Source: Picochlorum sp. 'celeri'
Taxonomy: Eukaryota > Chlorophyta > Trebouxiophyceae
DNA length: 64,000 bases
Direction: 5' to 3'
NCBI GenBank assembly: GCA_010909725.1
Contig: JAACMV010000024.1
Coordinates: 372,001-436,000 of the forward strand
In this document: positions 1 to 64,000 of the stretch, one piece after another
Layout of the letters: the number at the start of each line of letters is the position of its first letter
Position numbering within the stretch: position 1 is the stretch's first letter
Notes under the pieces: generated by a model
What the model saw: only the letters and a program-made list of their open reading frames with translations
The model's database searches: none
Told to the model about the DNA's origin: nothing
Program-made: the position numbers and the translations under genes

Positions 1-1216
1 GGGCTGGGGGTTCTTCAAACACATATCCCCAGCATGGCATTCTATGCTGCAGTTGGGCAGCGGTCACACGCAATTTGTTGTCTAATTGCGTGGACCACGT
101 CATGCCTCGTTGAACTATTTGATCTGATCCAGCATCATATGCCTTTTGCCATTCGCGTGCCTGTCGTAGATCAAGAGCCTGGTGTTGGTCAGGGCCTTGC
201 AGCGCCAATTGGAGCAGAGGCAGTCCAGGCACCGCTGAGGGTGCCTGTTGCTTTTGAGGATCCAAAACCCAACCTGTAACAATGACGGGCATTGTCAACT
301 GCATCTGAGCTGCTTTACATGAGGCAACCACCAACCTATGCAGCTCTGGAGGCCCATAGATGTAGACTGGCTCCTTCTCTCTTGGTGTGCCCTTTCGAGC
401 ATTCATAATCGTACTCAATCCACCGGAAATACCAAAGCAATGATCCCCATGCAAATGTGTAATGAACATATGGGATATTGTAGCAGGATCAATCTGTGCA
501 GACCTGAGTTGATTTCTGGTGCCTTCCCCACAATCCACGAGGACAACAGTATCTGAATTCAGACTCAAAGCCATACTAGAAACATTCCTCCGCGATGTTG
601 GTGCACCGCTACTCGTCCCCAGCCACGTCACATGAAACGTCTCATCAGCCAATGATGAAGAGACGCCATTGATGGATGGAGCAGAAGAAGATGCTGTATA
701 GCCATTACTGCTAGTGGTGTTGTTGTTCTTCGTCTCCACAGGAGATGCAGATGCAGAAGAAGAAGAAGAAGGAGCAACGGACGCGCTCTTCGTATCACTA
801 AAACTGAGTATTCTATCCACAAGGACGGGTTTTGTACCCGTATCAGACAGCCCCAGTGCATCACACACCATCCTCAGCTGCCCAACCTTGCACTTGACCA
901 GTGCAGACTTTTTCACACCACCACCCTCCCTCAACTCACCAACCAACTCATCCACAACATCCCCATCTTCTTTCGATACATCCAATGCATACAATCGTGT
1001 ATCCAGAAGAGATCCATGATGATCCCGTCGAGAATGACTCGAGTGAACATGTACCAATGTCTCGGCAAAAGACACTCGTACACCCCTATAGCCTCCAACA
1101 CAACTACGAGGCAAGATATTCACATTCGTATTCCTTACATCCCCTGCTGTTGCGCGTGAATGGAACGATGCGCATCCCATTCGACCACGCATGTATCCTG
1201 CCATATCTCCTCTCAT
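1..1216 (-). CDS. tRNase Z (short type) with N-terminal SAP-like domain, 3' end cut by the window
   Basis: Endonuclease that removes the 3' trailer of pre-tRNAs. The minus-strand frame is open from an ATG at 1216 to the window edge, about 405 codons, so the C-terminus lies outside. Visible are the metallo-beta-lactamase Zn motif FITHLHGDHCFG, the upstream VDCGEGTRNQL, and the later HRMPCWGYVFEEP block typical of RNase Z. Residues about 100-135 (VKCKVGQLRMVCDALGLS) look like a SAP helix-extension-helix, followed by a Ser-rich linker. The first 45 residues are Arg-rich with almost no acids, so organelle targeting is plausible. An in-frame TAG lies 42 bp upstream of the chosen ATG. It is transcribed divergently from RER1. 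Family call is firm; targeting is inference. Confidence 0.9.
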   Translation of the reverse strand, partial: MRGDMAGYMRGRMGCASFHSRATAGDVRNTNVNILPRSCVGGYRGVRVSFAETLVHVHSSHSRRDHHGSLLDTRLYALDVSKEDGDVVDELVGELREGGGVKKSALVKCKVGQLRMVCDALGLSDTGTKPVLVDRILSFSDTKSASVAPSSSSSASASPVETKNNNTTSSNGYTASSSAPSINGVSSSLADETFHVTWLGTSSGAPTSRRNVSSMALSLNSDTVVLVDCGEGTRNQLRSAQIDPATISHMFITHLHGDHCFGISGGLSTIMNARKGTPREKEPVYIYGPPELHRLVVASCKAAQMQLTMPVIVTGWVLDPQKQQAPSAVPGLPLLQLALQGPDQHQALDLRQAREWQKAYDAGSDQIVQRGMTWSTQLDNKLRVTAAQLQHRMPCWGYVFEEPPA

Positions 1217-2057
1217 TCCTCGCCGTCTTCTGAAATAGAAGCAAATGGATATTTGCTATTCACATTAAATGAATAAACAAGTACGCCATGCTATCAATCA
1301 AATTTGGTCATGGTAGTATCCAGCTAGCTGGACACCACCTACATGCACATCGCAGTATCTCTCTACTATGAATCGGCTACAGTGCCATGGGGTACATGAT
1401 CAAGGTCCTCCTCCCATGCATGGGAGCAGTCTGTTCCCATGGATGCATGTGTCTTGGTGCCACCAAGAAGGTGGTGGTGGTCGTTGGCAACGTCCATCCA
1501 TCACACGCGTATACCTCGGCGACACACTGGATTTGACCGAATCCGCCATTCAGAAGTGATACCTGTATGCGAGATCAATCAGTTGGACACGCTTCATGAT
1601 GTATGAATACGAGGCTGTCATTAGATTGCTCAACACACAGATAACACGTATATACATGCATCTTTCACGTGATTTACGGATGTGCATGGAAAAGTAGTCA
1701 CCTTGAAAACAAAACAGACACGGAAGACTGTGTACGCTCTGGAAATCAGTACTCTCTGTGGCAGTGTAGTAGGACAGAATTCCAGGATAATCATATATAT
1801 GTGTTGAGTGAAGGGATACTTCGGGATCATTGTCTGTGCCAGCAGAAAGCAATCAATCAATCACAGCAAAGAAGAAGAAGAAGAAGAACACGACGAGCGC
1901 AACTCTGCCTGTGGTTGTTCGGTTGAGGTTGATCTCACAAAGTAGATAATTGATACGCGTTTTGTTCTTAGTTGACACAGATTCTGTGGTGACGGGGTTT
2001 GTGATCGCACGTCTCAAAGGGACGACCTGATAGAGGACAAGCAGTGGTCGTCCTTGT
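1217..2057. other. divergent intergenic region between tRNase Z and RER1
   Basis: No coding region is convincing here; short open frames occur on both strands but none looks like a protein family. The region presumably holds both promoters. It contains three perfect palindromes within 150 bp (see separate entry) and a short GAA/AGA microsatellite near 1866-1890. Confidence 0.6.
1319..1467. repeat. cluster of three perfect palindromes
   Basis: TCCAGCTAGCTGGA at 1319-1332, CTCCCATGCATGGGAG at 1411-1426, and CTTGGTG-C-CACCAAG at 1453-1467, all perfect. They lie about 100-250 bp upstream of the tRNase Z start. A transcription-factor dimer site, a DNA hairpin or a small structured RNA are all possible; the sequence does not decide. 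Confidence 0.75.
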
Positions 2058-2651
2058 ATGCGACCAATGTATGGGAATACGCATGTAGATGGGCATCAAA
2101 TGGGGCAACAGAATGATGATAGCGGCAAGAATGAGTCTACTGTGGTAGATCAGTGGCTGCATCGGGTGAAGAGAACGTATCAGGTGCTTTTGGACAAGAG
2201 TACCCCACGCACGCTGTACAGATGGATTGGATGGGCTGTGCTCTTGATGATATATTGTGTCAGAGTATTCTACCTGGAAGGATTTTATATTGTGACGTAT
2301 GCCATGGCAATATTCAACCTGAATTTGCTGTTGGGATTCCTGACACCGCTGGAAACCCCAAGGGATGATGGGCCAGGACTGCCATCCAAGGCAAATGATG
2401 AATTTAGACCATTTGTGAGGCGGCTGCCAGAGTTCAAGTTCTGGTATGCGAGTATTCGTTCGGTGGTGATGGGATTTTTTGCGACATTCTTCCCCATTTT
2501 TGATGTTCCAGTGTTCTGGCCAATCCTGGTCATGTATTGGTTGGTGCTCTTTTTTGTGACCATGAAACGGCAGATTAAGCATATGATTAAATATAAATAC
2601 GTTCCTTTTTCGTTTGGGAAGAAGAAATATGGCAAAGCAGGAGCAATGTAA
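2058..2651 (+). CDS. RER1: RER1 family ER-retrieval receptor
   Basis: Golgi membrane receptor that returns membrane proteins and unassembled subunits to the ER in COPI vesicles. 197 residues, the usual length. A hydrophilic N-terminus leads into QWLHRVKRTYQVLLDKSTPR and four hydrophobic segments (about 55-75, 77-97, 138-155, 158-175). The FWYASIRSVVMGFFATFF and FWPILVMYWLVLFFVTMKRQ blocks are hallmarks of the family, as is the basic tail with HMIKYKYVPF. Single exon, ATG at 2058. Its stop is only 9 bp from the convergent USB1 stop. Confidence 0.95.
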   Translation: MRPMYGNTHVDGHQMGQQNDDSGKNESTVVDQWLHRVKRTYQVLLDKSTPRTLYRWIGWAVLLMIYCVRVFYLEGFYIVTYAMAIFNLNLLLGFLTPLETPRDDGPGLPSKANDEFRPFVRRLPEFKFWYASIRSVVMGFFATFFPIFDVPVFWPILVMYWLVLFFVTMKRQIKHMIKYKYVPFSFGKKKYGKAGAM

Positions 2652-2660
2652 TAAATTAAT

Positions 2661-3449
2661 TCACGCAGCAGCCTGCCATACGCAGTGATCTTTCGCACCA
2701 ATTCTACATAAAACTCTTGTGATGTGAGTGTTCCACACGAGACGGTGCAACAGTGTGGAGCATGCTGATAACGCTTCCTTCAACCTCCCCGTGGCTGAGT
2801 TCCCTAGACACCATGCAATAGAAACGTGTATATCTGGGTTATCATAATACTTTGGGAGCCCGTGTCGAATAAAAACACGCGAGACGGATTCAATCATGTC
2901 CTCAACCATCCCACCAGGGTCTGTCACATGCAATGCAACGAATGTTCTGGTACCATCCTCGTTTACCAAGACCTTGGCAGCCCCTCCAATTCGAAGATGA
3001 AGCGCCCGTTTCTTCTTCCTGAAAGCTGCCTTCAGTTCTCTCAGCAATGACTCCATCTGTACACTGGTGATGGGAACAGTCTTTGACAGACTCACATGAA
3101 GGCACATTGTTTCTCTGTTTTTCGACGCACGAGTACCGCTCTCAATAGGATGCATACGGGACTGAGGACCCACATGAGTGGATAGATGCGATTGAAATGC
3201 ATCGTATGTTTTCCTCACACGCTCAGAATCTGGCAAGGCTATTTCTAAAAATACGTGCGTTGCATATTGGCCTTCAACGTGAGGAAATGAGCGCGTCCTA
3301 CCTTGGTGGACATCTGTTTTTTCTGCATCTTTGGTAGTTGTTGTAGTCTCTGAATCGGCATGACATGATGCCGTGTCAGTCTTCGCGGAAATTGGGGCAC
3401 TCCGTTCCTCTTCAGCACTGTCGCTGCTATATTCGGCGATGTAGTCCAT
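2661..3449 (-). CDS. USB1: USB1-like U6 snRNA phosphodiesterase
   Basis: 2H-superfamily 3'-5' RNA exonuclease that trims and end-modifies U6 snRNA in the nucleus. 262 residues, single exon. Both catalytic HxS motifs are present: LHVSLSKTVPI (about 115-125) and IHVSIAWCLGN (about 205-215), spaced as in USB1. YATHVFLEIALP before the first motif and FVALHV between them are also family-like. The first 60 residues are acidic and low in complexity. The upstream gene on this strand is the DPBB protein at 3689-4504; the two are separated by a spacer with a hairpin. Confidence 0.88.
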   Translation of the reverse strand: MDYIAEYSSDSAEEERSAPISAKTDTASCHADSETTTTTKDAEKTDVHQGRTRSFPHVEGQYATHVFLEIALPDSERVRKTYDAFQSHLSTHVGPQSRMHPIESGTRASKNRETMCLHVSLSKTVPITSVQMESLLRELKAAFRKKKRALHLRIGGAAKVLVNEDGTRTFVALHVTDPGGMVEDMIESVSRVFIRHGLPKYYDNPDIHVSIAWCLGNSATGRLKEALSACSTLLHRLVWNTHITRVLCRIGAKDHCVWQAAA

Positions 3450-3634
3450 GCATTGACTCCGGCATTACATACAGAAATATCTAATGAAATCTCATATACA
3501 GAAAGAAGAATATCTCAGTTATTGTTTGACGCTTGTGTTTGAAAAATCGTTCTCTTCCCTAAATAAAATAAAATAGCGCATGCGCATGCATGATCGCATC
3601 TTGTTCGTTTTTGAGCCTCATAGGAAAATATGGC

Positions 3635-3661
3635 CAGCCAGTATCTCACAATGACTGGCTG
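3635..3661. repeat. hairpin downstream of the DPBB gene stop
   Basis: CAGCCAGT (3635-3642) and ACTGGCTG (3654-3661) form 8-bp perfect arms around an 11-nt loop. The hairpin begins 27 nt after the minus-strand stop at 3689 and sits between two co-directional genes. It belongs to the recurring set of post-stop palindromes described in the findings. Confidence 0.7.
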
Positions 3662-3688
3662 TACCACAGTATATTCTCACTGCAATGA

Positions 3689-4504
3689 TCACTTGTTGGG
3701 AGAAGAGTACTCGAGTGGAGCTCCATAGCTTAATTTGATCGTTCCGTCTTTATACAGCTGTTCAGCAGGGACAGTTGTCTGGTACTGTGCCTGACTTTCA
3801 TCATCCACAGAATACACAGCACCTTGGCGGACACCCTTGTCATCCGTTCTCTTCACGAAAATCTTCTCATGCGGCTTTGCAGCGCCACTTGGAGGAATAT
3901 CGAATGGCGTATGATTGTCAATTTGTGGTGCGGGATTCGCAGGGTAATAATTGCATGGGACTTCTCTATACTTGAGTTTCATGCTGCCAAAGTCCTTCTT
4001 GCCGAGGCGCTCATACGCCCAGACACTTAAATCACCATGCATTTCTCCTGCTCCCTGATCCTGGCAGCACCAACGCTTATTCGAGTATGCATTCGACGGG
4101 TACTCGCATGGGCATGTGTCGACAACTCTCACTACCAGGGTTTTGGACTCATCATAGCATGCCCCTGATCTCTCCTGATATTGACCATATCCGTCTGTAA
4201 ATGATTCATTCGTGCAGCCTACTTCAAAACACTTCCCGCATGAGTTTGAGTATTCAGGGCTCAAGTCACTCACAGCAATCACGTCAAAGCCTGGGTAGAT
4301 GTCCCTGAACTGGTATCCCAAACCACAGCTCCCTCGATGAATTGACCAACCATCGGCACCAAAATATGTTGCACGACCAGATTTCCATGGACCCATGCTA
4401 TTGTCATCAGCAGAAGCTATTCCGAAGGACCACAGGGACAGGATAAAGTAGATGGCCGAGAGCCAATAACTGCCGCTGAGGTGGGTAGCGCCATGCAAAT
4501 TCAT
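3689..4504 (-). CDS. secreted double-psi beta-barrel (expansin/GH45-like) protein
   Basis: Probably an extracellular wall-acting protein. Counting from the first ATG (4504) it has 271 residues; the frame also extends a few codons upstream without an ATG. A signal peptide is clear (hydrophobic stretch ending FGIASADD). The body carries an expansin/DPBB pattern: GRATYFGADG, GSCGLGYQFRD, SCGKCFEVGC, VVRVVDTCPC and MHGDLSVWAYERLG, the last matching the conserved HxDLS element that supplies the active-site-like Asp. Many paired Cys suggest disulfides. The roughly 70-residue C-terminal part (after VPCNYYPANP) does not look like the expansin carbohydrate-binding domain, so I would not call it a true expansin. 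Barwin-like proteins are an alternative. Confidence 0.75.
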   Translation of the reverse strand: MNLHGATHLSGSYWLSAIYFILSLWSFGIASADDNSMGPWKSGRATYFGADGWSIHRGSCGLGYQFRDIYPGFDVIAVSDLSPEYSNSCGKCFEVGCTNESFTDGYGQYQERSGACYDESKTLVVRVVDTCPCEYPSNAYSNKRWCCQDQGAGEMHGDLSVWAYERLGKKDFGSMKLKYREVPCNYYPANPAPQIDNHTPFDIPPSGAAKPHEKIFVKRTDDKGVRQGAVYSVDDESQAQYQTTVPAEQLYKDGTIKLSYGAPLEYSSPNK

Positions 4505-4828
4505 GATGCAGTGCAATGATGCCTCCTTTCACTGAGTAATACCGGAATAAGTGCGCAAAGATATTTGAAATGATTACATATACAATCAATACTAGGTCAT
4601 CGCCGCCTATTTCTGTCATTTCTTTGAAGTACGAACAGTTGTCAGACTGTCTTACGTGCCACGAGGGTAGACGTCTGACACACGGGGTTGCGTGCGGGGA
4701 GGTGCCCTGTACATATCGCAGAGGGAGGTGGTTGTGACAGGTGGCAAAAGATTAGGGCATGAGAGTCCGTCGAGAATACAAACTCTGTACATTACATTCG
4801 ATATGACACAGAATTATAGATTTTATCA
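4505..4828. other. spacer between BAG6-like gene and DPBB gene, with an inverted repeat
   Basis: Presumed promoter of the DPBB gene and 3' region of the BAG6-like gene (both on the minus strand). TGTCAGAC (4640-4647) and GTCTGACA (4673-4680) form an 8-bp inverted repeat with a 25-nt spacer. No ORF is supported. Confidence 0.55.
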
Positions 4829-7444
4829 TTATTCGTCACCGAAAATGGCATCAAGGATTCCCTGAGAACCGGTGGTGGAGGGGATGGAGGCCAAGTACGC
4901 TTCTCCTGGATGGGCATCTGCAGAGGAAGAAGGCTGTGCAGAGGCACATCGTTCAATGTGCTGCTGCCATTTCTTCCGTTCTTCTTCGGAGGTAATTTCT
5001 TTCTCTAGGACTTGTTCTATGTCTACTGGGGCTTCCTGGGCTTGGCCCTGGGAGCCTCCAAACATTTGGCCCAAGAGGGGTCCAGCAGAATTCAAGAGTG
5101 CACCCAGGTTGCCTGCATCTCCAGAAGAGCCACTGCGTCGAGCGGAGCTTGCGGATCCAGCCAGCTGCCCTAGAATGTTCTGCATACTTGATCCAGAAGC
5201 TGGAGTTGGCTTTCTGGACTCTTGGCTTCCTTCCTCCTTCTTGCCAGCTACCTTTCTTCGTTTCAGACCTGCACCTAGACCGACTGGCTTTTTGGCATTC
5301 TTCTTTGATGCCGTTCCCATGGAAGACGATTCTCCGCGCTCTTTGATTGCTTCTTCTTCTTTTTTGTCTATTTTTTCTTCCTCTTTCTCTGCCAGTGCCG
5401 CCTGCTCATCATTATTGACCGGCTGCGGCTCTTCTGTAGCCACAGCTGGTTGGGGGACAGCAGTTGCTGTGTCCTGTGGAGGTGTCACAGTATCATCGTC
5501 GCGTGATGGCTCCTCTGTTGCAGCTTCCTGAGAAGCTGTATTCATCATCTGTGCAAACCTCTGTCTCAGAACATTCCCGACTTCATTCATGATTTCAGGA
5601 AGGGCAACACTGATCATGGTGTTCAAGGACTGACTGGAAGCATCCTGGTTTCCACTACTACGAAGTTGCGCTGCTGCCGCTGACAAGCCGCGTCTGATAG
5701 CCTCTCTGATCTCATTTAATATCTCATTGATATCAGTTGAGGCAATACCACGCAGAGCAGAAGAAAATATGTTGGCTAGATTCTGCCCACCTTGCGATCC
5801 ACCAAGGCTGCCTAATATCTCCTCTACTTGAGGAATAGCTCGTCGTATTTCCTCAGCAGCAGATGGTGTTGCCTGGGCGCTATCCTGTGAAGTAGGCTGT
5901 GTTCCGGCGCCCTGTGCTGGCCTTTGGGGAGGAGCCCTCATGCCTGGGAACGAACCCGCCATGCGGACATGCACCCTTGGATGGACATGAAATTGCGGGG
6001 CATTCGGTGTGTTTCCTTGCTGCTGAGCACCAGGTGCTCCTCCTTGCTGTTGAGCCCCGGCATCTGTAGCATTACCAGGTGGTCGAATGGGTATTCCCAT
6101 TGGAACAGCCATGGACACAACACCTGCCATGGACGTTGATGTTGGTACTCCCCCTGTAATCTCAGGAACCAGACTCATGACGCGATGGGCTTCCATATTG
6201 TGCAAAATCCCAACATTGGGGCGTGGCAAGTCATCCTCCATTTGAATATACCCTGGATACAGCTGAAGGAAGAAGAGATTGTTGTCGGTAAGAGCAGAGA
6301 CCAGGTATGCCATGGACCTCCCCAATTCTGCTCCAGACACTGCAAGACGAGTCAAATATCCTCCCACGAGCCGTATCTGACGAACAGTCTCTTCATGATT
6401 TGATATAGAAGACATACTACGCAATCTTTCTGCAGTCCTCAAAACTGTAGCAAGGATCCCTGATGGTGCCTCTGTCTGCCCAAGAACCCGCATGAATCGC
6501 TGTGTAAGGACACCAACTGTCACGGCTGCCACGACAATCAAATCCTCGTGAGAGATGTTCTGAACCCATTCTGTAGATGTATTATTATCTCCATCATCAT
6601 CCTCATCATCTCCATTCATCCCATGAACAGGAAAACTCTGCACACCCAAGGGAAGAGGGTCCTGACCCGCAGCCACCAAAGCCCTATTCACAACTTGCCT
6701 CGTCTCTCTATTCAATCCAGCATCACCTTGCGTCAACACGGACCGACAAGCTTGCAAAAACTGGGTCACAGCAGCAGCGAATTCTCTCGAATGTTGTTGG
6801 TCCCGAAACAGCTCCAAAGATGTTTCTTGCACAGCAGGTACTCTATCCTCACGAGTATCCTCCTCCTCCAAACGGATCAGCATTTGATTCAGAGCATCAA
6901 ACGCTGACCCCAGCCTCATATTACCCTCTTCATCAAGAGAAGGTACCCTTCCCGACAATAAACTACCCCCAATGGGATCCGTCACCTGACTCATTCTCGA
7001 ACGAAACGCGCCATCATCAAGATTCACTGCTGTAAATGGACCAGCCACACCCGCCTGACCATTCAAATTCTGCTGCAAAGATTCCGCAAAGGAGGCTATT
7101 GAATCCGCCAATCCCGGAGGAAGGATTCCAGTCGCATCAAACCCAGGCAGCCCTTGCTCTTCCTGCTGCTGCTGCTGCCCCCCAGGCGATTGCCCAGGTG
7201 GAGGAGGAGCCACCCTTGTCACCATGTGCAACACCACATTCTCCTCCCAACCAAGCGAATCCGCAGACGCTTCCTCATCCGTCAGCTCCCTCCCTCTATG
7301 CAACAAACGCTGCCTCTGCGCAGGAATACCAGTCAGCTCTTCCAAACGACCCTTCAACACGCCCACAACACCCTGCTCACTTCTGTCCACCACGACAGCA
7401 TGTGTCCCAGCCTCCACAGTACGAACCACCACTCGACACGACAT
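4829..7444 (-). CDS. BAG6/Scythe-like ubiquitin-domain protein
   Basis: BAG6 is a holdase in the cytosol and nucleus that hands tail-anchored or mislocalised hydrophobic proteins to insertion or to the proteasome. 871 residues in one uninterrupted exon. Residues 3-75 are a ubiquitin-like fold (RVVVRTVEAG ... LKGRLEELTGIPAQRQRLLHRGRELTDEEA). The middle is Pro/Gln/Gly-rich with a helical block (about 330-420, including FLQLYPGYIQMEDD) like the central BAG6 domain. A Lys-rich nuclear-signal-like stretch (GLKRRKVAGKKEE) lies near 740, and the C-terminal 60 residues (APVDIEQVLEKEITSEEERK) resemble the end of BAG6. Domain order fits; orthology is likely but the middle is too divergent for certainty. 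Confidence 0.8.
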   Translation of the reverse strand: MSCRVVVRTVEAGTHAVVVDRSEQGVVGVLKGRLEELTGIPAQRQRLLHRGRELTDEEASADSLGWEENVVLHMVTRVAPPPPGQSPGGQQQQQEEQGLPGFDATGILPPGLADSIASFAESLQQNLNGQAGVAGPFTAVNLDDGAFRSRMSQVTDPIGGSLLSGRVPSLDEEGNMRLGSAFDALNQMLIRLEEEDTREDRVPAVQETSLELFRDQQHSREFAAAVTQFLQACRSVLTQGDAGLNRETRQVVNRALVAAGQDPLPLGVQSFPVHGMNGDDEDDDGDNNTSTEWVQNISHEDLIVVAAVTVGVLTQRFMRVLGQTEAPSGILATVLRTAERLRSMSSISNHEETVRQIRLVGGYLTRLAVSGAELGRSMAYLVSALTDNNLFFLQLYPGYIQMEDDLPRPNVGILHNMEAHRVMSLVPEITGGVPTSTSMAGVVSMAVPMGIPIRPPGNATDAGAQQQGGAPGAQQQGNTPNAPQFHVHPRVHVRMAGSFPGMRAPPQRPAQGAGTQPTSQDSAQATPSAAEEIRRAIPQVEEILGSLGGSQGGQNLANIFSSALRGIASTDINEILNEIREAIRRGLSAAAAQLRSSGNQDASSQSLNTMISVALPEIMNEVGNVLRQRFAQMMNTASQEAATEEPSRDDDTVTPPQDTATAVPQPAVATEEPQPVNNDEQAALAEKEEEKIDKKEEEAIKERGESSSMGTASKKNAKKPVGLGAGLKRRKVAGKKEEGSQESRKPTPASGSSMQNILGQLAGSASSARRSGSSGDAGNLGALLNSAGPLLGQMFGGSQGQAQEAPVDIEQVLEKEITSEEERKKWQQHIERCASAQPSSSADAHPGEAYLASIPSTTGSQGILDAIFGDE

Positions 7445-7778
7445 ACTATAATATCACTAATACAAGACTATAGCTACCAAGATACCTTTCCTCGCCTTCG
7501 CTGTGTGTTCTCGAAGTTTCCAAAGTGGACTGATTCGTTCGTACTTGAAATATCTGCCCTATTTCCGACCGCTGCAATCCAAAAGAATCTTTTCTTCTCT
7601 ATATATACTAAATATTTGTGTCAACAAAGAATGAATAAAGGAATCTCATGGCAGATCTCTAAAAAGAGAGATCTGGTTGAATCTGACACCCTCATCTCAG
7701 AGCTCTGAGCCAACAGCAAAACACCAATGTGGCTACGGCGGCACTTGTCATATAATTACATACATTATATATTCAAGA
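7445..7778. other. divergent promoter region with two palindromic elements
   Basis: Between the BAG6-like gene and IGPS. It holds a hairpin, CAGATCTCT (7652-7660) and AGAGATCTG (7667-7675) with a 6-nt loop, and a perfect 14-bp palindrome CTCAGAGCTCTGAG (7696-7709). Both are 70-130 bp upstream of the IGPS start. No ORF is supported. Confidence 0.6.
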
Positions 7779-8876
7779 ATGATGGCCCAAAGCATTCATG
7801 GTGGCTATGCCTCGGCTGTGGGAGTACGGAGGAAAAGCACTTTGACAAAGACTTTGAATAGCTCTCGCCTTATGACACGCCATTGTCCCGAAATTGCAAG
7901 AGTGAATGCCGCAATTGGTAGTGAAGCATCTCAGCAAGAAGAGGAGGAGGGAGGTGACAATTCGAAGGCGTCCTCCTGAGGGAATTGGATACACAGGCGT
8001 GCGGTCCTGTGGATTTCAAGGTTCCTAGTTCCGATGAAAACAAGCCTAGGAATATATTGGAGGAGATTGTCTGGTACAAGGCGGTGGAGATTCAACGGAT
8101 GAGGCAAAGGGTGCCCTTGGCCATGCTGATGGGTCAGGCGAAGAGTGCGCCTCCAGCGAGGGATTTTATCGGTGCATTGAAGCAGAAGGCCCAGGAAACA
8201 AAGAGGCCGGGGTTGATTGCAGAGGTGAAGAAGGCGTCTCCCTCAAAGGGCGTCATTCAGCCTAATTTCGACCCAGTGAAGATTGCTCAGGCATATGAGG
8301 CTGGAGGTGCAGCCTGCTTGTCTGTTCTGACTGATTCCAAGTTCTTCCAGGGAGGATTTGAAAATCTTCAAAAGATTAGATCTGCTGGAGTCTCGTGCCC
8401 ATTGCTGTGCAAAGAGTTTATTGTTGAGGCATACCAAGTATTCAAAGCACGTGCAAGTGGTGCTGATGCTATTCTGTTGATTACAGCTGTTCTTCCAAAC
8501 TCCGACATGGAGTATCTGATCAAGTCTGCTCGCAGTGTGGGGACTGCAATGCCTCATCGAGGTCCATACTGTTGGTGAGTTGGAGAGAGTATTGAAGATT
8601 AAGGACCTTGATGGGTGCATGCTTGGCATCAATAATAGAGATTTGCAGACATTTAAAGTTGATTTGGGCAATACAGAGACCATTATGTCGATCAAGGCTG
8701 GAAAAGAGGTGTTGGACAGGGGAATGATCATGGCATCAGAGAGTGGAATTTTTGTCTATGAGGATGTGGCACGGGTGCAACAGGCTGGCTGTGATGTCAT
8801 CTTGGTGGGTGAGAGTTTAGTGAAGCAGGGTGACCCCAAGACTGGAACAGAAGAGCTGTTGCGGGTTGGAAAATAA
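7779..8876 (+). CDS. indole-3-glycerol-phosphate synthase, plastid type, reading frame broken by single-base shifts
   Basis: Converts CdRP to indole-3-glycerol phosphate in plastid tryptophan synthesis. ATG at 7779 begins a Ser/Arg-rich transit-like leader. The plant-type block [13 protein letters not shown] is followed by [19 protein letters not shown], the active-site region [38 protein letters not shown], then [28 protein letters not shown] and LASESGIF-like ([14 protein letters not shown]) to VILVGESLV. To follow the protein one must change frame near 7951, near 8000 and at about 8545 (one extra base each time). No conserved residue is lost, so consensus insertions are more likely than a pseudogene. 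Confidence 0.88.
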
Positions 8877-9260
8877 TCCTGTTGAATACATTTGCGCCTC
8901 ATGTAACCATGGCACAGAACCTGTAGAGCACAAACAACAAGATGGGAATTGACTACCGTCAACCCTCATCTTGATGGGGCGTACTTCCGCCGTCGAGCAT
9001 ACCGTCTTTATTTGTCTCGTCATGCTGTTCTTGTCCGGGCTCAGTACACTATCCAGAGGTCAGAAAATATACATTTAGTAACAGTGTAAACTGTAAGGTT
9101 GCGTAAACCATGCCGTCAGAATAGGCGTGCATACCGCCTGGTTGGAATTGCGGCTGCGACGAATGGCTGTTCTGAACGAGTCTTTTGTTTGCGATGTAAA
9201 AGCTAGGATGACATATAATTATTTAAAATTGCAGGTTAGAGAAGGAATATAAATACAAAG
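8877..9260. other. spacer between IGPS and RPL22, with a long hairpin
   Basis: No gene seen. A hairpin at 8939-8972 has 15-nt arms (12 of 15 pairs, one further G-T) around a TACC loop: AAGATGGGAATTGAC and GTCAACCCTCATCTT. It starts 62 nt after the IGPS stop. The rest is probably the RPL22 promoter and 5' UTR. Confidence 0.6.
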
Positions 9261-9737
9261 ATGGTGCAGGTTGTTCGCCGCGGTGGTTCTGCCCCAAAGA
9301 AGGCAAAGAAGACTTTGACCTTCCACATCGATTGCTCCAGACCAGTCGAGGACAGTATTATGGAAAATTGCTGCCTTTGAAAAGTTTTTAACTGATAAGA
9401 TCAAGGTTGAAGGAAAGACTGGTACGTGTGACTCCTGAAAGCATGGTGGAACGATGTCGGCCGAGTTCATGTGCGGATTCTGACACGGATGATTTGATTC
9501 TTGTAGGTGTTTTGGGGAGATAATGTCAAGGTAACCAGAGATAAGACGAGAGTCACTGTGACGAGCGAGGTGCCAATGTCCAAGAGATACCTCAAGTACC
9601 TTACAAAGAAGTTCCTGAAGAAGCATAATGTCAGAGATTGGCTCCGTGTGATTGCATCCAACAAGGATAGATCAGTATACGAGTTGAGATACTTTAACAT
9701 TGCTGATCAGGCAGAGGATGAGGAGGATGAAGAGTAA
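9261..9737 (+). CDS. RPL22: 60S ribosomal protein L22 (eL22), two single-base shifts
   Basis: Cytosolic large-subunit protein. Exon 1 begins at ATG 9261 ([17 protein letters not shown], then [16 protein letters not shown]) and ends at about 9421; the intron runs GTACGTG...TTGTAG to about 9507; exon 2 ends at 9737 with [20 protein letters not shown] and [20 protein letters not shown] and an acidic tail. As given, exon 1 goes out of frame after SIME: GGAAAATTGC needs one A fewer to read on into the family sequence. Exon 2 also has one G too many after the splice site. Both are in homopolymers, and the gene should be essential, so I treat them as sequence errors. Confidence 0.92.
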
Positions 9738-9874
9738 ATATGCATATATATTTGTTTGTAACACACAACTAGAAGAAGAAATACATCCTCATTGATTGGC
9801 TCTACTCTTTACGTGTACATATATTCAATGTAGTATACAGAGCCGACAAAAACGTTCGTCAATACTGTTCTTTC

Positions 9875-12150
9875 CTAAATCTTCACTGCAATTTTGGCCA
9901 AAATTCTCTTCCCATGTGGGGTGCCTCGCAGTGCCGGAAGATGTGGGCGAATAGCGTCAATCAAATCTGCGTGGACGTCCCCACTCGAGACATTAAGAGC
10001 GCTCTGTATCACATAGTTTCCATATGGATCTTGTAGCAACTGCCCAAGGTTGGGTGACTGCAGCAATTCTTTCACAACTTCTTCTCTGGCCTTGTTGAGA
10101 CCAGATCCTCCCAATTTCAGGCATTTTTCCACAACGTTAGAGGAGAATTTCTGGGTGGATAATAATGCATAATGACCTGTCAATTGTTTCATGACGAGCA
10201 TGGAAGATTCCGCGTGCCCAAGTTCTAGAATGTACTGGCACTACATAGTTTCCGAACGGGTCCTGAGACAAGGGCAAGGAATGGACTGAAATTTTTTCAA
10301 TAATGACCTTTCTCTGCTGATTTGTTGAGAAGTCGATACAACGCTGTAGTACACAGCATCCGTGGCGATGGGTGGCAATGTTGAGACAATCTTCTGATGC
10401 TGCATCGTAAATAAACTGTGCTTCAGATGGCCCCAGTCGTTGCAGACATCTCTGTATGACATGATTGCCATTTAGATCTCGTATCAAATCCACTACATTA
10501 GTAGAAAGGGCATCTACAACCAATTCTATCTGCTCTCGCGTTGTCAATGTTTCGATCAGTTTCTGGACGGCCCTAGTTCCATGTGTATTCAATGATGCTG
10601 ATGCCAAACCTCCATCCACAGTTGCTGCTTGCAACACTTGCAGCCGTTGTTCTCACTACACCGATCTAAAGTTTTTGAATAAGGTAGTTACCAAATGGAT
10701 CCTTCATAAGCTGAAGAATGTTTTCTTGGATTTCCTCAACACGACATCAATAGCAGCAGCACCTCCCTCGTCAAACTTCTTCTGCAAGAAACGACACCCT
10801 GCTTGATCCTGGGCGACTTCGGCAACTTTTCCTTTAACTTCTGATAAATTTTCGTATTTGTACGCCTGCCCATCAGCTTCGTCACCCAATGGTCCCAACA
10901 CACCAGATCCTCCTAATTGCCTGCCTCCAGAAGATTTACTTCTTCTCGGCTCATCGCAACCTTGCTTCGATTTCTATTTCTATCTTCTCGATAATTATTT
11001 TCCTTGAGACGATTGGATCGTCGCATATCTTGAGCATCAGCATATCCTGGACCTCGCTTTCCTCTCATTGCAGCCTGATTTGACATGGCTGCCATGGCCG
11101 CTGCCGCTGCTGCCGCTGCCGCCTGATTACTCTGAAGGATTGCTGGATTTAAAGCTGCCATCTGCGCAGCGGCCAATGCAGTATGGTTTTGATTCAATCC
11201 TGCAATTAAGGGATTAGCGCCATAGTCCATCCCAGGAATGCTGGCATACAACTGCTGCTGCTGCAAAGCCGCCTGATATGCAGCTTGATACGCAGCCTGA
11301 TACTCCAACGATCCACCCATATGCTGCAAATGATGTTGACGGGAATGCACATCGCCGACAGAGGGCATACCATCCAACTGGCCTTCTGGGTGTCCAAACC
11401 TCGGTGGAGGTGTTGATGCTCCCATCCTAGAAGGCAGACCACCCTCAGACTGAGGAAGTGGCTGATTCACTCCCTGTTGAGCATGAAGAGAGCTAAGATT
11501 GGGGTACGAACTGGCGCTCTGCATGTGTCCTCCTGCACCATGCTGGACACTGTTTCCATTCACATTCAACTTAATCAATGCCTCCAGCACAGTCGCACTT
11601 GCATCCTGCCCACCTGCTGATGATGATGCCATATTAATCTGTTGCTGCTGTTGCTGACGATGCAAAATCTGATCCAGCTCTGTAAGACCCTCATGAAACG
11701 CTGGTAAATCATTGTACAGGGTTCTCCCTTCAAGTGGAGGCGGTAATTTCTTCCCACGAGCTATCTGAGATTGATAAAATCGCTCATACTCATCATCCAG
11801 TCGAATATCCATCAACCGAGACGCATTATCCCAACGATCATCCAGATGAGGTGGAGCTGATATTGCCCTGGGAACGTCAAGTTCCTCGAGGAACGACGTC
11901 ACGCTCTGATTCAATTCATTCCTGAACCAAGTAACAATAGATTAATGTTTCATTCGATATTCTTCGCCCAAACGCGTATACCATGCACATTGTCGTACCA
12001 GTCCGCTCCAATCAGACCCTGATTCGGCTGCTGTTCTACAGAGTCAGCCCCCACCTGCTGCTGATTCGCATTCCCTTCCAATCCATATTGGCCCTGTTCA
12101 TTAGAACTAGGATTATGGGAAGGAAACATGTCTAATTCACGAGCAACCAA
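9875..12150 (-). CDS. Pumilio/PUF RNA-binding protein, several frameshifts in the repeat domain
   Basis: PUF proteins bind 3' UTRs and control translation and decay. The N-terminal half (10913-11914) is open for 333 codons and is low in complexity: Gln runs, a nine-Ala run, and FLEELDVPRAIS near its start. A first segment at 11950-12150 (MVARELDMFPSHN) is probably an upstream exon; acceptor TTGGTTCAG lies at about 11929, but I could not fix the donor. The PUF repeats follow: AGCRFLQKKFDEGG, KDPFGNYLIQKL, GTRAVQKLIETL, NGNHVIQRCLQRL, HGCCVLQRCID, DPFGNYVVQ, FSSNVVEKCL, DPYGNYVIQ, GTPHGKRILAKI. Following them needs at least five frame changes (near 10925, 10735, 10670, 10650 and 10235). Repeats remain well conserved, so indel errors are likely. 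Confidence 0.85.
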
Positions 12151-12469
12151 ATCTCCTCGGGTGATTTTAAATCACCAAGTGCTAACCAGTGGTGGCTCCA
12201 TTCTCAATACGAGACGACACCATGACCTATGAAATGTACAGTATGTTTAAATCGATACAAATGATGCTATTCCGAGTGCATGTGATTACAAGTGCCATGG
12301 ATATCGCTTCAGGGTATGTTGAAGATCTGGATCTCTGAATTTAAGAGATCTATGCAGATGGAGATGTAGAGACACGTGAGGCGATGGTCTCTATCCCTAA
12401 ACCCATACATACAATTGCTAAAATCTATTGCCTTTTAGTATCTGTGTGAATGCAGAGAGGCAGGACGAC
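12151..12469. other. divergent promoter region of Pumilio and SNF8 with a hairpin
   Basis: GATCTCT (12330-12336) and AGAGATC (12344-12350) form a 7-bp hairpin with a 7-nt loop, 120 bp upstream of the SNF8 ATG. The arm sequence is the same as in the hairpin upstream of IGPS. No ORF is supported. Confidence 0.5.
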
Positions 12470-13276
12470 ATGGCAGAAGAGGAGGAAGAGGACACAAACG
12501 CCCTGCTGTTTCGCCAAATGCGAATTCAGAGAAAGAGAGAAGAGATTGCTTTAAAAAAGCAAGTTTTGGAGAAGAAGAGGAGAGACCATGAGCGTTCTGT
12601 GGAGAAACAATTGGATGTGCACGTACAAGAGTTTCGGAAAGGATTGGAAGGTTTTGCGAGACGTTATGGGAGAGACATGGATAAAGATACGACTCTTCAG
12701 CAGACATTTTATAAATTATGTGCTCGGGTTGGGTTGGATCCAGTGCTGATGGCTCAAAGTGCGTCCGTGGAAAGCGCGTCTGGAGGGAATAGGAAGCAGT
12801 ACTTGTACAGTGTAGGTGTGGCTGTGCTGGATGTGTGTGCTGCTCGTAGAGATTTTGATGGTGGCTTGTGCGATATAGATGTATTGGTGGATCGAATACA
12901 AGAGAGAGGTGGATCTAGTTTGCGGGATGAAAGGAAAAGTGTGGTACGGAAGGATATACTTGCTGCTGTTGAGGAGTTGGCAGTGTTGGGACATGGTATA
13001 TGTGTGCTCAACTTTGATGGGAAAGACTACGTGAAGAGCGCACCGACAGAATTGTCGATGGATTGCACCAGGCTTCTTGAATTATTTCATACATGGGAGG
13101 GGCGGTTTACGAGGAGAGAGGCGATGGATGCGCTACAATGGACAGAGCAACGAGTAGCAGATGGCTTGTCTGCTCTTGCCAGGGAAGGCCTCGTTTTGAT
13201 TGATGACCCCGGGGAAGCCATGCCTAGATTGTATTGGTGCCCTGCTGTACAGTATCATATTGGTTTAGCACTATAA
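12470..13276 (+). CDS. SNF8: ESCRT-II subunit SNF8/VPS22
   Basis: Part of the endosomal sorting complex that directs ubiquitinated membrane cargo into multivesicular bodies. 268 residues from the ATG at 12470; the open frame reaches further upstream but only with non-ATG codons. The order matches SNF8: a basic coiled helix (about 12-50, RIQRKREEIALKKQVLEKKR), then FYKLCARVGLDPVLMAQS, YLYSVGVAVLDVCAARRDFDGGL, two winged-helix domains, VLGHGICVL, VKSAPTELSMDCTRLLEL and EGLVLIDDPGE near the end. Its stop is 4 bp from the convergent stop of the next gene. Confidence 0.88.
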   Translation: MAEEEEEDTNALLFRQMRIQRKREEIALKKQVLEKKRRDHERSVEKQLDVHVQEFRKGLEGFARRYGRDMDKDTTLQQTFYKLCARVGLDPVLMAQSASVESASGGNRKQYLYSVGVAVLDVCAARRDFDGGLCDIDVLVDRIQERGGSSLRDERKSVVRKDILAAVEELAVLGHGICVLNFDGKDYVKSAPTELSMDCTRLLELFHTWEGRFTRREAMDALQWTEQRVADGLSALAREGLVLIDDPGEAMPRLYWCPAVQYHIGLAL

Positions 13277-13280
13277 TAAT

Positions 13281-16200
13281 TTAATTTGTATTGCTCTGAC
13301 TACCCTGCAAGCTTGAATCGCTGAGCACAATTCTGAAATCATCAAACCCATTCTCCAAATCTAAGAGACCAGAGTTTATATATGCTTGGCGTTCAAGCAT
13401 CGATTCGAGCAAATCTTTCGATGATTCGTCCATATCGTCGTATGATACGTGAGGCTCGTCAGCATTGACTGCATCTTTGAGAAGCTCGTGATAGCTCTTT
13501 TCTTCCCATCCTTGGATAAGGGTTTTCCACCAGTGGTCCATGCTAGCCTTTGGCATGGCAACATGGACTTGGTCGTCTTCGAGGCACCAGGTGGATTCTT
13601 TAGGTTTTACGTTGCCGTATAGTTCGCCTTCCAACACTTTCCGTACCATTTGAGGTACACAAGCACGCTCTTAGGAGTTATCTGGACAGTGATCTCGTCC
13701 TTTGTTGTGCCCTTTGGAACTTTGACCCATGCTGATATATCTCCTGATGTTTGTTCCCATGTAATCTTATCTTTTGAGATATTCCCAGCCATGCTATTCG
13801 GGTGGCTCTGAGTTGTGCTTCGGGAGTCGAATCGTACACTTCAGTCACCTGAATATCATCATCATCATCATCATTCTTATTGCCCGAGTCCTGGTTGTCA
13901 CATTGTTCAACAGCTACATCATGCTGAACAGGCACCGCTTCTGAGACCACTGGTTGCTCTTCGAAAGACGACGTAGAATATTTTGAAGTATTCTTTGGAG
14001 ATAACTTGGGCTGGGCTTTGATGCGAGTGGGTTTCTGTGTGTCCTTGGTAGAGGATGTGGCAAGAAATCCTTTTGGAAAGCAAGAGAGCTGAATGTCTTC
14101 TTTCTGGCCAGACCTATCGAGGCAATGTTTGCGATACATGATATCTTCGATATCTTCGTCATTAAATTGTGCCCATCCGTATCCTTTCGGGATTTTATTC
14201 CTAGTTTTCAGCACCTTGTACTTGCCAGCTTGCACAGTTTTCTTTGCCAAGATGTCTGTGAGCTTGAGGGCTTGGTCTCTCAGATTGGATTCGCTTCGTG
14301 TAAGGAGTGTTAATCTCCGCAGTATCCCAGATCTATCATCTATCATGAATTCAAAATCATTTCCTGAGCATGATGGTACGATGCATGTCAATTCTTTCAA
14401 ACTCGTGGCAACCAGATTGAGCTTGGCTGCATCAGATGCAATAATGCCTGATAGAATCTTTACGTTGGAGGATTCCACAATCTTCTCTTTCGCTTCCTCA
14501 CACACAAAAAGAATTCTCATACATATCTTTTGAGCAAGCTCTACTGTTGATATCGTCACGAATGCACAACTTGACAAACAGAGTGAGAAGAGCCCAGCCT
14601 TGTACAACAGCTTCACAATCAGTGGCACCTCAAGTGTGACAAGCGTCAGGATGCATTCGAGGTACATTTCTACTACTGGATGTTCATTACCAGTGATATG
14701 ATCTATGTTCTGTGATCGTTTCAGCTCGGTAGATGCCATAATATCTGACGGGTTTTCCAGGTTTATTTTTGTGAGAAAATCTCCAGCAGGATTGTCACTG
14801 TAATCCGCTGCATATGGCATTTTCTCGTACGAGATTGTATTCAAATGCTCATCCAACACTTTTGTCGATCTCTTCGGACAATTCTGCACAAGTGTTTTCC
14901 CAATGGCAATCAATTTATGATGAAGCTGAGGATGCACATTTGTTCCCATCCTTCCATGCATAAATTCATCTGCTACCAAGCTTTGCATTCAAATACTTTT
15001 TCTGATACAAGAGAGTATACTCTTTCTCATCTGGATTGCTTTTCGTTATAAATTGCATCCTTTTTCTTTCGCAGCTCCTGCTTTGCCTTCATCCAGGGTC
15101 ATCTGATGTACCTTCCTCCTCCTGATCAGAACAAACCTTGGCAATTTCCTGACTATTCTCAAACGCCAACCAGGAATTGACGAACGCTCCATTGAGAATA
15201 GATGCACGGAAAATCCAGTCGAGTCCATGCTCTGATGTATCCGCGTACAGACTCGTTAATGCACATGCCTGAATAATCGCCTCTGGTCCCACACAATTGA
15301 GAGCCAAATGAGCATACTCCACCATGGACAGGATTCTATGTACATAGGATTCCTTTGCATGTTTCCCTTTCCATATTCGAAGCATGAAATGATTTTTGAC
15401 CCAAACATTCTGGCTCCACCAATTCACGGAGCACTCTCATGCAGCTCCCAGCAAACTCGACATTCTTTCCTTCCACATGCAGAATCCATGAGAAGACTCC
15501 ACACTTGACTCGACCATACCACACAAGAAGATTGCATTGCTGAAAACACACGACACACATCCTCATGTGTCCGCAGATTCATTCATATAATATTTCAAAA
15601 TCCGACATGCATGTGTCTCTGTATACAAGGAGAGTGCAGCCACCACACCATCCTCCCTGGCCAAACTGGCCAACTCTTCCAGAACACAAACACATCAACA
15701 GACTCATCACTCCATCAATAATCGAGTTTCAACATATCAACGAGTGCCACAACCCGATCATGCCTTGCATCCTCAAACATTGTCAGCACCCTCTACCTGC
15801 TGCCTCATTTCAACCACATCATCAGGAATCCCATGGACATGTTTCTCACCCACCAATCTATCAAAGCAGTCACGAGCACCATCCACATACTCTTTTTTAT
15901 ACACGTCTTCCATCATGAGAGATTCATGCGCACACATGAGCAACGCAACACCACCTCTATACAGGGCTTTACCCAACCCTGTCACCTGATCACACGCCCC
16001 ATCAATCACCCTCAATGCATCCTCGGATGCTTTCACATACTCTCCACAGCGACTATACGCCTATACACACACACCCAAACACATCATCGCATATACAAAA
16101 GAAAAAAGGACAAAAAAAATGAGACACCCACCAGACTCCTATTATTCAACAAACTGACCAGCAAATCACAATGGCCAGCCGTATCATCTGGTGACGATAT

Positions 16201-16510
16201 CCCAATCAAATCAATCCCTTTCGAATAATCTTCTATCGCATGTTCATATTCCTACAAAAGCACCTCCATCGATGACATCATTTCAAAAACCATGTACCAC
16301 TGGCTAACTTGCCACTCAAACACAAACACCGACATGACGCCAACAACAAAGCCCGCCGTTCTTCATTATCCTGACAAATATTCCATACAATATTACATAG
16401 TTGCATACCTTGCGCTCAAAATACGCATTCCCACTCGTTTTGTATTCTGTCGCCTGAGCCACAGTGCTCTGCTCCTGATCCTTCTTGCCCTCGTCACCAC
16501 AGCCCATCAT
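13281..16510 (-). CDS. UNC-45-like TPR / helical-repeat / CS-domain co-chaperone, multiple exons and frameshifts
   Basis: Exon 1 (16409-16510, MMGCGDEGKKDQ) ends in ATEYKTSGNAYFERK; exon 2 (16128-16251) continues EYEHAIEDYSKGIDLIG and LLNNRSLV; exon 3 starts at 16060 with AYSRCGEYVKASEDALRVI. These form an N-terminal TPR domain as in HSP90 co-chaperones. A long helical part follows, with armadillo-like segments (EELASLAREDGVVAALSLY; VGPEAIIQACALTSLYADT; VEMYLECILTLVTLEVPLIV). The C-terminus (about 13281-13795) is a NudC/CS domain: KITWEQTSGDISAWVKVP, then VLEGELYGNVKPKESTW. Several frame changes are needed (near 15770, 15560, 15430, 15060, 13790, 13645). TPR plus helical repeats suggests UNC-45; a C-terminal CS domain is not part of the UNC-45 layout I know. 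Confidence 0.65.
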
Positions 16511-16933
16511 GAAGAATATATACCATTCAATCTATATATATACATCGCCATGGCAATAATAACTGGCCCAGGATGATGTTCTATCTCGAACAAGTCAACG
16601 TTGACCAAGGCCATCCCACCATCTCCCATCAAACAAACCCATTGACAGAATGATAACTCATAAACACGCTTCGAGGAAAAAAGGTGTTTTTTAAAAAAGG
16701 CGCCTTTGCAGATTCTTCACACAGTACCGACCAACAGAAACAGAAGAAGGCAACCCTCATCCTCATCGTGCAGATACTGCAGTTGAAATTTTTTTAATCC
16801 AGCGTAAGCATTTCATGGATGCGAGAGGACCAGAAGGAAGACCCTCCTCGTGCATGAAATTATAATGTCGCTGGTGTCACTTGTTCAACAGTCACCACGG
16901 CTGGCAACCCTAGCTCTTGGTATGCTGATATAG
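16511..16933. other. divergent promoter region between the UNC45-like and TLC genes
   Basis: AT-rich with A and T runs (a T6A6 tract at 16687-16698 beside GGCGCC). I see no gene or clear structured RNA here. Confidence 0.5.
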
Positions 16934-17800
16934 ATGTTGACATCACCTCAATATTATTATGCATCGTATCGACTGTACATGTGTTGTACAGGGTTTGTGT
17001 TTATATCCATGGATGGTCTTCTTCTGACCAAACAGGCTCAGGGATACATTGCTTCTCATTTCAATCTACAGGGGGAGAATCTTCCAGCTCGAGGTAAGAA
17101 GCTTGCTGGTCAGGTGTCTTCAAGGCTTGTTGGGTGTGTGTTCCTCATCCTCATGTTCCCAAGCGCAATCTCTGTTCTCTTGGATCCCATGATGAGGAAT
17201 GACATGTTGTATGGCATCAGTGATGCCTCTCGGCAGTGTATAGTAGTAGCTAGTGCGTATTTCATCTATGATTTATATATATGCGTGACGCGATACTCTC
17301 AAAATGGCTTTCCATTCCTAGTCCATGGGGTGCTGTGTTGTTTGGCATATGCATACCCTCTGCTCTCTGGAAACATGCATTACCTTGGGGCGAATTTCCT
17401 CATGTGGGAGGTATCAACTCCTTTCCTGTATTTGAGATGGTATTTGATAAAGACAGAGAGGGGTGATTCACCCATGATGGGCATTGCAAACGCGTTGTTT
17501 GCTCTATCCTTCTTTGCATGCAGAGTGGTATCAGGGCCAATCATGTCCCTGGCATTCTGGAGAGCCAGCGGGGCAGATTTGACAAGTGCCACAAGCACAA
17601 TTCCCCAGATTGTGCTGTACATGTACAGAGCGGCCATGTTTATTTTGAATGGATTGAACTACTATTGGTTCAACACCATTATTAATGTTGCCTTCTCAAA
17701 GGGAGGGAAGAACAAGATTACAGATTTGCCTGATTACTTGAACCAGAATGGCAACAGCGTGCAGAAGAAGGATGGGATAGAACCGAAGAAGGAATCATGA
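16934..17800 (+). CDS. TLC-domain multipass membrane protein (TLCD4/TMEM56-like)
   Basis: TLC-domain proteins are multispan membrane proteins tied to lipid metabolism or sensing; this subgroup is not ceramide synthase. 288 residues, single exon, ATG 16934. Hydrophobic helices are seen at about 10-28, 65-85, 95-115, 123-142, 148-165, 180-205 and 225-245. ASAYFIYDLYICVTRY and FLVHGVLCCLAYAYPLLSG match the conserved TLC core, including the D and H positions, and YLGANFLMWEVSTPFLYLRW matches the later TLC signature. The C-terminal 40 residues are charged and cytosolic-looking. Confidence 0.85.
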   Translation: MLTSPQYYYASYRLYMCCTGFVFISMDGLLLTKQAQGYIASHFNLQGENLPARGKKLAGQVSSRLVGCVFLILMFPSAISVLLDPMMRNDMLYGISDASRQCIVVASAYFIYDLYICVTRYSQNGFPFLVHGVLCCLAYAYPLLSGNMHYLGANFLMWEVSTPFLYLRWYLIKTERGDSPMMGIANALFALSFFACRVVSGPIMSLAFWRASGADLTSATSTIPQIVLYMYRAAMFILNGLNYYWFNTIINVAFSKGGKNKITDLPDYLNQNGNSVQKKDGIEPKKES

Positions 17801-17832
17801 TGCATGTGGACAAATCTTGATCAATCAAGTTC

Positions 17833-17848
17833 CGCACATCGATGTGCG
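17833..17848. repeat. 16-bp perfect palindrome downstream of the TLC gene
   Basis: CGCACATCGATGTGCG, 32 nt after the stop codon, preceded by CTTGATCAATCAAG (a 6-bp inverted repeat with a 2-nt gap). It lies between the co-directional TLC and RAD54 genes. Confidence 0.8.
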
Positions 17849-18033
17849 ATATCGTATGTATGTATGAAGGAAGATTCAAAATAGTCACAGGGTTTTTTAT
17901 CACGTTGTTTTGCTATTGTTCTGCGTGGTGTAGTAGAAATATTCTGAATTTCTTTTACTATCGAGTAACACATGTAACTTGTTGTTTGTATAGAATCCGT
18001 CGATATTTTTAACAAAAGAAAGAAAGAAAGGCC

Positions 18034-20817
18034 ATGTCCGACGATAGTCAGGATATTGCCGTGGAGCTGGACAGTGAATATGCGGAGTCGTCATCTGATT
18101 TTAGTGATGAATATTCTTCATCTGAGGATGGATCACCTGTACAAGAGAAGGCGGTGACAAAGAGGAAAGCGTCGGTTGACGCTCAACAACCAATTGAACA
18201 ACAACAGCAGCAGCAGCGCAAGATTGTGCGGAGGGAGATGGATTCTGCAAATGATCCAAAGAAAGATTTGTTGTCGGAGGAGGATCAAGAGAGAAGACGG
18301 GAGAACATTCGTGCGATGCTGAGTGGAAATCTGTCAGGAGTGAGAAGGCATCCATTGTTGCCTGATGTGCTGACAGTCCAGGGGGATACAGCTGTGCTGA
18401 AGAGGCCATTTAAGAGTCCATATCCGAATGCACCGGCTATGTCGGAATCTCTGAAGAGGGCTCTGATGGCGAGGAGGCAGTTTGTTCCTTTTGGTTCGGG
18501 TAAAAAGTTTGTTCCTGTGCAAGTAACAATTCCGGATACATATGTGGAGGACCCTGCTGTTTCTGCGGATAAAAGCAAGATAGAAGAGGAGGTTGATCTT
18601 CCTGAGGGTATTGAGGAGCTTGTGTTGTGGACATCATCGGATGGAACGTCTCATGTCAAGGTTGACAACTGTCTGGCGAGATTCTTGCGGCCTCACCAGC
18701 GAGAGGGCGTGAGATTTATGTTCGAATGTGTCATGGGATTACGGGACTATGAGGGTCAGGGAAGTATTTTAGCGGATGATATGGGTCTGGGAAAGACACT
18801 CCAAAGTATTGCATTGTTGTGGACGCTGCTGAATACCAGTCACCCAGAACTTGGTGAGCCAGTTGCCAAGCGCATCGTCATATGCTGTCCTACATCTCTT
18901 GTATCGAATTGGGACAATGAGTGTATCAAATGGTTGAATGGTAAAGTGCGGACAATGCCTATATGTGATTCTTCTAGAGAAGAAGTGATTGACAGTCTCT
19001 CTGAATTTCTGTCTCCAAGAAACCCAGCTCAAGTTCTCATCATTAGTTATGAGACCTTTAGGATTCATGCAGAACGGTTTACTAGCGATGGAACATGTGA
19101 TTTACTTATATGCGATGAAGCGCATAGGCTCAAGAATGATCAGACTCTCACAAATAAGGCCCTGGGAGCCATGGCATGTAGAAGGAGAATTTTACTGAGT
19201 GGAACGCCATTGCAAAATCAGCTCCAAGAGTTTTATGCCATGGTCAACTTTTGTAATCCCGACGTTCTAGGAAGTCCATCAGAGTTTAGGAAAACGTATG
19301 AGAGGCCTATTTTGGCGGGAAGAGAGCCAGGAGCATCAGAGGAAGAGAAGGAGTTGTCAAAGGAGCGATCAGGTACGATAACGGTTCACTTGTTTGCTTG
19401 TTTTTGATGCCTGTTATCTTTATCCAATGATTCTGTGATCATTCTGTGATCAAGGTAGAAATAACTGACGATTGGATGTTTACTGGTTGTAGATGCATTA
19501 TCATCCTTTGTAAATGCTTTTATTCTGAGAAGAACAAATGACTTGCTCAGCGCTCATTTGCCGCCAAAGCTTATTCAGCTTGTGTGCTGTAAGATGACAC
19601 CCATTCAGATTGATTTGTACACGAATTTTGTTCAGTCTCGATCTGTGACGTCGTTGCTGACAAAAAAGATTGGAAAGGCTCTATCTGCCATCACAACAGT
19701 AAGAAAGCTGATGAATCACCCCAAGCTTATATTTGATATGGTCCAGGCTGCCAAGTCCAAATTTAACTCTCGAGAGAAGACAGGGTTTGAGGAATGCCAT
19801 GACTCTCTTCGTCCAGACTTTATGAGGGCTCTGGGAAAGGGTATCGGTCTGAACTTCCACAGGGATGGGAGGAATATTCAGGCAAGTTTGCGGTTGCTGC
19901 ACGAATGCTGGATCTTTTGAGAAAGCAAACAAAGGATAGGGTTGTCATCGTCTCGAATTTCACACAAACATTAGATCTCTTCTCGACTTTGTGTCGTGAA
20001 AGGCGGTATCCATTCCTTCGATTGGATGGGTCAATTTCCTTGAAAAAGAGGAAAATAATGGTGAACAAATTTAACGACCAAAAGGACGATCAGTTTGTAT
20101 TCTTGCTCTCATCTAAAGCTGGTTGGGTGTGGACTCAATCTAATTGGAGGTAATAGGCTGATTCTTTTCGATATGAGTTGGAATCCAGCTGATGATAAGC
20201 AGGCTGCAGCTCGGGTATGGAGGGATGGTCAACAAAGACGGGTGTATGTCTACAAATTTATGACGACTGGTACAATAGAGGAAAAGATTTTCCAGAGGCA
20301 AATCAACAAAGAAGGCCTTCAATCAGTCGTAGATAGAAAGTCGGATAGCGGTAGACAAGCAGAGACAAATGTGATGAGTTTTGAAGAACTCAGGGATCTC
20401 TTCAGTTACAATCCGGACACGCTCTCCACAACCTATGAGCACATGGTTTTAGAAAAGGAAGAAGAAGATATGATTTCTCAAGAGACGTGGAAAAGAATCA
20501 GAACGGAGTCAGTGGACAAGAAGCAGCAAGGAAACCCAAAAGAGGATGATCTAGCCAACTGGGGGCTGCATTCAGATGTTTCAACAGTTCCCGATCAATG
20601 CCTCCAGCTGTGCGGCGGCAATGATGTCTCTTTTGTGTTTTCATGTCAAGTTGACGGAAGACCTGTGCCACCAGAATCGCCACTCCTCCCTGCTGCTGGC
20701 CAAAAGCCCAGCAGGACAGTGTTGGGCCCAAGAAGCACAAATCTAGGCACTGGAACGACAATGTTGAAAATGCAGCCAAAGCAAACAATAATATGTGATA
20801 GCGAAGAAGACGAATAA
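18034..20817 (+). CDS. RAD54: RAD54-type SNF2 DNA translocase, two exons, two single-base shifts
   Basis: Chromatin-remodelling ATPase that helps RAD51 in homologous recombination. Exon 1 from ATG 18034 to about 19372; intron GTACGATA...TTGTAG; exon 2 from about 19494. N-terminus acidic, then GVRRHPLLPDVLT and RFLRPHQREGVRFMFE. Motif I is LADDMGLGKTLQSIALL; motif II CDEAHRLKND; motif III LLSGTPLQNQLQEFYAM; C-terminal helicase lobe LLRKQTKDRVVIVSNFTQTL, FLRLDGSIS, then GGCGLNLIGGNRLILFDMSW and AAARVWRDGQQRRVYVYKF. One base appears missing near 19821 (TTT run) and one extra near 20121 (GGTTGGG). The stop is 1 bp from the convergent TBC gene stop. Confidence 0.93.
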
Positions 20818-20818
20818 T

Positions 20819-21889
20819 CTAATCATCATCATCCATGACGATGATTCTCCTGTGGTCTTTGAGCTGCAAAGAGTATCTGATAATATCGCTCACTTCACTT
20901 GCTGGATAATTCTGCAACAATTTGATTGCACCAGAAAAATCACTCTTCAGCAAAGAATCCCTCTGTAATAAAACCATAGCAGCACAAAACCGTAGGACAA
21001 AATCGCGCCTGGATCCATCCTCTGCAATCATTTGATCCCAAATGGCAACCAAGTCTGGCAAGACAAATTCCTGAGTAAACAGTGTTGTGACCCATCTAAA
21101 AGCATACAATTGGGGAGACAGCTGCAAGGTCTCCTCTAAATGCTTCCATAAAACTGCATCAAACCCTCTCAATAACTGCGAAACCTTGTTCATCATCCCA
21201 GATATCCCCAACTTTGATTTATCTAACTGCAAGCAAAAGTTGTCTCGAAATTCGCTCATAATGTTCACAAATCCAAAGAATGCCAGCACTTCTGGGTCCC
21301 CATCGAGAGCCTCAAGCAAACCTTCATCGACGCCATTCTTGCTTTTTGCTGAACCCAGTACATAGTAAATGACTGCGTATATTTCATTCATTCCCTGAAC
21401 ATATCGAATGCCAGGATTCAACTTGTAAAAGATGAACAGGGACCTACTCATCTTGGCTCGATGAGATATTCCACGGTAATCACCTGAAAAAAAGTTTAAA
21501 TCCGGATGTGTTCGATCTATGTCTCTATCTATCTGCTCCTTCATTTCCTTATCTTCAAAATACTGTTTCCATTTCGAACTAGAACTGGTACTCAGAGGAT
21601 GGTCACTTGCATCAGGAGGACCAGACTCCGCCGAATCGGGATCTATATTGAATTCATCACAAAACTTTGAGTATTCCAATTGCTTTTCGGCCAAACATGT
21701 CGACCAAGCAGACCGCTGTCGTGGAATAATGTCCAACAAGATTGACCAAAGAGCACTCCTAACACAACCTTCTTCTGCAGGGACCCCCTTGTCTCGGATC
21801 AGGCATTTGATATTATCCAAGCAGATTGATTCACTGTTTATTTCATTCAGTAAGAGATGCGTAGACTCCCATAATGGCTGCGTAGCCAT
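20819..21889 (-). CDS. TBC-domain Rab GTPase-activating protein (TBC1D13-like)
   Basis: Stimulates GTP hydrolysis by Rab proteins in membrane traffic. 356 residues, single exon, intact. The arginine-finger motif is EQIDRDIDRTHPDLNFF and the glutamine-finger motif is GIRYVQGMNEIYAVIYYVLG, so both catalytic residues are present. An insertion with a run of Ser lies between the first helix block and the catalytic Arg, as in TBC1D13. RWVTTLFTQEFVLPDLVAIWD and FVLRFCAAMVLLQRDSLL complete the TBC fold. The tail ends in a run of Asp. Confidence 0.88.
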   Translation of the reverse strand: MATQPLWESTHLLLNEINSESICLDNIKCLIRDKGVPAEEGCVRSALWSILLDIIPRQRSAWSTCLAEKQLEYSKFCDEFNIDPDSAESGPPDASDHPLSTSSSSKWKQYFEDKEMKEQIDRDIDRTHPDLNFFSGDYRGISHRAKMSRSLFIFYKLNPGIRYVQGMNEIYAVIYYVLGSAKSKNGVDEGLLEALDGDPEVLAFFGFVNIMSEFRDNFCLQLDKSKLGISGMMNKVSQLLRGFDAVLWKHLEETLQLSPQLYAFRWVTTLFTQEFVLPDLVAIWDQMIAEDGSRRDFVLRFCAAMVLLQRDSLLKSDFSGAIKLLQNYPASEVSDIIRYSLQLKDHRRIIVMDDDD

Positions 21890-22055
21890 TGTCCCTCTTC
21901 TATGCGGTAGGGTTGTCTGAGCAACTCAAACCCCTGTTTGTTCTTCCATATATAAAACAAATACGTATTCAAGTACTGATGGATTGAAAATTATAAACAA
22001 CAGGTATTGCGAGAAAGATGATACGGTAGATTTTGAAATCGAACAACATGATCAT

Positions 22056-22069
22056 GATGGGTACCCATC
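22056..22069. repeat. 14-bp perfect palindrome in a divergent promoter
   Basis: GATGGGTACCCATC lies between the divergent TBC gene and the 375-residue plastid-lineage gene, about 115 bp upstream of the latter. CATGATCATG lies directly before it. Confidence 0.7.
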
Positions 22070-22182
22070 TCCTAAAGCACAAGATAAGGTTGAATGAATG
22101 CATGCGACTCTGGGACAATGTACTATTTTATAATCAAGTATTCATTAGTAATAGGTATTTACGTATTTAGTGGATCAGTTCA

Positions 22183-23310
22183 ATGACACATATGGTCAGT
22201 GCCGCCAGGTCGTGCCTTCCCAGCAAGAAGCATACTTGGAACGCTGCTAGAGCATCATACGTACGAGGTCCACGGTGTTTGTTTGGAAAAAGAATCCATC
22301 AAACATTATCAGGAAGCATCGAATCAGTTAGATGTCAATCTGCAGATGCCGAGCATTCCAGATACCTACGGGTACATGGGGCTGTCGTTGAGGGTCTCGA
22401 AGTTATGCCCGCTCTTGTCAGTGTACTTCAAGCTCTGGGAGGTACTTTGATAGATCCTGCTGATAGAAGTGATATGAATCCATTACTGATCCCCATAGTA
22501 AAAAACAGCGATGGCTCAGTGGTGGCAATGCTTCGCCTGCCACAGACTCGGTCTGTTCAAGAGATGGCAGTGGTGAAAACGAGACCTCAGTCTACATATA
22601 TCCAGCTTCTGGCTCGTCGTGCGGATGAATTTATCCATAGAGCAATGGCAGAAGAAGATTGGAATAATGCACAGATGGGTATATCTGACAGGCCCATTGC
22701 AACAGCAGCTGGAGAATATGGTGCTGCTTTGTATGAACAGAACAGTGTGGCGACCAGTGGACTTCCTTCACTGAACGCGTACCTAGCGAGGAAAGTAGGA
22801 ATGTTTCTAGATGTATGTGAAGAATTAGTTCAGGCGCACCTTGATAAGGGTGATCCCATGAGCGGTCTGATCACTGCCGAGTGGTACATGAGAGATGGAC
22901 AATTTCCCAACTGGGGCAAACCCTACGAGTACGTTTCTGATCTCATGATTTCGACAATGAATAGAAAAGAGGAAGGGAGGGATATAGCTCGATTGGCTTT
23001 GAAGACGCCATGGTGGACGCTGGAGAAGGGATTCGAGCACATCAAAGCTACCAGTGGATTAACAGGAGATGCAGATTCTATTCGCAAAACTCTCCTGGAG
23101 CAGGAAGAGATGGCTAATGTTGGGGCCTTGCAAGGAAAATACAAGACCAATCCAAAATCAAATGAAGAAGAAAGAATCGAAGAAGCGTCGCACTTGTTGA
23201 ATAAAGTGGTTGCAGGAGAATGCTCCTGGGCAGATATTAGACCTGAATTGGAGGCAAAATATGAGCTGGCTGGACTCATTGATATGGCCAGATTCATCGC
23301 AATAATTTAA
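22183..23310 (+). CDS. conserved plastid-lineage protein of unknown function
   Basis: 375 residues, single exon, ATG 22183 (22192 also possible). The first 60 residues are rich in Ser, Arg and Lys and poor in acids, like a transit peptide. The body has blocks I associate with an uncharacterised family of plant and algal plastid proteins: GLEVMPALVSVLQALGGTLI, NPLLIPIVKNSDGSVVAMLR, YIQLLARRADEFIHRAMAEE, ALKTPWWTLEKGF and the C-terminal KYELAGLIDMARFI. No transmembrane segment or known catalytic motif is visible; it is helical and soluble-looking. The function is unknown to me; the family link rests on memory and needs a search. Confidence 0.6.
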   Translation: MTHMVSAARSCLPSKKHTWNAARASYVRGPRCLFGKRIHQTLSGSIESVRCQSADAEHSRYLRVHGAVVEGLEVMPALVSVLQALGGTLIDPADRSDMNPLLIPIVKNSDGSVVAMLRLPQTRSVQEMAVVKTRPQSTYIQLLARRADEFIHRAMAEEDWNNAQMGISDRPIATAAGEYGAALYEQNSVATSGLPSLNAYLARKVGMFLDVCEELVQAHLDKGDPMSGLITAEWYMRDGQFPNWGKPYEYVSDLMISTMNRKEEGRDIARLALKTPWWTLEKGFEHIKATSGLTGDADSIRKTLLEQEEMANVGALQGKYKTNPKSNEEERIEEASHLLNKVVAGECSWADIRPELEAKYELAGLIDMARFIAII

Positions 23311-23653
23311 TATCATGTTGATTATGATATCATAATACGTTCACGACCGGAGCTCTCATATGGGATCCTGGCGCCCTGCCAAGGCGCCCACGTCTCCATC
23401 TCAAACGGTTTGAAATGACATCTTTGAACATCATCGTCACCCAATTCACAATGCATTATACCTAAAACATCAAAAGATTGATATTTATAGTAAATATACT
23501 ATATACGTATACGTAAAACCACAAATAGACAGGACTGTGGAAACCCAACGCGAGACTGTCAAACCCAACCGCACGACAACAACTTCAATCATATCTTTCA
23601 GCTACCAAGATGTATGCATCAAAAGGTGCGATATAATAGTATTAAAATCAAAC
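23311..23653. other. spacer with a 16-bp perfect palindrome just after the stop
   Basis: ATTATGATATCATAAT (23321-23336) begins 11 nt after the TAA of the 375-residue gene and is nested with TATCAT...ATGATA. A GC-rich patch with two GGCGCC hexamers follows (about 23368-23391). The open frame of the next gene reaches back to 23537, but only with a non-ATG start. Confidence 0.6.
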
Positions 23654-24319
23654 ATGTACCATACATTGCCCTATCTGTGGCCATTGAGTAAAACTAGCCG
23701 ATCTGTCACTGCAGTGATTTCGAAAACCTGCCGATCGCTGGTGAAGCGAGGAAGGAGACTGCTCAGATCAAGACGAGCACAGGTATCAAAGATGTCATAT
23801 TTCTCTGGAAAAAGACAACAGCAGATTATTTTGGAGCAGATTGAGGCCTTATGCCCAAAGTTCAAGGGTGACGCCCACGTCGACGAGCAACTGTCTCGAG
23901 ATTTTCAATCCAAAGTCGCTATTCAGGAAGATACAGGTTGTATCGGCACGGACCAAGATGCTGTTATGCAATGCAATGGCAAAGACGATGGCTTCACGTT
24001 TGCGACCCCTCACAATCAGGATACCTACCCCGAGTTACCAACCTGGTGGAACACCAAGCAGCCAAACAACAACAAACAACAGGATCATTCGGTCAGCGAT
24101 ATGCAAGATGTGTGTTCCATCCACGATAAGGAAAATATCAATCCCAATACACCAGGCGGTGCATTGAAAAAGATGCGTACCGCCATGGATGCAGACACTG
24201 CATGCTGGGGACCAGTGAAACGAAGCAGACCAAAGAAATCATGCATTGATCCAATGGATTGTTCACCAACAATTCAGAGGAAGAAAATAAGAGTCCGCCG
24301 TACTCTCATGGAATTGTGA
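23654..24319 (+). CDS. hypothetical protein, possibly a nuclear/cell-cycle regulator
   Basis: 222 residues from the first ATG (23654); the open frame extends to 23537 without an ATG, and 23792 (MSYFSGKRQQQ) is a possible later start. Very basic N-terminus (SLVKRGRRLLRSRRAQ), a predicted helix (QQQIILEQIEALCPKF), a low-complexity Gln/Asn middle, then DKENINPNTPGGALKKMR, KRSRPKKS and KKIRVRRTLMEL at the end. KEN (a destruction-box-like degron in DKENINPN) and the basic clusters suggest a nuclear protein degraded by the APC/C, but this is inference from short motifs only. No family recognised. Confidence 0.5.
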   Translation: MYHTLPYLWPLSKTSRSVTAVISKTCRSLVKRGRRLLRSRRAQVSKMSYFSGKRQQQIILEQIEALCPKFKGDAHVDEQLSRDFQSKVAIQEDTGCIGTDQDAVMQCNGKDDGFTFATPHNQDTYPELPTWWNTKQPNNNKQQDHSVSDMQDVCSIHDKENINPNTPGGALKKMRTAMDADTACWGPVKRSRPKKSCIDPMDCSPTIQRKKIRVRRTLMEL

Positions 24320-24628
24320 TCGGTACAGAGATCAATATATGATATAGATAGTACTATCTCTGAGGCACAGACATTGATATGAGTTTGCACGCATGTTGAA
24401 ATTTGAAATTGCGGGGGCGCCTTCCGAGTACAGATTTCAAATGAGCACTAGAAAACAAATGGCTACTATGGTCTATACTCATCCTGATAAATTGTTATTT
24501 TCTGATTTTAAAACGTAGTATAGACATACGTGTGGATATACACCCATACCATGTCTGATTTGGGATCCTTGGGCTTGAAATCGCATGACGAGGTGCGTTG
24601 ATCGTTTTCCAATCGCATATACCTTGGC
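24320..24628. other. spacer with a 14-bp perfect palindrome after the stop
   Basis: AGATAGTACTATCT (24346-24359) begins 26 nt after the stop at 24319 and is flanked by a wider AGAGAT/ATCTCT pair (24328 and 24354). A GGGGCGCC patch is at about 24413. An ATG at 24551 opens a short frame (MSDLGSLGLKSHDE) followed by GTGCGT that could be a small first exon of ORC4, but the phase does not fit, so I leave it out. Confidence 0.55.
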
Positions 24629-26600
24629 ATGTGCAGTAACTATTCATCAATATCAATGCAGAGATTGCTTTTGCGTGCTGTTGAAGAGGGGGATGAGGGA
24701 AACAGCCCTGACAAGGAGGATGATCTGGCACAGAAGAGGACGGGAACGTTGCGAACGAGATCGTCGACTCGAAGAAAATTACAGATGGAAATGAACCAAG
24801 AGAATGAATTGGTGAATATTGGTGAGGAATCTGTGGAGCCGGTGTTTTCTCGCAGAGGGAAGAGAGATAGAAAAGCACTCAACGAGGCGAATACAAGGAC
24901 GAGCCAGGTGCAGGCACGTTCGAGCACTGTTGGCAAGAGGAAAATGCGAGGAGGGCGTCTATCCGATGCACATGATATCGCTGTAGTAGAGGAAGGTGAA
25001 GGACAGGGAAAGCCTTTGACAAAGATGCGCAGTGTGAAGAAGCGGGCTGCTAGGAAGGACGAGGAAACTGTTATAGAATCCAGTGTCCTGTCAGAGAGAG
25101 ATGCCATGATGGTCAGAGAATCTGATGATGAAGATATCTGTATAGACGATGCAGATGTACCGCAGACTGATGAGCACATTGTTCCTTCCCCTGAACCTGT
25201 CCATCGTCACAAATCTGTTTGCCATGATGTGGGCAGCAGAGAGCACATGTGTCGGTGGCTGACGAAAAGCCTGGCACATCCTTTGAGCATGGAAGCAAAA
25301 AGTGCATGTATTCGACCTTCACTGCAAAAAGCTGTCGATTTCATCCAAGAAAACGTGAGGAATACGATTGAGAAATCGTTCAATAACTCAATTTTGGTCA
25401 TTGGAGCTCCAGGCTCGGGAAAAAGCTTGGCAGTCTCACGAGTATGCATGCAGGTTGATGAAGAATGGAACACGGACAAAGATGATCCACAGGTTGGAAT
25501 TGTTAGACTATCTGGATGGGCATTCTCGGACGAAAAGGCCTCTTTCAGAGAAATAGCACGGCAGTTGTGTGAAAAGTTACATTTGGACTTTGTCCAGACA
25601 GCTTCATACGGAGAAAATATTCAGTTCCTTCTGGCAGTTCTCAAAGCTCTTGCCGAATCCAACAAATCAGCACTTTTCATTCTAGAAGACTTTGACTTGT
25701 TTGCACACAGCAATAAGCAAACATTCTTATACTGTCTCTTAGATTCGCTGCAAAAGAGCCATGCACAGGCCATGGTGATTGGGACAACGTGCAGATACGA
25801 TTGCCTCAATCTCCTGGAAAAGAGAGTAAAGTCTAGATTTAGTCATAGAAATGTCATATTGACGCCACCAATATCCACTGGAGATTGTCAAGACAAGAAT
25901 AGCAATGGTGATGCTGAGGATGGAGCATTAGCCATCTTGGAGTCCATGCTCCAACTCCCAGAGAAGGAATATCCCCAAACCAGTGCGGCGCGGAAGCATA
26001 ATAAAAAGGTTCATGAGGCTGTCCATCACGCCAAGGTGTCTCAAGAAATGTCGAAATTCTTAGAATCCTCAAACAGCTTGCGCCAGATTGCCAACATTGC
26101 CACAAAAGCAATCGCCATGTACTGCACGCAGGCAAAGTCCACTCTATCTTCAGACATGATCCTCAAAGCATTCAATGCGGTCAAAACAAAGTCACTTCAT
26201 GGGTATGTACCGCGTATATCCCGGCTGAGCGTCCTGGACTTGACAGTTCTTGTGTCTGCCTACAAGGCACACACATCTCGTGCTGATGGGCTTTTGAACT
26301 TTGAAATGATCCACCATGAGTTCCGATCATATGCTACATCGGGAGATCACGTAGACAATTATTCCAAAGCAGCAGCAAGCAAGGCGTTTGAGCACTCATA
26401 TCCCAGGGAATAATAACCTTTTCAGAGAGAGATCAGGCCCTCTCTGCCGGAGAGATAGAACTTTGCCTCAGTCCTACTCCAAATCACCCGACAGGAGTTT
26501 GATCGAAGGATTGAAATTCCACAAGCAATGCCCGATGAGACTGAGAGAATGGTGCACAAAGGAAGGAGGACCGCGGATTGACTGCACATCATTCCTGTAA
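24629..26600 (+). CDS. ORC4: origin recognition complex subunit 4, two apparent deletions near the 3' end
   Basis: AAA+ subunit of the complex that marks replication origins. ATG 24629 (24656 is an alternative). A 190-residue charged N-terminal extension precedes the ATPase core: Walker A LVIGAPGSGKSLAVSRVC, Walker B region ALFILEDFDLFAH, then MVIGTTCRYDCLNLLEKRVK with SRFSHR, all typical of ORC4. The winged-helix part (GYVPRISRLSVLDLTVLVSA) runs into a stop at 26413 if read straight; two missing bases (near 26398 and 26505) restore the family ending, HKQCPMRLREWC, with the stop at 26600. The Walker B acidic pair reads E-D rather than the usual D-E. Confidence 0.9.
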
Positions 26601-26609
26601 AAGATGAGT

Positions 26610-26629
26610 CCAGACTCAACCGAGTCTGG
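26610..26629. repeat. hairpin downstream of ORC4
   Basis: CCAGACTC (26610-26617), loop AACC, GAGTCTGG (26622-26629). It starts 9 nt after the ORC4 stop, between ORC4 and the co-directional TPI gene. Confidence 0.75.
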
Positions 26630-26763
26630 GATGGATACTCGAGTCGATCACTCCAACGCACGCTGTAATAAAACCATATACTACTTCACCATATAGAAAT
26701 ATCGTTTATTTATTTCCAAGAAAGGAATCAGAGCATCTACACGGATATTCTTGGTGCGACGAT

Positions 26764-27901
<1,138 letters not shown>

Positions 27902-27962
27902 ATTTTCCATCCTTTTTCAGTCTTGTTCAATACTTGATACAATTTCTATGTAATTGACATGA

Positions 27963-28375
27963 TCAACCCATCACCAGTTTCAGAAATATCACCAGAAATA
28001 TTCAACACACACAGTGGCATTCTCATATACGTGGCAGCATGCAACCGTCCCTATAATCTGATGCTTCAACGCCCCAGGACCCTCTCCTATAGAATTCTGA
28101 CCCAACTGAGAAAACCCCCATCCATCTACAACCACACACATGGATGCCATCAGGACTACACACAACCACCCTGCAACCCAAAGAGGAAGAAGAACAATCC
28201 CACGTACATTTCTCGAGAACACGCTTCTCATTCAGAATAGCACCCGCATTAAATAATAATAAAGCACCCTGTAGCTCATATGAGAGACAATCATACAGCT
28301 CATAGACACAAGGAGGTGTTGTTGGGATCACACAAAGAGACAAACCTGTAACAGAGTCCACAGAGACATTGTCAT
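27963..28375 (-). CDS. YOS1/IER3IP1 small ER-Golgi membrane protein, three short exons
   Basis: Small membrane protein needed for COPII vesicle traffic between ER and Golgi. Exon 1 (28346-28375) codes MTMSLWTLLQ; exon 2 (28208-28267) GALLLFNAGAILNEKRVLEK; exon 3 (27963-28125) GWGFSQLGQNSIGEGPGALK and a hydrophobic tail with YMRMPLCVLNIF. The two hydrophobic ends and the GWG motif match YOS1 residue by residue, and all splice sites are GT-AG. In exon 3 one base is extra near 28036 and one missing near 27989; without them the last helix ends at a TGA at 27963. Too short for simple ORF calling, so easily missed. Confidence 0.88.
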
Positions 28376-28706
28376 CCTAACGATCAGTCATTATCAATTC
28401 AAAAGACAACGTCTCTGGTACCAAACACGTGCTCGTCCTAGCCTGGCCTCTGACTATTTTTAATCTATCCATTTACGGCATATATCTATTTATCGATGGA
28501 TCCGCCATCCACATCGCCATGATGATTAGATCGGGATCCACCTGATTGCCATATCTTTAAACAGTTGATAGAAACTATTGTGAGTTGTCCACTAGCACGA
28601 GAGCAATCAGTTGACTACCGTTCCAGTGACATTGCTGCGTTGCATTCAATCGTTCCTTCGTTTATTCGACTGACTCACTCGGTATTTAACCAGATACAGT
28701 ATCACT
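28376..28706. other. divergent promoter region of YOS1 and the PA2G4-like gene
   Basis: No gene seen. It contains GGATCC sites and short inverted repeats (for example GATGG-ATCCG-CCATC near 28496), none striking on its own. Confidence 0.45.
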
Positions 28707-30067
28707 ATGTCTGATTATGAATATGATCAAGAGGTATGAGGGGTATCGATGGGTGTGGTGGCTGCACGGCACCGTTGGAAATGCCATGGACTCATTCGAT
28801 TATGACGTGTATGTCTGCAGAGTCTTGATGAGGGTCTTGATAACCCAGATGTTGTGACTAAATACAAAGCTGCAGCCAAAATTGTGAACAGTACGTTGCT
28901 GATGAGGGTGGCAGACGGGTTTCATGAGGTGTCGGCGACTGCGAGCGATGTGACGAATGACACGGTGTTTGTTATGTGTAGATGCAATTGCTGCTGTTGT
29001 TGAGAAATGCAAGGCAGGGGCCAAGGTTGTGGACTTGTGCGATGCTGGGGATTCTTTTGTGACTGAGTAGGTTGCTGAGTGGGGTTGAGTTGATGGATGC
29101 CTGTACTATAATGCATGTGTGTGTGTGTCATGTAGGCATGTCGCCAAGGAGTTTAAAGGAAAGGATATCGAAAAGGGTATTTCTGTTCCAACCTGTATAT
29201 CTGTGAATCATTGCGTGGGACACTTTTCTCCTTTGAATGACTGTACTCAGGAGCTCAAGGACGGGGGATATGGTGAAGATTGGACTTGGGAATGCCACAT
29301 TGATGGGTACACTGTGCAGGCGGCCCATACAGTTGTTGTTCAGAGTGGTGATGCACCAATTACTGGTAGAGCTGCTGATGTCATGCAAGCCACCTCGATG
29401 TGCTATGAGGCTGCTGCTCGTTTGATAAAGCCTGGGAAAAAGGTGGCTTGACGTTGCTCCAGTGCTAGCAAAGATTGCAGAGGCGTATGGCTGCAACCAC
29501 ATAGAGGGGGTCATGGTCCGAACCAGATGTCGCGATTTATCATCGATGCCGGTAAGGTGGTGTTGAAACAGACCTCAGCCAGACCAGAGGGTGGAAGATG
29601 AGGAGTTTGAGGAGGGTGAGGTTTACTCCATTGACATGATTGTGTCTACAGGGGACGGAAAGCCAAAGATGGCTGATGAAGAAGGAAACAACTGTTTTCA
29701 AGCGTGCATTAGAAACCCAATATCAACTCAAGATTAAGGCTTCTAAGATTGTTTGCCGAGATTAATAAAAAGTACCCAACCATGCTGTTCTCCTCTCAGA
29801 GGCATCGATGGTACCGCTGGAAAGACCCGTTTGGACTTGCAGACTGTTTGAATCATGGACTCTTGCACGCCTTCCCAGTAACGTATGAGAAGGAGGAGGA
29901 TTGGTGGCTCAGGTGAAGGGAACCTTTTGTTGATGCCCAATGGAAGTGACAGACTGAACCAATTCCCACAGCAGACTGGCCAATCCGACAAGTCAGTGGA
30001 TGATGAAGAGATCAAGGCTCTGTTGTCCACATCATTGAAGAAGAAGAAGGGCAAGAAAGGCGAATGA
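28707..30067 (+). CDS. PA2G4/EBP1-like methionine-aminopeptidase-fold protein, four exons, many single-base shifts
   Basis: EBP1 is a ribosome-associated growth regulator with an inactive aminopeptidase fold. Exons: 28707-28733, 28821-28890, 28982-29066, 29136-30067. The protein reads VVTKYKAAAKIVN, AIAAVVEKCKAGAKVVDLCD, EFKGKDIEKGISVPTCISVN, HCVGHFSPLND, HIDGYTVQAAHTVVV, GRAADVMQATSMCYEAAARL, EVYSIDMIVSTGDGKPKM, LNHGLLHAFPVTYEKEEDW, FLLMPNGSDRLNQF and a Lys-rich tail (KALLSTSLKKKKGKKGE). I count about nine single-base excesses in 29268-29800 and at least three losses in 29850-29930, nearly all in short homopolymers. Three excesses between 29268 and 29293 cancel out, leaving a garbled stretch inside an open frame. 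Confidence 0.88.
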
Positions 30068-30075
30068 AGGCTGCC

Positions 30076-30095
30076 GCTTGCTGCTGCCTGCAAGC
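30076..30095. repeat. hairpin downstream of the PA2G4-like gene
   Basis: GCTTGC (30076-30081) and GCAAGC (30090-30095) with an 8-nt loop, 9 nt after the stop. Weaker than the others in the set. Confidence 0.5.
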
Positions 30096-30195
30096 TCATG
30101 ATGGCACTCTATTCGGTCAGTAGTAGAATGCGCATGAGTCTCAAATTTTCTCACACCCACAAGACAGATGAATTACAATAATATGTAAAATTCAT

Positions 30196-30741
30196 ATGCG
30201 TAGTGGAGTACCGATGCGTATCATTTCCGCACCTGTGGGTACAAGTGAGGTCCGTGGAGACACGCATCCGTTGACAACGGGTGTATTCAATGTATACAGG
30301 GATGGTACCATGACGATGTTGTATATTGTGCAGAAAGTAGGTCATATTTGGGTGGCAAGCGCCGTCATATGGGGTCACACTGAAAACGAGGACATGTGTT
30401 GGCCTCAGACAGGGAGTGGTTTCACAGAGCAGGAATGGGAGGAGGGGTTGTTGAGCGACCGACGCTTCCAGGTTTGACTCCAAACAAAGAACAGCAGCGC
30501 AAGAGGCCTCCTATATACAAAGTATTGCTTCATAACGACGATTACAATAAGAGGGAGTATGTTGTCCAAGTTCTTCTCAAGGTTGTGGAAGGATACACTG
30601 TGGAGGATGCGTTGAATGTGATGCAAGAGGCTCATATTCATGGTTATGGCTGTAGTTATAGAGTGCTCACAGGAGAAGGCTGAGGAAACGTGCGAGGGGA
30701 TCAGGAATAGTGGCTTGCTTTGTACCATAGAGCCTAGGTGA
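30196..30741 (+). CDS. ClpS adaptor of the plastid Clp protease, 5' structure uncertain
   Basis: ClpS delivers N-degron substrates to the Clp chaperone. The core is plain: PPIYKVLLHNDDYNKREYVV, QVLLKVVEGYTVEDALNVM, QEAHIHGYAVVIECSQEKAE and GLLCTIEPR, 1:1 with plant ClpS1, including the N-D-D-Y loop and the HIHG turn. One extra G near 30647 breaks the frame within the core; the real stop is then TGA at 30739-30741. Upstream, an ATG at 30196 (or 30211) opens a leader that could be a transit peptide but is in a different frame from the core, so an intron or another indel lies between. The last 8 bp overlap the 3' end of the antisense gene. Confidence 0.85.
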
Positions 30742-33494
30742 TGTCAATTTTACAATGTAATACATTCATTTTCATCTTTATATCCGTACTAAAGTTGTAC
30801 CAACGTGAATATTGCATATTTTTGAAAAAACCTGAAACAGTTAGAGATGATGCTGATATTGAGGGGACGCGAGAGAGAATACTCGTGCGGTCAGGCAGGG
30901 ATGCTGTGGTGTTCCACAGCGTGATGTCAGATTCATCGAGAAGTTTGATTTGCACGGCGTCTCCCTGTCCAAGCAGTATAATTGCATTGATATTAGTCTC
31001 ATCCTGCATTATATTGGATGCTGTGTCGTAAGAGCCATACAAAGCCAAGGGTTCATTATATCTATAAAACATACCTTGAAAGTACACCTTCCAGTAGGAC
31101 TTCGACATCCTTTCTCACTGTGATGCACGAGTCGTCATTGTTGTCTAGAGCTCGTATATACTGATCTTCAATACTTGGAGGGTATATCTCTTGTGAACTT
31201 AGAGAGGCCAATGTGGCCAGAGCAACAAGTTCATATGCATACACGTGTGCATTGCATAGAGTCACTGGTCGTTCAAGAGGGCCACTGTACTTTGCCTGAA
31301 TCGTATTTGCTTTGACAAGGGATTCTTTTCTACATCCAACAACCTCGAGGCTTCCTGGCACGACAAGAGCATCGTTTTGAACAGAAATCTATTGCTTCAC
31401 TAGAATTGCCATGTATAGATTGCGTCCCTCCTGCCAGTGAAAATGACACCCTCAGGGGGATCACTGCGTTGGGAGACATACACATTTGAAGCGCTTGTGC
31501 TGCGTTTCGAAGAAAATTTGAATCGCTGGTGAAGCTTGCCATGGTTGTCGCGCATGCAGCGTATTCAAATTGTAAAGAATGAATCAGAAATGGTCTTGTA
31601 AGTTTCAAGCCCCATCGCTCCTTCTTCCCTGCCTGTGTTGAAGAGCAGCCTTCTAAAATGTTTTCCGAGGAATGAGATGGACTTGTCTGCTGTTAGTCCT
31701 CCCAATGGTGCTTGATTGCCATACCGAAAGAAGTGCGCCAACATTTGAGATGCTGTCACTCTCACCTAATTCAATCTCTGTACTTGATGACAGAATTGAA
31801 ATGTGTTCTAGGCATAAGTTTTGACAATCCATTTCCTAGTATGACAATTTTGATGGACGTTCCTTGCAAGACCTCCCGGCATAGAATAACTTTTGTTAGA
31901 CTATCAAGCGGGACAACTCCTCTGTGCAGTTTTGGTACTGCCTGGATGATGATGCCACCTGGACAAGTCCATGCACAGGCTTGTCAATTGAAGTTTTAGA
32001 TACTGAGGCCAGTTCTTGCATCAATTCTATTCCAACGATTGGAACTGTTGATTTCAATTCCCCAATCCAGAAAGTGGTGTTCTCAGATTCCTTTGGGAAA
32101 CATGTGGACATTGCCTTGTCATTCGAAGTCTCTCTTGTGGCAAGCATGGCATACTGGGAATTCCGTGTGAATGGATTCGAGTGCTCTATAAAACTCAATT
32201 GTATGTCCATCACATTCACTCCTTCAAAATATCGCTGCATTTGTGATTCTAATACTGAATATTCAGGAATGTCCGATTGCCATGCCAGCTTAAATGGCTC
32301 AGCTAATGTGTATATTGGCACTGCTTCGTCGACTTCATCATGATTCATTTTCTTCATGTATTCTATATTTCCAGAGACAATCATATCAGCCATCATGGCA
32401 TGCATACGAAGGACTTGCCCTGGCGTGAAGGTATTCCTACAAACATCTGGCGATGTGTCCATGTACAAATTCCCTGGGAGGAAGAGATGCTCGCCATCAA
32501 CCCTCGATGGATCACAAAATGGCGTCTGTTTCAAAGCACAGCCCTCACTTCCTCTATATACTGGTTGAGTATCGGCGATGAAATCGCCATCTATTTTGCA
32601 GGTCTCATAGCTTGGAAAGGGATGAGCAAGCCCAAACATATGGCCCATCTGGTGCACTAAGCTCGTCGGAGAATAATTTAAAGCACTCAACCTAGTGTAT
32701 ATAACTCCCAACTCCATTTTACCCGACTTGGAAAGATGAAATTTCTCATCCCCAGATTCAAACGAATCTCCATACACTGCAGAGAGTCCATTCACCTCCT
32801 CCAAATTGCATACAAAGACCACCAGGGAAGAAAATGAGTTCATCTGCCCCAATAAGTCTCTTGTAAAACCTCTATCATGGCAATTCGACTCGGTTTTCTC
32901 ATCAACATGAACGAAATACACGCCCCTACCATGCAGAGTGAAGAGCACATTTGCTCCAGCAAAAGCCTTGTTTAATGCTGCCATTTGCTTCTCCACAATT
33001 CCTTCGGTCCGGCTTTTATCAATAACTGAATATGAGTGGAGCACCCAGAATGAAATAGAGACAGAGAATTGCGACAAATTCCCCAAAATCTCCTTTCCCT
33101 CTTGTAGCGATAGTGAGGAAACCTCCTTCCCAAACAATGCTGTTTCCGCCCCAAGAGCCGAGTCTTCGTACCGATCCCTGTCATGAAGATGATTCTGACA
33201 GTCTATGTTAACGACATCATGGTCCTGGGCACCCAGCTGGGGAACTCCTTCGTCATTTCTCAAGACATCTGAATAGTGCTGCTGTTCTGACAACCTGGCG
33301 TTGGGAACGATTGCTCCAACAATAATCAGGGCGATCCCAGCCAAGATCATTGATATCCCAAGAACACCTAAAACCGATGATCTGCGGAGCCAGGCCATCC
33401 CGCAGTGGATACCTGAGCTTTGCACAAGTTGACTTGTCTCTTGCGCACCACCGGTGCCACGAGTCAAACTCATTCCCCTTCCACCTCGAGCCAT
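30734..33494 (-). CDS. membrane-anchored M43 (pappalysin-like) protein with a disrupted catalytic motif
   Basis: From ATG 33494 the first 532 codons are open (to 31896). One transmembrane helix (about 45-70, VLGVLGISMILAGIALIIVG) follows a Gly/Arg-rich start, suggesting a type II protein. The metalloprotease signature reads LVHQMGHMFGLAHPF: the three Zn-binding His are in place, but the catalytic Glu of HExxHxxGxxH is Gln (CAG). Cys spacing (CKIDGD, CALKQTPFCD, VCRNTFTPGQVLRMHAMM) fits M43. After 31896 the protein continues across several frame changes (segments LTKVILCREVLQGTSIKI, TEIELGESDSISNVGALL, YAACATTMASFTSDSN, WKVYFQGMFYRYNEPLALY) to a stop at 30734; this part is Ser/Thr-rich and I cannot name its fold. 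The ORF also extends past 33494 without an ATG. Confidence 0.65.
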
Positions 33495-33638
33495 AGAGCC
33501 ATCTTTATTTATAAACAACCATGTGATTCAAAACTAGGTATTTTCAAGGCCAAAGTCAAAGTCACAGGCTCCCTCAAACGCGCATTCAACGCTGCTTCTC
33601 CAACGGGGATGGTCACTGACAGAAAATCATACAGAACC

Positions 33639-33661
33639 TTACACGTAGTACTATGGTGTAA
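33639..33661. repeat. hairpin downstream of paladin
   Basis: TTACAC (33639-33644) and GTGTAA (33656-33661) with an 11-nt loop that itself contains TAGTACTA. It ends 8 nt from the minus-strand paladin stop, between paladin and the co-directional M43-like gene. Confidence 0.55.
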
Positions 33662-33669
33662 ATTTTATT

Positions 33670-36600
33670 TTATTCAAGAGTGAGGACGGATGCCAAATAT
33701 GAGATCTCCTTTCGATCGCCGACCCAATCGCTGAAGTTCTCCTCACTCCCTGATTCCAAAAAGGCCCTGAAAGCAATCAAATAAAAATACCTTTGCAGAT
33801 AATGCAGCCCCAAGCGCTTCGCGAAGGATGCATCTGCAGGATCAACTTGATCGATGGACTCTTCTTCGGATATCCTTTTGCATTCGAGGATATCCTGTGT
33901 GATGCTCCCAATCGATTGACACCTTTCTATTGCATCATCCACCGCCTTTTTGGCATCTCCTCCCCGAGGGAGCGCACGCAAGAGGTTCATTATGCCTCTA
34001 TATTCCCCTGCTTCGATGGATCTAGATAAATCAAATGTCTCAGAGTCATTTCTCACGAGGCTGGAGGGTTGTGTTGAGCTTTCCCCGTTTGATTGATGAG
34101 ACAAGGCTGTTGGGGCAGTAAGGCATGTGCTAGCAAAGGTAGCGGAAAATCTGGCACTGCTTCCTGTGCTTGTTCGAGATAAGAAGACATAGTATGTATT
34201 TTTGTTGATCTTCTTACTGGGAAGGCCGACATGTGCATGCAATTGGTCGAGATCCTGTGTCTCTGGGGTTCTCTCTCTCGACATTGGCACTCTCTTGTAC
34301 TCCAAGTTGTATCCTTCCGCTGCCAAGCCCAAGAATACTTCCGCTGGTGTCCAAAGACCCTGCATGTACATTTTATAGGGTTATACAATTATCTTCGACA
34401 GGCAATACGGTTGTATTATGAAGATCAACATACCGAGTCTATGTCACCTCCTTCTCCTGTTGTTTCCCAGAATGCAGAGACAAAGGTTGTTGGCTGGTAT
34501 GCAGTGGTTTTCGTGATATCTTCTCCTCTGTCATCCCTCTGCATTTGATTTCCGAAGGAATTGAACTTGGCCAAGTTGAATGTTCGATTTTCTGACTCAA
34601 AAGACAGGCGAGCTAGTGGAGCTGCCTTCTCATCTTCTCTATGGAGCAAGACCTTTCCTCCCCAAGCAATTGATTCATTGATCATATCTGTCCGCAATCG
34701 CCTCTCTAGATCTTCAATCTTGACTGCCTTTATTCCGGCATGATGCAAAGCAGCTGCCGGCATTTCCAGCTCTCTTCTCATGTAGGCTGTCCCATTCACA
34801 TAGAGGACCAGTTCCTCTCGAAGATCTGTGAAAACAACGCGCGCATGTCCACCAGAAAGAGCTCCAATCTTTTTCATAAATTGTCTAAGGCCAGATATTG
34901 TTGCATTCCCAAAAGTGAAAATCGGTTGCTGATTCACTTTTCTCATATCTGATATACCTTTCACAAGTAAGTCTTTTGGAACATTTGTTCCATCTGTATT
35001 CTTTTGGAGCGTGTAGCTCTTCAGAATTGTTCTCTTGCCGATTGTGTGACCTCTTCTTCTGAGCAAAATTCTCCGCGCCTCCGAAATAGACACGTGGTGA
35101 TCACTGCTTGGCTCCTCAGTGTAATCATTGCTAGAATATTGTGGTATGAGATCTGGTGCAACTGGGACTGGCGCAAGGGCCCCAGCAGGGTTCAGATGGA
35201 TTCCATCGATTGATGAAGTTATGTCCGTCCGTGCTAGCAACCAATCTTCGAAAGTAAGCGATCTACCTTTCTGGCGGCATTCATGGAGGTAGACACTGAA
35301 TGCAATAAGCATACAGTACCGCTCCATGTACGCTGAGCCCCTTTGGAAAGCGCTATGTCGACTCTGTAATTCTGGTCGGAAAAACGTTTCGACAGATTTT
35401 GGCTTTCTGTATCGCATGATCGCTGTTCTTAGGTTTACTAGAACACCACAAGCATCAATGACTTCATCAACTTCTGCTTTTGCCTCCATCCCTCTTTCAA
35501 GAGTGCGAGTGAACCTCCTAACGCCAATATATTCACCATTTTCCATATTTTTCTTCTCAGGATCCACTGATGGAGTTCCTGACATCAGCAGAGACGTCCT
35601 TGGTGTTTCCACAAAAGGTCCCTGAAGCTCATAGGCATCACCCTCGTCTGAGCTGTTTCGTCGAGGAGAATTCCCTCCAATGTCCTCATCAAGCCTCTCC
35701 AAGGTATCAACTTTTTCCAGAGCTGATGCATTAGGTACTGCAGCTCCATTGAGGTGCATTCTCAGAAGAGCGCCAATACACATCCCTGTCGTTGTTCTTC
35801 CTCCTCCAAGTTGGCATGTATAAATCAAAGCATCATTTGGTCTTGCAGCCGCTGCAGCGCCATAAAACAAGTCAAAATCTTTTGGCTTTGGACAAGTGCC
35901 ATCTGTTAAAGGAATTCTGATGAAATTGACTCTATAATTTTCTGCCTGTAACTTTTCCAGAACCTGTCGAGGTGTCTCAACAAGCATACTATCCACAATC
36001 TTGACAATTTTGTCCTTCAAAATCCGATTACCATCCGCCAGAATCTCCTCCACAGTCACAATCATTTCACCATCATACTCAGAAGCTTCATGAATCACGT
36101 CCTCTCGTAACCTCTGTTCCATTTGATCAAGCCTCTGTGCATCAATACCTCTGTACTCCATCAAATTTTTGAACGGTCTAGATGCTTCCCTCAGGACATA
36201 TGGATCGCCATTAATATAAATGACAGGTTCCTCTCTCATCATATGCCAAACTGCGTAATTATTGGAACTGTCTCCTGGGCCTGCACCAACAGAGTCCAGG
36301 ACCCGTTTGATCCCATCTACAGTTGCAATAGCACCCCCATACACATGTATCCCAGGGCTTTTCAGTCCCCTAAAATTCGGAGCACCTTCTATTTCACATT
36401 TTAGCCTCGAACTCTGGCATCCTTTAAAGTGATCCAATTTCAGTATTGTGTGAGGACCAAGCACGGACCCAGGTCTATGAGCAATATGCTCTGCAAAGGA
36501 CTCTTCTCTCTCAACCAATGCCTCATTATCTTTCCCTTTCTCATCAAAATTCAAGGCAGAAAGAGGATTAGCACGCAAAAGCCTCTCCAAAATCGCAAGG

Positions 36601-37793
36601 AGCTCCGGGCGATCAGTCACCCATGTTGAAAATGGGACATGGGTGGGTGACCCAAATGCAAATGCTGGGTCATCCAAATAAGCTGCAAACACGATGAGTG
36701 AGTAATATCTATCTAGATATTCAAGGCAAACTTGTAGAAGAGACTGCCTCCTCATTTCATTCTGCTCGTGGAATATCCTTGACCTGTACGCTGCAATGGC
36801 TTCCCTCAGATTTTGCATTGCTGCGCACGCATCCAGTACCAGATCGAGCGCAACTTTTGCACTTCTCCCATTTTCTAATGCTCGTAGCATGCTTCTAACT
36901 GCCAGAAACATTCCATTCTTCAGATCATCAGCGCCAACTTTTGGACTGGCAATGTCGAGTTCCTCAGGATGGCACCACCATACAGGGAGAGGGCTTTGTG
37001 GAAGTACAGGCGGCGGTGCTAGGTACCCCTGCGCTTTCCTCAGAAGAATCATGCAAGCTATACACATTCCTGTCGTTGTTCTCCCTCTCCCCATCTGACA
37101 ATTAAAGACTATAGCATCACCATCTTCAATCTCCCAGCTCTTTCTCATTAGAATCTCAAAATCATCACCACCTGGAGCCTTTTCATCCGTGACAGGGACC
37201 CTTAGATAGTCTAAATTATATCCATCGTTACATAGCTCTTCATACACCTCGGCTGGAGTCTGAATATCGACATCTGTGACAGGCTCCCAATCCACTACAA
37301 TCTGAAATTGATCATCCTCCTCAGCAACCATGACACTCCCATCATACTGACTTGCTTCCGCCAAAACATCCGCTTTCAACCTTTTCTCCATCTCCTCTAC
37401 ACGTTGAGTATCTATGCCTGTATACTCCAAATTCGCAAAGGGCTTGTCAGATTCCCGCACAACATAGGGACTGCCATTAACATAAATCACAGGTTCCTCC
37501 CTCAGATTGATCCATGTCACCTTCCTCCTTCCCTTTTGAGCCCCTAACAACGCCAAGACATTCCTCAGCCCAACGACTGTTGGAATAGCAACCCCGAAAA
37601 CGGGAAGGCCTTCGATACCACGAAAATTGGGCGCACCCTCAACGAGCGGTCGTAGCTTTGTGTTTTGACAACCAGGAAAGTGGTCGCTTTTCAGCAGAGA
37701 ATGGGGTATCAACACTTCACCATTTCTATTTGCTACTATTTCATCCGCATTATACTTCGTTGAGCTGCTCTCTGGAGGACTGGTACCATCCAT
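33670..37793 (-). CDS. paladin-like protein with three phosphatase-type repeats
   Basis: Exon 1 34434-37793, intron GTATGTTG...CATGCAG, exon 2 33670-34359; about 1,350 residues. Three tandem repeats each begin LLKSDHFPGCQN / ILKLDHFKGCQSS / ILKSYTLQKN, then a REEPVIYVNGSPYVVRE-type block and a P-loop. Repeats 1 and 2 keep CX5R loops: CQMGRGRTTTGMC and CQLGGGRTTTGMC. In repeat 3 (exon 2) the equivalent VFLSRTSTGSSARF lacks the Cys and cannot be catalytic. This layout is that of paladin, a phytase/PTP-like family; the vertebrate protein has been reported as a phosphoinositide phosphatase. The coding sequence is intact over 4 kb. The unusual order with one dead repeat is as I recall for plant paladins. 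Confidence 0.85.
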
Positions 37794-38205
37794 GGGTGTC
37801 GAACGGTTAGAGACCCAAACTCGTATATCGCCCTGAACAGAGAAAATCCAAGACTTTTCTACCCGTATACAGAGTCAGATACACACGAGGAATACACTGC
37901 GAGTAACCAACCTTCAACCTCTGCTATCACGTGGAAAACAGGTTTTTGCTGCAGAGTTGAAGGGGTCTTTCGTTCTTCTTTGTCTCACAAGAACATAAAC
38001 AATGAATTATTGTATTGTACTCCTTCGACTGGCACCAGGCAGTTGCATCTATGCATCCACATTAATGTGGCAACCCAATGGGGCCTTTCGTCCAGACAGG
38101 TACCGGTCCAATCCAATTTTCTCTCCATTGACAAACTGATCTCCATATTCGCTGCGTCATTTGCATCATAATGCATGTTACAATATTAATGGGTCTATAA
38201 TCAAT
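37794..38205. other. divergent promoter region of paladin and C1D
   Basis: No gene seen. A CACGTG hexamer lies at 37930-37935. No strong palindrome noticed, in contrast to several other divergent spacers. Confidence 0.4.
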
Positions 38206-38816
38206 ATGAGTTTGGATATTCCCAGCGACGTGGTGCAGGAATTGGAAGCATGCAAGGTACGTCTTCAGCACGAGAGTCTGGGGTGGGACAGGATCTGATA
38301 TATGCATTGGATTTGTAGAAATCTCTAGAAACATGTAAACGAGTACTGTCAGATGTGTATGATGGCCATGCGTCGCTACGGGAAAGCCAACGCGACGTGG
38401 AGCCTTTGGAAGCAGGTAAGCAGTGCCAGGAACTGGCAGAGTTCACGCTGTCTCTGTGCCAAGTTTTATTACGATGTAGAGGCGTCAATCCAGATAGCCT
38501 ATCTTTCTTTCACAAAGAGAGGAAGAGACTGGAAGCATACCATAATAAGATCAGCAAGGCTGAGGCACGGGTGAAGAAAAGGATGTTGACTCTGGATGTT
38601 GATGCTGCAAATCGATTCATAGCTGCCGCTCAGGGTAGGCCAAGTAGATCGACAAAGTCTGTGAGTACAGCACAGCAGAAACAGAAAAAGAAAAAGACGC
38701 GTGGGAACGCTCTTGGGGCCAAGGGCAGCAGAGAAAGAGATCCCGCTTTATCTTTTCTGGAGGACTTGTCCATACAAAGAATTGATACCGAGTCAGTACC
38801 AGAACGAATGAATTGA
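38206..38816 (+). CDS. C1D: C1D / RRP47 nuclear exosome cofactor
   Basis: Partner of RRP6 in the nuclear exosome (rRNA and snoRNA 3' processing). Exon 1 38206-38256 (MSLDIPSDVVQELEACK), intron GTACGTC...TTTGTAG, exon 2 38319-38816. The Sas10/Utp3/C1D helical domain is visible: VEPLEAGKQCQELAEFTLSL, then CRGVNPDSLSFFHKERKRLE and AYHNKISKAEARVKKRMLTL, followed by DAANRFIAAAQ. The C-terminus is Lys-rich, as usual for RNA-binding C1D proteins. About 182 residues. Confidence 0.85.
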
Positions 38817-38887
38817 ATGAAAAAATCTTTTACCGATACGTTTTAGTTGTAGTCAAATCTCCCATGTGTGTATAGTAGTAGTAATAC

Positions 38888-39614
38888 CTACGCCAAGAAA
38901 CCCAGCTTTTCACCATTCTTTTTAGCAAGCCTAATAAGACCTTGAACTTGCTTTGTATCCACACCTATCTGCTTGCAAAAGTCTTTGATCACTTGAGAGT
39001 GCAGCGAAATAGCTTTCCCTCGCAATTTGTTAAACTCTTTCGTTCCAACAATATCTCTAGTTATTCTAACTATGGGGGCAAAAGGCCCAGTGGAGCCTTT
39101 ATTTCCAGCAACAATGTGCACAGCTGTCCTACGTCCAGTATCTGCGCAAGACAATAGTACAGTGAGTAAAAGGTCCACATCAGCGATTGTATTGATGAGG
39201 GAGGACAGATACCCAGTGGGTGGTCATATGTATAGAATGGACAGACCCTCCCATCAAACTCCACGTGTCACAGGCAAATTCTGGAACCCCAGCGGGAACC
39301 AGCAGCCACTCCCCGAGTTGACTATTTCCCGATATTCCGTCACATCTTTGGGCTTTTCGCCTCATCTATTACCATATTGATGTTTTCAGCATATTGTGCG
39401 TACCTGTATGCCTTGATCTAGCCAATCTTGGATTTGTGCACGTGGTCGTAGGCAGCACCGCTGCACTCGATCCATAAAGACCGGCACCGACACATTTGAC
39501 CGATGACAATCCTTTCTGGCTCACACATTGTTTACTAAAGTGGGAATGATACCCTTGTGTGGCCAATCTGGACCTTGAAATAGTGGTAGCCTTGACCGTG
39601 ATGCACGTGGACAT
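38888..39614 (-). CDS. PGR5: PGR5, cyclic electron flow regulator
   Basis: Small stromal/thylakoid protein required for antimycin-sensitive cyclic electron flow around photosystem I. Exon 1 39404-39614 encodes a Ser/Thr/Arg-rich transit peptide (MSTCITVKATTISRSRLATQ); intron of 262 bp GTACGCAC...TGCGCAG; exon 2 38888-39141 carries nearly the whole mature protein: KEFNKLRGKAISLHSQVIKD, FCKQIGVDTKQVQGLIRLAK, KNGEKLGFLA at the end, which is the PGR5 signature. About 154 residues before processing. Clear proof that the organism is photosynthetic. Confidence 0.95.
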
Positions 39615-39728
39615 TGTAGGCTATCTGAACAATTAAATAACAAAGTGGAGGAAAAGAAACTACAAGATACTGAATTTTATTTCTCAACAAAAGCAATGCG
39701 TGGTTACTATGGGTCAGCAACGACAAAT

Positions 39729-39743
39729 GGGGCGCACAGCCCC
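39729..39743. repeat. GC-rich hairpin downstream of FAN1
   Basis: GGGGC, loop GCACA, GCCCC, ending 8 nt from the FAN1 stop (minus strand), between FAN1 and the co-directional PGR5 gene. Confidence 0.55.
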
Positions 39744-39751
39744 TTGGATTC

Positions 39752-42526
39752 CTACAATGAGAATTTCATTTTCCTCTTATTCTTGGGTGGCTCCTTCACC
39801 TTTAACACTTCAACATCGATTCCAGAAGTTTCCAAAAATGATATCCATGCCCTCTGTTTATCAGAAAGGGTGTCTCTTGGGCCCTTTACCTCGGATAATT
39901 TTGCAGATTGTGTCTCAGGTCTCCACAACAGGAGGTCTGGCATGCCACCTGTCCAACTGGAATAGTCTTCACACATGAGAGAACAGACGGCTGCGATACC
40001 TGCTCCACCAACACAAGAGATGATGGATTGTATAGTGGCGAGATCGTACTTTTCCCAGGATATTCCTCTCACTGTGACACCGTAATTATCTCGCCAGCAC
40101 CTTTCCACGAGAAAAGGACCATTGCCTTGGCGTACATCGTGTAAAATCTGATCAATCGTTGATTTTCTAGATTCATAGAATCCTGGAAATCCCAAATCTA
40201 AAGGAGCTGTCTGAAATGGAGTCCGAAATACATTTGGAAGCGGTTGGAAGAGGGCAGGCCATAGCAATAGGCTGAAGATTGTGCACCATATGCCTCCTTC
40301 ACTGTGAATTCCTTGATAGCATCCTCCTTCGTCGGATGCATAATATTGTAAAGCTAGTTGCTCTACTGAGCAAACGCAAGAATCGTATCCCAAGAACCTA
40401 CTTTTTCCGCCTCTGGTGTTCTCGAGAGGATTGCCTTCAATAACAAGAACGTTTGGGTCTTTGGGCATGAGCTTCGCCCACGACGGCTTTTTCCATCGCC
40501 TCGGAGGCTTTGCAAGTTTTAGTATTCTTCGCTGAAGTGTGAGCTTTTCGTCAGGACGGACGCTAGGATCTGCCAATGCTGTCTCAGCAATCTCAAGTGA
40601 GTCAGTAGGTCTCCCAATATGTTCCAAATTGATCGATAATCTGATCCACCAATACCCTCGTCTTTCCTTACAGTATATACCACCCAGAAGCTGTTGAATC
40701 CTCTCAATCGCAAGTTTGTATTCTTTCTTCCTCTCCAGTATACCAATCCCGACAGTTGCCATGATACAGTAGATCCATTTACTGTGATACTGCATGTAAA
40801 AGGGGGGCTGGAGTCCATTCGAATCTGACATTTTGTTTTCTTGCCTATCTAAAAGTTCCCAAGCCGGAGCCAGATGGTATTCTATAGATTTGAAATCTTG
40901 TTCCTGGAAAAACAAAGCCATGTGATGCGGTCCTGACAACAAATGCAAGATGTGTTGATGACATACCTGTATTGCATGAACCAACCTTTCAGCAGCAAAT
41001 AAGGACCTCTCGTAGTCTAAAAATAGTTTTCTGTTGGGAAATACTTCTTGTTCACGAGTGATGGCATAGCTTGGATAACGAATGTGGCCTGATTCGACTG
41101 CCTCCCAAGTCCCGAGAGAGTGTCCTTCGTTCAGGAAAAATAACCGCTGAATCCTATGAAAGGACTGCCTATACTCCTTTGACACCTCGAAAATATCTCC
41201 TGTTACATTGAGGATTACATTCAGGGTAGCATCACGGCTCTCAGAATGCTTTGACGTCAAACAACTTGCTACATAACCAACTAGCTCATCCTTCTTTTTT
41301 GATCGCAGCCTCTTACTAGATACATCATGCATCAAAGCTTCTGCTTCAAAATTGCTCCCTTTTATCTGATCAATAATATCTATCAATTCTTTTTTCTGAA
41401 ACACGTCACATAAAATTGATTTTGTCGTTTCAGCATCCCTGGAAGGAGCATTATTTGCACCACTGCTCAATGACTCTTTCATGTGGACTACTGCTAGCAA
41501 ACCATGATCACACAATTCCCGCAAAGATGCTGTCACATCCTTTGAATATCTATTTTCGAGAAAATGTATGGAAAAATATGTTTTCTGCTTTTGTGCTAGA
41601 CTTGCAAATAAAATTTGGCCTGTGGATCCCTGTGACTGGAACAAAACCTTGAATCTCTTATCATTGTCGCCGAGCGCTTTTGACTCGATTTTTTCTACAA
41701 CATCCAAGATTTGATGGACTCTTTGCAGTAAACGTGCTGAGTACACACTGCTGTCCTTGTCAAGTCTGTGTGTTTCTGCGACTTCAGCAAGTTCTTTGAT
41801 ACAATCATCCTTTGAGCGAAATGATGATGGTGCTTTCACAAATGACAAAGATATCCTAGCTGATACATTTTTATTTCCCAGTGGCTCGTGTAACACAATA
41901 CCTCGACCTTGAACAATGCCTGCTTTCAGCAAAGGACCAAGCTTTGCTGCAACAACTCGTGGCACATATCCAAGGGAACCTGTACCGTCCCATGTCACTG
42001 CCAATGTCGCGTTGGGGTCATACCTGTTATCCTTATCCCAAACAAGTTTGAATTCATCCCCCTTGTTCACCGCATGTTTCCCACAGAACCGTCTGCCCAC
42101 AATCTGTGTTTCAAAAGACATCCCGTCATTTCCAGCAGGCTGAGGCTCGACTGAGACATCACGGCCATCCAAAAGATTCTCCTGATCACTGAAATTGGCT
42201 TTCCCATTCTGTACCACTGTCGAATCACAAGATCTGCTCATCGTATGAAGCAGACTTCTCTGCTTCTTTGGTCTAGAATGATGTGACCTTGTTAGGCAAA
42301 TCTCCACGTGCTCGCTCATGACCAACTCACTTGAATCCCCATCGAATTCTTTCCAGCATATAGGACACTGATATCCATCCCATGAAACAGTTTGTGCCGC
42401 ACTTTCTTCTCGAGCGCCTGGTCCCGCCTTTTCACTGTCACTCAAGTCAACAAGACGAACATTTGGCCCCACAATCCTGCTCAGGGTACCCATCCCACGA
42501 ATATATGATGTATTATTTGAAGACAT
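39752..42526 (-). CDS. FAN1: FAN1 structure-specific nuclease with UBZ, HIRAN and VRR-NUC domains
   Basis: Nuclease for interstrand-crosslink repair. 924 residues from the ATG at 42526 (the open frame extends 9 codons upstream without an ATG). Order: an N-terminal zinc finger (CPICWKEFD ... HVEICL, UBZ4-like); a HIRAN domain (about 125-205; FCGKHAVNKGDEFKLVWDKD, GSLGYVPRVVAAKLGPLL), as in plant FAN1; a SAP-like segment; helical TPR-like repeats (about 480-720); and a C-terminal VRR-NUC nuclease with GGMPDLLLW, LSEVKGPRD and LSDKQRAWISFL, giving the PD-(D/E)xK residues. Single intact exon of 2.8 kb. Confidence 0.92.
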   Translation of the reverse strand: MSSNNTSYIRGMGTLSRIVGPNVRLVDLSDSEKAGPGAREESAAQTVSWDGYQCPICWKEFDGDSSELVMSEHVEICLTRSHHSRPKKQRSLLHTMSRSCDSTVVQNGKANFSDQENLLDGRDVSVEPQPAGNDGMSFETQIVGRRFCGKHAVNKGDEFKLVWDKDNRYDPNATLAVTWDGTGSLGYVPRVVAAKLGPLLKAGIVQGRGIVLHEPLGNKNVSARISLSFVKAPSSFRSKDDCIKELAEVAETHRLDKDSSVYSARLLQRVHQILDVVEKIESKALGDNDKRFKVLFQSQGSTGQILFASLAQKQKTYFSIHFLENRYSKDVTASLRELCDHGLLAVVHMKESLSSGANNAPSRDAETTKSILCDVFQKKELIDIIDQIKGSNFEAEALMHDVSSKRLRSKKKDELVGYVASCLTSKHSESRDATLNVILNVTGDIFEVSKEYRQSFHRIQRLFFLNEGHSLGTWEAVESGHIRYPSYAITREQEVFPNRKLFLDYERSLFAAERLVHAIQVCHQHILHLLSGPHHMALFFQEQDFKSIEYHLAPAWELLDRQENKMSDSNGLQPPFYMQYHSKWIYCIMATVGIGILERKKEYKLAIERIQQLLGGIYCKERRGYWWIRLSINLEHIGRPTDSLEIAETALADPSVRPDEKLTLQRRILKLAKPPRRWKKPSWAKLMPKDPNVLVIEGNPLENTRGGKSRFLGYDSCVCSVEQLALQYYASDEGGCYQGIHSEGGIWCTIFSLLLWPALFQPLPNVFRTPFQTAPLDLGFPGFYESRKSTIDQILHDVRQGNGPFLVERCWRDNYGVTVRGISWEKYDLATIQSIISCVGGAGIAAVCSLMCEDYSSWTGGMPDLLLWRPETQSAKLSEVKGPRDTLSDKQRAWISFLETSGIDVEVLKVKEPPKNKRKMKFSL

Positions 42527-42692
42527 ATCCTCTACTATGAATCCTATCACCAAATATCTATCAAAATGAACAGGTCAATGCTTTAAGCAACAACCGACAC
42601 CAGTTTTGCTTACATCGTGGAGCCAGGCAGGAAACACAAAGCCAAAAGACGTGCTACTGGTCGTCATATTATTTACTTAACGTATTTACTGC

Positions 42693-43497
42693 GGGCGGAT
42701 CAAGTCGATTGTGGGATTTCTATTAGTGACTTCATAAAAATCCTATGGGGGGGCAGGGCGCCTTTTAATAATTGATAATTTGATATAAGGTGATATAAAG
42801 GTGCCAAGCTGGCATCCAATCGCCTCTTAGAATCTCTGAACCAATGCTTATGCATAACCTAGTGCACAAACATAATAAACATGGTCGCTTGGCTGATCCT
42901 GTGTGGAGGAATCTTGACTGGATCACTGTCCATAGCATGTCCTCTGTACGAGCCTTGTGCCCCAAAACCCCGGCGAATTTTGCAAGGTTCATCCTTCCCA
43001 AATACTCTCATGATACACCAAGATAGACAACATCTGCGTTTGGCATTCGATTTCACGCCAGATACGAGAGAGATGTGGACACAGTGCAAAATTCAAGCAG
43101 CCTCTGACCATGTACTTTCCATTCAATGTGATTTCAGCTGTTTCCTCGGCCTCGAACCCAATTCATTGATTCAATACCTCAAAAAGGCAAAATCAAATAA
43201 GTTTCATGCTGGGAAAATCCTTGGAAATGGACCCACTTCGGGGTGTCTCTGTGGCAGATCTGAAGCTGAGATGCAGATCCAGGCTATTTGCCGTAGATTA
43301 TTATCATTATTGAGGCTTTCCCCAGGTATTTATGACATTTGCCGGCGTGTATGACGTTTGAATGCATCGGAAGGGGTTGATTGAAGCCCATTTAGGGTGA
43401 ATTTGGCTCAAATTATCACTTTACAAAATCAGGTCCAATCTTTAGAAAATCCTATGGGCGGGGCTAATAGAAATCCCACAATCGACTTGATCCGCCC
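42693..43497. mobile_element. non-autonomous DNA transposon with 34-bp perfect terminal inverted repeats
   Basis: The ends 42693-42726 and 43464-43497 are exact reverse complements (outer end GGGCGGATCAAGTCGATTGT, inner end CTATTAG). The element is 805 bp. Just inside the ends lies a 13-bp direct repeat AAAATCCTATGGG (42737-42749 and 43446-43458) followed by G-rich sequence. TTAC occurs directly right of the element and 3 bp left of it, so a TTA(C) target-site duplication is possible but not clean. No transposase is encoded. It sits between FAN1 (start) and LOG (stop) and interrupts no gene. Perfect repeats indicate recent activity. Confidence 0.85.
42881..43354 (+). CDS. hypothetical ORF carried inside the inverted-repeat element
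   Basis: 157 codons from ATG 42881, wholly inside the transposon. The start is hydrophobic and looks like a signal peptide (MVAWLILCGGILTGSLSIAC). Nine Cys are scattered through the rest, for example CDFSCFLGLEPNS and SGCLCGRSEAEMQ. No family recognised. It may be a chance frame in a non-autonomous element, or a captured gene fragment. The opposite strand has a shorter open frame of no better quality. Confidence 0.3.
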   Translation: MVAWLILCGGILTGSLSIACPLYEPCAPKPRRILQGSSFPNTLMIHQDRQHLRLAFDFTPDTREMWTQCKIQAASDHVLSIQCDFSCFLGLEPNSLIQYLKKAKSNKFHAGKILGNGPTSGCLCGRSEAEMQIQAICRRLLSLLRLSPGIYDICRRV

Positions 43498-43503
43498 TTA
43501 CAT

Positions 43504-43523
43504 ATATGTATGAATTTACATAT
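43504..43523. repeat. AT-rich hairpin downstream of LOG
   Basis: ATATGTA (43504-43510), loop TGAATT, TACATAT (43517-43523), 3 nt from the LOG stop on the minus strand and just outside the transposon end. Confidence 0.55.
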
Positions 43524-43526
43524 GGA

Positions 43527-44252
43527 TCAGCCTCGCACATGCGGATCTAACTTGCCTTCTTTTGCTAATTTTATCACTGACGGTGGCGCTTCATAGTGCA
43601 ACAATTTGTCAATCAGAGCAGCCGGATCAGAGTCTTCTAGTAAGATTGCTCTACTCGCTGGTCGAATGAATTCTTCAGACGTGGCATGGTCCAGAAATTC
43701 TACGAATTTGTCAAAGTACCCGTTGATATTCAAAAGTCCAACTGGTTTGTAATGCAAACCCAATTGCTGCCACGTGGATATCTCAATTGTCTCATCCAAT
43801 GTACCTAGACCACCTGGAATAGCTATGAAAGCATCTGCCTCTTCAAACATCTTGGCCTTTCTGGAGTGCATATCTCTAACAACTATAGTCTTTCCAACGG
43901 TTTTGCCGCTCACCTGCATGGGCAAATCATATATATACGACCTCAATGGATCTGATATTGATTTTGTATCCAATTATTGTGCTTCTCATACCTCACGATC
44001 CTCGAGATAGTCTGGAATCACGCCTAAAACACCGTCGTCTCCCAACCCTCGGTACACTGTTTCAGCAATAACGCCCATCAGGCCAACGTTACCGCCTCCA
44101 TATACCAATCCAATATTCCTTTTGACCATCTCTTCACCTAGAAGAACTGTTTGAGCGGCATACTCTTTGTTTCTGCCGATGCTAGACCCGCAGAAAACTG
44201 CAATTTTTTTGAAATCTTTCGTGGTGGTCTGCGCCATGATCACTTTCTGCAT
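43527..44252 (-). CDS. LOG-family cytokinin riboside 5'-monophosphate phosphoribohydrolase
   Basis: Releases free base from nucleoside monophosphates; in plants it activates cytokinins. Exon 1 43992-44252 (MAQ at 44237 is an alternative start), intron GTATGAGA...CATGCAG, exon 2 43527-43913. Rossmann start IAVFCGSSIGRNKEY, LVYGGGNVGLMGVIAE, then the two LOG motifs: DMHSRKAKM and IPGGLGTLDETIEISTWQQ, with catalytic Arg and Glu. GLLNINGYFDKFVEFLDHA completes the fold. About 215 residues, no obvious transit peptide, so probably cytosolic. In algae the physiological substrate may be other nucleotides. Confidence 0.9.
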
Positions 44253-45047
44253 TATTTTTTCTCAATATTTCCGTATTGAATACACACATAGAGGGATTGG
44301 AAGGATTATTCAATTCATGCGAGATACCTACCGAACTCCTTATTGGAGAACCTCAGCCCATCAGGATTTCAAACTGCTGGCGCATGCATGCGAATGCATA
44401 TGCAGGTTCCTCGACCTCGAGCGGATACCCAACAGTTCATTCTAAAACAGTTTCAAAACAGGCCTCCATCGTTTGACCGTCGCTGAGGGAGAATGCGTGG
44501 GATGAAGACAATATCCGATCTCAGGCATACTTTGATGGGTACCCTTTCATCGATCAGGGAACAGTCATCCAACCGACAATCCGAGAATTTGAAATTGGTG
44601 GCACATGCAGTGCCCTCTCTCATACGTAATTTATACGTAATCACTTTCTCAAAATACTCAAAAACGTTTTGATGTCCGTGATTCGTTGCACATTGGTGAC
44701 AGCGATACAAACCCAGCATATAGACCACCCACGTCAAATCTCATTCGATTCGACTTGAACGCAAGTTTCACGCCACGCTCATATTTCTGCATCCAAGCCT
44801 ACAAGTATGTTTCTTTTGTTTTTTTTGAATATTTTGTGCACATGGATGGGTGTTTTTTGATGGGTGACTCGGATCTTGCTTGCTGCTACAAAGCAAGGCA
44901 ACGGTTTCCCTTGCTATTGCTTTGAGGACACGGTGTTGTGCCATGTATTGTTTTCCTCCATCGCACTAGACTAATCATAAGCCTCTTATGTATCATATGT
45001 GTGCAGACATACACTAAACGATAGTTTTGTCTCGTAAAGTGAGAAGG
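44253..45047. other. long divergent spacer between LOG and an orphan gene
   Basis: 795 bp without a convincing gene; an open frame of 94 codons on the minus strand (44453-44737) has no recognisable feature. CGCATGCATGCG (44381-44392) is a perfect 12-bp palindrome. A TACGTAAT/ATACGTAAT direct repeat is at about 44624-44641, and CTTGCTT...AAGCAAG near 44877-44900. GTGTGCAG just before 45007 could be a splice acceptor of a 5' UTR intron. Confidence 0.5.
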
Positions 45048-46301
45048 ATGGCTTCCCAGGCTGAGGCAAAGGCTGCTGCCCAGGAGGCCGTTTCATCGGA
45101 GAACAAAGAAGGTAACAGCAACATTATCACTACATGTGCTGTTACAACAAGTTCAATATCTTCCACGAAAATTAGTGCTCCAGAGGTGGAGACTGCTGAG
45201 ATCTGGGGACAATGCCTTGGGAACAACCAGGTTGATCATCTGCAAAAGCCTGTAGCTGGCGTTAGCATGTCCAGGCATGCTATTAAGAATCGCAGAAGGC
45301 GTGCTGCCCGACGTGCCAAGAACGCTGTGGATAAAATCCTCGTGAAAGAAGATAAGGAGGAGGGAGAAACAGTGGCCACACCAAGGATTCGGGCAGTGCA
45401 GGATTTTAAGCCTGCTATTGATTTGGAGAGCATCACAAATCAGGTATCAGTTGATAATAGTAATAGAGATACGTTGAGCAAGCAAGTGGAGGCACATCTG
45501 CCAAAATGGCTGAGGAGTACAGCTCAACTCTTTTGGGTGGAGTCAACTGAGGAGAAACAGCATGAATTCTACTACGGAGAGGAGTTAGATGCTCATGAAA
45601 AGATATATTGTGTCCTCCATTCAATTGATGACTCTTGTCTCTCCCATGATGGTTATGAACGACCAGTATATCCGGGAAATTGGCATGACTGGGAGCAGCT
45701 CTGTAGTCCATGCAAGGGTCGAGGCGAAATCCCGAAATTGTATATTCATAAAATTCGATTCATTGGCATGGATACAAAGTCAGCGATATTTTATCAAACG
45801 GTGGATGAACAGTTGAACTACCATACATTTACTGCTGATGGTACCCCAGTGCATACTGCCCAGATGTTGGAATGGCACGAAAGAGAGTTTAATCGGCGAT
45901 GCAAGTCATCGAGAGATTTTGAGGCATTGATTGACGAGAAAGAAGTGGAGCTTGCTGAGTCCTGTGGCATAACATATGGGCCGGATGGGAACCCGAATGC
46001 AGAGACATTATCCAACTTGGAATACGGCGGTGTAGTTTTCAGGGGGAGACCAAGAACTGTTTACAGTCATGTTATGGTACCCACCGGAAGGGACAAGGAC
46101 GGAAATATCATTCAAAAGCACGAGTATACCAAGACATTGCTGGCATACAAATCATTCTATAGAGTTATGTCAACAAGCAATAAGGAGATATACCACTTTG
46201 GAGGAGAGCAATTATTTTACCAGTCGGGTCAACCTTGTGTACATCTGTACGGGAATCCTGAAGCAAATGTCGATACATTTCAGGAGTTTGTATACCTTTG
46301 A
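45048..46301 (+). CDS. hypothetical protein, 417 residues
   Basis: The first ATG in the open frame is 45048 (MASQAEAKAAAQEA); upstream codons of the frame have no ATG. The N-terminal 140 residues are low-complexity with a strongly basic patch (HAIKNRRRRAARRAKN), suggesting a nucleic-acid-binding or nuclear protein. The C-terminal 280 residues look folded: LFWVESTEEKQHEFYYGEEL, YERPVYPGNWHDWEQLCSPC, LYIHKIRFIGMDTKSAIFYQ, TLLAYKSFYRVMSTSNKEIY. Trp, Tyr and His rich. I do not recognise the family and propose no function. Confidence 0.6.
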   Translation: MASQAEAKAAAQEAVSSENKEGNSNIITTCAVTTSSISSTKISAPEVETAEIWGQCLGNNQVDHLQKPVAGVSMSRHAIKNRRRRAARRAKNAVDKILVKEDKEEGETVATPRIRAVQDFKPAIDLESITNQVSVDNSNRDTLSKQVEAHLPKWLRSTAQLFWVESTEEKQHEFYYGEELDAHEKIYCVLHSIDDSCLSHDGYERPVYPGNWHDWEQLCSPCKGRGEIPKLYIHKIRFIGMDTKSAIFYQTVDEQLNYHTFTADGTPVHTAQMLEWHEREFNRRCKSSRDFEALIDEKEVELAESCGITYGPDGNPNAETLSNLEYGGVVFRGRPRTVYSHVMVPTGRDKDGNIIQKHEYTKTLLAYKSFYRVMSTSNKEIYHFGGEQLFYQSGQPCVHLYGNPEANVDTFQEFVYL

Positions 46302-46353
46302 TGCAATATGGAAGCCATCTTACAATTTTCGGTGACAGATGATCTGTATGAGA

Positions 46354-48241
46354 TCATATTTCAAGAAGTTTATCTAGTGTGTGAGATGCACCCTTATCAG
46401 ACAATTTTTTCGTCCCATGTCTCAACAAATCACGTGTCGGTTTTCTTGCACTTGTTTGCAAAGATCCAAGAGGGCGGGACTGCAACGTCTCATTATTCTT
46501 ACGACTTGGAGTAGGTTTGAACAGAATGTTAGATGCTGTACTCAGGCTATGACTTTGTATCTTTGATTTTGTTCGATTGTCTGCCTGTAGTAAGAAGAAT
46601 GAACGATGCCCTCCAATCTGTTCCTGCTTAACTTCAAATTGCGATGCCAAGTCGACAAGCTGCTGCAGATATGAGTCCCATTCGTCTTCTGGATCAATAT
46701 TCATCCGATCGTAGTAGTCCTTCGCTTCTTCAACCCTTCCTCGAGCGATAAAATACAGGCAAAGGGCTCTCAGGAACTGAGAATTTTTTCCAGTCTTGTG
46801 AGCATTTTCCAACCATTCTACTACTACATGCTCCTCAACAGAGATCGATATTGGCAATCTAATCATCTGAAATAATAGTCCATATTTGTAAGAATACGTA
46901 CATATCTCGTTCCAAAACATGTGAGCCGCTTCCTTCCACTGTGACTCTGTAAAAATCAATGATAGCTGCTGAAGGTGTTCTCGAACTCTAATGAAACATT
47001 CTGCTATCAGGTTGTTCGCCAATAATATACGAATACATCCCAACACATCTGATTTGTTTTGGGGATTGATAAGCATCTGAGATAGAAGTGCCAGAGCTTT
47101 CTCTGAATGCCCAAGAGTTACCAGCTTATCCACAAAGGTGATGGGAAGCAATGATCTAGTTTCAGTATCCATGTTCCACAAGCTTTCTGCCAGCTTCAAT
47201 GAATCTTCATCATGAACGGCTCTATCTAAATACAATGCAATACTCCATATCCTAATCTGCGACGTTTTAGTACGGAAGTACACATGGAGCGCATCTGCCC
47301 ATCTCTCCAAATCCACAGATCCACAGTCCATGACACAGTATGTCACCAAAGATAACAGCACCTCGACAGGTACATCCATCCTGTATGCCGATACTACAGA
47401 TATAGTAGCCTCAATGACTGAGTTCCGAGCATATATATCTTGCTCTGCCCCGTGATACTGTTCCAATATCTCCGAAAGCAATGATGTACTACCATTCTCT
47501 AAAGCATTCCTCCACTCCTCTGCATTGTGGTATTTACCACACCTCCAAATCTCTCCATCATCTACGGTCATTATGACACATGAAATGCATTTAAACATTA
47601 TAGAATGCTTCTCTGATTCTATCTTAACGTCTTTGAAACTTTGAATCATATTCTGAGAGAGAGGATTGCTCATCTCCCGCCCAGTCTGCTGATAATGCAT
47701 CGACTTCTCCATGTTCTGCCACGATAAAACATACTCCGACACTCTACAAATAGAATCACTGAATAATATAGCCTTTCTCAAAGAAGGCTCCAGAGTATTC
47801 TCTACATCACAGCCTCGTTCAACCACATGTGTTAATGTCTCCATCTGCTCTTGACAAAATGCCAAGCAATGCTGCATCCACTGAAAGATACATTCCACAA
47901 TTGTTGCCCCGCAATGTCGCACTAACTCATCTGAGGAAATCTGCAATCACATGAAGATGTCATTTGAAATTCATCGCGTTAAAATGAACTACCAGTCCAA
48001 CCAAACTCATACTCACCTCCTGAAAAGCATCCAAGACAAGAGAGGAAATGCCATGAGTTACAGCGACATCGAATATATCAATTATTTGGTCCAATAACCC
48101 ATCGCCTGATGAAGAGGAATCAATAAGGCCGTCCTTCTTGGCCTGCTTCCAAAGCTCTGTAATAATACACTCTCCACTCCCATCATGCACGCTCAAATAC
48201 TGACCCGGGGGTGTCTCAGTTAATCCCTGTAGCTGTTCCAT
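46354..48241 (-). CDS. ELYS/HOS1-like nucleoporin-related helical protein
   Basis: Exon 1 48017-48241 (MEQLQGLTETPPGQYL), intron GTGAGTAT...GATTGCAG, exon 2 46354-47940; about 603 residues. The protein is all-helical. The segment SDVLGCIRILLANNLIAECF with MFWNEICTYSYKYGLLFQMI, RLPISISVEEHVVVEWLENA and FLRALCLYFIARGRVEEAKD matches the ELYS-like domain shared by animal ELYS and plant HOS1. No RING finger is visible at the N-terminus, unlike HOS1, so it may be a diverged or shortened member. The C-terminal 100 residues are basic and low in complexity (KPTPSRKN, RKPTRDLLRHGTKK). Call is moderate. Confidence 0.6.
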
Positions 48242-48464
48242 TCTATTTTATTTTCCATTCTTGATCAGAGATGACCCTAGAAGAGTATTGAACCGTCAAA
48301 CCTATTGTCTCGAATTCTTCGATTCACACTGTCAAAGAGAGCATTTGACCGGATGATGCCACAGGTTTCCATTGTTGATGTTGCGCACGACAGTCTCCGC
48401 ACCAGCCACAAATCTATCAAGCTGTTGCGATAAGATCAAAAGTATATATTAAACTAATACAAGG

Positions 48465-49709
48465 ATGGGGTCTGTTCCAAGTGAGGACGTCGTCAGAGCT
48501 CTAGAGCGAGAGGCTTACGCCGCTCTGCTTCGGGCTATTTATGCAAATCCTCATGCGAATGCTGATCCACTCGTGCGTTAAAATTTTCATTTATATTTTT
48601 AATGAATAGTTCAGGACTCAAATGGGTACACACATGCAGTCTATTGATGCTTTTCTGACCAAGGCAAGGGAGCACTTGCGAATTACAAACCACGCGAATA
48701 TATTGGAAGCTGTTAGGGCAGACTTAGAAAGAATAAGGTATGATTAGGATTTCTTCTATAAGATGCAGAGTATCGGTGTAATGGCTGAGGGTGGGCGTTG
48801 TTATGTGCAGGCAAGGCCAAAGAATAACACAGGGCACAGGAACACCTATACAGTCTGGGTACGTGGATTCCTTTTGCATCTTTTGTCATTCATTGCTTTA
48901 TTATTGAATGTACGAAAATGGTCCTGTAGTCCAATAGGTGCACCGGGGGGTGCGAGAGCAAAGAGCAGAGCCTCTGGCTACAAAACTCCCTCCACTGGTG
49001 GGAAGGGAAGATCCAGAGCAATGCGATCTGCTGGAAGCGTGGATCCACAAGGTCTCGTTGGACGACGAATTTGGCGATATTATCCAGATGAGAATCCCGA
49101 GCAGCCATGGGTGGAAGGGTTTCTGACAGATTATGACACGCATTCGCAGACGTACACAATTTTGTATGATCCAAATGACCCAGGCCTGAAAGAAACGACA
49201 GAATTTGGATTTGACCTGAATTCGACCAACCCGGTACGAGATATAAAAGACATTATATTGCTGAAAAATTATGTGGAGCGTACACTGATTGCTGTATTTT
49301 ATGTGTGCAGAGTGAATATGTTCTAGGAGACTATGCAAACGTGGCAGAGCATGTTGGATCGCGCCGAGTTGCTACTAGACCTGCAGAGGTGAAAATATCC
49401 GGTCCAGCCAACCATGGACCATCAAAGCGGCGTAGAACATCGGTTAAGATACCAAACACAGTTCCGTTTACTCCAGTATGGTTAGATGACGCTCTCATGG
49501 GAGCATCATCTGAAGATCTGCACATCATGCTCTCAATGCTGGAAAAGAAGGAAATCGACCTTCTCGCTGCAATTGAAATGACTGAAAAATCTTTAGCAAT
49601 GGGCGAGGAACTTGAAGTTCGGCTGAAACTTGAAGTCGAGTTTGAAGACCTGTGCAAGAAGGAGAATGAGATCATGCAGGAATTGAGGAGTTTGAAGGAA
49701 ATTGCGTGA
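48465..49709 (+). CDS. EMSY-like protein with ENT and Agenet/Tudor domains
   Basis: Plant EMSY-like proteins read chromatin marks and act in defence and development. Five exons: 48465-48572, 48640-48737, 48811-48858, 48930-49233, 49311-49709 (318 residues, all GT-AG and in phase). The ENT domain is spread over exons 1-2 (VVRALEREAYAALLRAIYAN and ITNHANILEAVRADLERI); exon 4 carries the Agenet part (LVGRRIWRYYPDENPEQPWV, EGFLTDYDTHSQTYTILYDP); exon 5 ends in a coiled coil (LSMLEKKEIDLLAAIEMTEK). The short exons 1-3 make it easy to truncate this gene in automatic annotation. Confidence 0.85.
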
Positions 49710-49876
49710 TATGTTACAGGTGTATACCTCGGTCAGCCACTCGCGTTGACAGGGCTATGTTAACGGATACACAGGCGGCCAAGATATGCCATACTTTCGA
49801 TGAAAGAATTGGCATGTGCTTTAGATTTGTATATTAATTTACAAATACACATTGTAATACCTTTAGAGGGATAAAT

Positions 49877-52800
49877 ATGATTCAGAGTACAATGTGCCGC
49901 ACGGGCACTCCAGTCGCCGCTTTGCGTGACAGTCGTCCTCGTGCAATGGCTCGTATGTCCCCAATTCGTCGTGCATTGAATCAGAAACCGCTCCAGACTG
50001 TTTTCTTGAAAGGAACGCAAAAGCCTCGTACAGCCATCGCAAGAAATGCGTCAGGAAAGCCGGTCTGTTCGGCCGAAGGAGCGTTCCAGGTACGTCGATA
50101 AGCTATGACTGATACGTGCACATTGGAGGGGAATACATGATTTATCTGGACTTTTTTAAGTTTTCTTTGGTTACGAATGGCAGACTGATGGGAATTATTG
50201 TCTTGCAGAATCCATTCAGGTATCCTCGTCAAATGGACGGCTTGCAGAGCGTCTTATCTCAAGTCCCTACTATTGGAGTATATGTTGTCGGTGCAGCAGC
50301 TGTTGCTGCTTTTGGATTAACAGGATCAGTGGGGGCTGGTACTATTGCTCCAGGTGCGACTCCATGCCTATGGCTTCGGATAGGGCTGTGTATGCATTGA
50401 TCCATGTGTGTTTTCTTTTCCCTACATGCAGAGTCCATGAAGACTCTCGGCAAGACTGTGGGTGGTCTCGTTGGAGCTGCTCTGGGAGGATATGTTGCAA
50501 TGCACTTGAAGGAAAGAAGAGAATCTGCAGCGATTATTGAGTTGTCCAACGTCCTGGTGGAGATGAACAATCCAGCTTTGTTGACCAGGGAAATGGTAGC
50601 CACTGTAGAAGCAAAGTATGGCATAGAGCTGTGTGTCTCTTGTCTCGAGGAAATGAAATCGTTGTATGGAACATTTATTGAGGCTGTTATCCCACCAGGG
50701 GCTGCAAATTTGAGCGGAAACGAGCATTTGCTGATTCAGAATTTCAAGCAGGCTCTGGGATTGACCGACGAAGACGCAGCTCCAGTACACATTGATGTTG
50801 GACGACGGGTGCTTCGCGGGCGCTTGGAAGCTGGGTCTCGCGGTGAAGATTTTGAAGCCAGAAAAACGTTCCAAAAGTTGATTTATGTCTCATCCCTTGT
50901 TTTTGGAGAGAGGAAGGCAGCTTTCCTGCTTCCATGGACACGGGTCTTTGGGTTGACTGATGCACAGGTCCAGGTTGCCCGCAGAGACAATGCAAAGAAG
51001 TTGTTCGAGAACCAATTGAACACAATTGGCCTCAAAAGTGATGCAGCCTTGTTGAGGAGCCTCAGAGAATACCAAGCACAGGTGAGATTGGCTGATGAAG
51101 AGGCTGTCGAAGTTATTGTTGGGGCAGAGCAAAAGGTTCTTGAAGGATTCTTAGATACAGCAATTGAGTGCATTAAGCGTAGAACGCGTGGAAAGGACTA
51201 TGGGCCGGCCATTGCCGCTTGCAAGGAAGCCATCGAATTCAATAAAAGCATGGAATCTCTCAAGGGTGCCGAGGAGATCCCATCTGGGATTGGAGCTGTT
51301 TCTTTGGCTGGAACTCCGTGGGAAGCACAGGAAGGACGTTCTAAGGATCTTCGCGAAGTATTCAGGTACGCTCAACGTAGGATTTGTTTAGAACATAACG
51401 ACCGGGTTGATGATAATCTTTTTCCTGTTGCCTTCCTCTTGAGACTTGGAACACTGTCACTGATCCAAGCGGTGATCATCCACACGAGATTTCTGACCGG
51501 CTTTATTTGTGAGTTTTGCGACATATTGTCGTAATTATTAATCTAATCTACTTATTTGTGTTTCTCAGGGTATACCTGGAAGAGAGGCTTTCCAGGGATG
51601 GGGTATTCTCAGATACCTTGGCATCTGATGCCAAGGATCTTCGTTTCCTCCTAGGTATGGGACCAAAAGAAGCCGAGTCTATTGAAAATGATGTCAAAGA
51701 GAAGACATACAAAAATCTTCTTAGAGAAGCTGTCACGTCAGGCGCATTGGATGCAGCAGCCTCCAAGGCAGAAATGCTCGGAGAGCTTGTGGAAAAGGTC
51801 CAGTGGGATGGTGAAGCTGCTCTTGCTTTGCACGAGTCTCTTTACAGACAAAAATTGTCTTCTTTCCTCGAAAAATCTCATATTACAGACGAAGAAGATG
51901 CAGAACTCACAAGGCTCCAAAAGCTCCTGTGTGTTCCAAATGAAGTAAGAAATTCAATTCACAAAGAACTGTGTGGAGAAATATTCGGCAAGACTGTCTC
52001 CAATGCATTGGCGGCTGGTGTTGATAGATTCAGCTTTGATGATCGTGAAGACATCAAGCGCTCTCTTCAGGCTGTCAAATTATCAAGAGAAGCTGCAAAA
52101 GAGATTGTAGATGACGTTGCTCGCAAGTATCTGCTCAAGTACATTTCAACTTCAAGATCCCAGAAAGACCGTATCTCAGCAGCTAAGGAAGTCAAAAAGA
52201 TGGTATTCTTCTCCAATCTTGTGCTTGCCCCTGTCGTAGATGATCTGAAGACTGAAGAGGAAAGAAAGAAGGAGGCCGAAGCTGCTGCTCAACAGAAAGA
52301 ATTCGAGGAGATTATGGCAAAGGCAAAGGCAGAAGCAGCGAAAGAAGAATCCAAGGAAGGAGAGGCTAAAGAAGAAGAGCCAAAGGGATTCTTTGACTCG
52401 TCTCCTACCGTGGAAACCAAGGAGGAGGAGGAGGAAGAGGAGTCTTCTACACCAAAGAGTTTGGAGAAGGCCGAATCTGCAGCTGCTGCTAGAGCTGATG
52501 GTGAAAAGGTTGACGAAGCTGGAACCGTCATGAAATCACAAAAAGATATTACTCTCGCGAAAGACATGGATCTCCAAGACAGAGTTGATGTGTATCGCAA
52601 CTATCTCATGTATTGCATGACAGGAGACGTGATCCAAGGACCTATGGGAGTTCAGATGGTCGCGGAAAGAGATGAGAGTGAATTTGCTCGCCTTAGTCAA
52701 CTGGGCGACCTCCTTGGACTGACCCAGATGGATGTCATGAAGGTCCATCAAGATTTGGCCGAGCAAGCTTTCAAGGGACAAGTTGAGCAATACATGGCTG

Positions 52801-53489
52801 GAGGTGTCCTTACCCCAGAGAAAGCAGAGGCCTTGGAACAGTTACGGGAGAAAATGGGACTTCCAAAAGAAACAGCTGACAAGGTCATCAAAGGATTCCA
52901 GAACAAGAAGCTTATTTCCTCAATGCAAGCTGCCAAAGCGCAGGGAAATCTCACCCTTGATAGAATCTTAGAGCTGAAGGATGCCGGTGTTGATCCAACC
53001 AGTGTTGTGAATTCAGACATGCTCCAGCAATTGTATCGCCAAGAAATATCTAGCAAACTTGGAGATGGAACAGGATCATTTGATGCAGAGAAGTTATTGA
53101 ACGAAGTACCAAAGGAGCTAGGCATCGATTCAGAAAAGGCAGCAAGTGTGGCCAAGAGTCTCGCTGCAGATAAAAGACGCACAACACTGGTGCAGGCAGT
53201 TTCATTCCTGAGGCAGAAAAAGACAAAGGACACTGTTGAGAGTTTGAACAATTTGATGTCCTGCAAACTTGCAGATCCAGACAGCCCACCAGAGAAGTGG
53301 AATGAAGCAGAGGAGATTGCTGACCTGTACAGCCTGTACTGTGTCAAGGAAAAAGACGAAACCAAGAGAGCCGGAGTCCAGTCTGCTCTTGGCCTCTCTG
53401 ATGACGAGGCTAATAATTTAAAATCTATGGCTGATTCCGGAGAATTCAAACTCGGCCAAGATGCGGAAGAAGAGCAGGCTTTCTTTTAA
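49877..53489 (+). CDS. TIC110: TIC110, inner-envelope protein import component
   Basis: Scaffold of the plastid inner-envelope translocon that recruits stromal chaperones. Exons 49877-50089, 50209-50353, 50432-51365, 51569-53489; 1,070 residues. Exon 1 is a basic Ser/Ala-rich transit peptide (AMARMSPIRRALNQKP). Two hydrophobic helices (VPTIGVYVVGAAAVAAFGLT and LGKTVGGLVGAALGGYVAMH) anchor it; the rest is long and helical: FKQALGLTDEDAAPVHIDVG, RRVLRGRLEAGSR, VFGLTDAQVQVARRDNAKKL, LLGLTQMDVMKVHQDLAEQA and YMAGGVLTPEKAEALEQLRE, the usual Tic110 repeats. A Lys/Glu-rich insert lies near residues 550-640. Gene is intact. Confidence 0.95.
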
Positions 53490-53521
53490 ATGAACAACAT
53501 ATATGATAGCATTAATAATAA

Positions 53522-54694
53522 TTACTTTTTTGCAACAAACCATTGCCAAAGACACACAAGCCCAGCAACAGGGAACAAGAAACTCAATTTGAATGTCAAA
53601 ATATCCATCAGATGACCTGAATATGTCTCAAAACTTGTGAAAACCTCTCCAAGGCGCAGAACTTGTGCACTCCCTTCTGAAAACAAGCGATACAAGCAGA
53701 ATCCCCAAAGAACACTCAACAAACCTGTACCCAAATTTAACAACTTGAATGTTGATGCTCCGAGTCTATTTCTCTGAGAAGCATCCAATAAAGTAACAAA
53801 ACTCGAGTACAGCAAAAATGCTCCAATAGAAAGAGACTGAATCAAGTCCCAGCCAAGAGCTCCTGCAGGGATCTGGATCCAACTCAAGCTTCCCAATTGG
53901 TGACCTAGAAATGATTCTGGCAGAAAGTACCTATACCAGACTGTTGTAAACATAAATACCGAAGAGATGGCAGCAAATCCGTAGACATTACTGAGGGAAA
54001 AGATTTTCAGAGGGTTCCAGCTGACAAAATCTATTCTCATCCCTTTTGAGCACATGAACATTGTTCCAAGAGTGAGAGCAAAAATACCAGCATAGACATT
54101 GCCACAGAGAGAAACCATCTGAGATGCTGATGGAACGAAAGCAATCTTTGCCATTTCAAAAAAGGACCATGCTGCTACTCCATATGCAAGCCGTTTGTAC
54201 GTGTTTGACGTCAGTCTCCCATGCTCAGCTGCCCCCACCAAACAATGAGAGAGCAACGCAGCGTAGAGATGCATCCCGCCCATCATACACATCAAAGAGT
54301 TCACCAATGTATTCCCAGATGCAGCTAGATATACTTCAGACAAGATGTTCTCGGGGAAAACTGCCATGGCAATGCCGCAAATACCATGGACCAAGCACAC
54401 AAAGGAAAATGCAGATGGACTTGGATCAATTGGTCTCGACACTGCTGACTCGTATGACGACGCTGATGCAACCATTCCATTCCTTGAATACGCCACCCTC
54501 ATCCCAAACCCCTCTATTCTCCTCGCACAGAGACATCTTGTCGTCGCGCTAGCAGGAACAGCAGTGGCACTCCGTTGCACAGGGTACACAAACTTGCTTG
54601 ACGAAGACAGGGCAACAACCCCATGAGATCTCTGATTACCTCCTGCATGATGAAATGAATACATATTGACTGAATTTGGGTACAATTGAGCCAT
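53522..54694 (-). CDS. hypothetical multispan membrane protein, probably plastid
   Basis: 390 residues from the ATG at 54694 (MAQLYPNSVNMYSFHH); the open frame extends upstream only with non-ATG codons. The first 90 residues are Ser/Ala/Arg-rich with few acids, like a transit peptide. About eight hydrophobic helices follow, for example AFSFVCLVHGICGIAMAVFP, LVNSLMCMMGGMHLYAALLS, VYAGIFALTLGTMFMCS, VYGFAAISSVFMFTTVWYRY and LSFLFPVAGLVCLWQWFVAK. I do not recognise the family. Its stop is 32 bp from the convergent TIC110 stop. Confidence 0.6.
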   Translation of the reverse strand: MAQLYPNSVNMYSFHHAGGNQRSHGVVALSSSSKFVYPVQRSATAVPASATTRCLCARRIEGFGMRVAYSRNGMVASASSYESAVSRPIDPSPSAFSFVCLVHGICGIAMAVFPENILSEVYLAASGNTLVNSLMCMMGGMHLYAALLSHCLVGAAEHGRLTSNTYKRLAYGVAAWSFFEMAKIAFVPSASQMVSLCGNVYAGIFALTLGTMFMCSKGMRIDFVSWNPLKIFSLSNVYGFAAISSVFMFTTVWYRYFLPESFLGHQLGSLSWIQIPAGALGWDLIQSLSIGAFLLYSSFVTLLDASQRNRLGASTFKLLNLGTGLLSVLWGFCLYRLFSEGSAQVLRLGEVFTSFETYSGHLMDILTFKLSFLFPVAGLVCLWQWFVAKK

Positions 54695-54945
54695 CGTTGT
54701 AGGACCTCGTGGAACCAACAACAGAGTCACAGTCAAACAATGACACCGTACCGGTACATTGTGTCAATTTCATCTTTTTGTTTATAACAACAATATGTAT
54801 GTATGAACGGTGATGATGGCAAGGTGTCATCATCCATGCGCAACGTCTCTGACCGATCCATCTGGGTATGACGTGGCTGCAGCAAGGTCCGAAACCAAAA
54901 TCAAAATTACATTTCTATCACCATTCGATATCAATTTGAAATATA

Positions 54946-55727
54946 ATGTCAATAGATACATCATTATTGAAAGAAGAGCTTCGTACTTTGTACGAAGAGA
55001 AGAGAGCAGTGGAACAAGAAGTGGAAGAGTGTGTGGGAAGACTTGAGAGCTGCGGTGTTGGTGTAGAGGGATCTCTGGTGGATTCGGAGGTATGAATACT
55101 ATTATTACTTGATGATGTTAGTCATGGTGTGCCAATAGTGGTGTGGTTTGTAGGGATTTCCGAGGAGTGATTTGGATTTGGTATCAGTCAGGATGGACAG
55201 GCAGAGAGTACACGGTGTGTATGTGTCAGCTCGGCATCGTCGACTATTGGGTTGATGACTGATATCGTATGATCCTTTGTGCAGTTTTGAATAATGACCA
55301 TGCGAGGTTGATGGCACAGATAGAGGGAAAGTTGCACAAGCTTCATGCACATACGAGAGGCGATGTGGATGTTTCTGCTCCTATACAACACACGAGGTCG
55401 TATGTGGAGGAGGAAAGGGTTGCTGCTCCTTTGGCGGTGCCTGCAAAGTCTACATTACCTTTTGCTATTGTGGACGAGGTGAGCCCGGATGGGCCGGCAA
55501 TGCATGCGGGTGTTGCTGTGGGAGACAAGGTGTTGCAGTGTGCCCATATTACTGGTCAGACACCGAATAGCCTTGCAACGATGGGTAGTCTCGTCTCTGA
55601 ATCAGAGAATCGAGTTTTGGATTTGATTGTCTTGCGAGGGGACAATGTTGTGAGGCTCAAATTGCATCCAAAGAAATGGAGTGGTAGAGGGTTGCTTGGA
55701 TGTCATTTGAGCCCTATGAGAGAATGA
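54946..55727 (+). CDS. PSMD9: PSMD9, 26S proteasome assembly chaperone
   Basis: Chaperone (p27/Nas2) for assembly of the proteasome base, binding the ATPase subunit RPT5. Exons 54946-55089, 55154-55214, 55285-55727; 215 residues. An N-terminal coiled helix (LLKEELRTLYEEKRAVEQEV) is followed by GFPRSDLDLVSVRMDRQRV and LNNDHARLMAQIEGKLHKLH, then a PDZ domain (LPFAIVDEVSPDGPAMHAGV, AVGDKVLQCAHI, LDLIVLRGDNVVRLKLHPKK) with a Gly-rich tail. This is the PSMD9 layout. The start was chosen because the first helix begins directly after ATG 54946. Confidence 0.92.
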
Positions 55728-55739
55728 AATATTACATCT

Positions 55740-56839
55740 TTATGAAAACTTTCTTTGCCACCATCGAATGAATTCGGATAAATCTATAGATCCATCCTTG
55801 TTGGTGTCAATAAGCCTTATGGCTGCATCTACTTCTGCAGCCGACTCGATTTCTGGAGAGAAGTCGGCACACAGCTTTCTGAACTCGTCTCTACTAATCA
55901 CGCCGTCATCATCTGCAGTGGCAGTATAATATTATTGTGAGAGGTACTCATCATGTTGGGGACACCATAAGATGACAAAAACCTACTTAAATCATATTTG
56001 GAGAATATTCCTGCAATATCTGCAGCTTCTTTTTCTGTTAACCCGTACTTCTCTGCATCGAATCCAAACGATTTTTCTGCTTTGGAAAGTGCAAGGTATG
56101 CTCCCAAGTCTGTGAGCATATCATTTGATGATGCCATTTGCTCCTCCTCCTTCTTCAAAAGCTCCACCATTTTATTCATTGCTTGGATGATTTTCACAGA
56201 GTTCACTGCATCCTGAGCTTTGTCAGCCACATTGAATCCACTGTTTGTTTTGGCAATACCCTCTACAGCATTCAGGAATGCAGCAGAGTTCAAATTGAAC
56301 TGGATACCTGCAATTGTCACCGTGATAAGCTTGAAGACATCAAAAAGTGCTCCACTCACATAATACCCAGCCAAAAGGTATGCAATAGCTTGTCCAATCA
56401 CGGCGGCTACCCCATAATCTTCGCTTGCAAGTCCAAGATATCCCCCAGCGACGAAAGCACCATAGGCAGCACCCATGTCCAACACAGTGGAAAATAGGAC
56501 TAGTGCCAAAGCTTTCTTGCTCTGGCCCACAAGAATCTTCCGTAAATCTTCCGGGGTGATTCGATGCCCGACATCATCTTGCCAAGTTTTCAAAATCTCC
56601 CTTGCCTTCTCGGGGGTAAGCCCCGAAGATTCCAACTGTTCCTTCAACTTTTCTTGATCTTTCTCTGTCTCACCCTCACCACTTTGGATGCGCTTGGAAT
56701 TAATATTTTTATAATATGTTGAATGAATGTGCCTTGTTCTGGGCGTAAAGCATGTCGATGGCCTCCTGGATTGTATCGCAAGAAGGCCCCAGACACGAGA
56801 GGACTGCAATCTTGGGTTCTGAACAATGCGGCCAGACAT
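55740..56839 (-). CDS. organelle membrane protein with a C-terminal EF-hand pair
   Basis: Exon 1 55987-56839, intron GTAGGTTT...CTGCAG, exon 2 55740-55912; 341 residues from the ATG at 56839. A basic N-terminus suggests mitochondrial or plastid targeting. A Lys/Glu coiled segment (SGLTPEKAREILKTW) precedes two or three hydrophobic helices (ALALVLFSTVLDMGAAYGAF, VIGQAIAYLLAGYYVSGALF). The C-terminus has two complete EF-hand loops: DLNDDGVISRDE, which is built across the splice junction, and DTNKDGSIDLSE. A calcium-responsive organelle membrane protein is likely; I do not know the family. Skipping exon 2 would lose both EF hands. Confidence 0.7.
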
Positions 56840-56922
56840 TTTGCTAAATTCTATCAAGTATTGACAGTTTAAACATATGAAATTGAAAAATATTTGGTTT
56901 TGTCCCCATCAATGGTCTTGGC

Positions 56923-56973
56923 ATGGGGCCCCATTTGGTGCATCTGCGTAGAGATGATGCTGGATAATCCAGC
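56923..56973. repeat. two perfect palindromes between the GH16 and EF-hand genes
   Basis: ATGGGGCCCCAT (56923-56934) and GCTGGAT-A-ATCCAGC (56959-56973). The second lies 62 nt after the GH16 stop on the minus strand; the EF-hand gene starts 84 bp beyond the first. Confidence 0.75.
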
Positions 56974-57035
56974 CTGGATTCGACCCAGATCACCTCAGTG
57001 TAATATCTTGTAGATGAGGATCTTCTCCAGGATCA

Positions 57036-58103
57036 TTATTCTTTCAGGCCATAGACTCTGATATAATCAATGTGCATTGTTTTTGAACTGCTTTCTAGGG
57101 TACTAAGCGCCCTCTCCATTGGCACATTTCCGGTCAAGCCTCCACCCACAGCAACATTCAGCAAGAGGTGGAATTTCTCATCAAATGGAGAATAGGTGGC
57201 TGCTTTTCGGGAGGAGCTGAACCAGCCATTCCGAGTACCCCTACCAGAATGAACCCTGTGGAAGAGGTTTGAATTGAGATACCATTCGATGCTATCCTTT
57301 CTCCAGATGAGTGAAATTTTGCTCCACTGTGTTGGCGTGATTGATGCTTTTGATCCCCAACTGAGGTTTTCTGGCCACGATCCTCCATAGTGGATCGTCC
57401 CGATTGCTTCTTCCATATTATTCACAGCCTCAAATATATCTATCTCTCCAGATTGAGCCCAAATTCCATACTTTCCACACCCGCTACAGGAATTGTTTCC
57501 GCTGTCAGGCAACATCCAGATAGCTGGCCAGATTCCTTCACCAGGCATCACCTTTACTTTCACAGTAATTTTGATGGCATCGTATCCTTTGTATCCAGGA
57601 GATATGCTAAATTTATTCAGAGATCTCAGCCTGGCAGAAGAAATTTGCACTCCTTGGCACTTATTCTTGCATCCCATGTCAGATCCGCATCTCTTTTCAC
57701 AGAATTTTTGAAGCGATCTCAAATTTGATCCAGTCTCTTTACGTGCCTTCAATATCAATCGACCTGCTTCTACGTATGCGTTTCTTTTACTCTTGGTATA
57801 GTACTGATGCTCATTGTTGCCCCAGCCACATATCCCGAACTCGCAACCATCCCCGGTCATATGACTCCATTTGTTCTTGTCCAACCTTTTGAACTCGTCT
57901 CTCCACAAAAGCTTCCATCTTCCCCTGCAAGATCTATGAATATATTTTTGAACCATCTAGGGCGCATATATTGATCAGAAAAGCATTAAAAAGGAACGCC
58001 TGGTCTCAACGATCTAACCGGACAGTAGAGGTACCCACCTACAATTTGCACGCTGTGCTAAGCTTACAATGATACTGAGTAATATTATTGCTTTAATATT
58101 CAT
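57036..58103 (-). CDS. secreted GH16 beta-glucanase (laminarinase-like)
   Basis: Hydrolyses beta-1,3 or mixed-linkage glucans. Exon 1 58039-58103 codes the signal peptide (MNIKAIILLSIIVSLAQ); exon 2 57036-57933; 320 residues, the Arg codon being split by the GTGGGT...TTCATAG intron. The GH16 active site is SGEIDIFEAVN (ExDxxE, both catalytic Glu present). WKLLWRDEFKRLDKNKWSH, GWGNNEHQYYTK, RLILKARKE, GIWPAIWMLPDS, GTIHYGGSWPEN and FHLLLNVAVGGGLTG are classic GH16. A small Cys-rich insert (FCEKRCGSDMGCKNKC) before the catalytic core is unusual. Confidence 0.93.
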
Positions 58104-58339
58104 TTTGGAACCTCTTAGGATTTCAGAAATCGTAATGTCTGTGAGAACTGCTCCCTTTCCCACTCTTGGAATACTTCGGCGTTAACGCGTGGCTCCCCAG
58201 TAGGTCCAAACCATGCCAAATATCCGTTAATTATAGTAATTGACAATTATTTTGATCAAAAGTTGGGGTCTTGGAGCCCTTTACTCGCACAAATATTCAA
58301 AACAATTGCCATCAGCCCGCCAGCTTCAGTTGTACCTTC

Positions 58340-58359
58340 ATGATATCATCATGCATGAT
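58340..58359. repeat. overlapping palindromes downstream of the ABCC gene
   Basis: ATGATATCAT (58340-58349) and ATCATGCATGAT (58348-58359), both perfect, starting 15 nt after the ABCC stop on the minus strand and upstream of the co-directional GH16 gene. Confidence 0.7.
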
Positions 58360-58374
58360 AAAGGTGATGTCGCT

Positions 58375-61300
58375 TCAGTTTCCACGAATCTGGATTTCCG
58401 CATCAATCATGCGCGAAAACTCAGTATCCGAGGATAGCAATTCTTTCGGTTTTCCTACTTCTTGTACCCGACCTTCTGACATTATCGCAACGAAATCAGC
58501 GGTCATAGCTCTTGAGAGCCTGTGCACTGTTTCAACCACAGTGATACCAGAAAATTCAACATCAAGCAAAGCAAATAGTCGGGCAATGTCCTTGGTATTC
58601 AGGACAGAGGATGGTTCATCGAGACAAAGATACTTCGGTTTCCGTAATAATAGCCTTGACAATGAAAAGACTGCCTTCTCAGCCACTGAAAGCCCTGCTG
58701 ATGATATGAATATGTCCAGAATGCTCTCATTAGGGCACTTGGGTTTAAAATTCTTCAAGCAATCTGTCTTGCGGAGGCAATCTAACAAAACAGAATCATC
58801 ATACTCACCATATGGATCCAAATTTTCCCGAATCGAAGCTGAAAACATGACCGGCTGCTGTGGGATGTAACCTATATGGGAAAGCACGTCTTTCTTCTTG
58901 CGCATTCTTAATGCAGATACTGGAGTGGCCCCAAAGTAGATACCTCCCATCTGAATGGGGAGTAAACCTAAAAGACAAGACAGAACAGTAGATTTACCTG
59001 AACCAGAGCGACCACAGATGGCAAATCTAGACTGCTCTGGGATGTGGAGGGAAAAGTTGTCCAATGCCCACTGAGAGGACGACGGATAGGACAAGAAAAC
59101 ATTGCAAAACATGATGTCGCCGCAAATTGGTTGACTTTCTTGTACAATTGAGCTTTTATCATCTGTGTCTACTTGGGAAGATGATGAAAGATCGCCAAAA
59201 TATGCCATAACACGCTCTACTGACACCATTTCCCGTTCGGTCTCACTGCCAGAGGTGACCAGACCTGACAATAGCGATGTGCAAGGAAGGATATAAGATA
59301 AACTCAAACCAACCAAAGCCGTGGTTATATTTGAATGTGGCCCAAGATATTCGTCTGCAAATTCTCTACGCTGATTTATAAGTCCTAGAGCAATAATGGC
59401 CGATGCAATGGCTGTAGACATCAGTTGCAATCTGGAAGATAGCCAAGCACTTGCAGCAACTGATGAGAATTTAGCCCTCTGAAATGCTTCCAAGTGCTTA
59501 TTTAAGTACGAGACAAAATAGTTATTCTTTTTGAATGATCTTATAATCACTGACCCATCGCAAGATGACTGAGTAACTGAGAAAATAGGAGATTGGTATA
59601 CTGCTTCTAACCTCTTGACTTCCCTGGCACATGCAAGATAGTGACTCTGCACTGCCCTGTACCAGCAGTAAAGCCCCAGAAGGATGAATCCCATTGGTAC
59701 AACATTCCTCTCTTGAGAGATGAGCAGAACTAGGATGATCCCACCTATACCGAATGATTGAGCAAGAAAAATGTTCAATATGAATGGCAAGGAATCATCA
59801 ATTGTCCCAACATCAGATATAATGCGATTTATGACTTGACCCCCAGACACAGATAGGAATTTGACGAAAGGCCAATTTAAAATATTTGATAGAAGCTCGT
59901 CATGTATTCTTATAGCAGAACAAAGCCCTCCCGCTGCGAAAGTGATTGACCTCAAAAGTGTAAAAAATGAGCAAAGAATGACTATCTGAATGTATCCAAC
60001 AATAAAATCATCATCTTTCGTTTGATTCTGGACTGTACGTGATTTCAAATGGAAAGAAAGCCACAGATCTGCACCATTTCTAGATAACTGCATTAAGAGC
60101 AAGAATAGGAGGGCCATGGTGATCCACACCTTCTGCTTGGAAAAATAGAAGGCATATGTCTTTGAGGAGATACACCCCGTCAACCTATCTTCAAGGCTTA
60201 TGGAACTCAAATCAGTGCCATCAATTGAATTTGTCAAATCTTCTTCAATATTCTCAACATCCATATCAACGCGTTTACATTCGATGGATGAAGATTGTAC
60301 CACTAATCCGTCATCATTTACAAGGAGGCACATGTCTGCAGCGTCCATGATAAACTGAGAACTAGTGACTATAATGACCGCCTTTTCTTTCGTTATGTCT
60401 GAAGACACGATCGAGTGAGATACTTTGGAGCATAACACAGCATCAAGACATGCTAGGGCATCATCGATTAGAAGCAGAGAAGCATGGGGATTGTAGAAAG
60501 CACGAGCAATGTTTATCCGAGCCTGTTGCCCCCCCGACAGATTCAGATCATTGTTATCCGAAATTTTGAAGAAATCGCCTCCTGGAATCATTTGAAAATC
60601 TTCATCTAGGCAACAAGCATCGATCACCTTGCGGTATCTTTCAGGATCAAACTTATTTCCGAACAAAATGTTCTCACGAATTGTTCCAGGAAATAGAAAA
60701 GGAACCTGAGGAACATATGCAATTATCTGATGGTCATTGATGACTTCTCCTCTCTCACAGTGTATTTCATTCATGAGAGAAAGCAATAAACAGCTTTTAC
60801 CCGAACCAATTCCACCGCAGACGGCGACAAGAGGGCTTCCAACTATGCGAAGAGATGGTACCTTTAGAGAATGAAGTGAATGGCTGTGATCCTGCCTTCG
60901 ATCGAGCGGTGCGAATACGCCATCCACTATGCTGATTGATTTATGCTTAACATGGTTTTGAATTTCAGTGGCAGTCAAGGCATATTGAGTTCGAACACCG
61001 CAAGCATTAGAAGCAAAGTATTCATTTATCCGCAAGGCTGACACATATGACTCCATCATCCTGTATACATGTACGTACATAGTAAATGCAGGCATACCGT
61101 ACTGTAGTACAGGTGCAGAAATCATTAAGGAAGAGATATATACATAAACTCACCCGTTAATCACCCATGGTAGTGCATTTATTGGGCCAAGTAAAATATT
61201 AAACAAGGCCATTGTTGGGAATACCAGATCGGCTGTCAAGTCCTCGTTTGACATCACAGAAAAAATTGTGAATGTTGCTGCACCCATGAGCAGCGATGTG

Positions 61301-62334
61301 GTCGCCCAGAAGAAGACACAGATAGCATCTTGATACTTGATAATTTTCAAGTGTCTTACCTCTCTTGTTCGTGCAGAGACGATCTTCTCACTAAAGTACT
61401 TCTCCCATTGGTACGCTTTTATTGTTCGAATAGCACTCACTAGATTGGTGACTAACAATGAGCGCTCATCTTTTGCTTCCATCAACCCAGCAGATGCTTT
61501 TCTGATAATATTAGCAATCAGTTGATTCACAGGAATCATGGCAACTATCAGTACAAGCCCAACTGCACATGTCCATTTCATATGAATATAGAGCATAATC
61601 AATGCTGCGATAAGTTGAAATGCCATACTAGAGATATCAATCAAACCAAAGAAGAGATTTGAAGACCTTTCAGCATCGGTAGACATCATGTTTTGCATTC
61701 TCCCTGAATCCAGAGTTCCTTTGATAACCAGATTTTCTGAGAAGATTGCTGATATTATGCCAGACTTCATGCTGTTCTGCAACAGTCCCTTCCCATACAA
61801 AAAGTGGGACTCTATAAAGCTTTTTGCAACAAATATAGAGATGAAAACCCCGGAGTATGCATAGACAACCTCATCGCGCATCTGATGACCATTCTGCACC
61901 AAATGAGGACCTGCCCAAAGCTCATTCTCCTTGCTACCGAAGCAGGACAGCAACTTTCCAAGAATATAAGGACCCGAAAGGTTTAGAATATCAGCCAAGA
62001 AACGAAGAAGCATCAACTGTACAAGTTTATATCCGCCAAGAATAGCCATTGTCTTGAACAGTGCCATAGAGCGACAGTCATTCCCAAAATTCCACGCTTC
62101 CTGAACCTTCTTCCAGCATACCACGGAATCTAGAACCTTTGGTAAATGTGGTAGATCCTCCAGATCTAATGTCTCTTTCCGCTTCGCGATCGCAAACAAA
62201 TCATTCATCCACAAAAACCCCAACCTAGAGAAAATGTTTCTCTCTTCCTGTTCCTCTAACGTCACCTCAGCATCACTCACGTTGGTGGATTCCTCTCCAC
62301 CACTGAGAAAACCTTCCTCAATATCATCAGTCAT
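58375..62334 (-). CDS. ABCC (MRP-type) ABC transporter, short form
   Basis: Exporter of conjugates, probably in the vacuolar or plasma membrane. Exon 1 61154-62334, intron GTGAGTTT...ATACAG, exon 2 58375-61060; 1,288 residues from ATG 62334. Order TMD1-NBD1-TMD2-NBD2, no TMD0. NBD1: Walker A GGIGSGKSCLLL, signature LSGGQQARINIARAF, Walker B LLLIDD; its H-loop position reads VTSSQF, without His. NBD2: Walker A GRSGSGKSTVL, Walker B LCLDEPSS, H-loop VVETVHRLS, but the signature is LSVAEKAVFSLSRLLLRK instead of LS-GQ. So each NBD has one weakened motif. ORFs are otherwise intact. Confidence 0.88.
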
Positions 62335-62422
62335 GATTCCCACTGTATGTCTTGGGCAACACAAGACCTTTCGCCATGGAAAGGCAAATGGTTGTTCCGA
62401 CACCAGAATTCAGACATGACAC

Positions 62423-62446
62423 GTGATTTCAGACCACAGAAATCAC
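62423..62446. repeat. hairpin in a divergent promoter
   Basis: GTGATTTC (62423-62430) and GAAATCAC (62439-62446), perfect 8-bp arms with an 8-nt loop, about 90 bp upstream of the ABCC ATG and 62 bp upstream of the next plus-strand ATG. Confidence 0.65.
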
Positions 62447-62507
62447 CCGCACATGTATAAGCCTAATGAAAATTAATTAATTACACCTCTTCCATCGCTG
62501 ATGGGTC

Positions 62508-63642
62508 ATGGAGCATCCCTCGATCGAGCTGGATGAACTTCATCTTCGGAAGATAATTGGCCCTTCATGCCTTCAGCAATCTTCAGTCATCACAGAACCA
62601 GGTGCGGCTAAAACCCAATCCTAACCTTACTTTAAAGTTTATTAAAGTTGATAATGGAATATCTTCATATGTACAGTCTGTTATCGATATGATTCGGGTG
62701 TGGCCTTGCTTGAGACTTGCACCGACTGCGGGAGTCTCTCCGCCTTTGGGGAAGCGCAAGCATTCTTGGCATAGACTACAGCGGTATAACTCTCTTTCTA
62801 AATTTGATGAATGCATTGATGAGCAGAACGTGCAAAAATTAGATGGGATGGATATTCAGCAGTTTGAAAAGACATTTGGGTATACCTGGTTGACTCACCT
62901 GAAGCTTCTTGAGGAGGATTCAGCGTTTCGACAGCAAATACTGGAAATGAAATTCTATCGAAGGCTCCAGAGGAGGAGTCATATTATGCCTAACCCAGAA
63001 AAGCCGCTCAAGAGAGTGAAGCCCCTTGAGTTTGGGGAGGTTTCAGATAGCTCTTCTGATATCCTGGAAGAATTAGAATGGATATCTGATCAAAATGATG
63101 TAGCAGAAGATCAGACCATAAAAAGTACGAAAGACGGCGTGAAAGTTTTTCTTAGTGGTCAGGAGTTCAACATATCTCCTCTCTGGATATCAGTGTTAGT
63201 AGACGAGAATACCATGGTGGCAAAACTTTTTGAAAGTATCGTTCCAATAGAGGAACGGTTGCTGGAAAAATTGGAAACACCGATAAGTCCTTTTTATGAG
63301 ACGGAAGGTTTGGCGTTTAATACGATGGCGGAGTACACGTCTGGGCCTTGGAGGAATTTCTTTGTTGGGCTTGTGGGTGAAGTTTCAGCAGAGGAAGATG
63401 GCAACTTGTGGCCAAATCAGGTCTTACACAAGGATAGAAGTTTATATAATGTTAGAAATGCGTCCGATCTCGCGAAATTTTTAGCTGACCCCAACAAAGA
63501 AGACATTGAAAGTCATCTCGGCAACTTGGAGAGAGTGGCAGTTGAGCGCAATTATAAAAAGGGCTGGTGCTGGCATATGTTGAAAACCCGGTGGGGACAG
63601 AAGACTTTGGAAAACTTTGGAATGACAATAAATTCTATTTAA
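62508..63642 (+). CDS. hypothetical protein, 5' end uncertain
   Basis: The main open frame runs from about 62670 to 63642. Upstream, ATG 62508 opens MEHPSIELDELHLRKIIGP, which ends at a GTGCGG donor near 62602; joined to an acceptor TGTACAG near 62669 it reads VCYRYDSGVALLETCTDCGS, but then in a frame different from the main one, so another junction or an indel near 62740-62760 is needed. The main part is acidic and helical: DGMDIQQFEKTFGYTWLTHL, EFGEVSDSSSDILEELEW, TMAEYTSGPWRNFFVGLVGE and RNYKKGWCWHMLKTRWG near the end. I do not recognise it; no membrane segment. Convergent with the partial gene that follows. Confidence 0.5.
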
Positions 63643-63685
63643 ATAAATACATCTTGACTAAAGAATTGACTATTAGCATTTGTTT

Positions 63686-64000
63686 TCATGGTGTGAATAT
63701 TGCCTCACAGAAGTTCCTGCTATGTGTTCCACAGTCTATTTTTGCTTTATCTTCACATGCAGATGAGTAGTTCTCTTCACATAATTGTCTTCTTTCTTTG
63801 CTGTCTCCTGCAGCATACTTATAACTATCAACTGTTCCCAAAGAAACGACCAAAATGAGAGTCATACCTTTCCTCAGAAAAGATGAAATCCATGATGGAC
63901 GGCATGCTTTCAATGCCTGGACACTACAGACCTTTCTGCATGAAGTACACAATATGATTCAATGATTCGTCTTATTACATCGAAGAGGGACGTACCTTGC
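63686..64000 (-). CDS. 3' end of an unidentified multi-exon gene, cut by the window
   Basis: Three exon pieces can be joined: the last five bases of the window (CAAG before GTACGT), about 63869-63935 (KVCSVQALKACRPSWISSFL, acceptor TTCATGCAG, donor GTATGA), and 63686-63807 (DSKERRQLCEENYSSACEDK to the stop, acceptor GCTGCAG). Splice sites are good and the frames join. Only about 60 codons are visible, Cys-containing, and no family can be named. Confidence 0.4.

What the first reader, a model, noticed from the sequence alone, without database searches (positions are those of the whole stretch)
3635..58359. Short palindromes or hairpins sit just after the stop codon at nearly every co-directional gene boundary
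Seen directly: 23321-23336 (16 bp, 11 nt after stop), 17833-17848 (16 bp, 32 nt), 24346-24359 (14 bp, 26 nt), 58348-58359 (12 bp, 15 nt), 26610-26629 (8-bp arms, 9 nt), 3635-3661 (8-bp arms, 27 nt), 8939-8972 (15-nt arms, 62 nt), 56959-56973 and 56923-56934 (62 and 101 nt), 43504-43523 (3 nt), 39729-39743 (8 nt), 33639-33661 (8 nt), 30076-30095 (9 nt). Sequences differ but geometry is shared. EML to TIC110 lacks a clear one and BAG6-like to DPBB has only a distant one. I saw none in convergent pairs. A perfect 16-bp palindrome is expected about once in 4^8 positions, so three in the few kb of spacers is an excess. They could be 3'-end or termination elements, or boundaries that stop read-through into the next promoter in a very tight genome. 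I know of no such described element in green algae.
Basis: partly seen in the sequence, partly recalled or inferred. Interest (0 to 1): 0.78.

Follow-up and report, generated by a model that had tools for sequence, protein, structure and literature searches.

The report
Short palindromes crowding an alga's promoters
The short mirror-image DNA sequences seen after stop codons in this tiny green alga are real, but they do not behave like gene-end hairpins: they are commonest in the promoters between diverging genes, and those beside stop codons probably belong to the next gene's promoter.

Summary
The window lies in a 27.4 Mb, 30-contig diploid genome that matches Picochlorum celeri. The listed palindromes exist; 4 of 12 boundaries are unusual against shuffles (P 0.013 or less), 4 are ordinary. 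In 284 kb (183 model genes) "nearly every co-directional boundary" fails: outside the window 7 of 57 tandem ends have an inverted repeat with arms of 7+ within 40 nt of the stop (expected 1.2), against 1 of 52 convergent ends (expected 1.4). The contrast is real, but the excess is strongest where no gene ends: divergent promoters. Near-perfect palindromes with arms of 8+ number 15 (expected 1.4) in divergent, 9 (1.5) in tandem and 3 (0.4) in convergent spacers, 0 (0.4) in well-sized introns. Their sequences mostly differ, and RNA folding just after stops is at chance. Best reading: DNA-level dyad elements of promoters, which in tight tandem pairs lie against the upstream stop codon. An extra local excess at the stop remains (P 0.013), so a boundary or roadblock role is not excluded. 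Termination hairpins are not supported.

The parts
17833..17848 (.). 16-bp perfect palindrome 32 nt after the stop of a TLC-domain gene, 185 nt before the next ATG of the model
   Evidence: 0 of 300 shuffles as good; exact copies only here and on the other allele, one further locus at 2 mismatches
23321..23336 (.). 16-bp perfect palindrome 10 nt after a stop, 317 nt before the next ATG of the model
   Evidence: P 0.003
24346..24359 (.). 14-bp perfect palindrome 26 nt after a stop, 296 nt before the next ATG of the model
   Evidence: P 0.013
26610..26629 (+).
   Evidence: PF14629; P 0.007 taken from 26600; z -1.97
3635..3661 (-). 8-bp arms, 11-nt loop, 27 nt after the stop of the DPBB/expansin-like gene, 185 nt before the next ATG of the model
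   Evidence: P 0.063; z -2.38
58348..58359 (.). 12-bp palindrome 15 nt after the stop of the gene ending at 58375 (- strand)
   Evidence: P 0.067
56959..56973 (-). 6-bp arms, downstream of the GH16 gene that ends at 57036; the best repeat of the 110 nt overlaps it (7-bp arms, loop 1)
   Evidence: P 0.05; z -1.94; gene end
8939..8972 (+). imperfect hairpin with long arms after the gene model ending at 8876
   Evidence: z -2.11; not unusual by perfect-arm score (P 0.43)
1319..1332 (.). 14-bp palindrome in a divergent promoter spacer
1411..1426 (.). 16-bp perfect palindrome in the same divergent spacer
1452..1468 (.). 8-bp arms, loop 1, same divergent spacer
7652..7675 (.). 9-bp arms, loop 6, divergent spacer
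7696..7709 (.). 14-bp palindrome, divergent spacer
12160..12176 (.). 8-bp arms, loop 1, divergent spacer
22056..22069 (.). 14-bp palindrome, divergent spacer
38057..38070 (.). 14-bp palindrome, divergent spacer
62423..62446 (.). 8-bp arms, loop 8, divergent spacer

Best explanation
The palindromes are double-stranded-DNA dyad elements of promoters, most likely sites where dimeric DNA-binding proteins (transcription factors) sit. They lie roughly 60-400 bp upstream of start codons. Divergent spacers, which hold two promoters, have the most. Tandem spacers hold one promoter; because the spacers are short (median 330 nt), its upstream part lies directly against the stop codon of the gene before, which gives the impression of an element that follows stop codons. 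Convergent spacers and introns hold no promoter and have fewer. Shown here: the excess, its distribution, the lack of an RNA folding signal, and the near-uniqueness of the sequences. Inferred: that proteins bind them, and that the stop-adjacent ones serve the downstream gene.
For: Near-perfect palindromes (loop 0-2, arms 8+), observed/expected: divergent 15/1.4, tandem 9/1.5, convergent 3/0.4; introns of 45-130 nt 0/0.4, and 9/5.9 and 2/1.4 at arms 6+ and 7+. In the looped class (loop 3-12, arms 7+) divergent 35/13.9 and tandem 27/15.4 are in excess, convergent 4/5.5 is not. The divergent and tandem excess survives order-3 and order-4 Markov nulls. 41 of 48 divergent spacers of 100 nt or more carry a repeat (expected 24.1), 38 of 70 tandem (28.9), 10 of 18 convergent (7.0). 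Near-perfect repeats sit in the middle of divergent spacers and are near chance in the last 60 nt before ATG (4 against 4.3; sixths). In 26 tandem spacers of 150-360 nt, window included, their density rises away from ATG. Ten of 12 stop-adjacent cases lie in spacers up to 360 nt, 63-324 nt before the next ATG: 10 of 41 short against 2 of 32 long spacers, Fisher P 0.056. Arm spacing peaks at 0, 1 and 4 nt in divergent plus tandem spacers; the 4-nt peak is missing in convergent spacers plus introns (1/1.3) and slight in CDS (19/11.8). RNA folding in the first 50-60 nt after stops is at chance on both strands.
Against: The sequences hardly recur: 145 distinct inner half-sites among 159 repeats (15 identical pairs against 6.9 expected, 4 of 500 nulls), fewer than a few dominant factors would give. 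The excess keeps rising with length, to 18 bp and more (4 against 0.2 in divergent spacers), beyond usual factor sites. Fourteen of 16 central tetramers are above expectation in divergent spacers, not just known plant cores. At equal distance from ATG, stop-adjacent positions are richer than the rest. Promoter-free DNA is not clean: all called introns (17/7.9) and convergent spacers (15/8.1) have about the same 2-fold excess of loop 0-2, arms 6+ repeats as tandem spacers (48/22.6). Counted from both stops, convergent spacers have plain palindromes in excess at 20-150 nt, and the 13 convergent spacers of 150 nt or more have an excess in one end sixth (4 against 0.8 and 4 against 0.7). Looped repeats with arms 7+ are about 3-fold in excess in the last 60 nt before ATG of divergent genes (14 against 4.6).
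Confidence: 0.5

Rival explanations
1. Boundary or roadblock elements: a protein bound to the palindrome at the upstream edge of a promoter stops polymerase reading in from the neighbouring gene, as Reb1 does in yeast. In tandem pairs that edge is the stop codon; in divergent pairs it is the middle of the spacer.
For: Enrichment within 40 nt of tandem stops and not of convergent stops; the local excess at the stop beyond the promoter background, outside the window 6/0.65 against 19/7.4, P 0.013; the middle-of-spacer peak of near-perfect repeats in divergent pairs. Termination of elongating polymerase by Rap1 and Reb1, protecting downstream genes, is stated in passages of PMC6602560.
Against: Only a minority of tandem ends have one: 7 of 57 outside the window, 10 of 41 short spacers overall. 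No shared motif as a general roadblock factor would need. TGTAA, the likely poly(A) signal, peaks within 50 nt of convergent stops and at 25-50 nt after tandem stops, so ordinary 3'-end formation seems to serve both.
Confidence: 0.2
2. A by-product of mutation or DNA structure: open promoter DNA folds back or is copied by template switching, which perfects near-palindromes; or palindromicity as such (cruciform, nucleosome exclusion) is what is kept. No particular protein reads them.
For: Near-unique sequences; excess growing with arm length and spread over 14 of 16 central tetramers; an arm-spacing peak at 4 nt, a good hairpin loop (recalled); a weaker palindrome excess in CDS (26/14.1 at loop 0, arms 7+) and about 2-fold in called introns. 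Direct 7-mer repeats are also in excess in the same spacers (116/38 divergent, 118/49 tandem), as a general short-range copying process would give.
Against: The strongest class is loop 0, where foldback copying would need a loop. Introns of 45-130 nt show little or no excess.
Confidence: 0.2
3. RNA hairpins in 3' UTRs that act in termination, 3'-end processing or mRNA stability.
For: 4 of 12 listed sites fold well as sense RNA: z -2.38 (3635), -2.11 (8939), -1.97 (26610), -1.94 (56959). Near-repeats with one mismatch in the first 60 nt have G-T 6 against A-C 2. Folding z is slightly negative further out, e.g. -0.30 +- 0.13 at 75-125 nt after tandem stops, but about equally in antisense (-0.24 +- 0.14).
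Against: Mean folding z in the 50 nt after tandem stops is -0.08 +- 0.11 (76 ends), outside the window -0.04 +- 0.15 (56 ends), convergent 0.06 +- 0.09 (58 ends). Shuffles also give G-T above A-C (2.6 to 1.7). The palindromes 17833, 23321 and 24346 are not formed as hairpins in the 80-nt predicted folds, though 17833 is in a 36-nt fold. Convergent ends lack them.
Confidence: 0.06
4. Chance, sharpened by the reader picking the best examples.
For: Four of 12 sites are ordinary; the window's 9 of 20 tandem ends with arms of 6+ within 60 nt drops to 10 of 53 outside (expected 8.3).
Against: The arms-7+ excess repeats outside the window, 7 of 57 against 1.18, reached in 0 of 200 shuffles.
Confidence: 0.04

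Closest known systems
Short inverted repeats near poly(A) sites in Saccharomyces cerevisiae (PMC6420913; abstract and the sections Introduction, Distribution of IR sequences and What the positions and types of IRs suggest read)
   Same: Short inverted repeats in excess just downstream of stop codons in a compact eukaryotic genome, tested against randomised sequence.
   Different: In yeast the 3' class is AT-rich, peaks about 100-130 nt after the stop and near poly(A) sites, and is tied to the poly(A) signal; another class lies 30-60 bp inside genes. Here most contain G+C, the tandem peak is 0-40 nt after the stop, it is missing next to convergent stops, and the excess is strongest in divergent promoters.
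Palindromic binding sites of dimeric transcription factors (general knowledge; plant G-box, GTAC and RY cores are recalled, not from a call)
   Same: Dyad symmetry, short preferred spacing, position upstream of start codons.
   Different: Little motif recurrence and an excess that extends to 18 bp and more.
Reb1/Rap1 roadblock termination in yeast (passages of PMC6602560 seen)
   Same: An element between a gene end and the next promoter that could stop read-through.
   Different: Reb1 and Rap1 read defined motifs (recalled); here no common motif was found, and only a minority of tandem ends have an element.

Membership tests
Yeast 3'-UTR inverted repeats (poly(A)-signal class) | AT-rich arms | tested here: not met
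   Of near-perfect repeats with arms 6+, 63 of 74 in divergent and 38 of 48 in tandem spacers have 25% G+C or more
Yeast 3'-UTR inverted repeats (poly(A)-signal class) | Enrichment in 3' flanks, near poly(A) sites | tested here: inconclusive
   Present 0-40 nt after tandem stops, absent there at convergent ends; poly(A) sites themselves not mapped, only the TGTAA peak
RNA terminator or 3'-end hairpin | Sense-strand RNA folding stronger than shuffled | tested here: not met
   z -0.08 +- 0.11 over 76 tandem ends; short tandem spacers -0.12 +- 0.17, 41 ends
RNA terminator or 3'-end hairpin | Found at all kinds of gene end | tested here: not met
   1 of 52 convergent ends within 40 nt against 1.36 expected; plain palindromes further from convergent stops are somewhat in excess
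Dimeric transcription factor sites | Dyad symmetry with short, preferred spacing | tested here: met
   Spacing peaks at 0, 1 and 4 nt in divergent plus tandem spacers
Dimeric transcription factor sites | Confined to promoter DNA | tested here: inconclusive
   Strongest in divergent spacers; introns of 45-130 nt near chance, but all called introns and convergent spacers show about 2-fold for arms 6+
Dimeric transcription factor sites | Motif recurs in many promoters | tested here: inconclusive
   15 identical half-site pairs against 6.9; CTTGCATGCAAG at 13 places genome-wide, alleles included, against 2 for one control palindrome; the 17833 palindrome occurs exactly only at its own locus and allele
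Dimeric transcription factor sites | Bound by a protein in the cell | not testable with these tools
   No binding or chromatin data held
Reb1-type roadblock | Common motif | tested here: not met
   145 distinct inner half-sites of 159 in divergent and tandem spacers
Reb1-type roadblock | Polymerase stops there | not testable with these tools
   No transcription data held

The most novel reading that the evidence does not exclude
In this alga palindromy itself, not any one motif, is the promoter feature: most intergenic promoters carry their own near-unique short palindrome, which works as a DNA structure at the upstream edge of the promoter and, in tight tandem pairs, as the boundary that separates it from the gene before.
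Probability: 0.18. Interest if true: 0.72.

Novelty: new variant of a known kind. Interest (0 to 1): 0.42.

Why it matters
If the promoter palindromes are functional they mark regulatory DNA in a production alga for which one paper (passages of PMC12301381 seen) says that no information on inducible promoters was available. The pattern also bears on how a very compact eukaryotic genome keeps neighbouring genes apart. Searches of the held library listed no such nuclear element in green algae; one search listed palindromic repeats in green-algal organelle genomes (Lobosphaera, Gonium; listing only). These were capped lists (20 of 109, 20 of 5,705, 20 of 31), and most subscription papers are not held. 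In the Picochlorum SENEW3 genome paper the words palindrom-, inverted, intergenic and promoter do not occur.

Tried and rejected
Rfam (gathering thresholds) and tRNA scans of the window gave nothing. RNA folding along stops and starts gave no gene-end signal. Allele comparison with the C7 copy (99.7% identical) has no power: 2 events in 704 bp of intergenic arms against 3.9 expected, and 11 intergenic substitutions, none in an arm, so compensating changes could not be sought; over the whole window 2 repeats with arms 7+ are found only in this allele and 3 only in the other, 75 in both. Association of stop-adjacent repeats with absence of TGTAA: 1 of 12 with TGTAA against 14 of 61, Fisher P 0.44. 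G-U asymmetry: too few cases. A recurring-motif explanation: only weak recurrence. A protein search with the FAN1-like protein gave 22 relatives; that tool gives no DNA context, so it was not followed.

Limits: gene models come from my own HMM without transcripts. Spacers of 12 nt or less were left out of most counts, and shorter ones wherever a fixed stretch was needed.
Full report
Setting. The window is part of a 27,412,692-base, 30-contig assembly with a second, 99.7% identical copy of the region on another contig. This matches the published phased diploid genome of Picochlorum celeri: 27.43 Mb, two sets of 15 scaffolds, 46% G+C (PMC7225527, part 1 of 2 of the text read). I worked on 284 kb: the window and its right-hand neighbourhood (194 kb), 50 kb of contig 1 and 40 kb of contig 2. 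Genes were called with an HMM of my own: 128 + 31 + 24 models.

Observation. The listed repeats exist. Shuffling the 110 nt after each of 12 stops shows that four are unusual, four borderline, four ordinary; the score is that of the best perfect repeat there, which for three boundaries is not the listed one. As RNA, 4 of 12 fold with z below -1.9, but three of the strongest DNA palindromes (23321, 17833, 24346) do not stand out: z -1.02, -0.32 and 0.60.

Replication. Outside the window 7 of 57 tandem ends with at least 40 nt of spacer carry an inverted repeat with arms of 7 or more within 40 nt of the stop; 1.18 are expected and 0 of 200 shuffles reach 7. Convergent ends: 1 of 52, expected 1.36. 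With arms of 6 the tandem excess is weak (8 against 4.64; 18 of 200 shuffles reach it). One of the seven is a triplet-repeat stretch and one an A/T run. Of the seven upstream genes, the first (a model of 1261 codons, SMC-like by eye) and an argininosuccinate-lyase-like one look like complete proteins; these names are recalled, and the others were not checked.

Where the excess lies. Repeats with loops of 0-2 and arms of 8 or more: divergent 15 against 1.4, tandem 9 against 1.5, convergent 3 against 0.4; outside the window alone 12/1.1, 7/1.1 and 3/0.4. In coding exons 15/10.6, in all called introns 0/0.6, in introns of 45-130 nt 0/0.4. Repeats with loops of 3-12 and arms of 7 or more: divergent 35/13.9, tandem 27/15.4, convergent 4/5.5. 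Even palindromes rise in excess with length in divergent spacers, from 1.4-fold at 6 bp to 10-fold at 14-16 bp. Against a purely promoter-bound signal: at arms of 6 and loop 0-2, all called introns (17/7.9) and convergent spacers (15/8.1) show about the same 2-fold excess as tandem spacers (48/22.6), while divergent spacers reach 74/20.2. Part of the signal is therefore a general non-coding one. Order-3 and order-4 Markov nulls give the same picture for divergent and tandem spacers.

Position. In divergent spacers near-perfect repeats are in excess from about 60 to 400 nt upstream of ATG and near chance in the last 60 nt (4 against 4.3), while looped repeats with arms of 7 or more are about 3-fold up even there. 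Counting spacer ends with any repeat of arms 6+ in those 60 nt gives 9 against 10.3 outside the window but 9 against 3.8 in it. By sixths of the spacer the near-perfect class peaks in the middle of divergent spacers and falls towards both start codons; the arms-7 class is flatter. In 26 tandem spacers of 150-360 nt, window included, both classes are highest at the stop side and fall towards ATG; in 32 longer ones the first sixth is up 2.3-fold and the pattern is weak. Thirteen convergent spacers of 150 nt or more have an excess in one end sixth (4 against 0.8 and 4 against 0.7), and plain palindromes at 20-150 nt from convergent stops are up, so gene ends without promoters are not wholly free of them. 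Stop-adjacent repeats: 10 of 41 tandem spacers of 60-360 nt against 2 of 32 longer ones, P 0.056; with arms of 6 and loop 0-2 the contrast is 5 of 41 against 2 of 32, P 0.46, and with arms of 6 and loops to 12 it is 13 of 41 against 6 of 32, P 0.28. The short-spacer rule is suggestive, not proved. Against a pure promoter reading, at equal distance from ATG (60-350 nt) the stop-adjacent positions are richer than the rest: 10/1.11 against 21/11.06 overall, and 6/0.65 against 19/7.4 outside the window, P 0.013.

DNA or RNA. Mean folding z of the 50 nt after 76 tandem stops is -0.08 +- 0.11 in sense and -0.09 +- 0.13 in antisense; some stretches further out are slightly below zero on both strands. 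The element is thus not a general transcript hairpin. TGTAA (the green-algal poly(A) signal, recalled) peaks 25-50 nt after tandem stops (10 hits over 70 ends) and 0-50 nt after convergent stops (23 over 94), so ordinary 3'-end formation seems to operate at both kinds of end.

Character. Spacing between arms peaks at 0, 1 and 4 nt in divergent plus tandem spacers (31/3.5, 15/3.9, 16/3.3 at arms 7+); the 4-nt peak is absent in convergent spacers plus introns (1/1.3) and slight in CDS (19/11.8). The sequences are mostly different: 145 distinct inner half-sites of 159, with somewhat more repeats than chance. One recurring palindrome, CTTGCATGCAAG, has 13 places genome-wide, alleles included, against 2 for one control of the same length. 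The 17833 palindrome occurs exactly only at its own place and allele. Direct 7-mer repeats are also in excess (116/38 divergent, 118/49 tandem), so short-range repetition of other kinds is common in the same DNA.

Conclusion. I file them as DNA dyads of promoters, with protein dimers the likeliest readers (0.5), a boundary or roadblock role (0.2) and a structural or mutational by-product (0.2) as the main rivals. The closest published pattern, yeast inverted repeats at gene ends (PMC6420913), differs in composition, position and gene arrangement. A review passage (PMC7999016) says yeast inverted repeats cluster between genes, more in 3' than in 5' flanks, the opposite of what I find here.

Noticed in passing
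2651/2661, 13276/13281, 20817/20819, 53489/53522, 55727/55740: These convergent gene models end 1-32 nt apart, so their 3' UTRs presumably run into each other's coding sequence.
   Followed up: no
sampled divergent and tandem spacers: AAGGCGCC occurs 7 times in 6 promoter-bearing spacers (expected 0.2) and GTAGTA 53 times (expected 14.3); candidate promoter motifs.
   Followed up: no
sampled gene ends: TGTAA peaks 25-50 nt after tandem stops and 0-50 nt after convergent stops, pointing to very short 3' UTRs.
   Followed up: partly
sampled divergent and tandem spacers: Inverted repeats prefer arm spacing of 0, 1 and 4 nt, with a weaker rise at 8; unexplained.
   Followed up: partly
window 1-64000 against the C7 copy: Allele differences between genes are mostly indels (65 indel events against 11 substitutions in intergenic DNA), which may be uncorrected long-read errors; the assembly was not polished with short reads (PMC7225527).
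   Followed up: no
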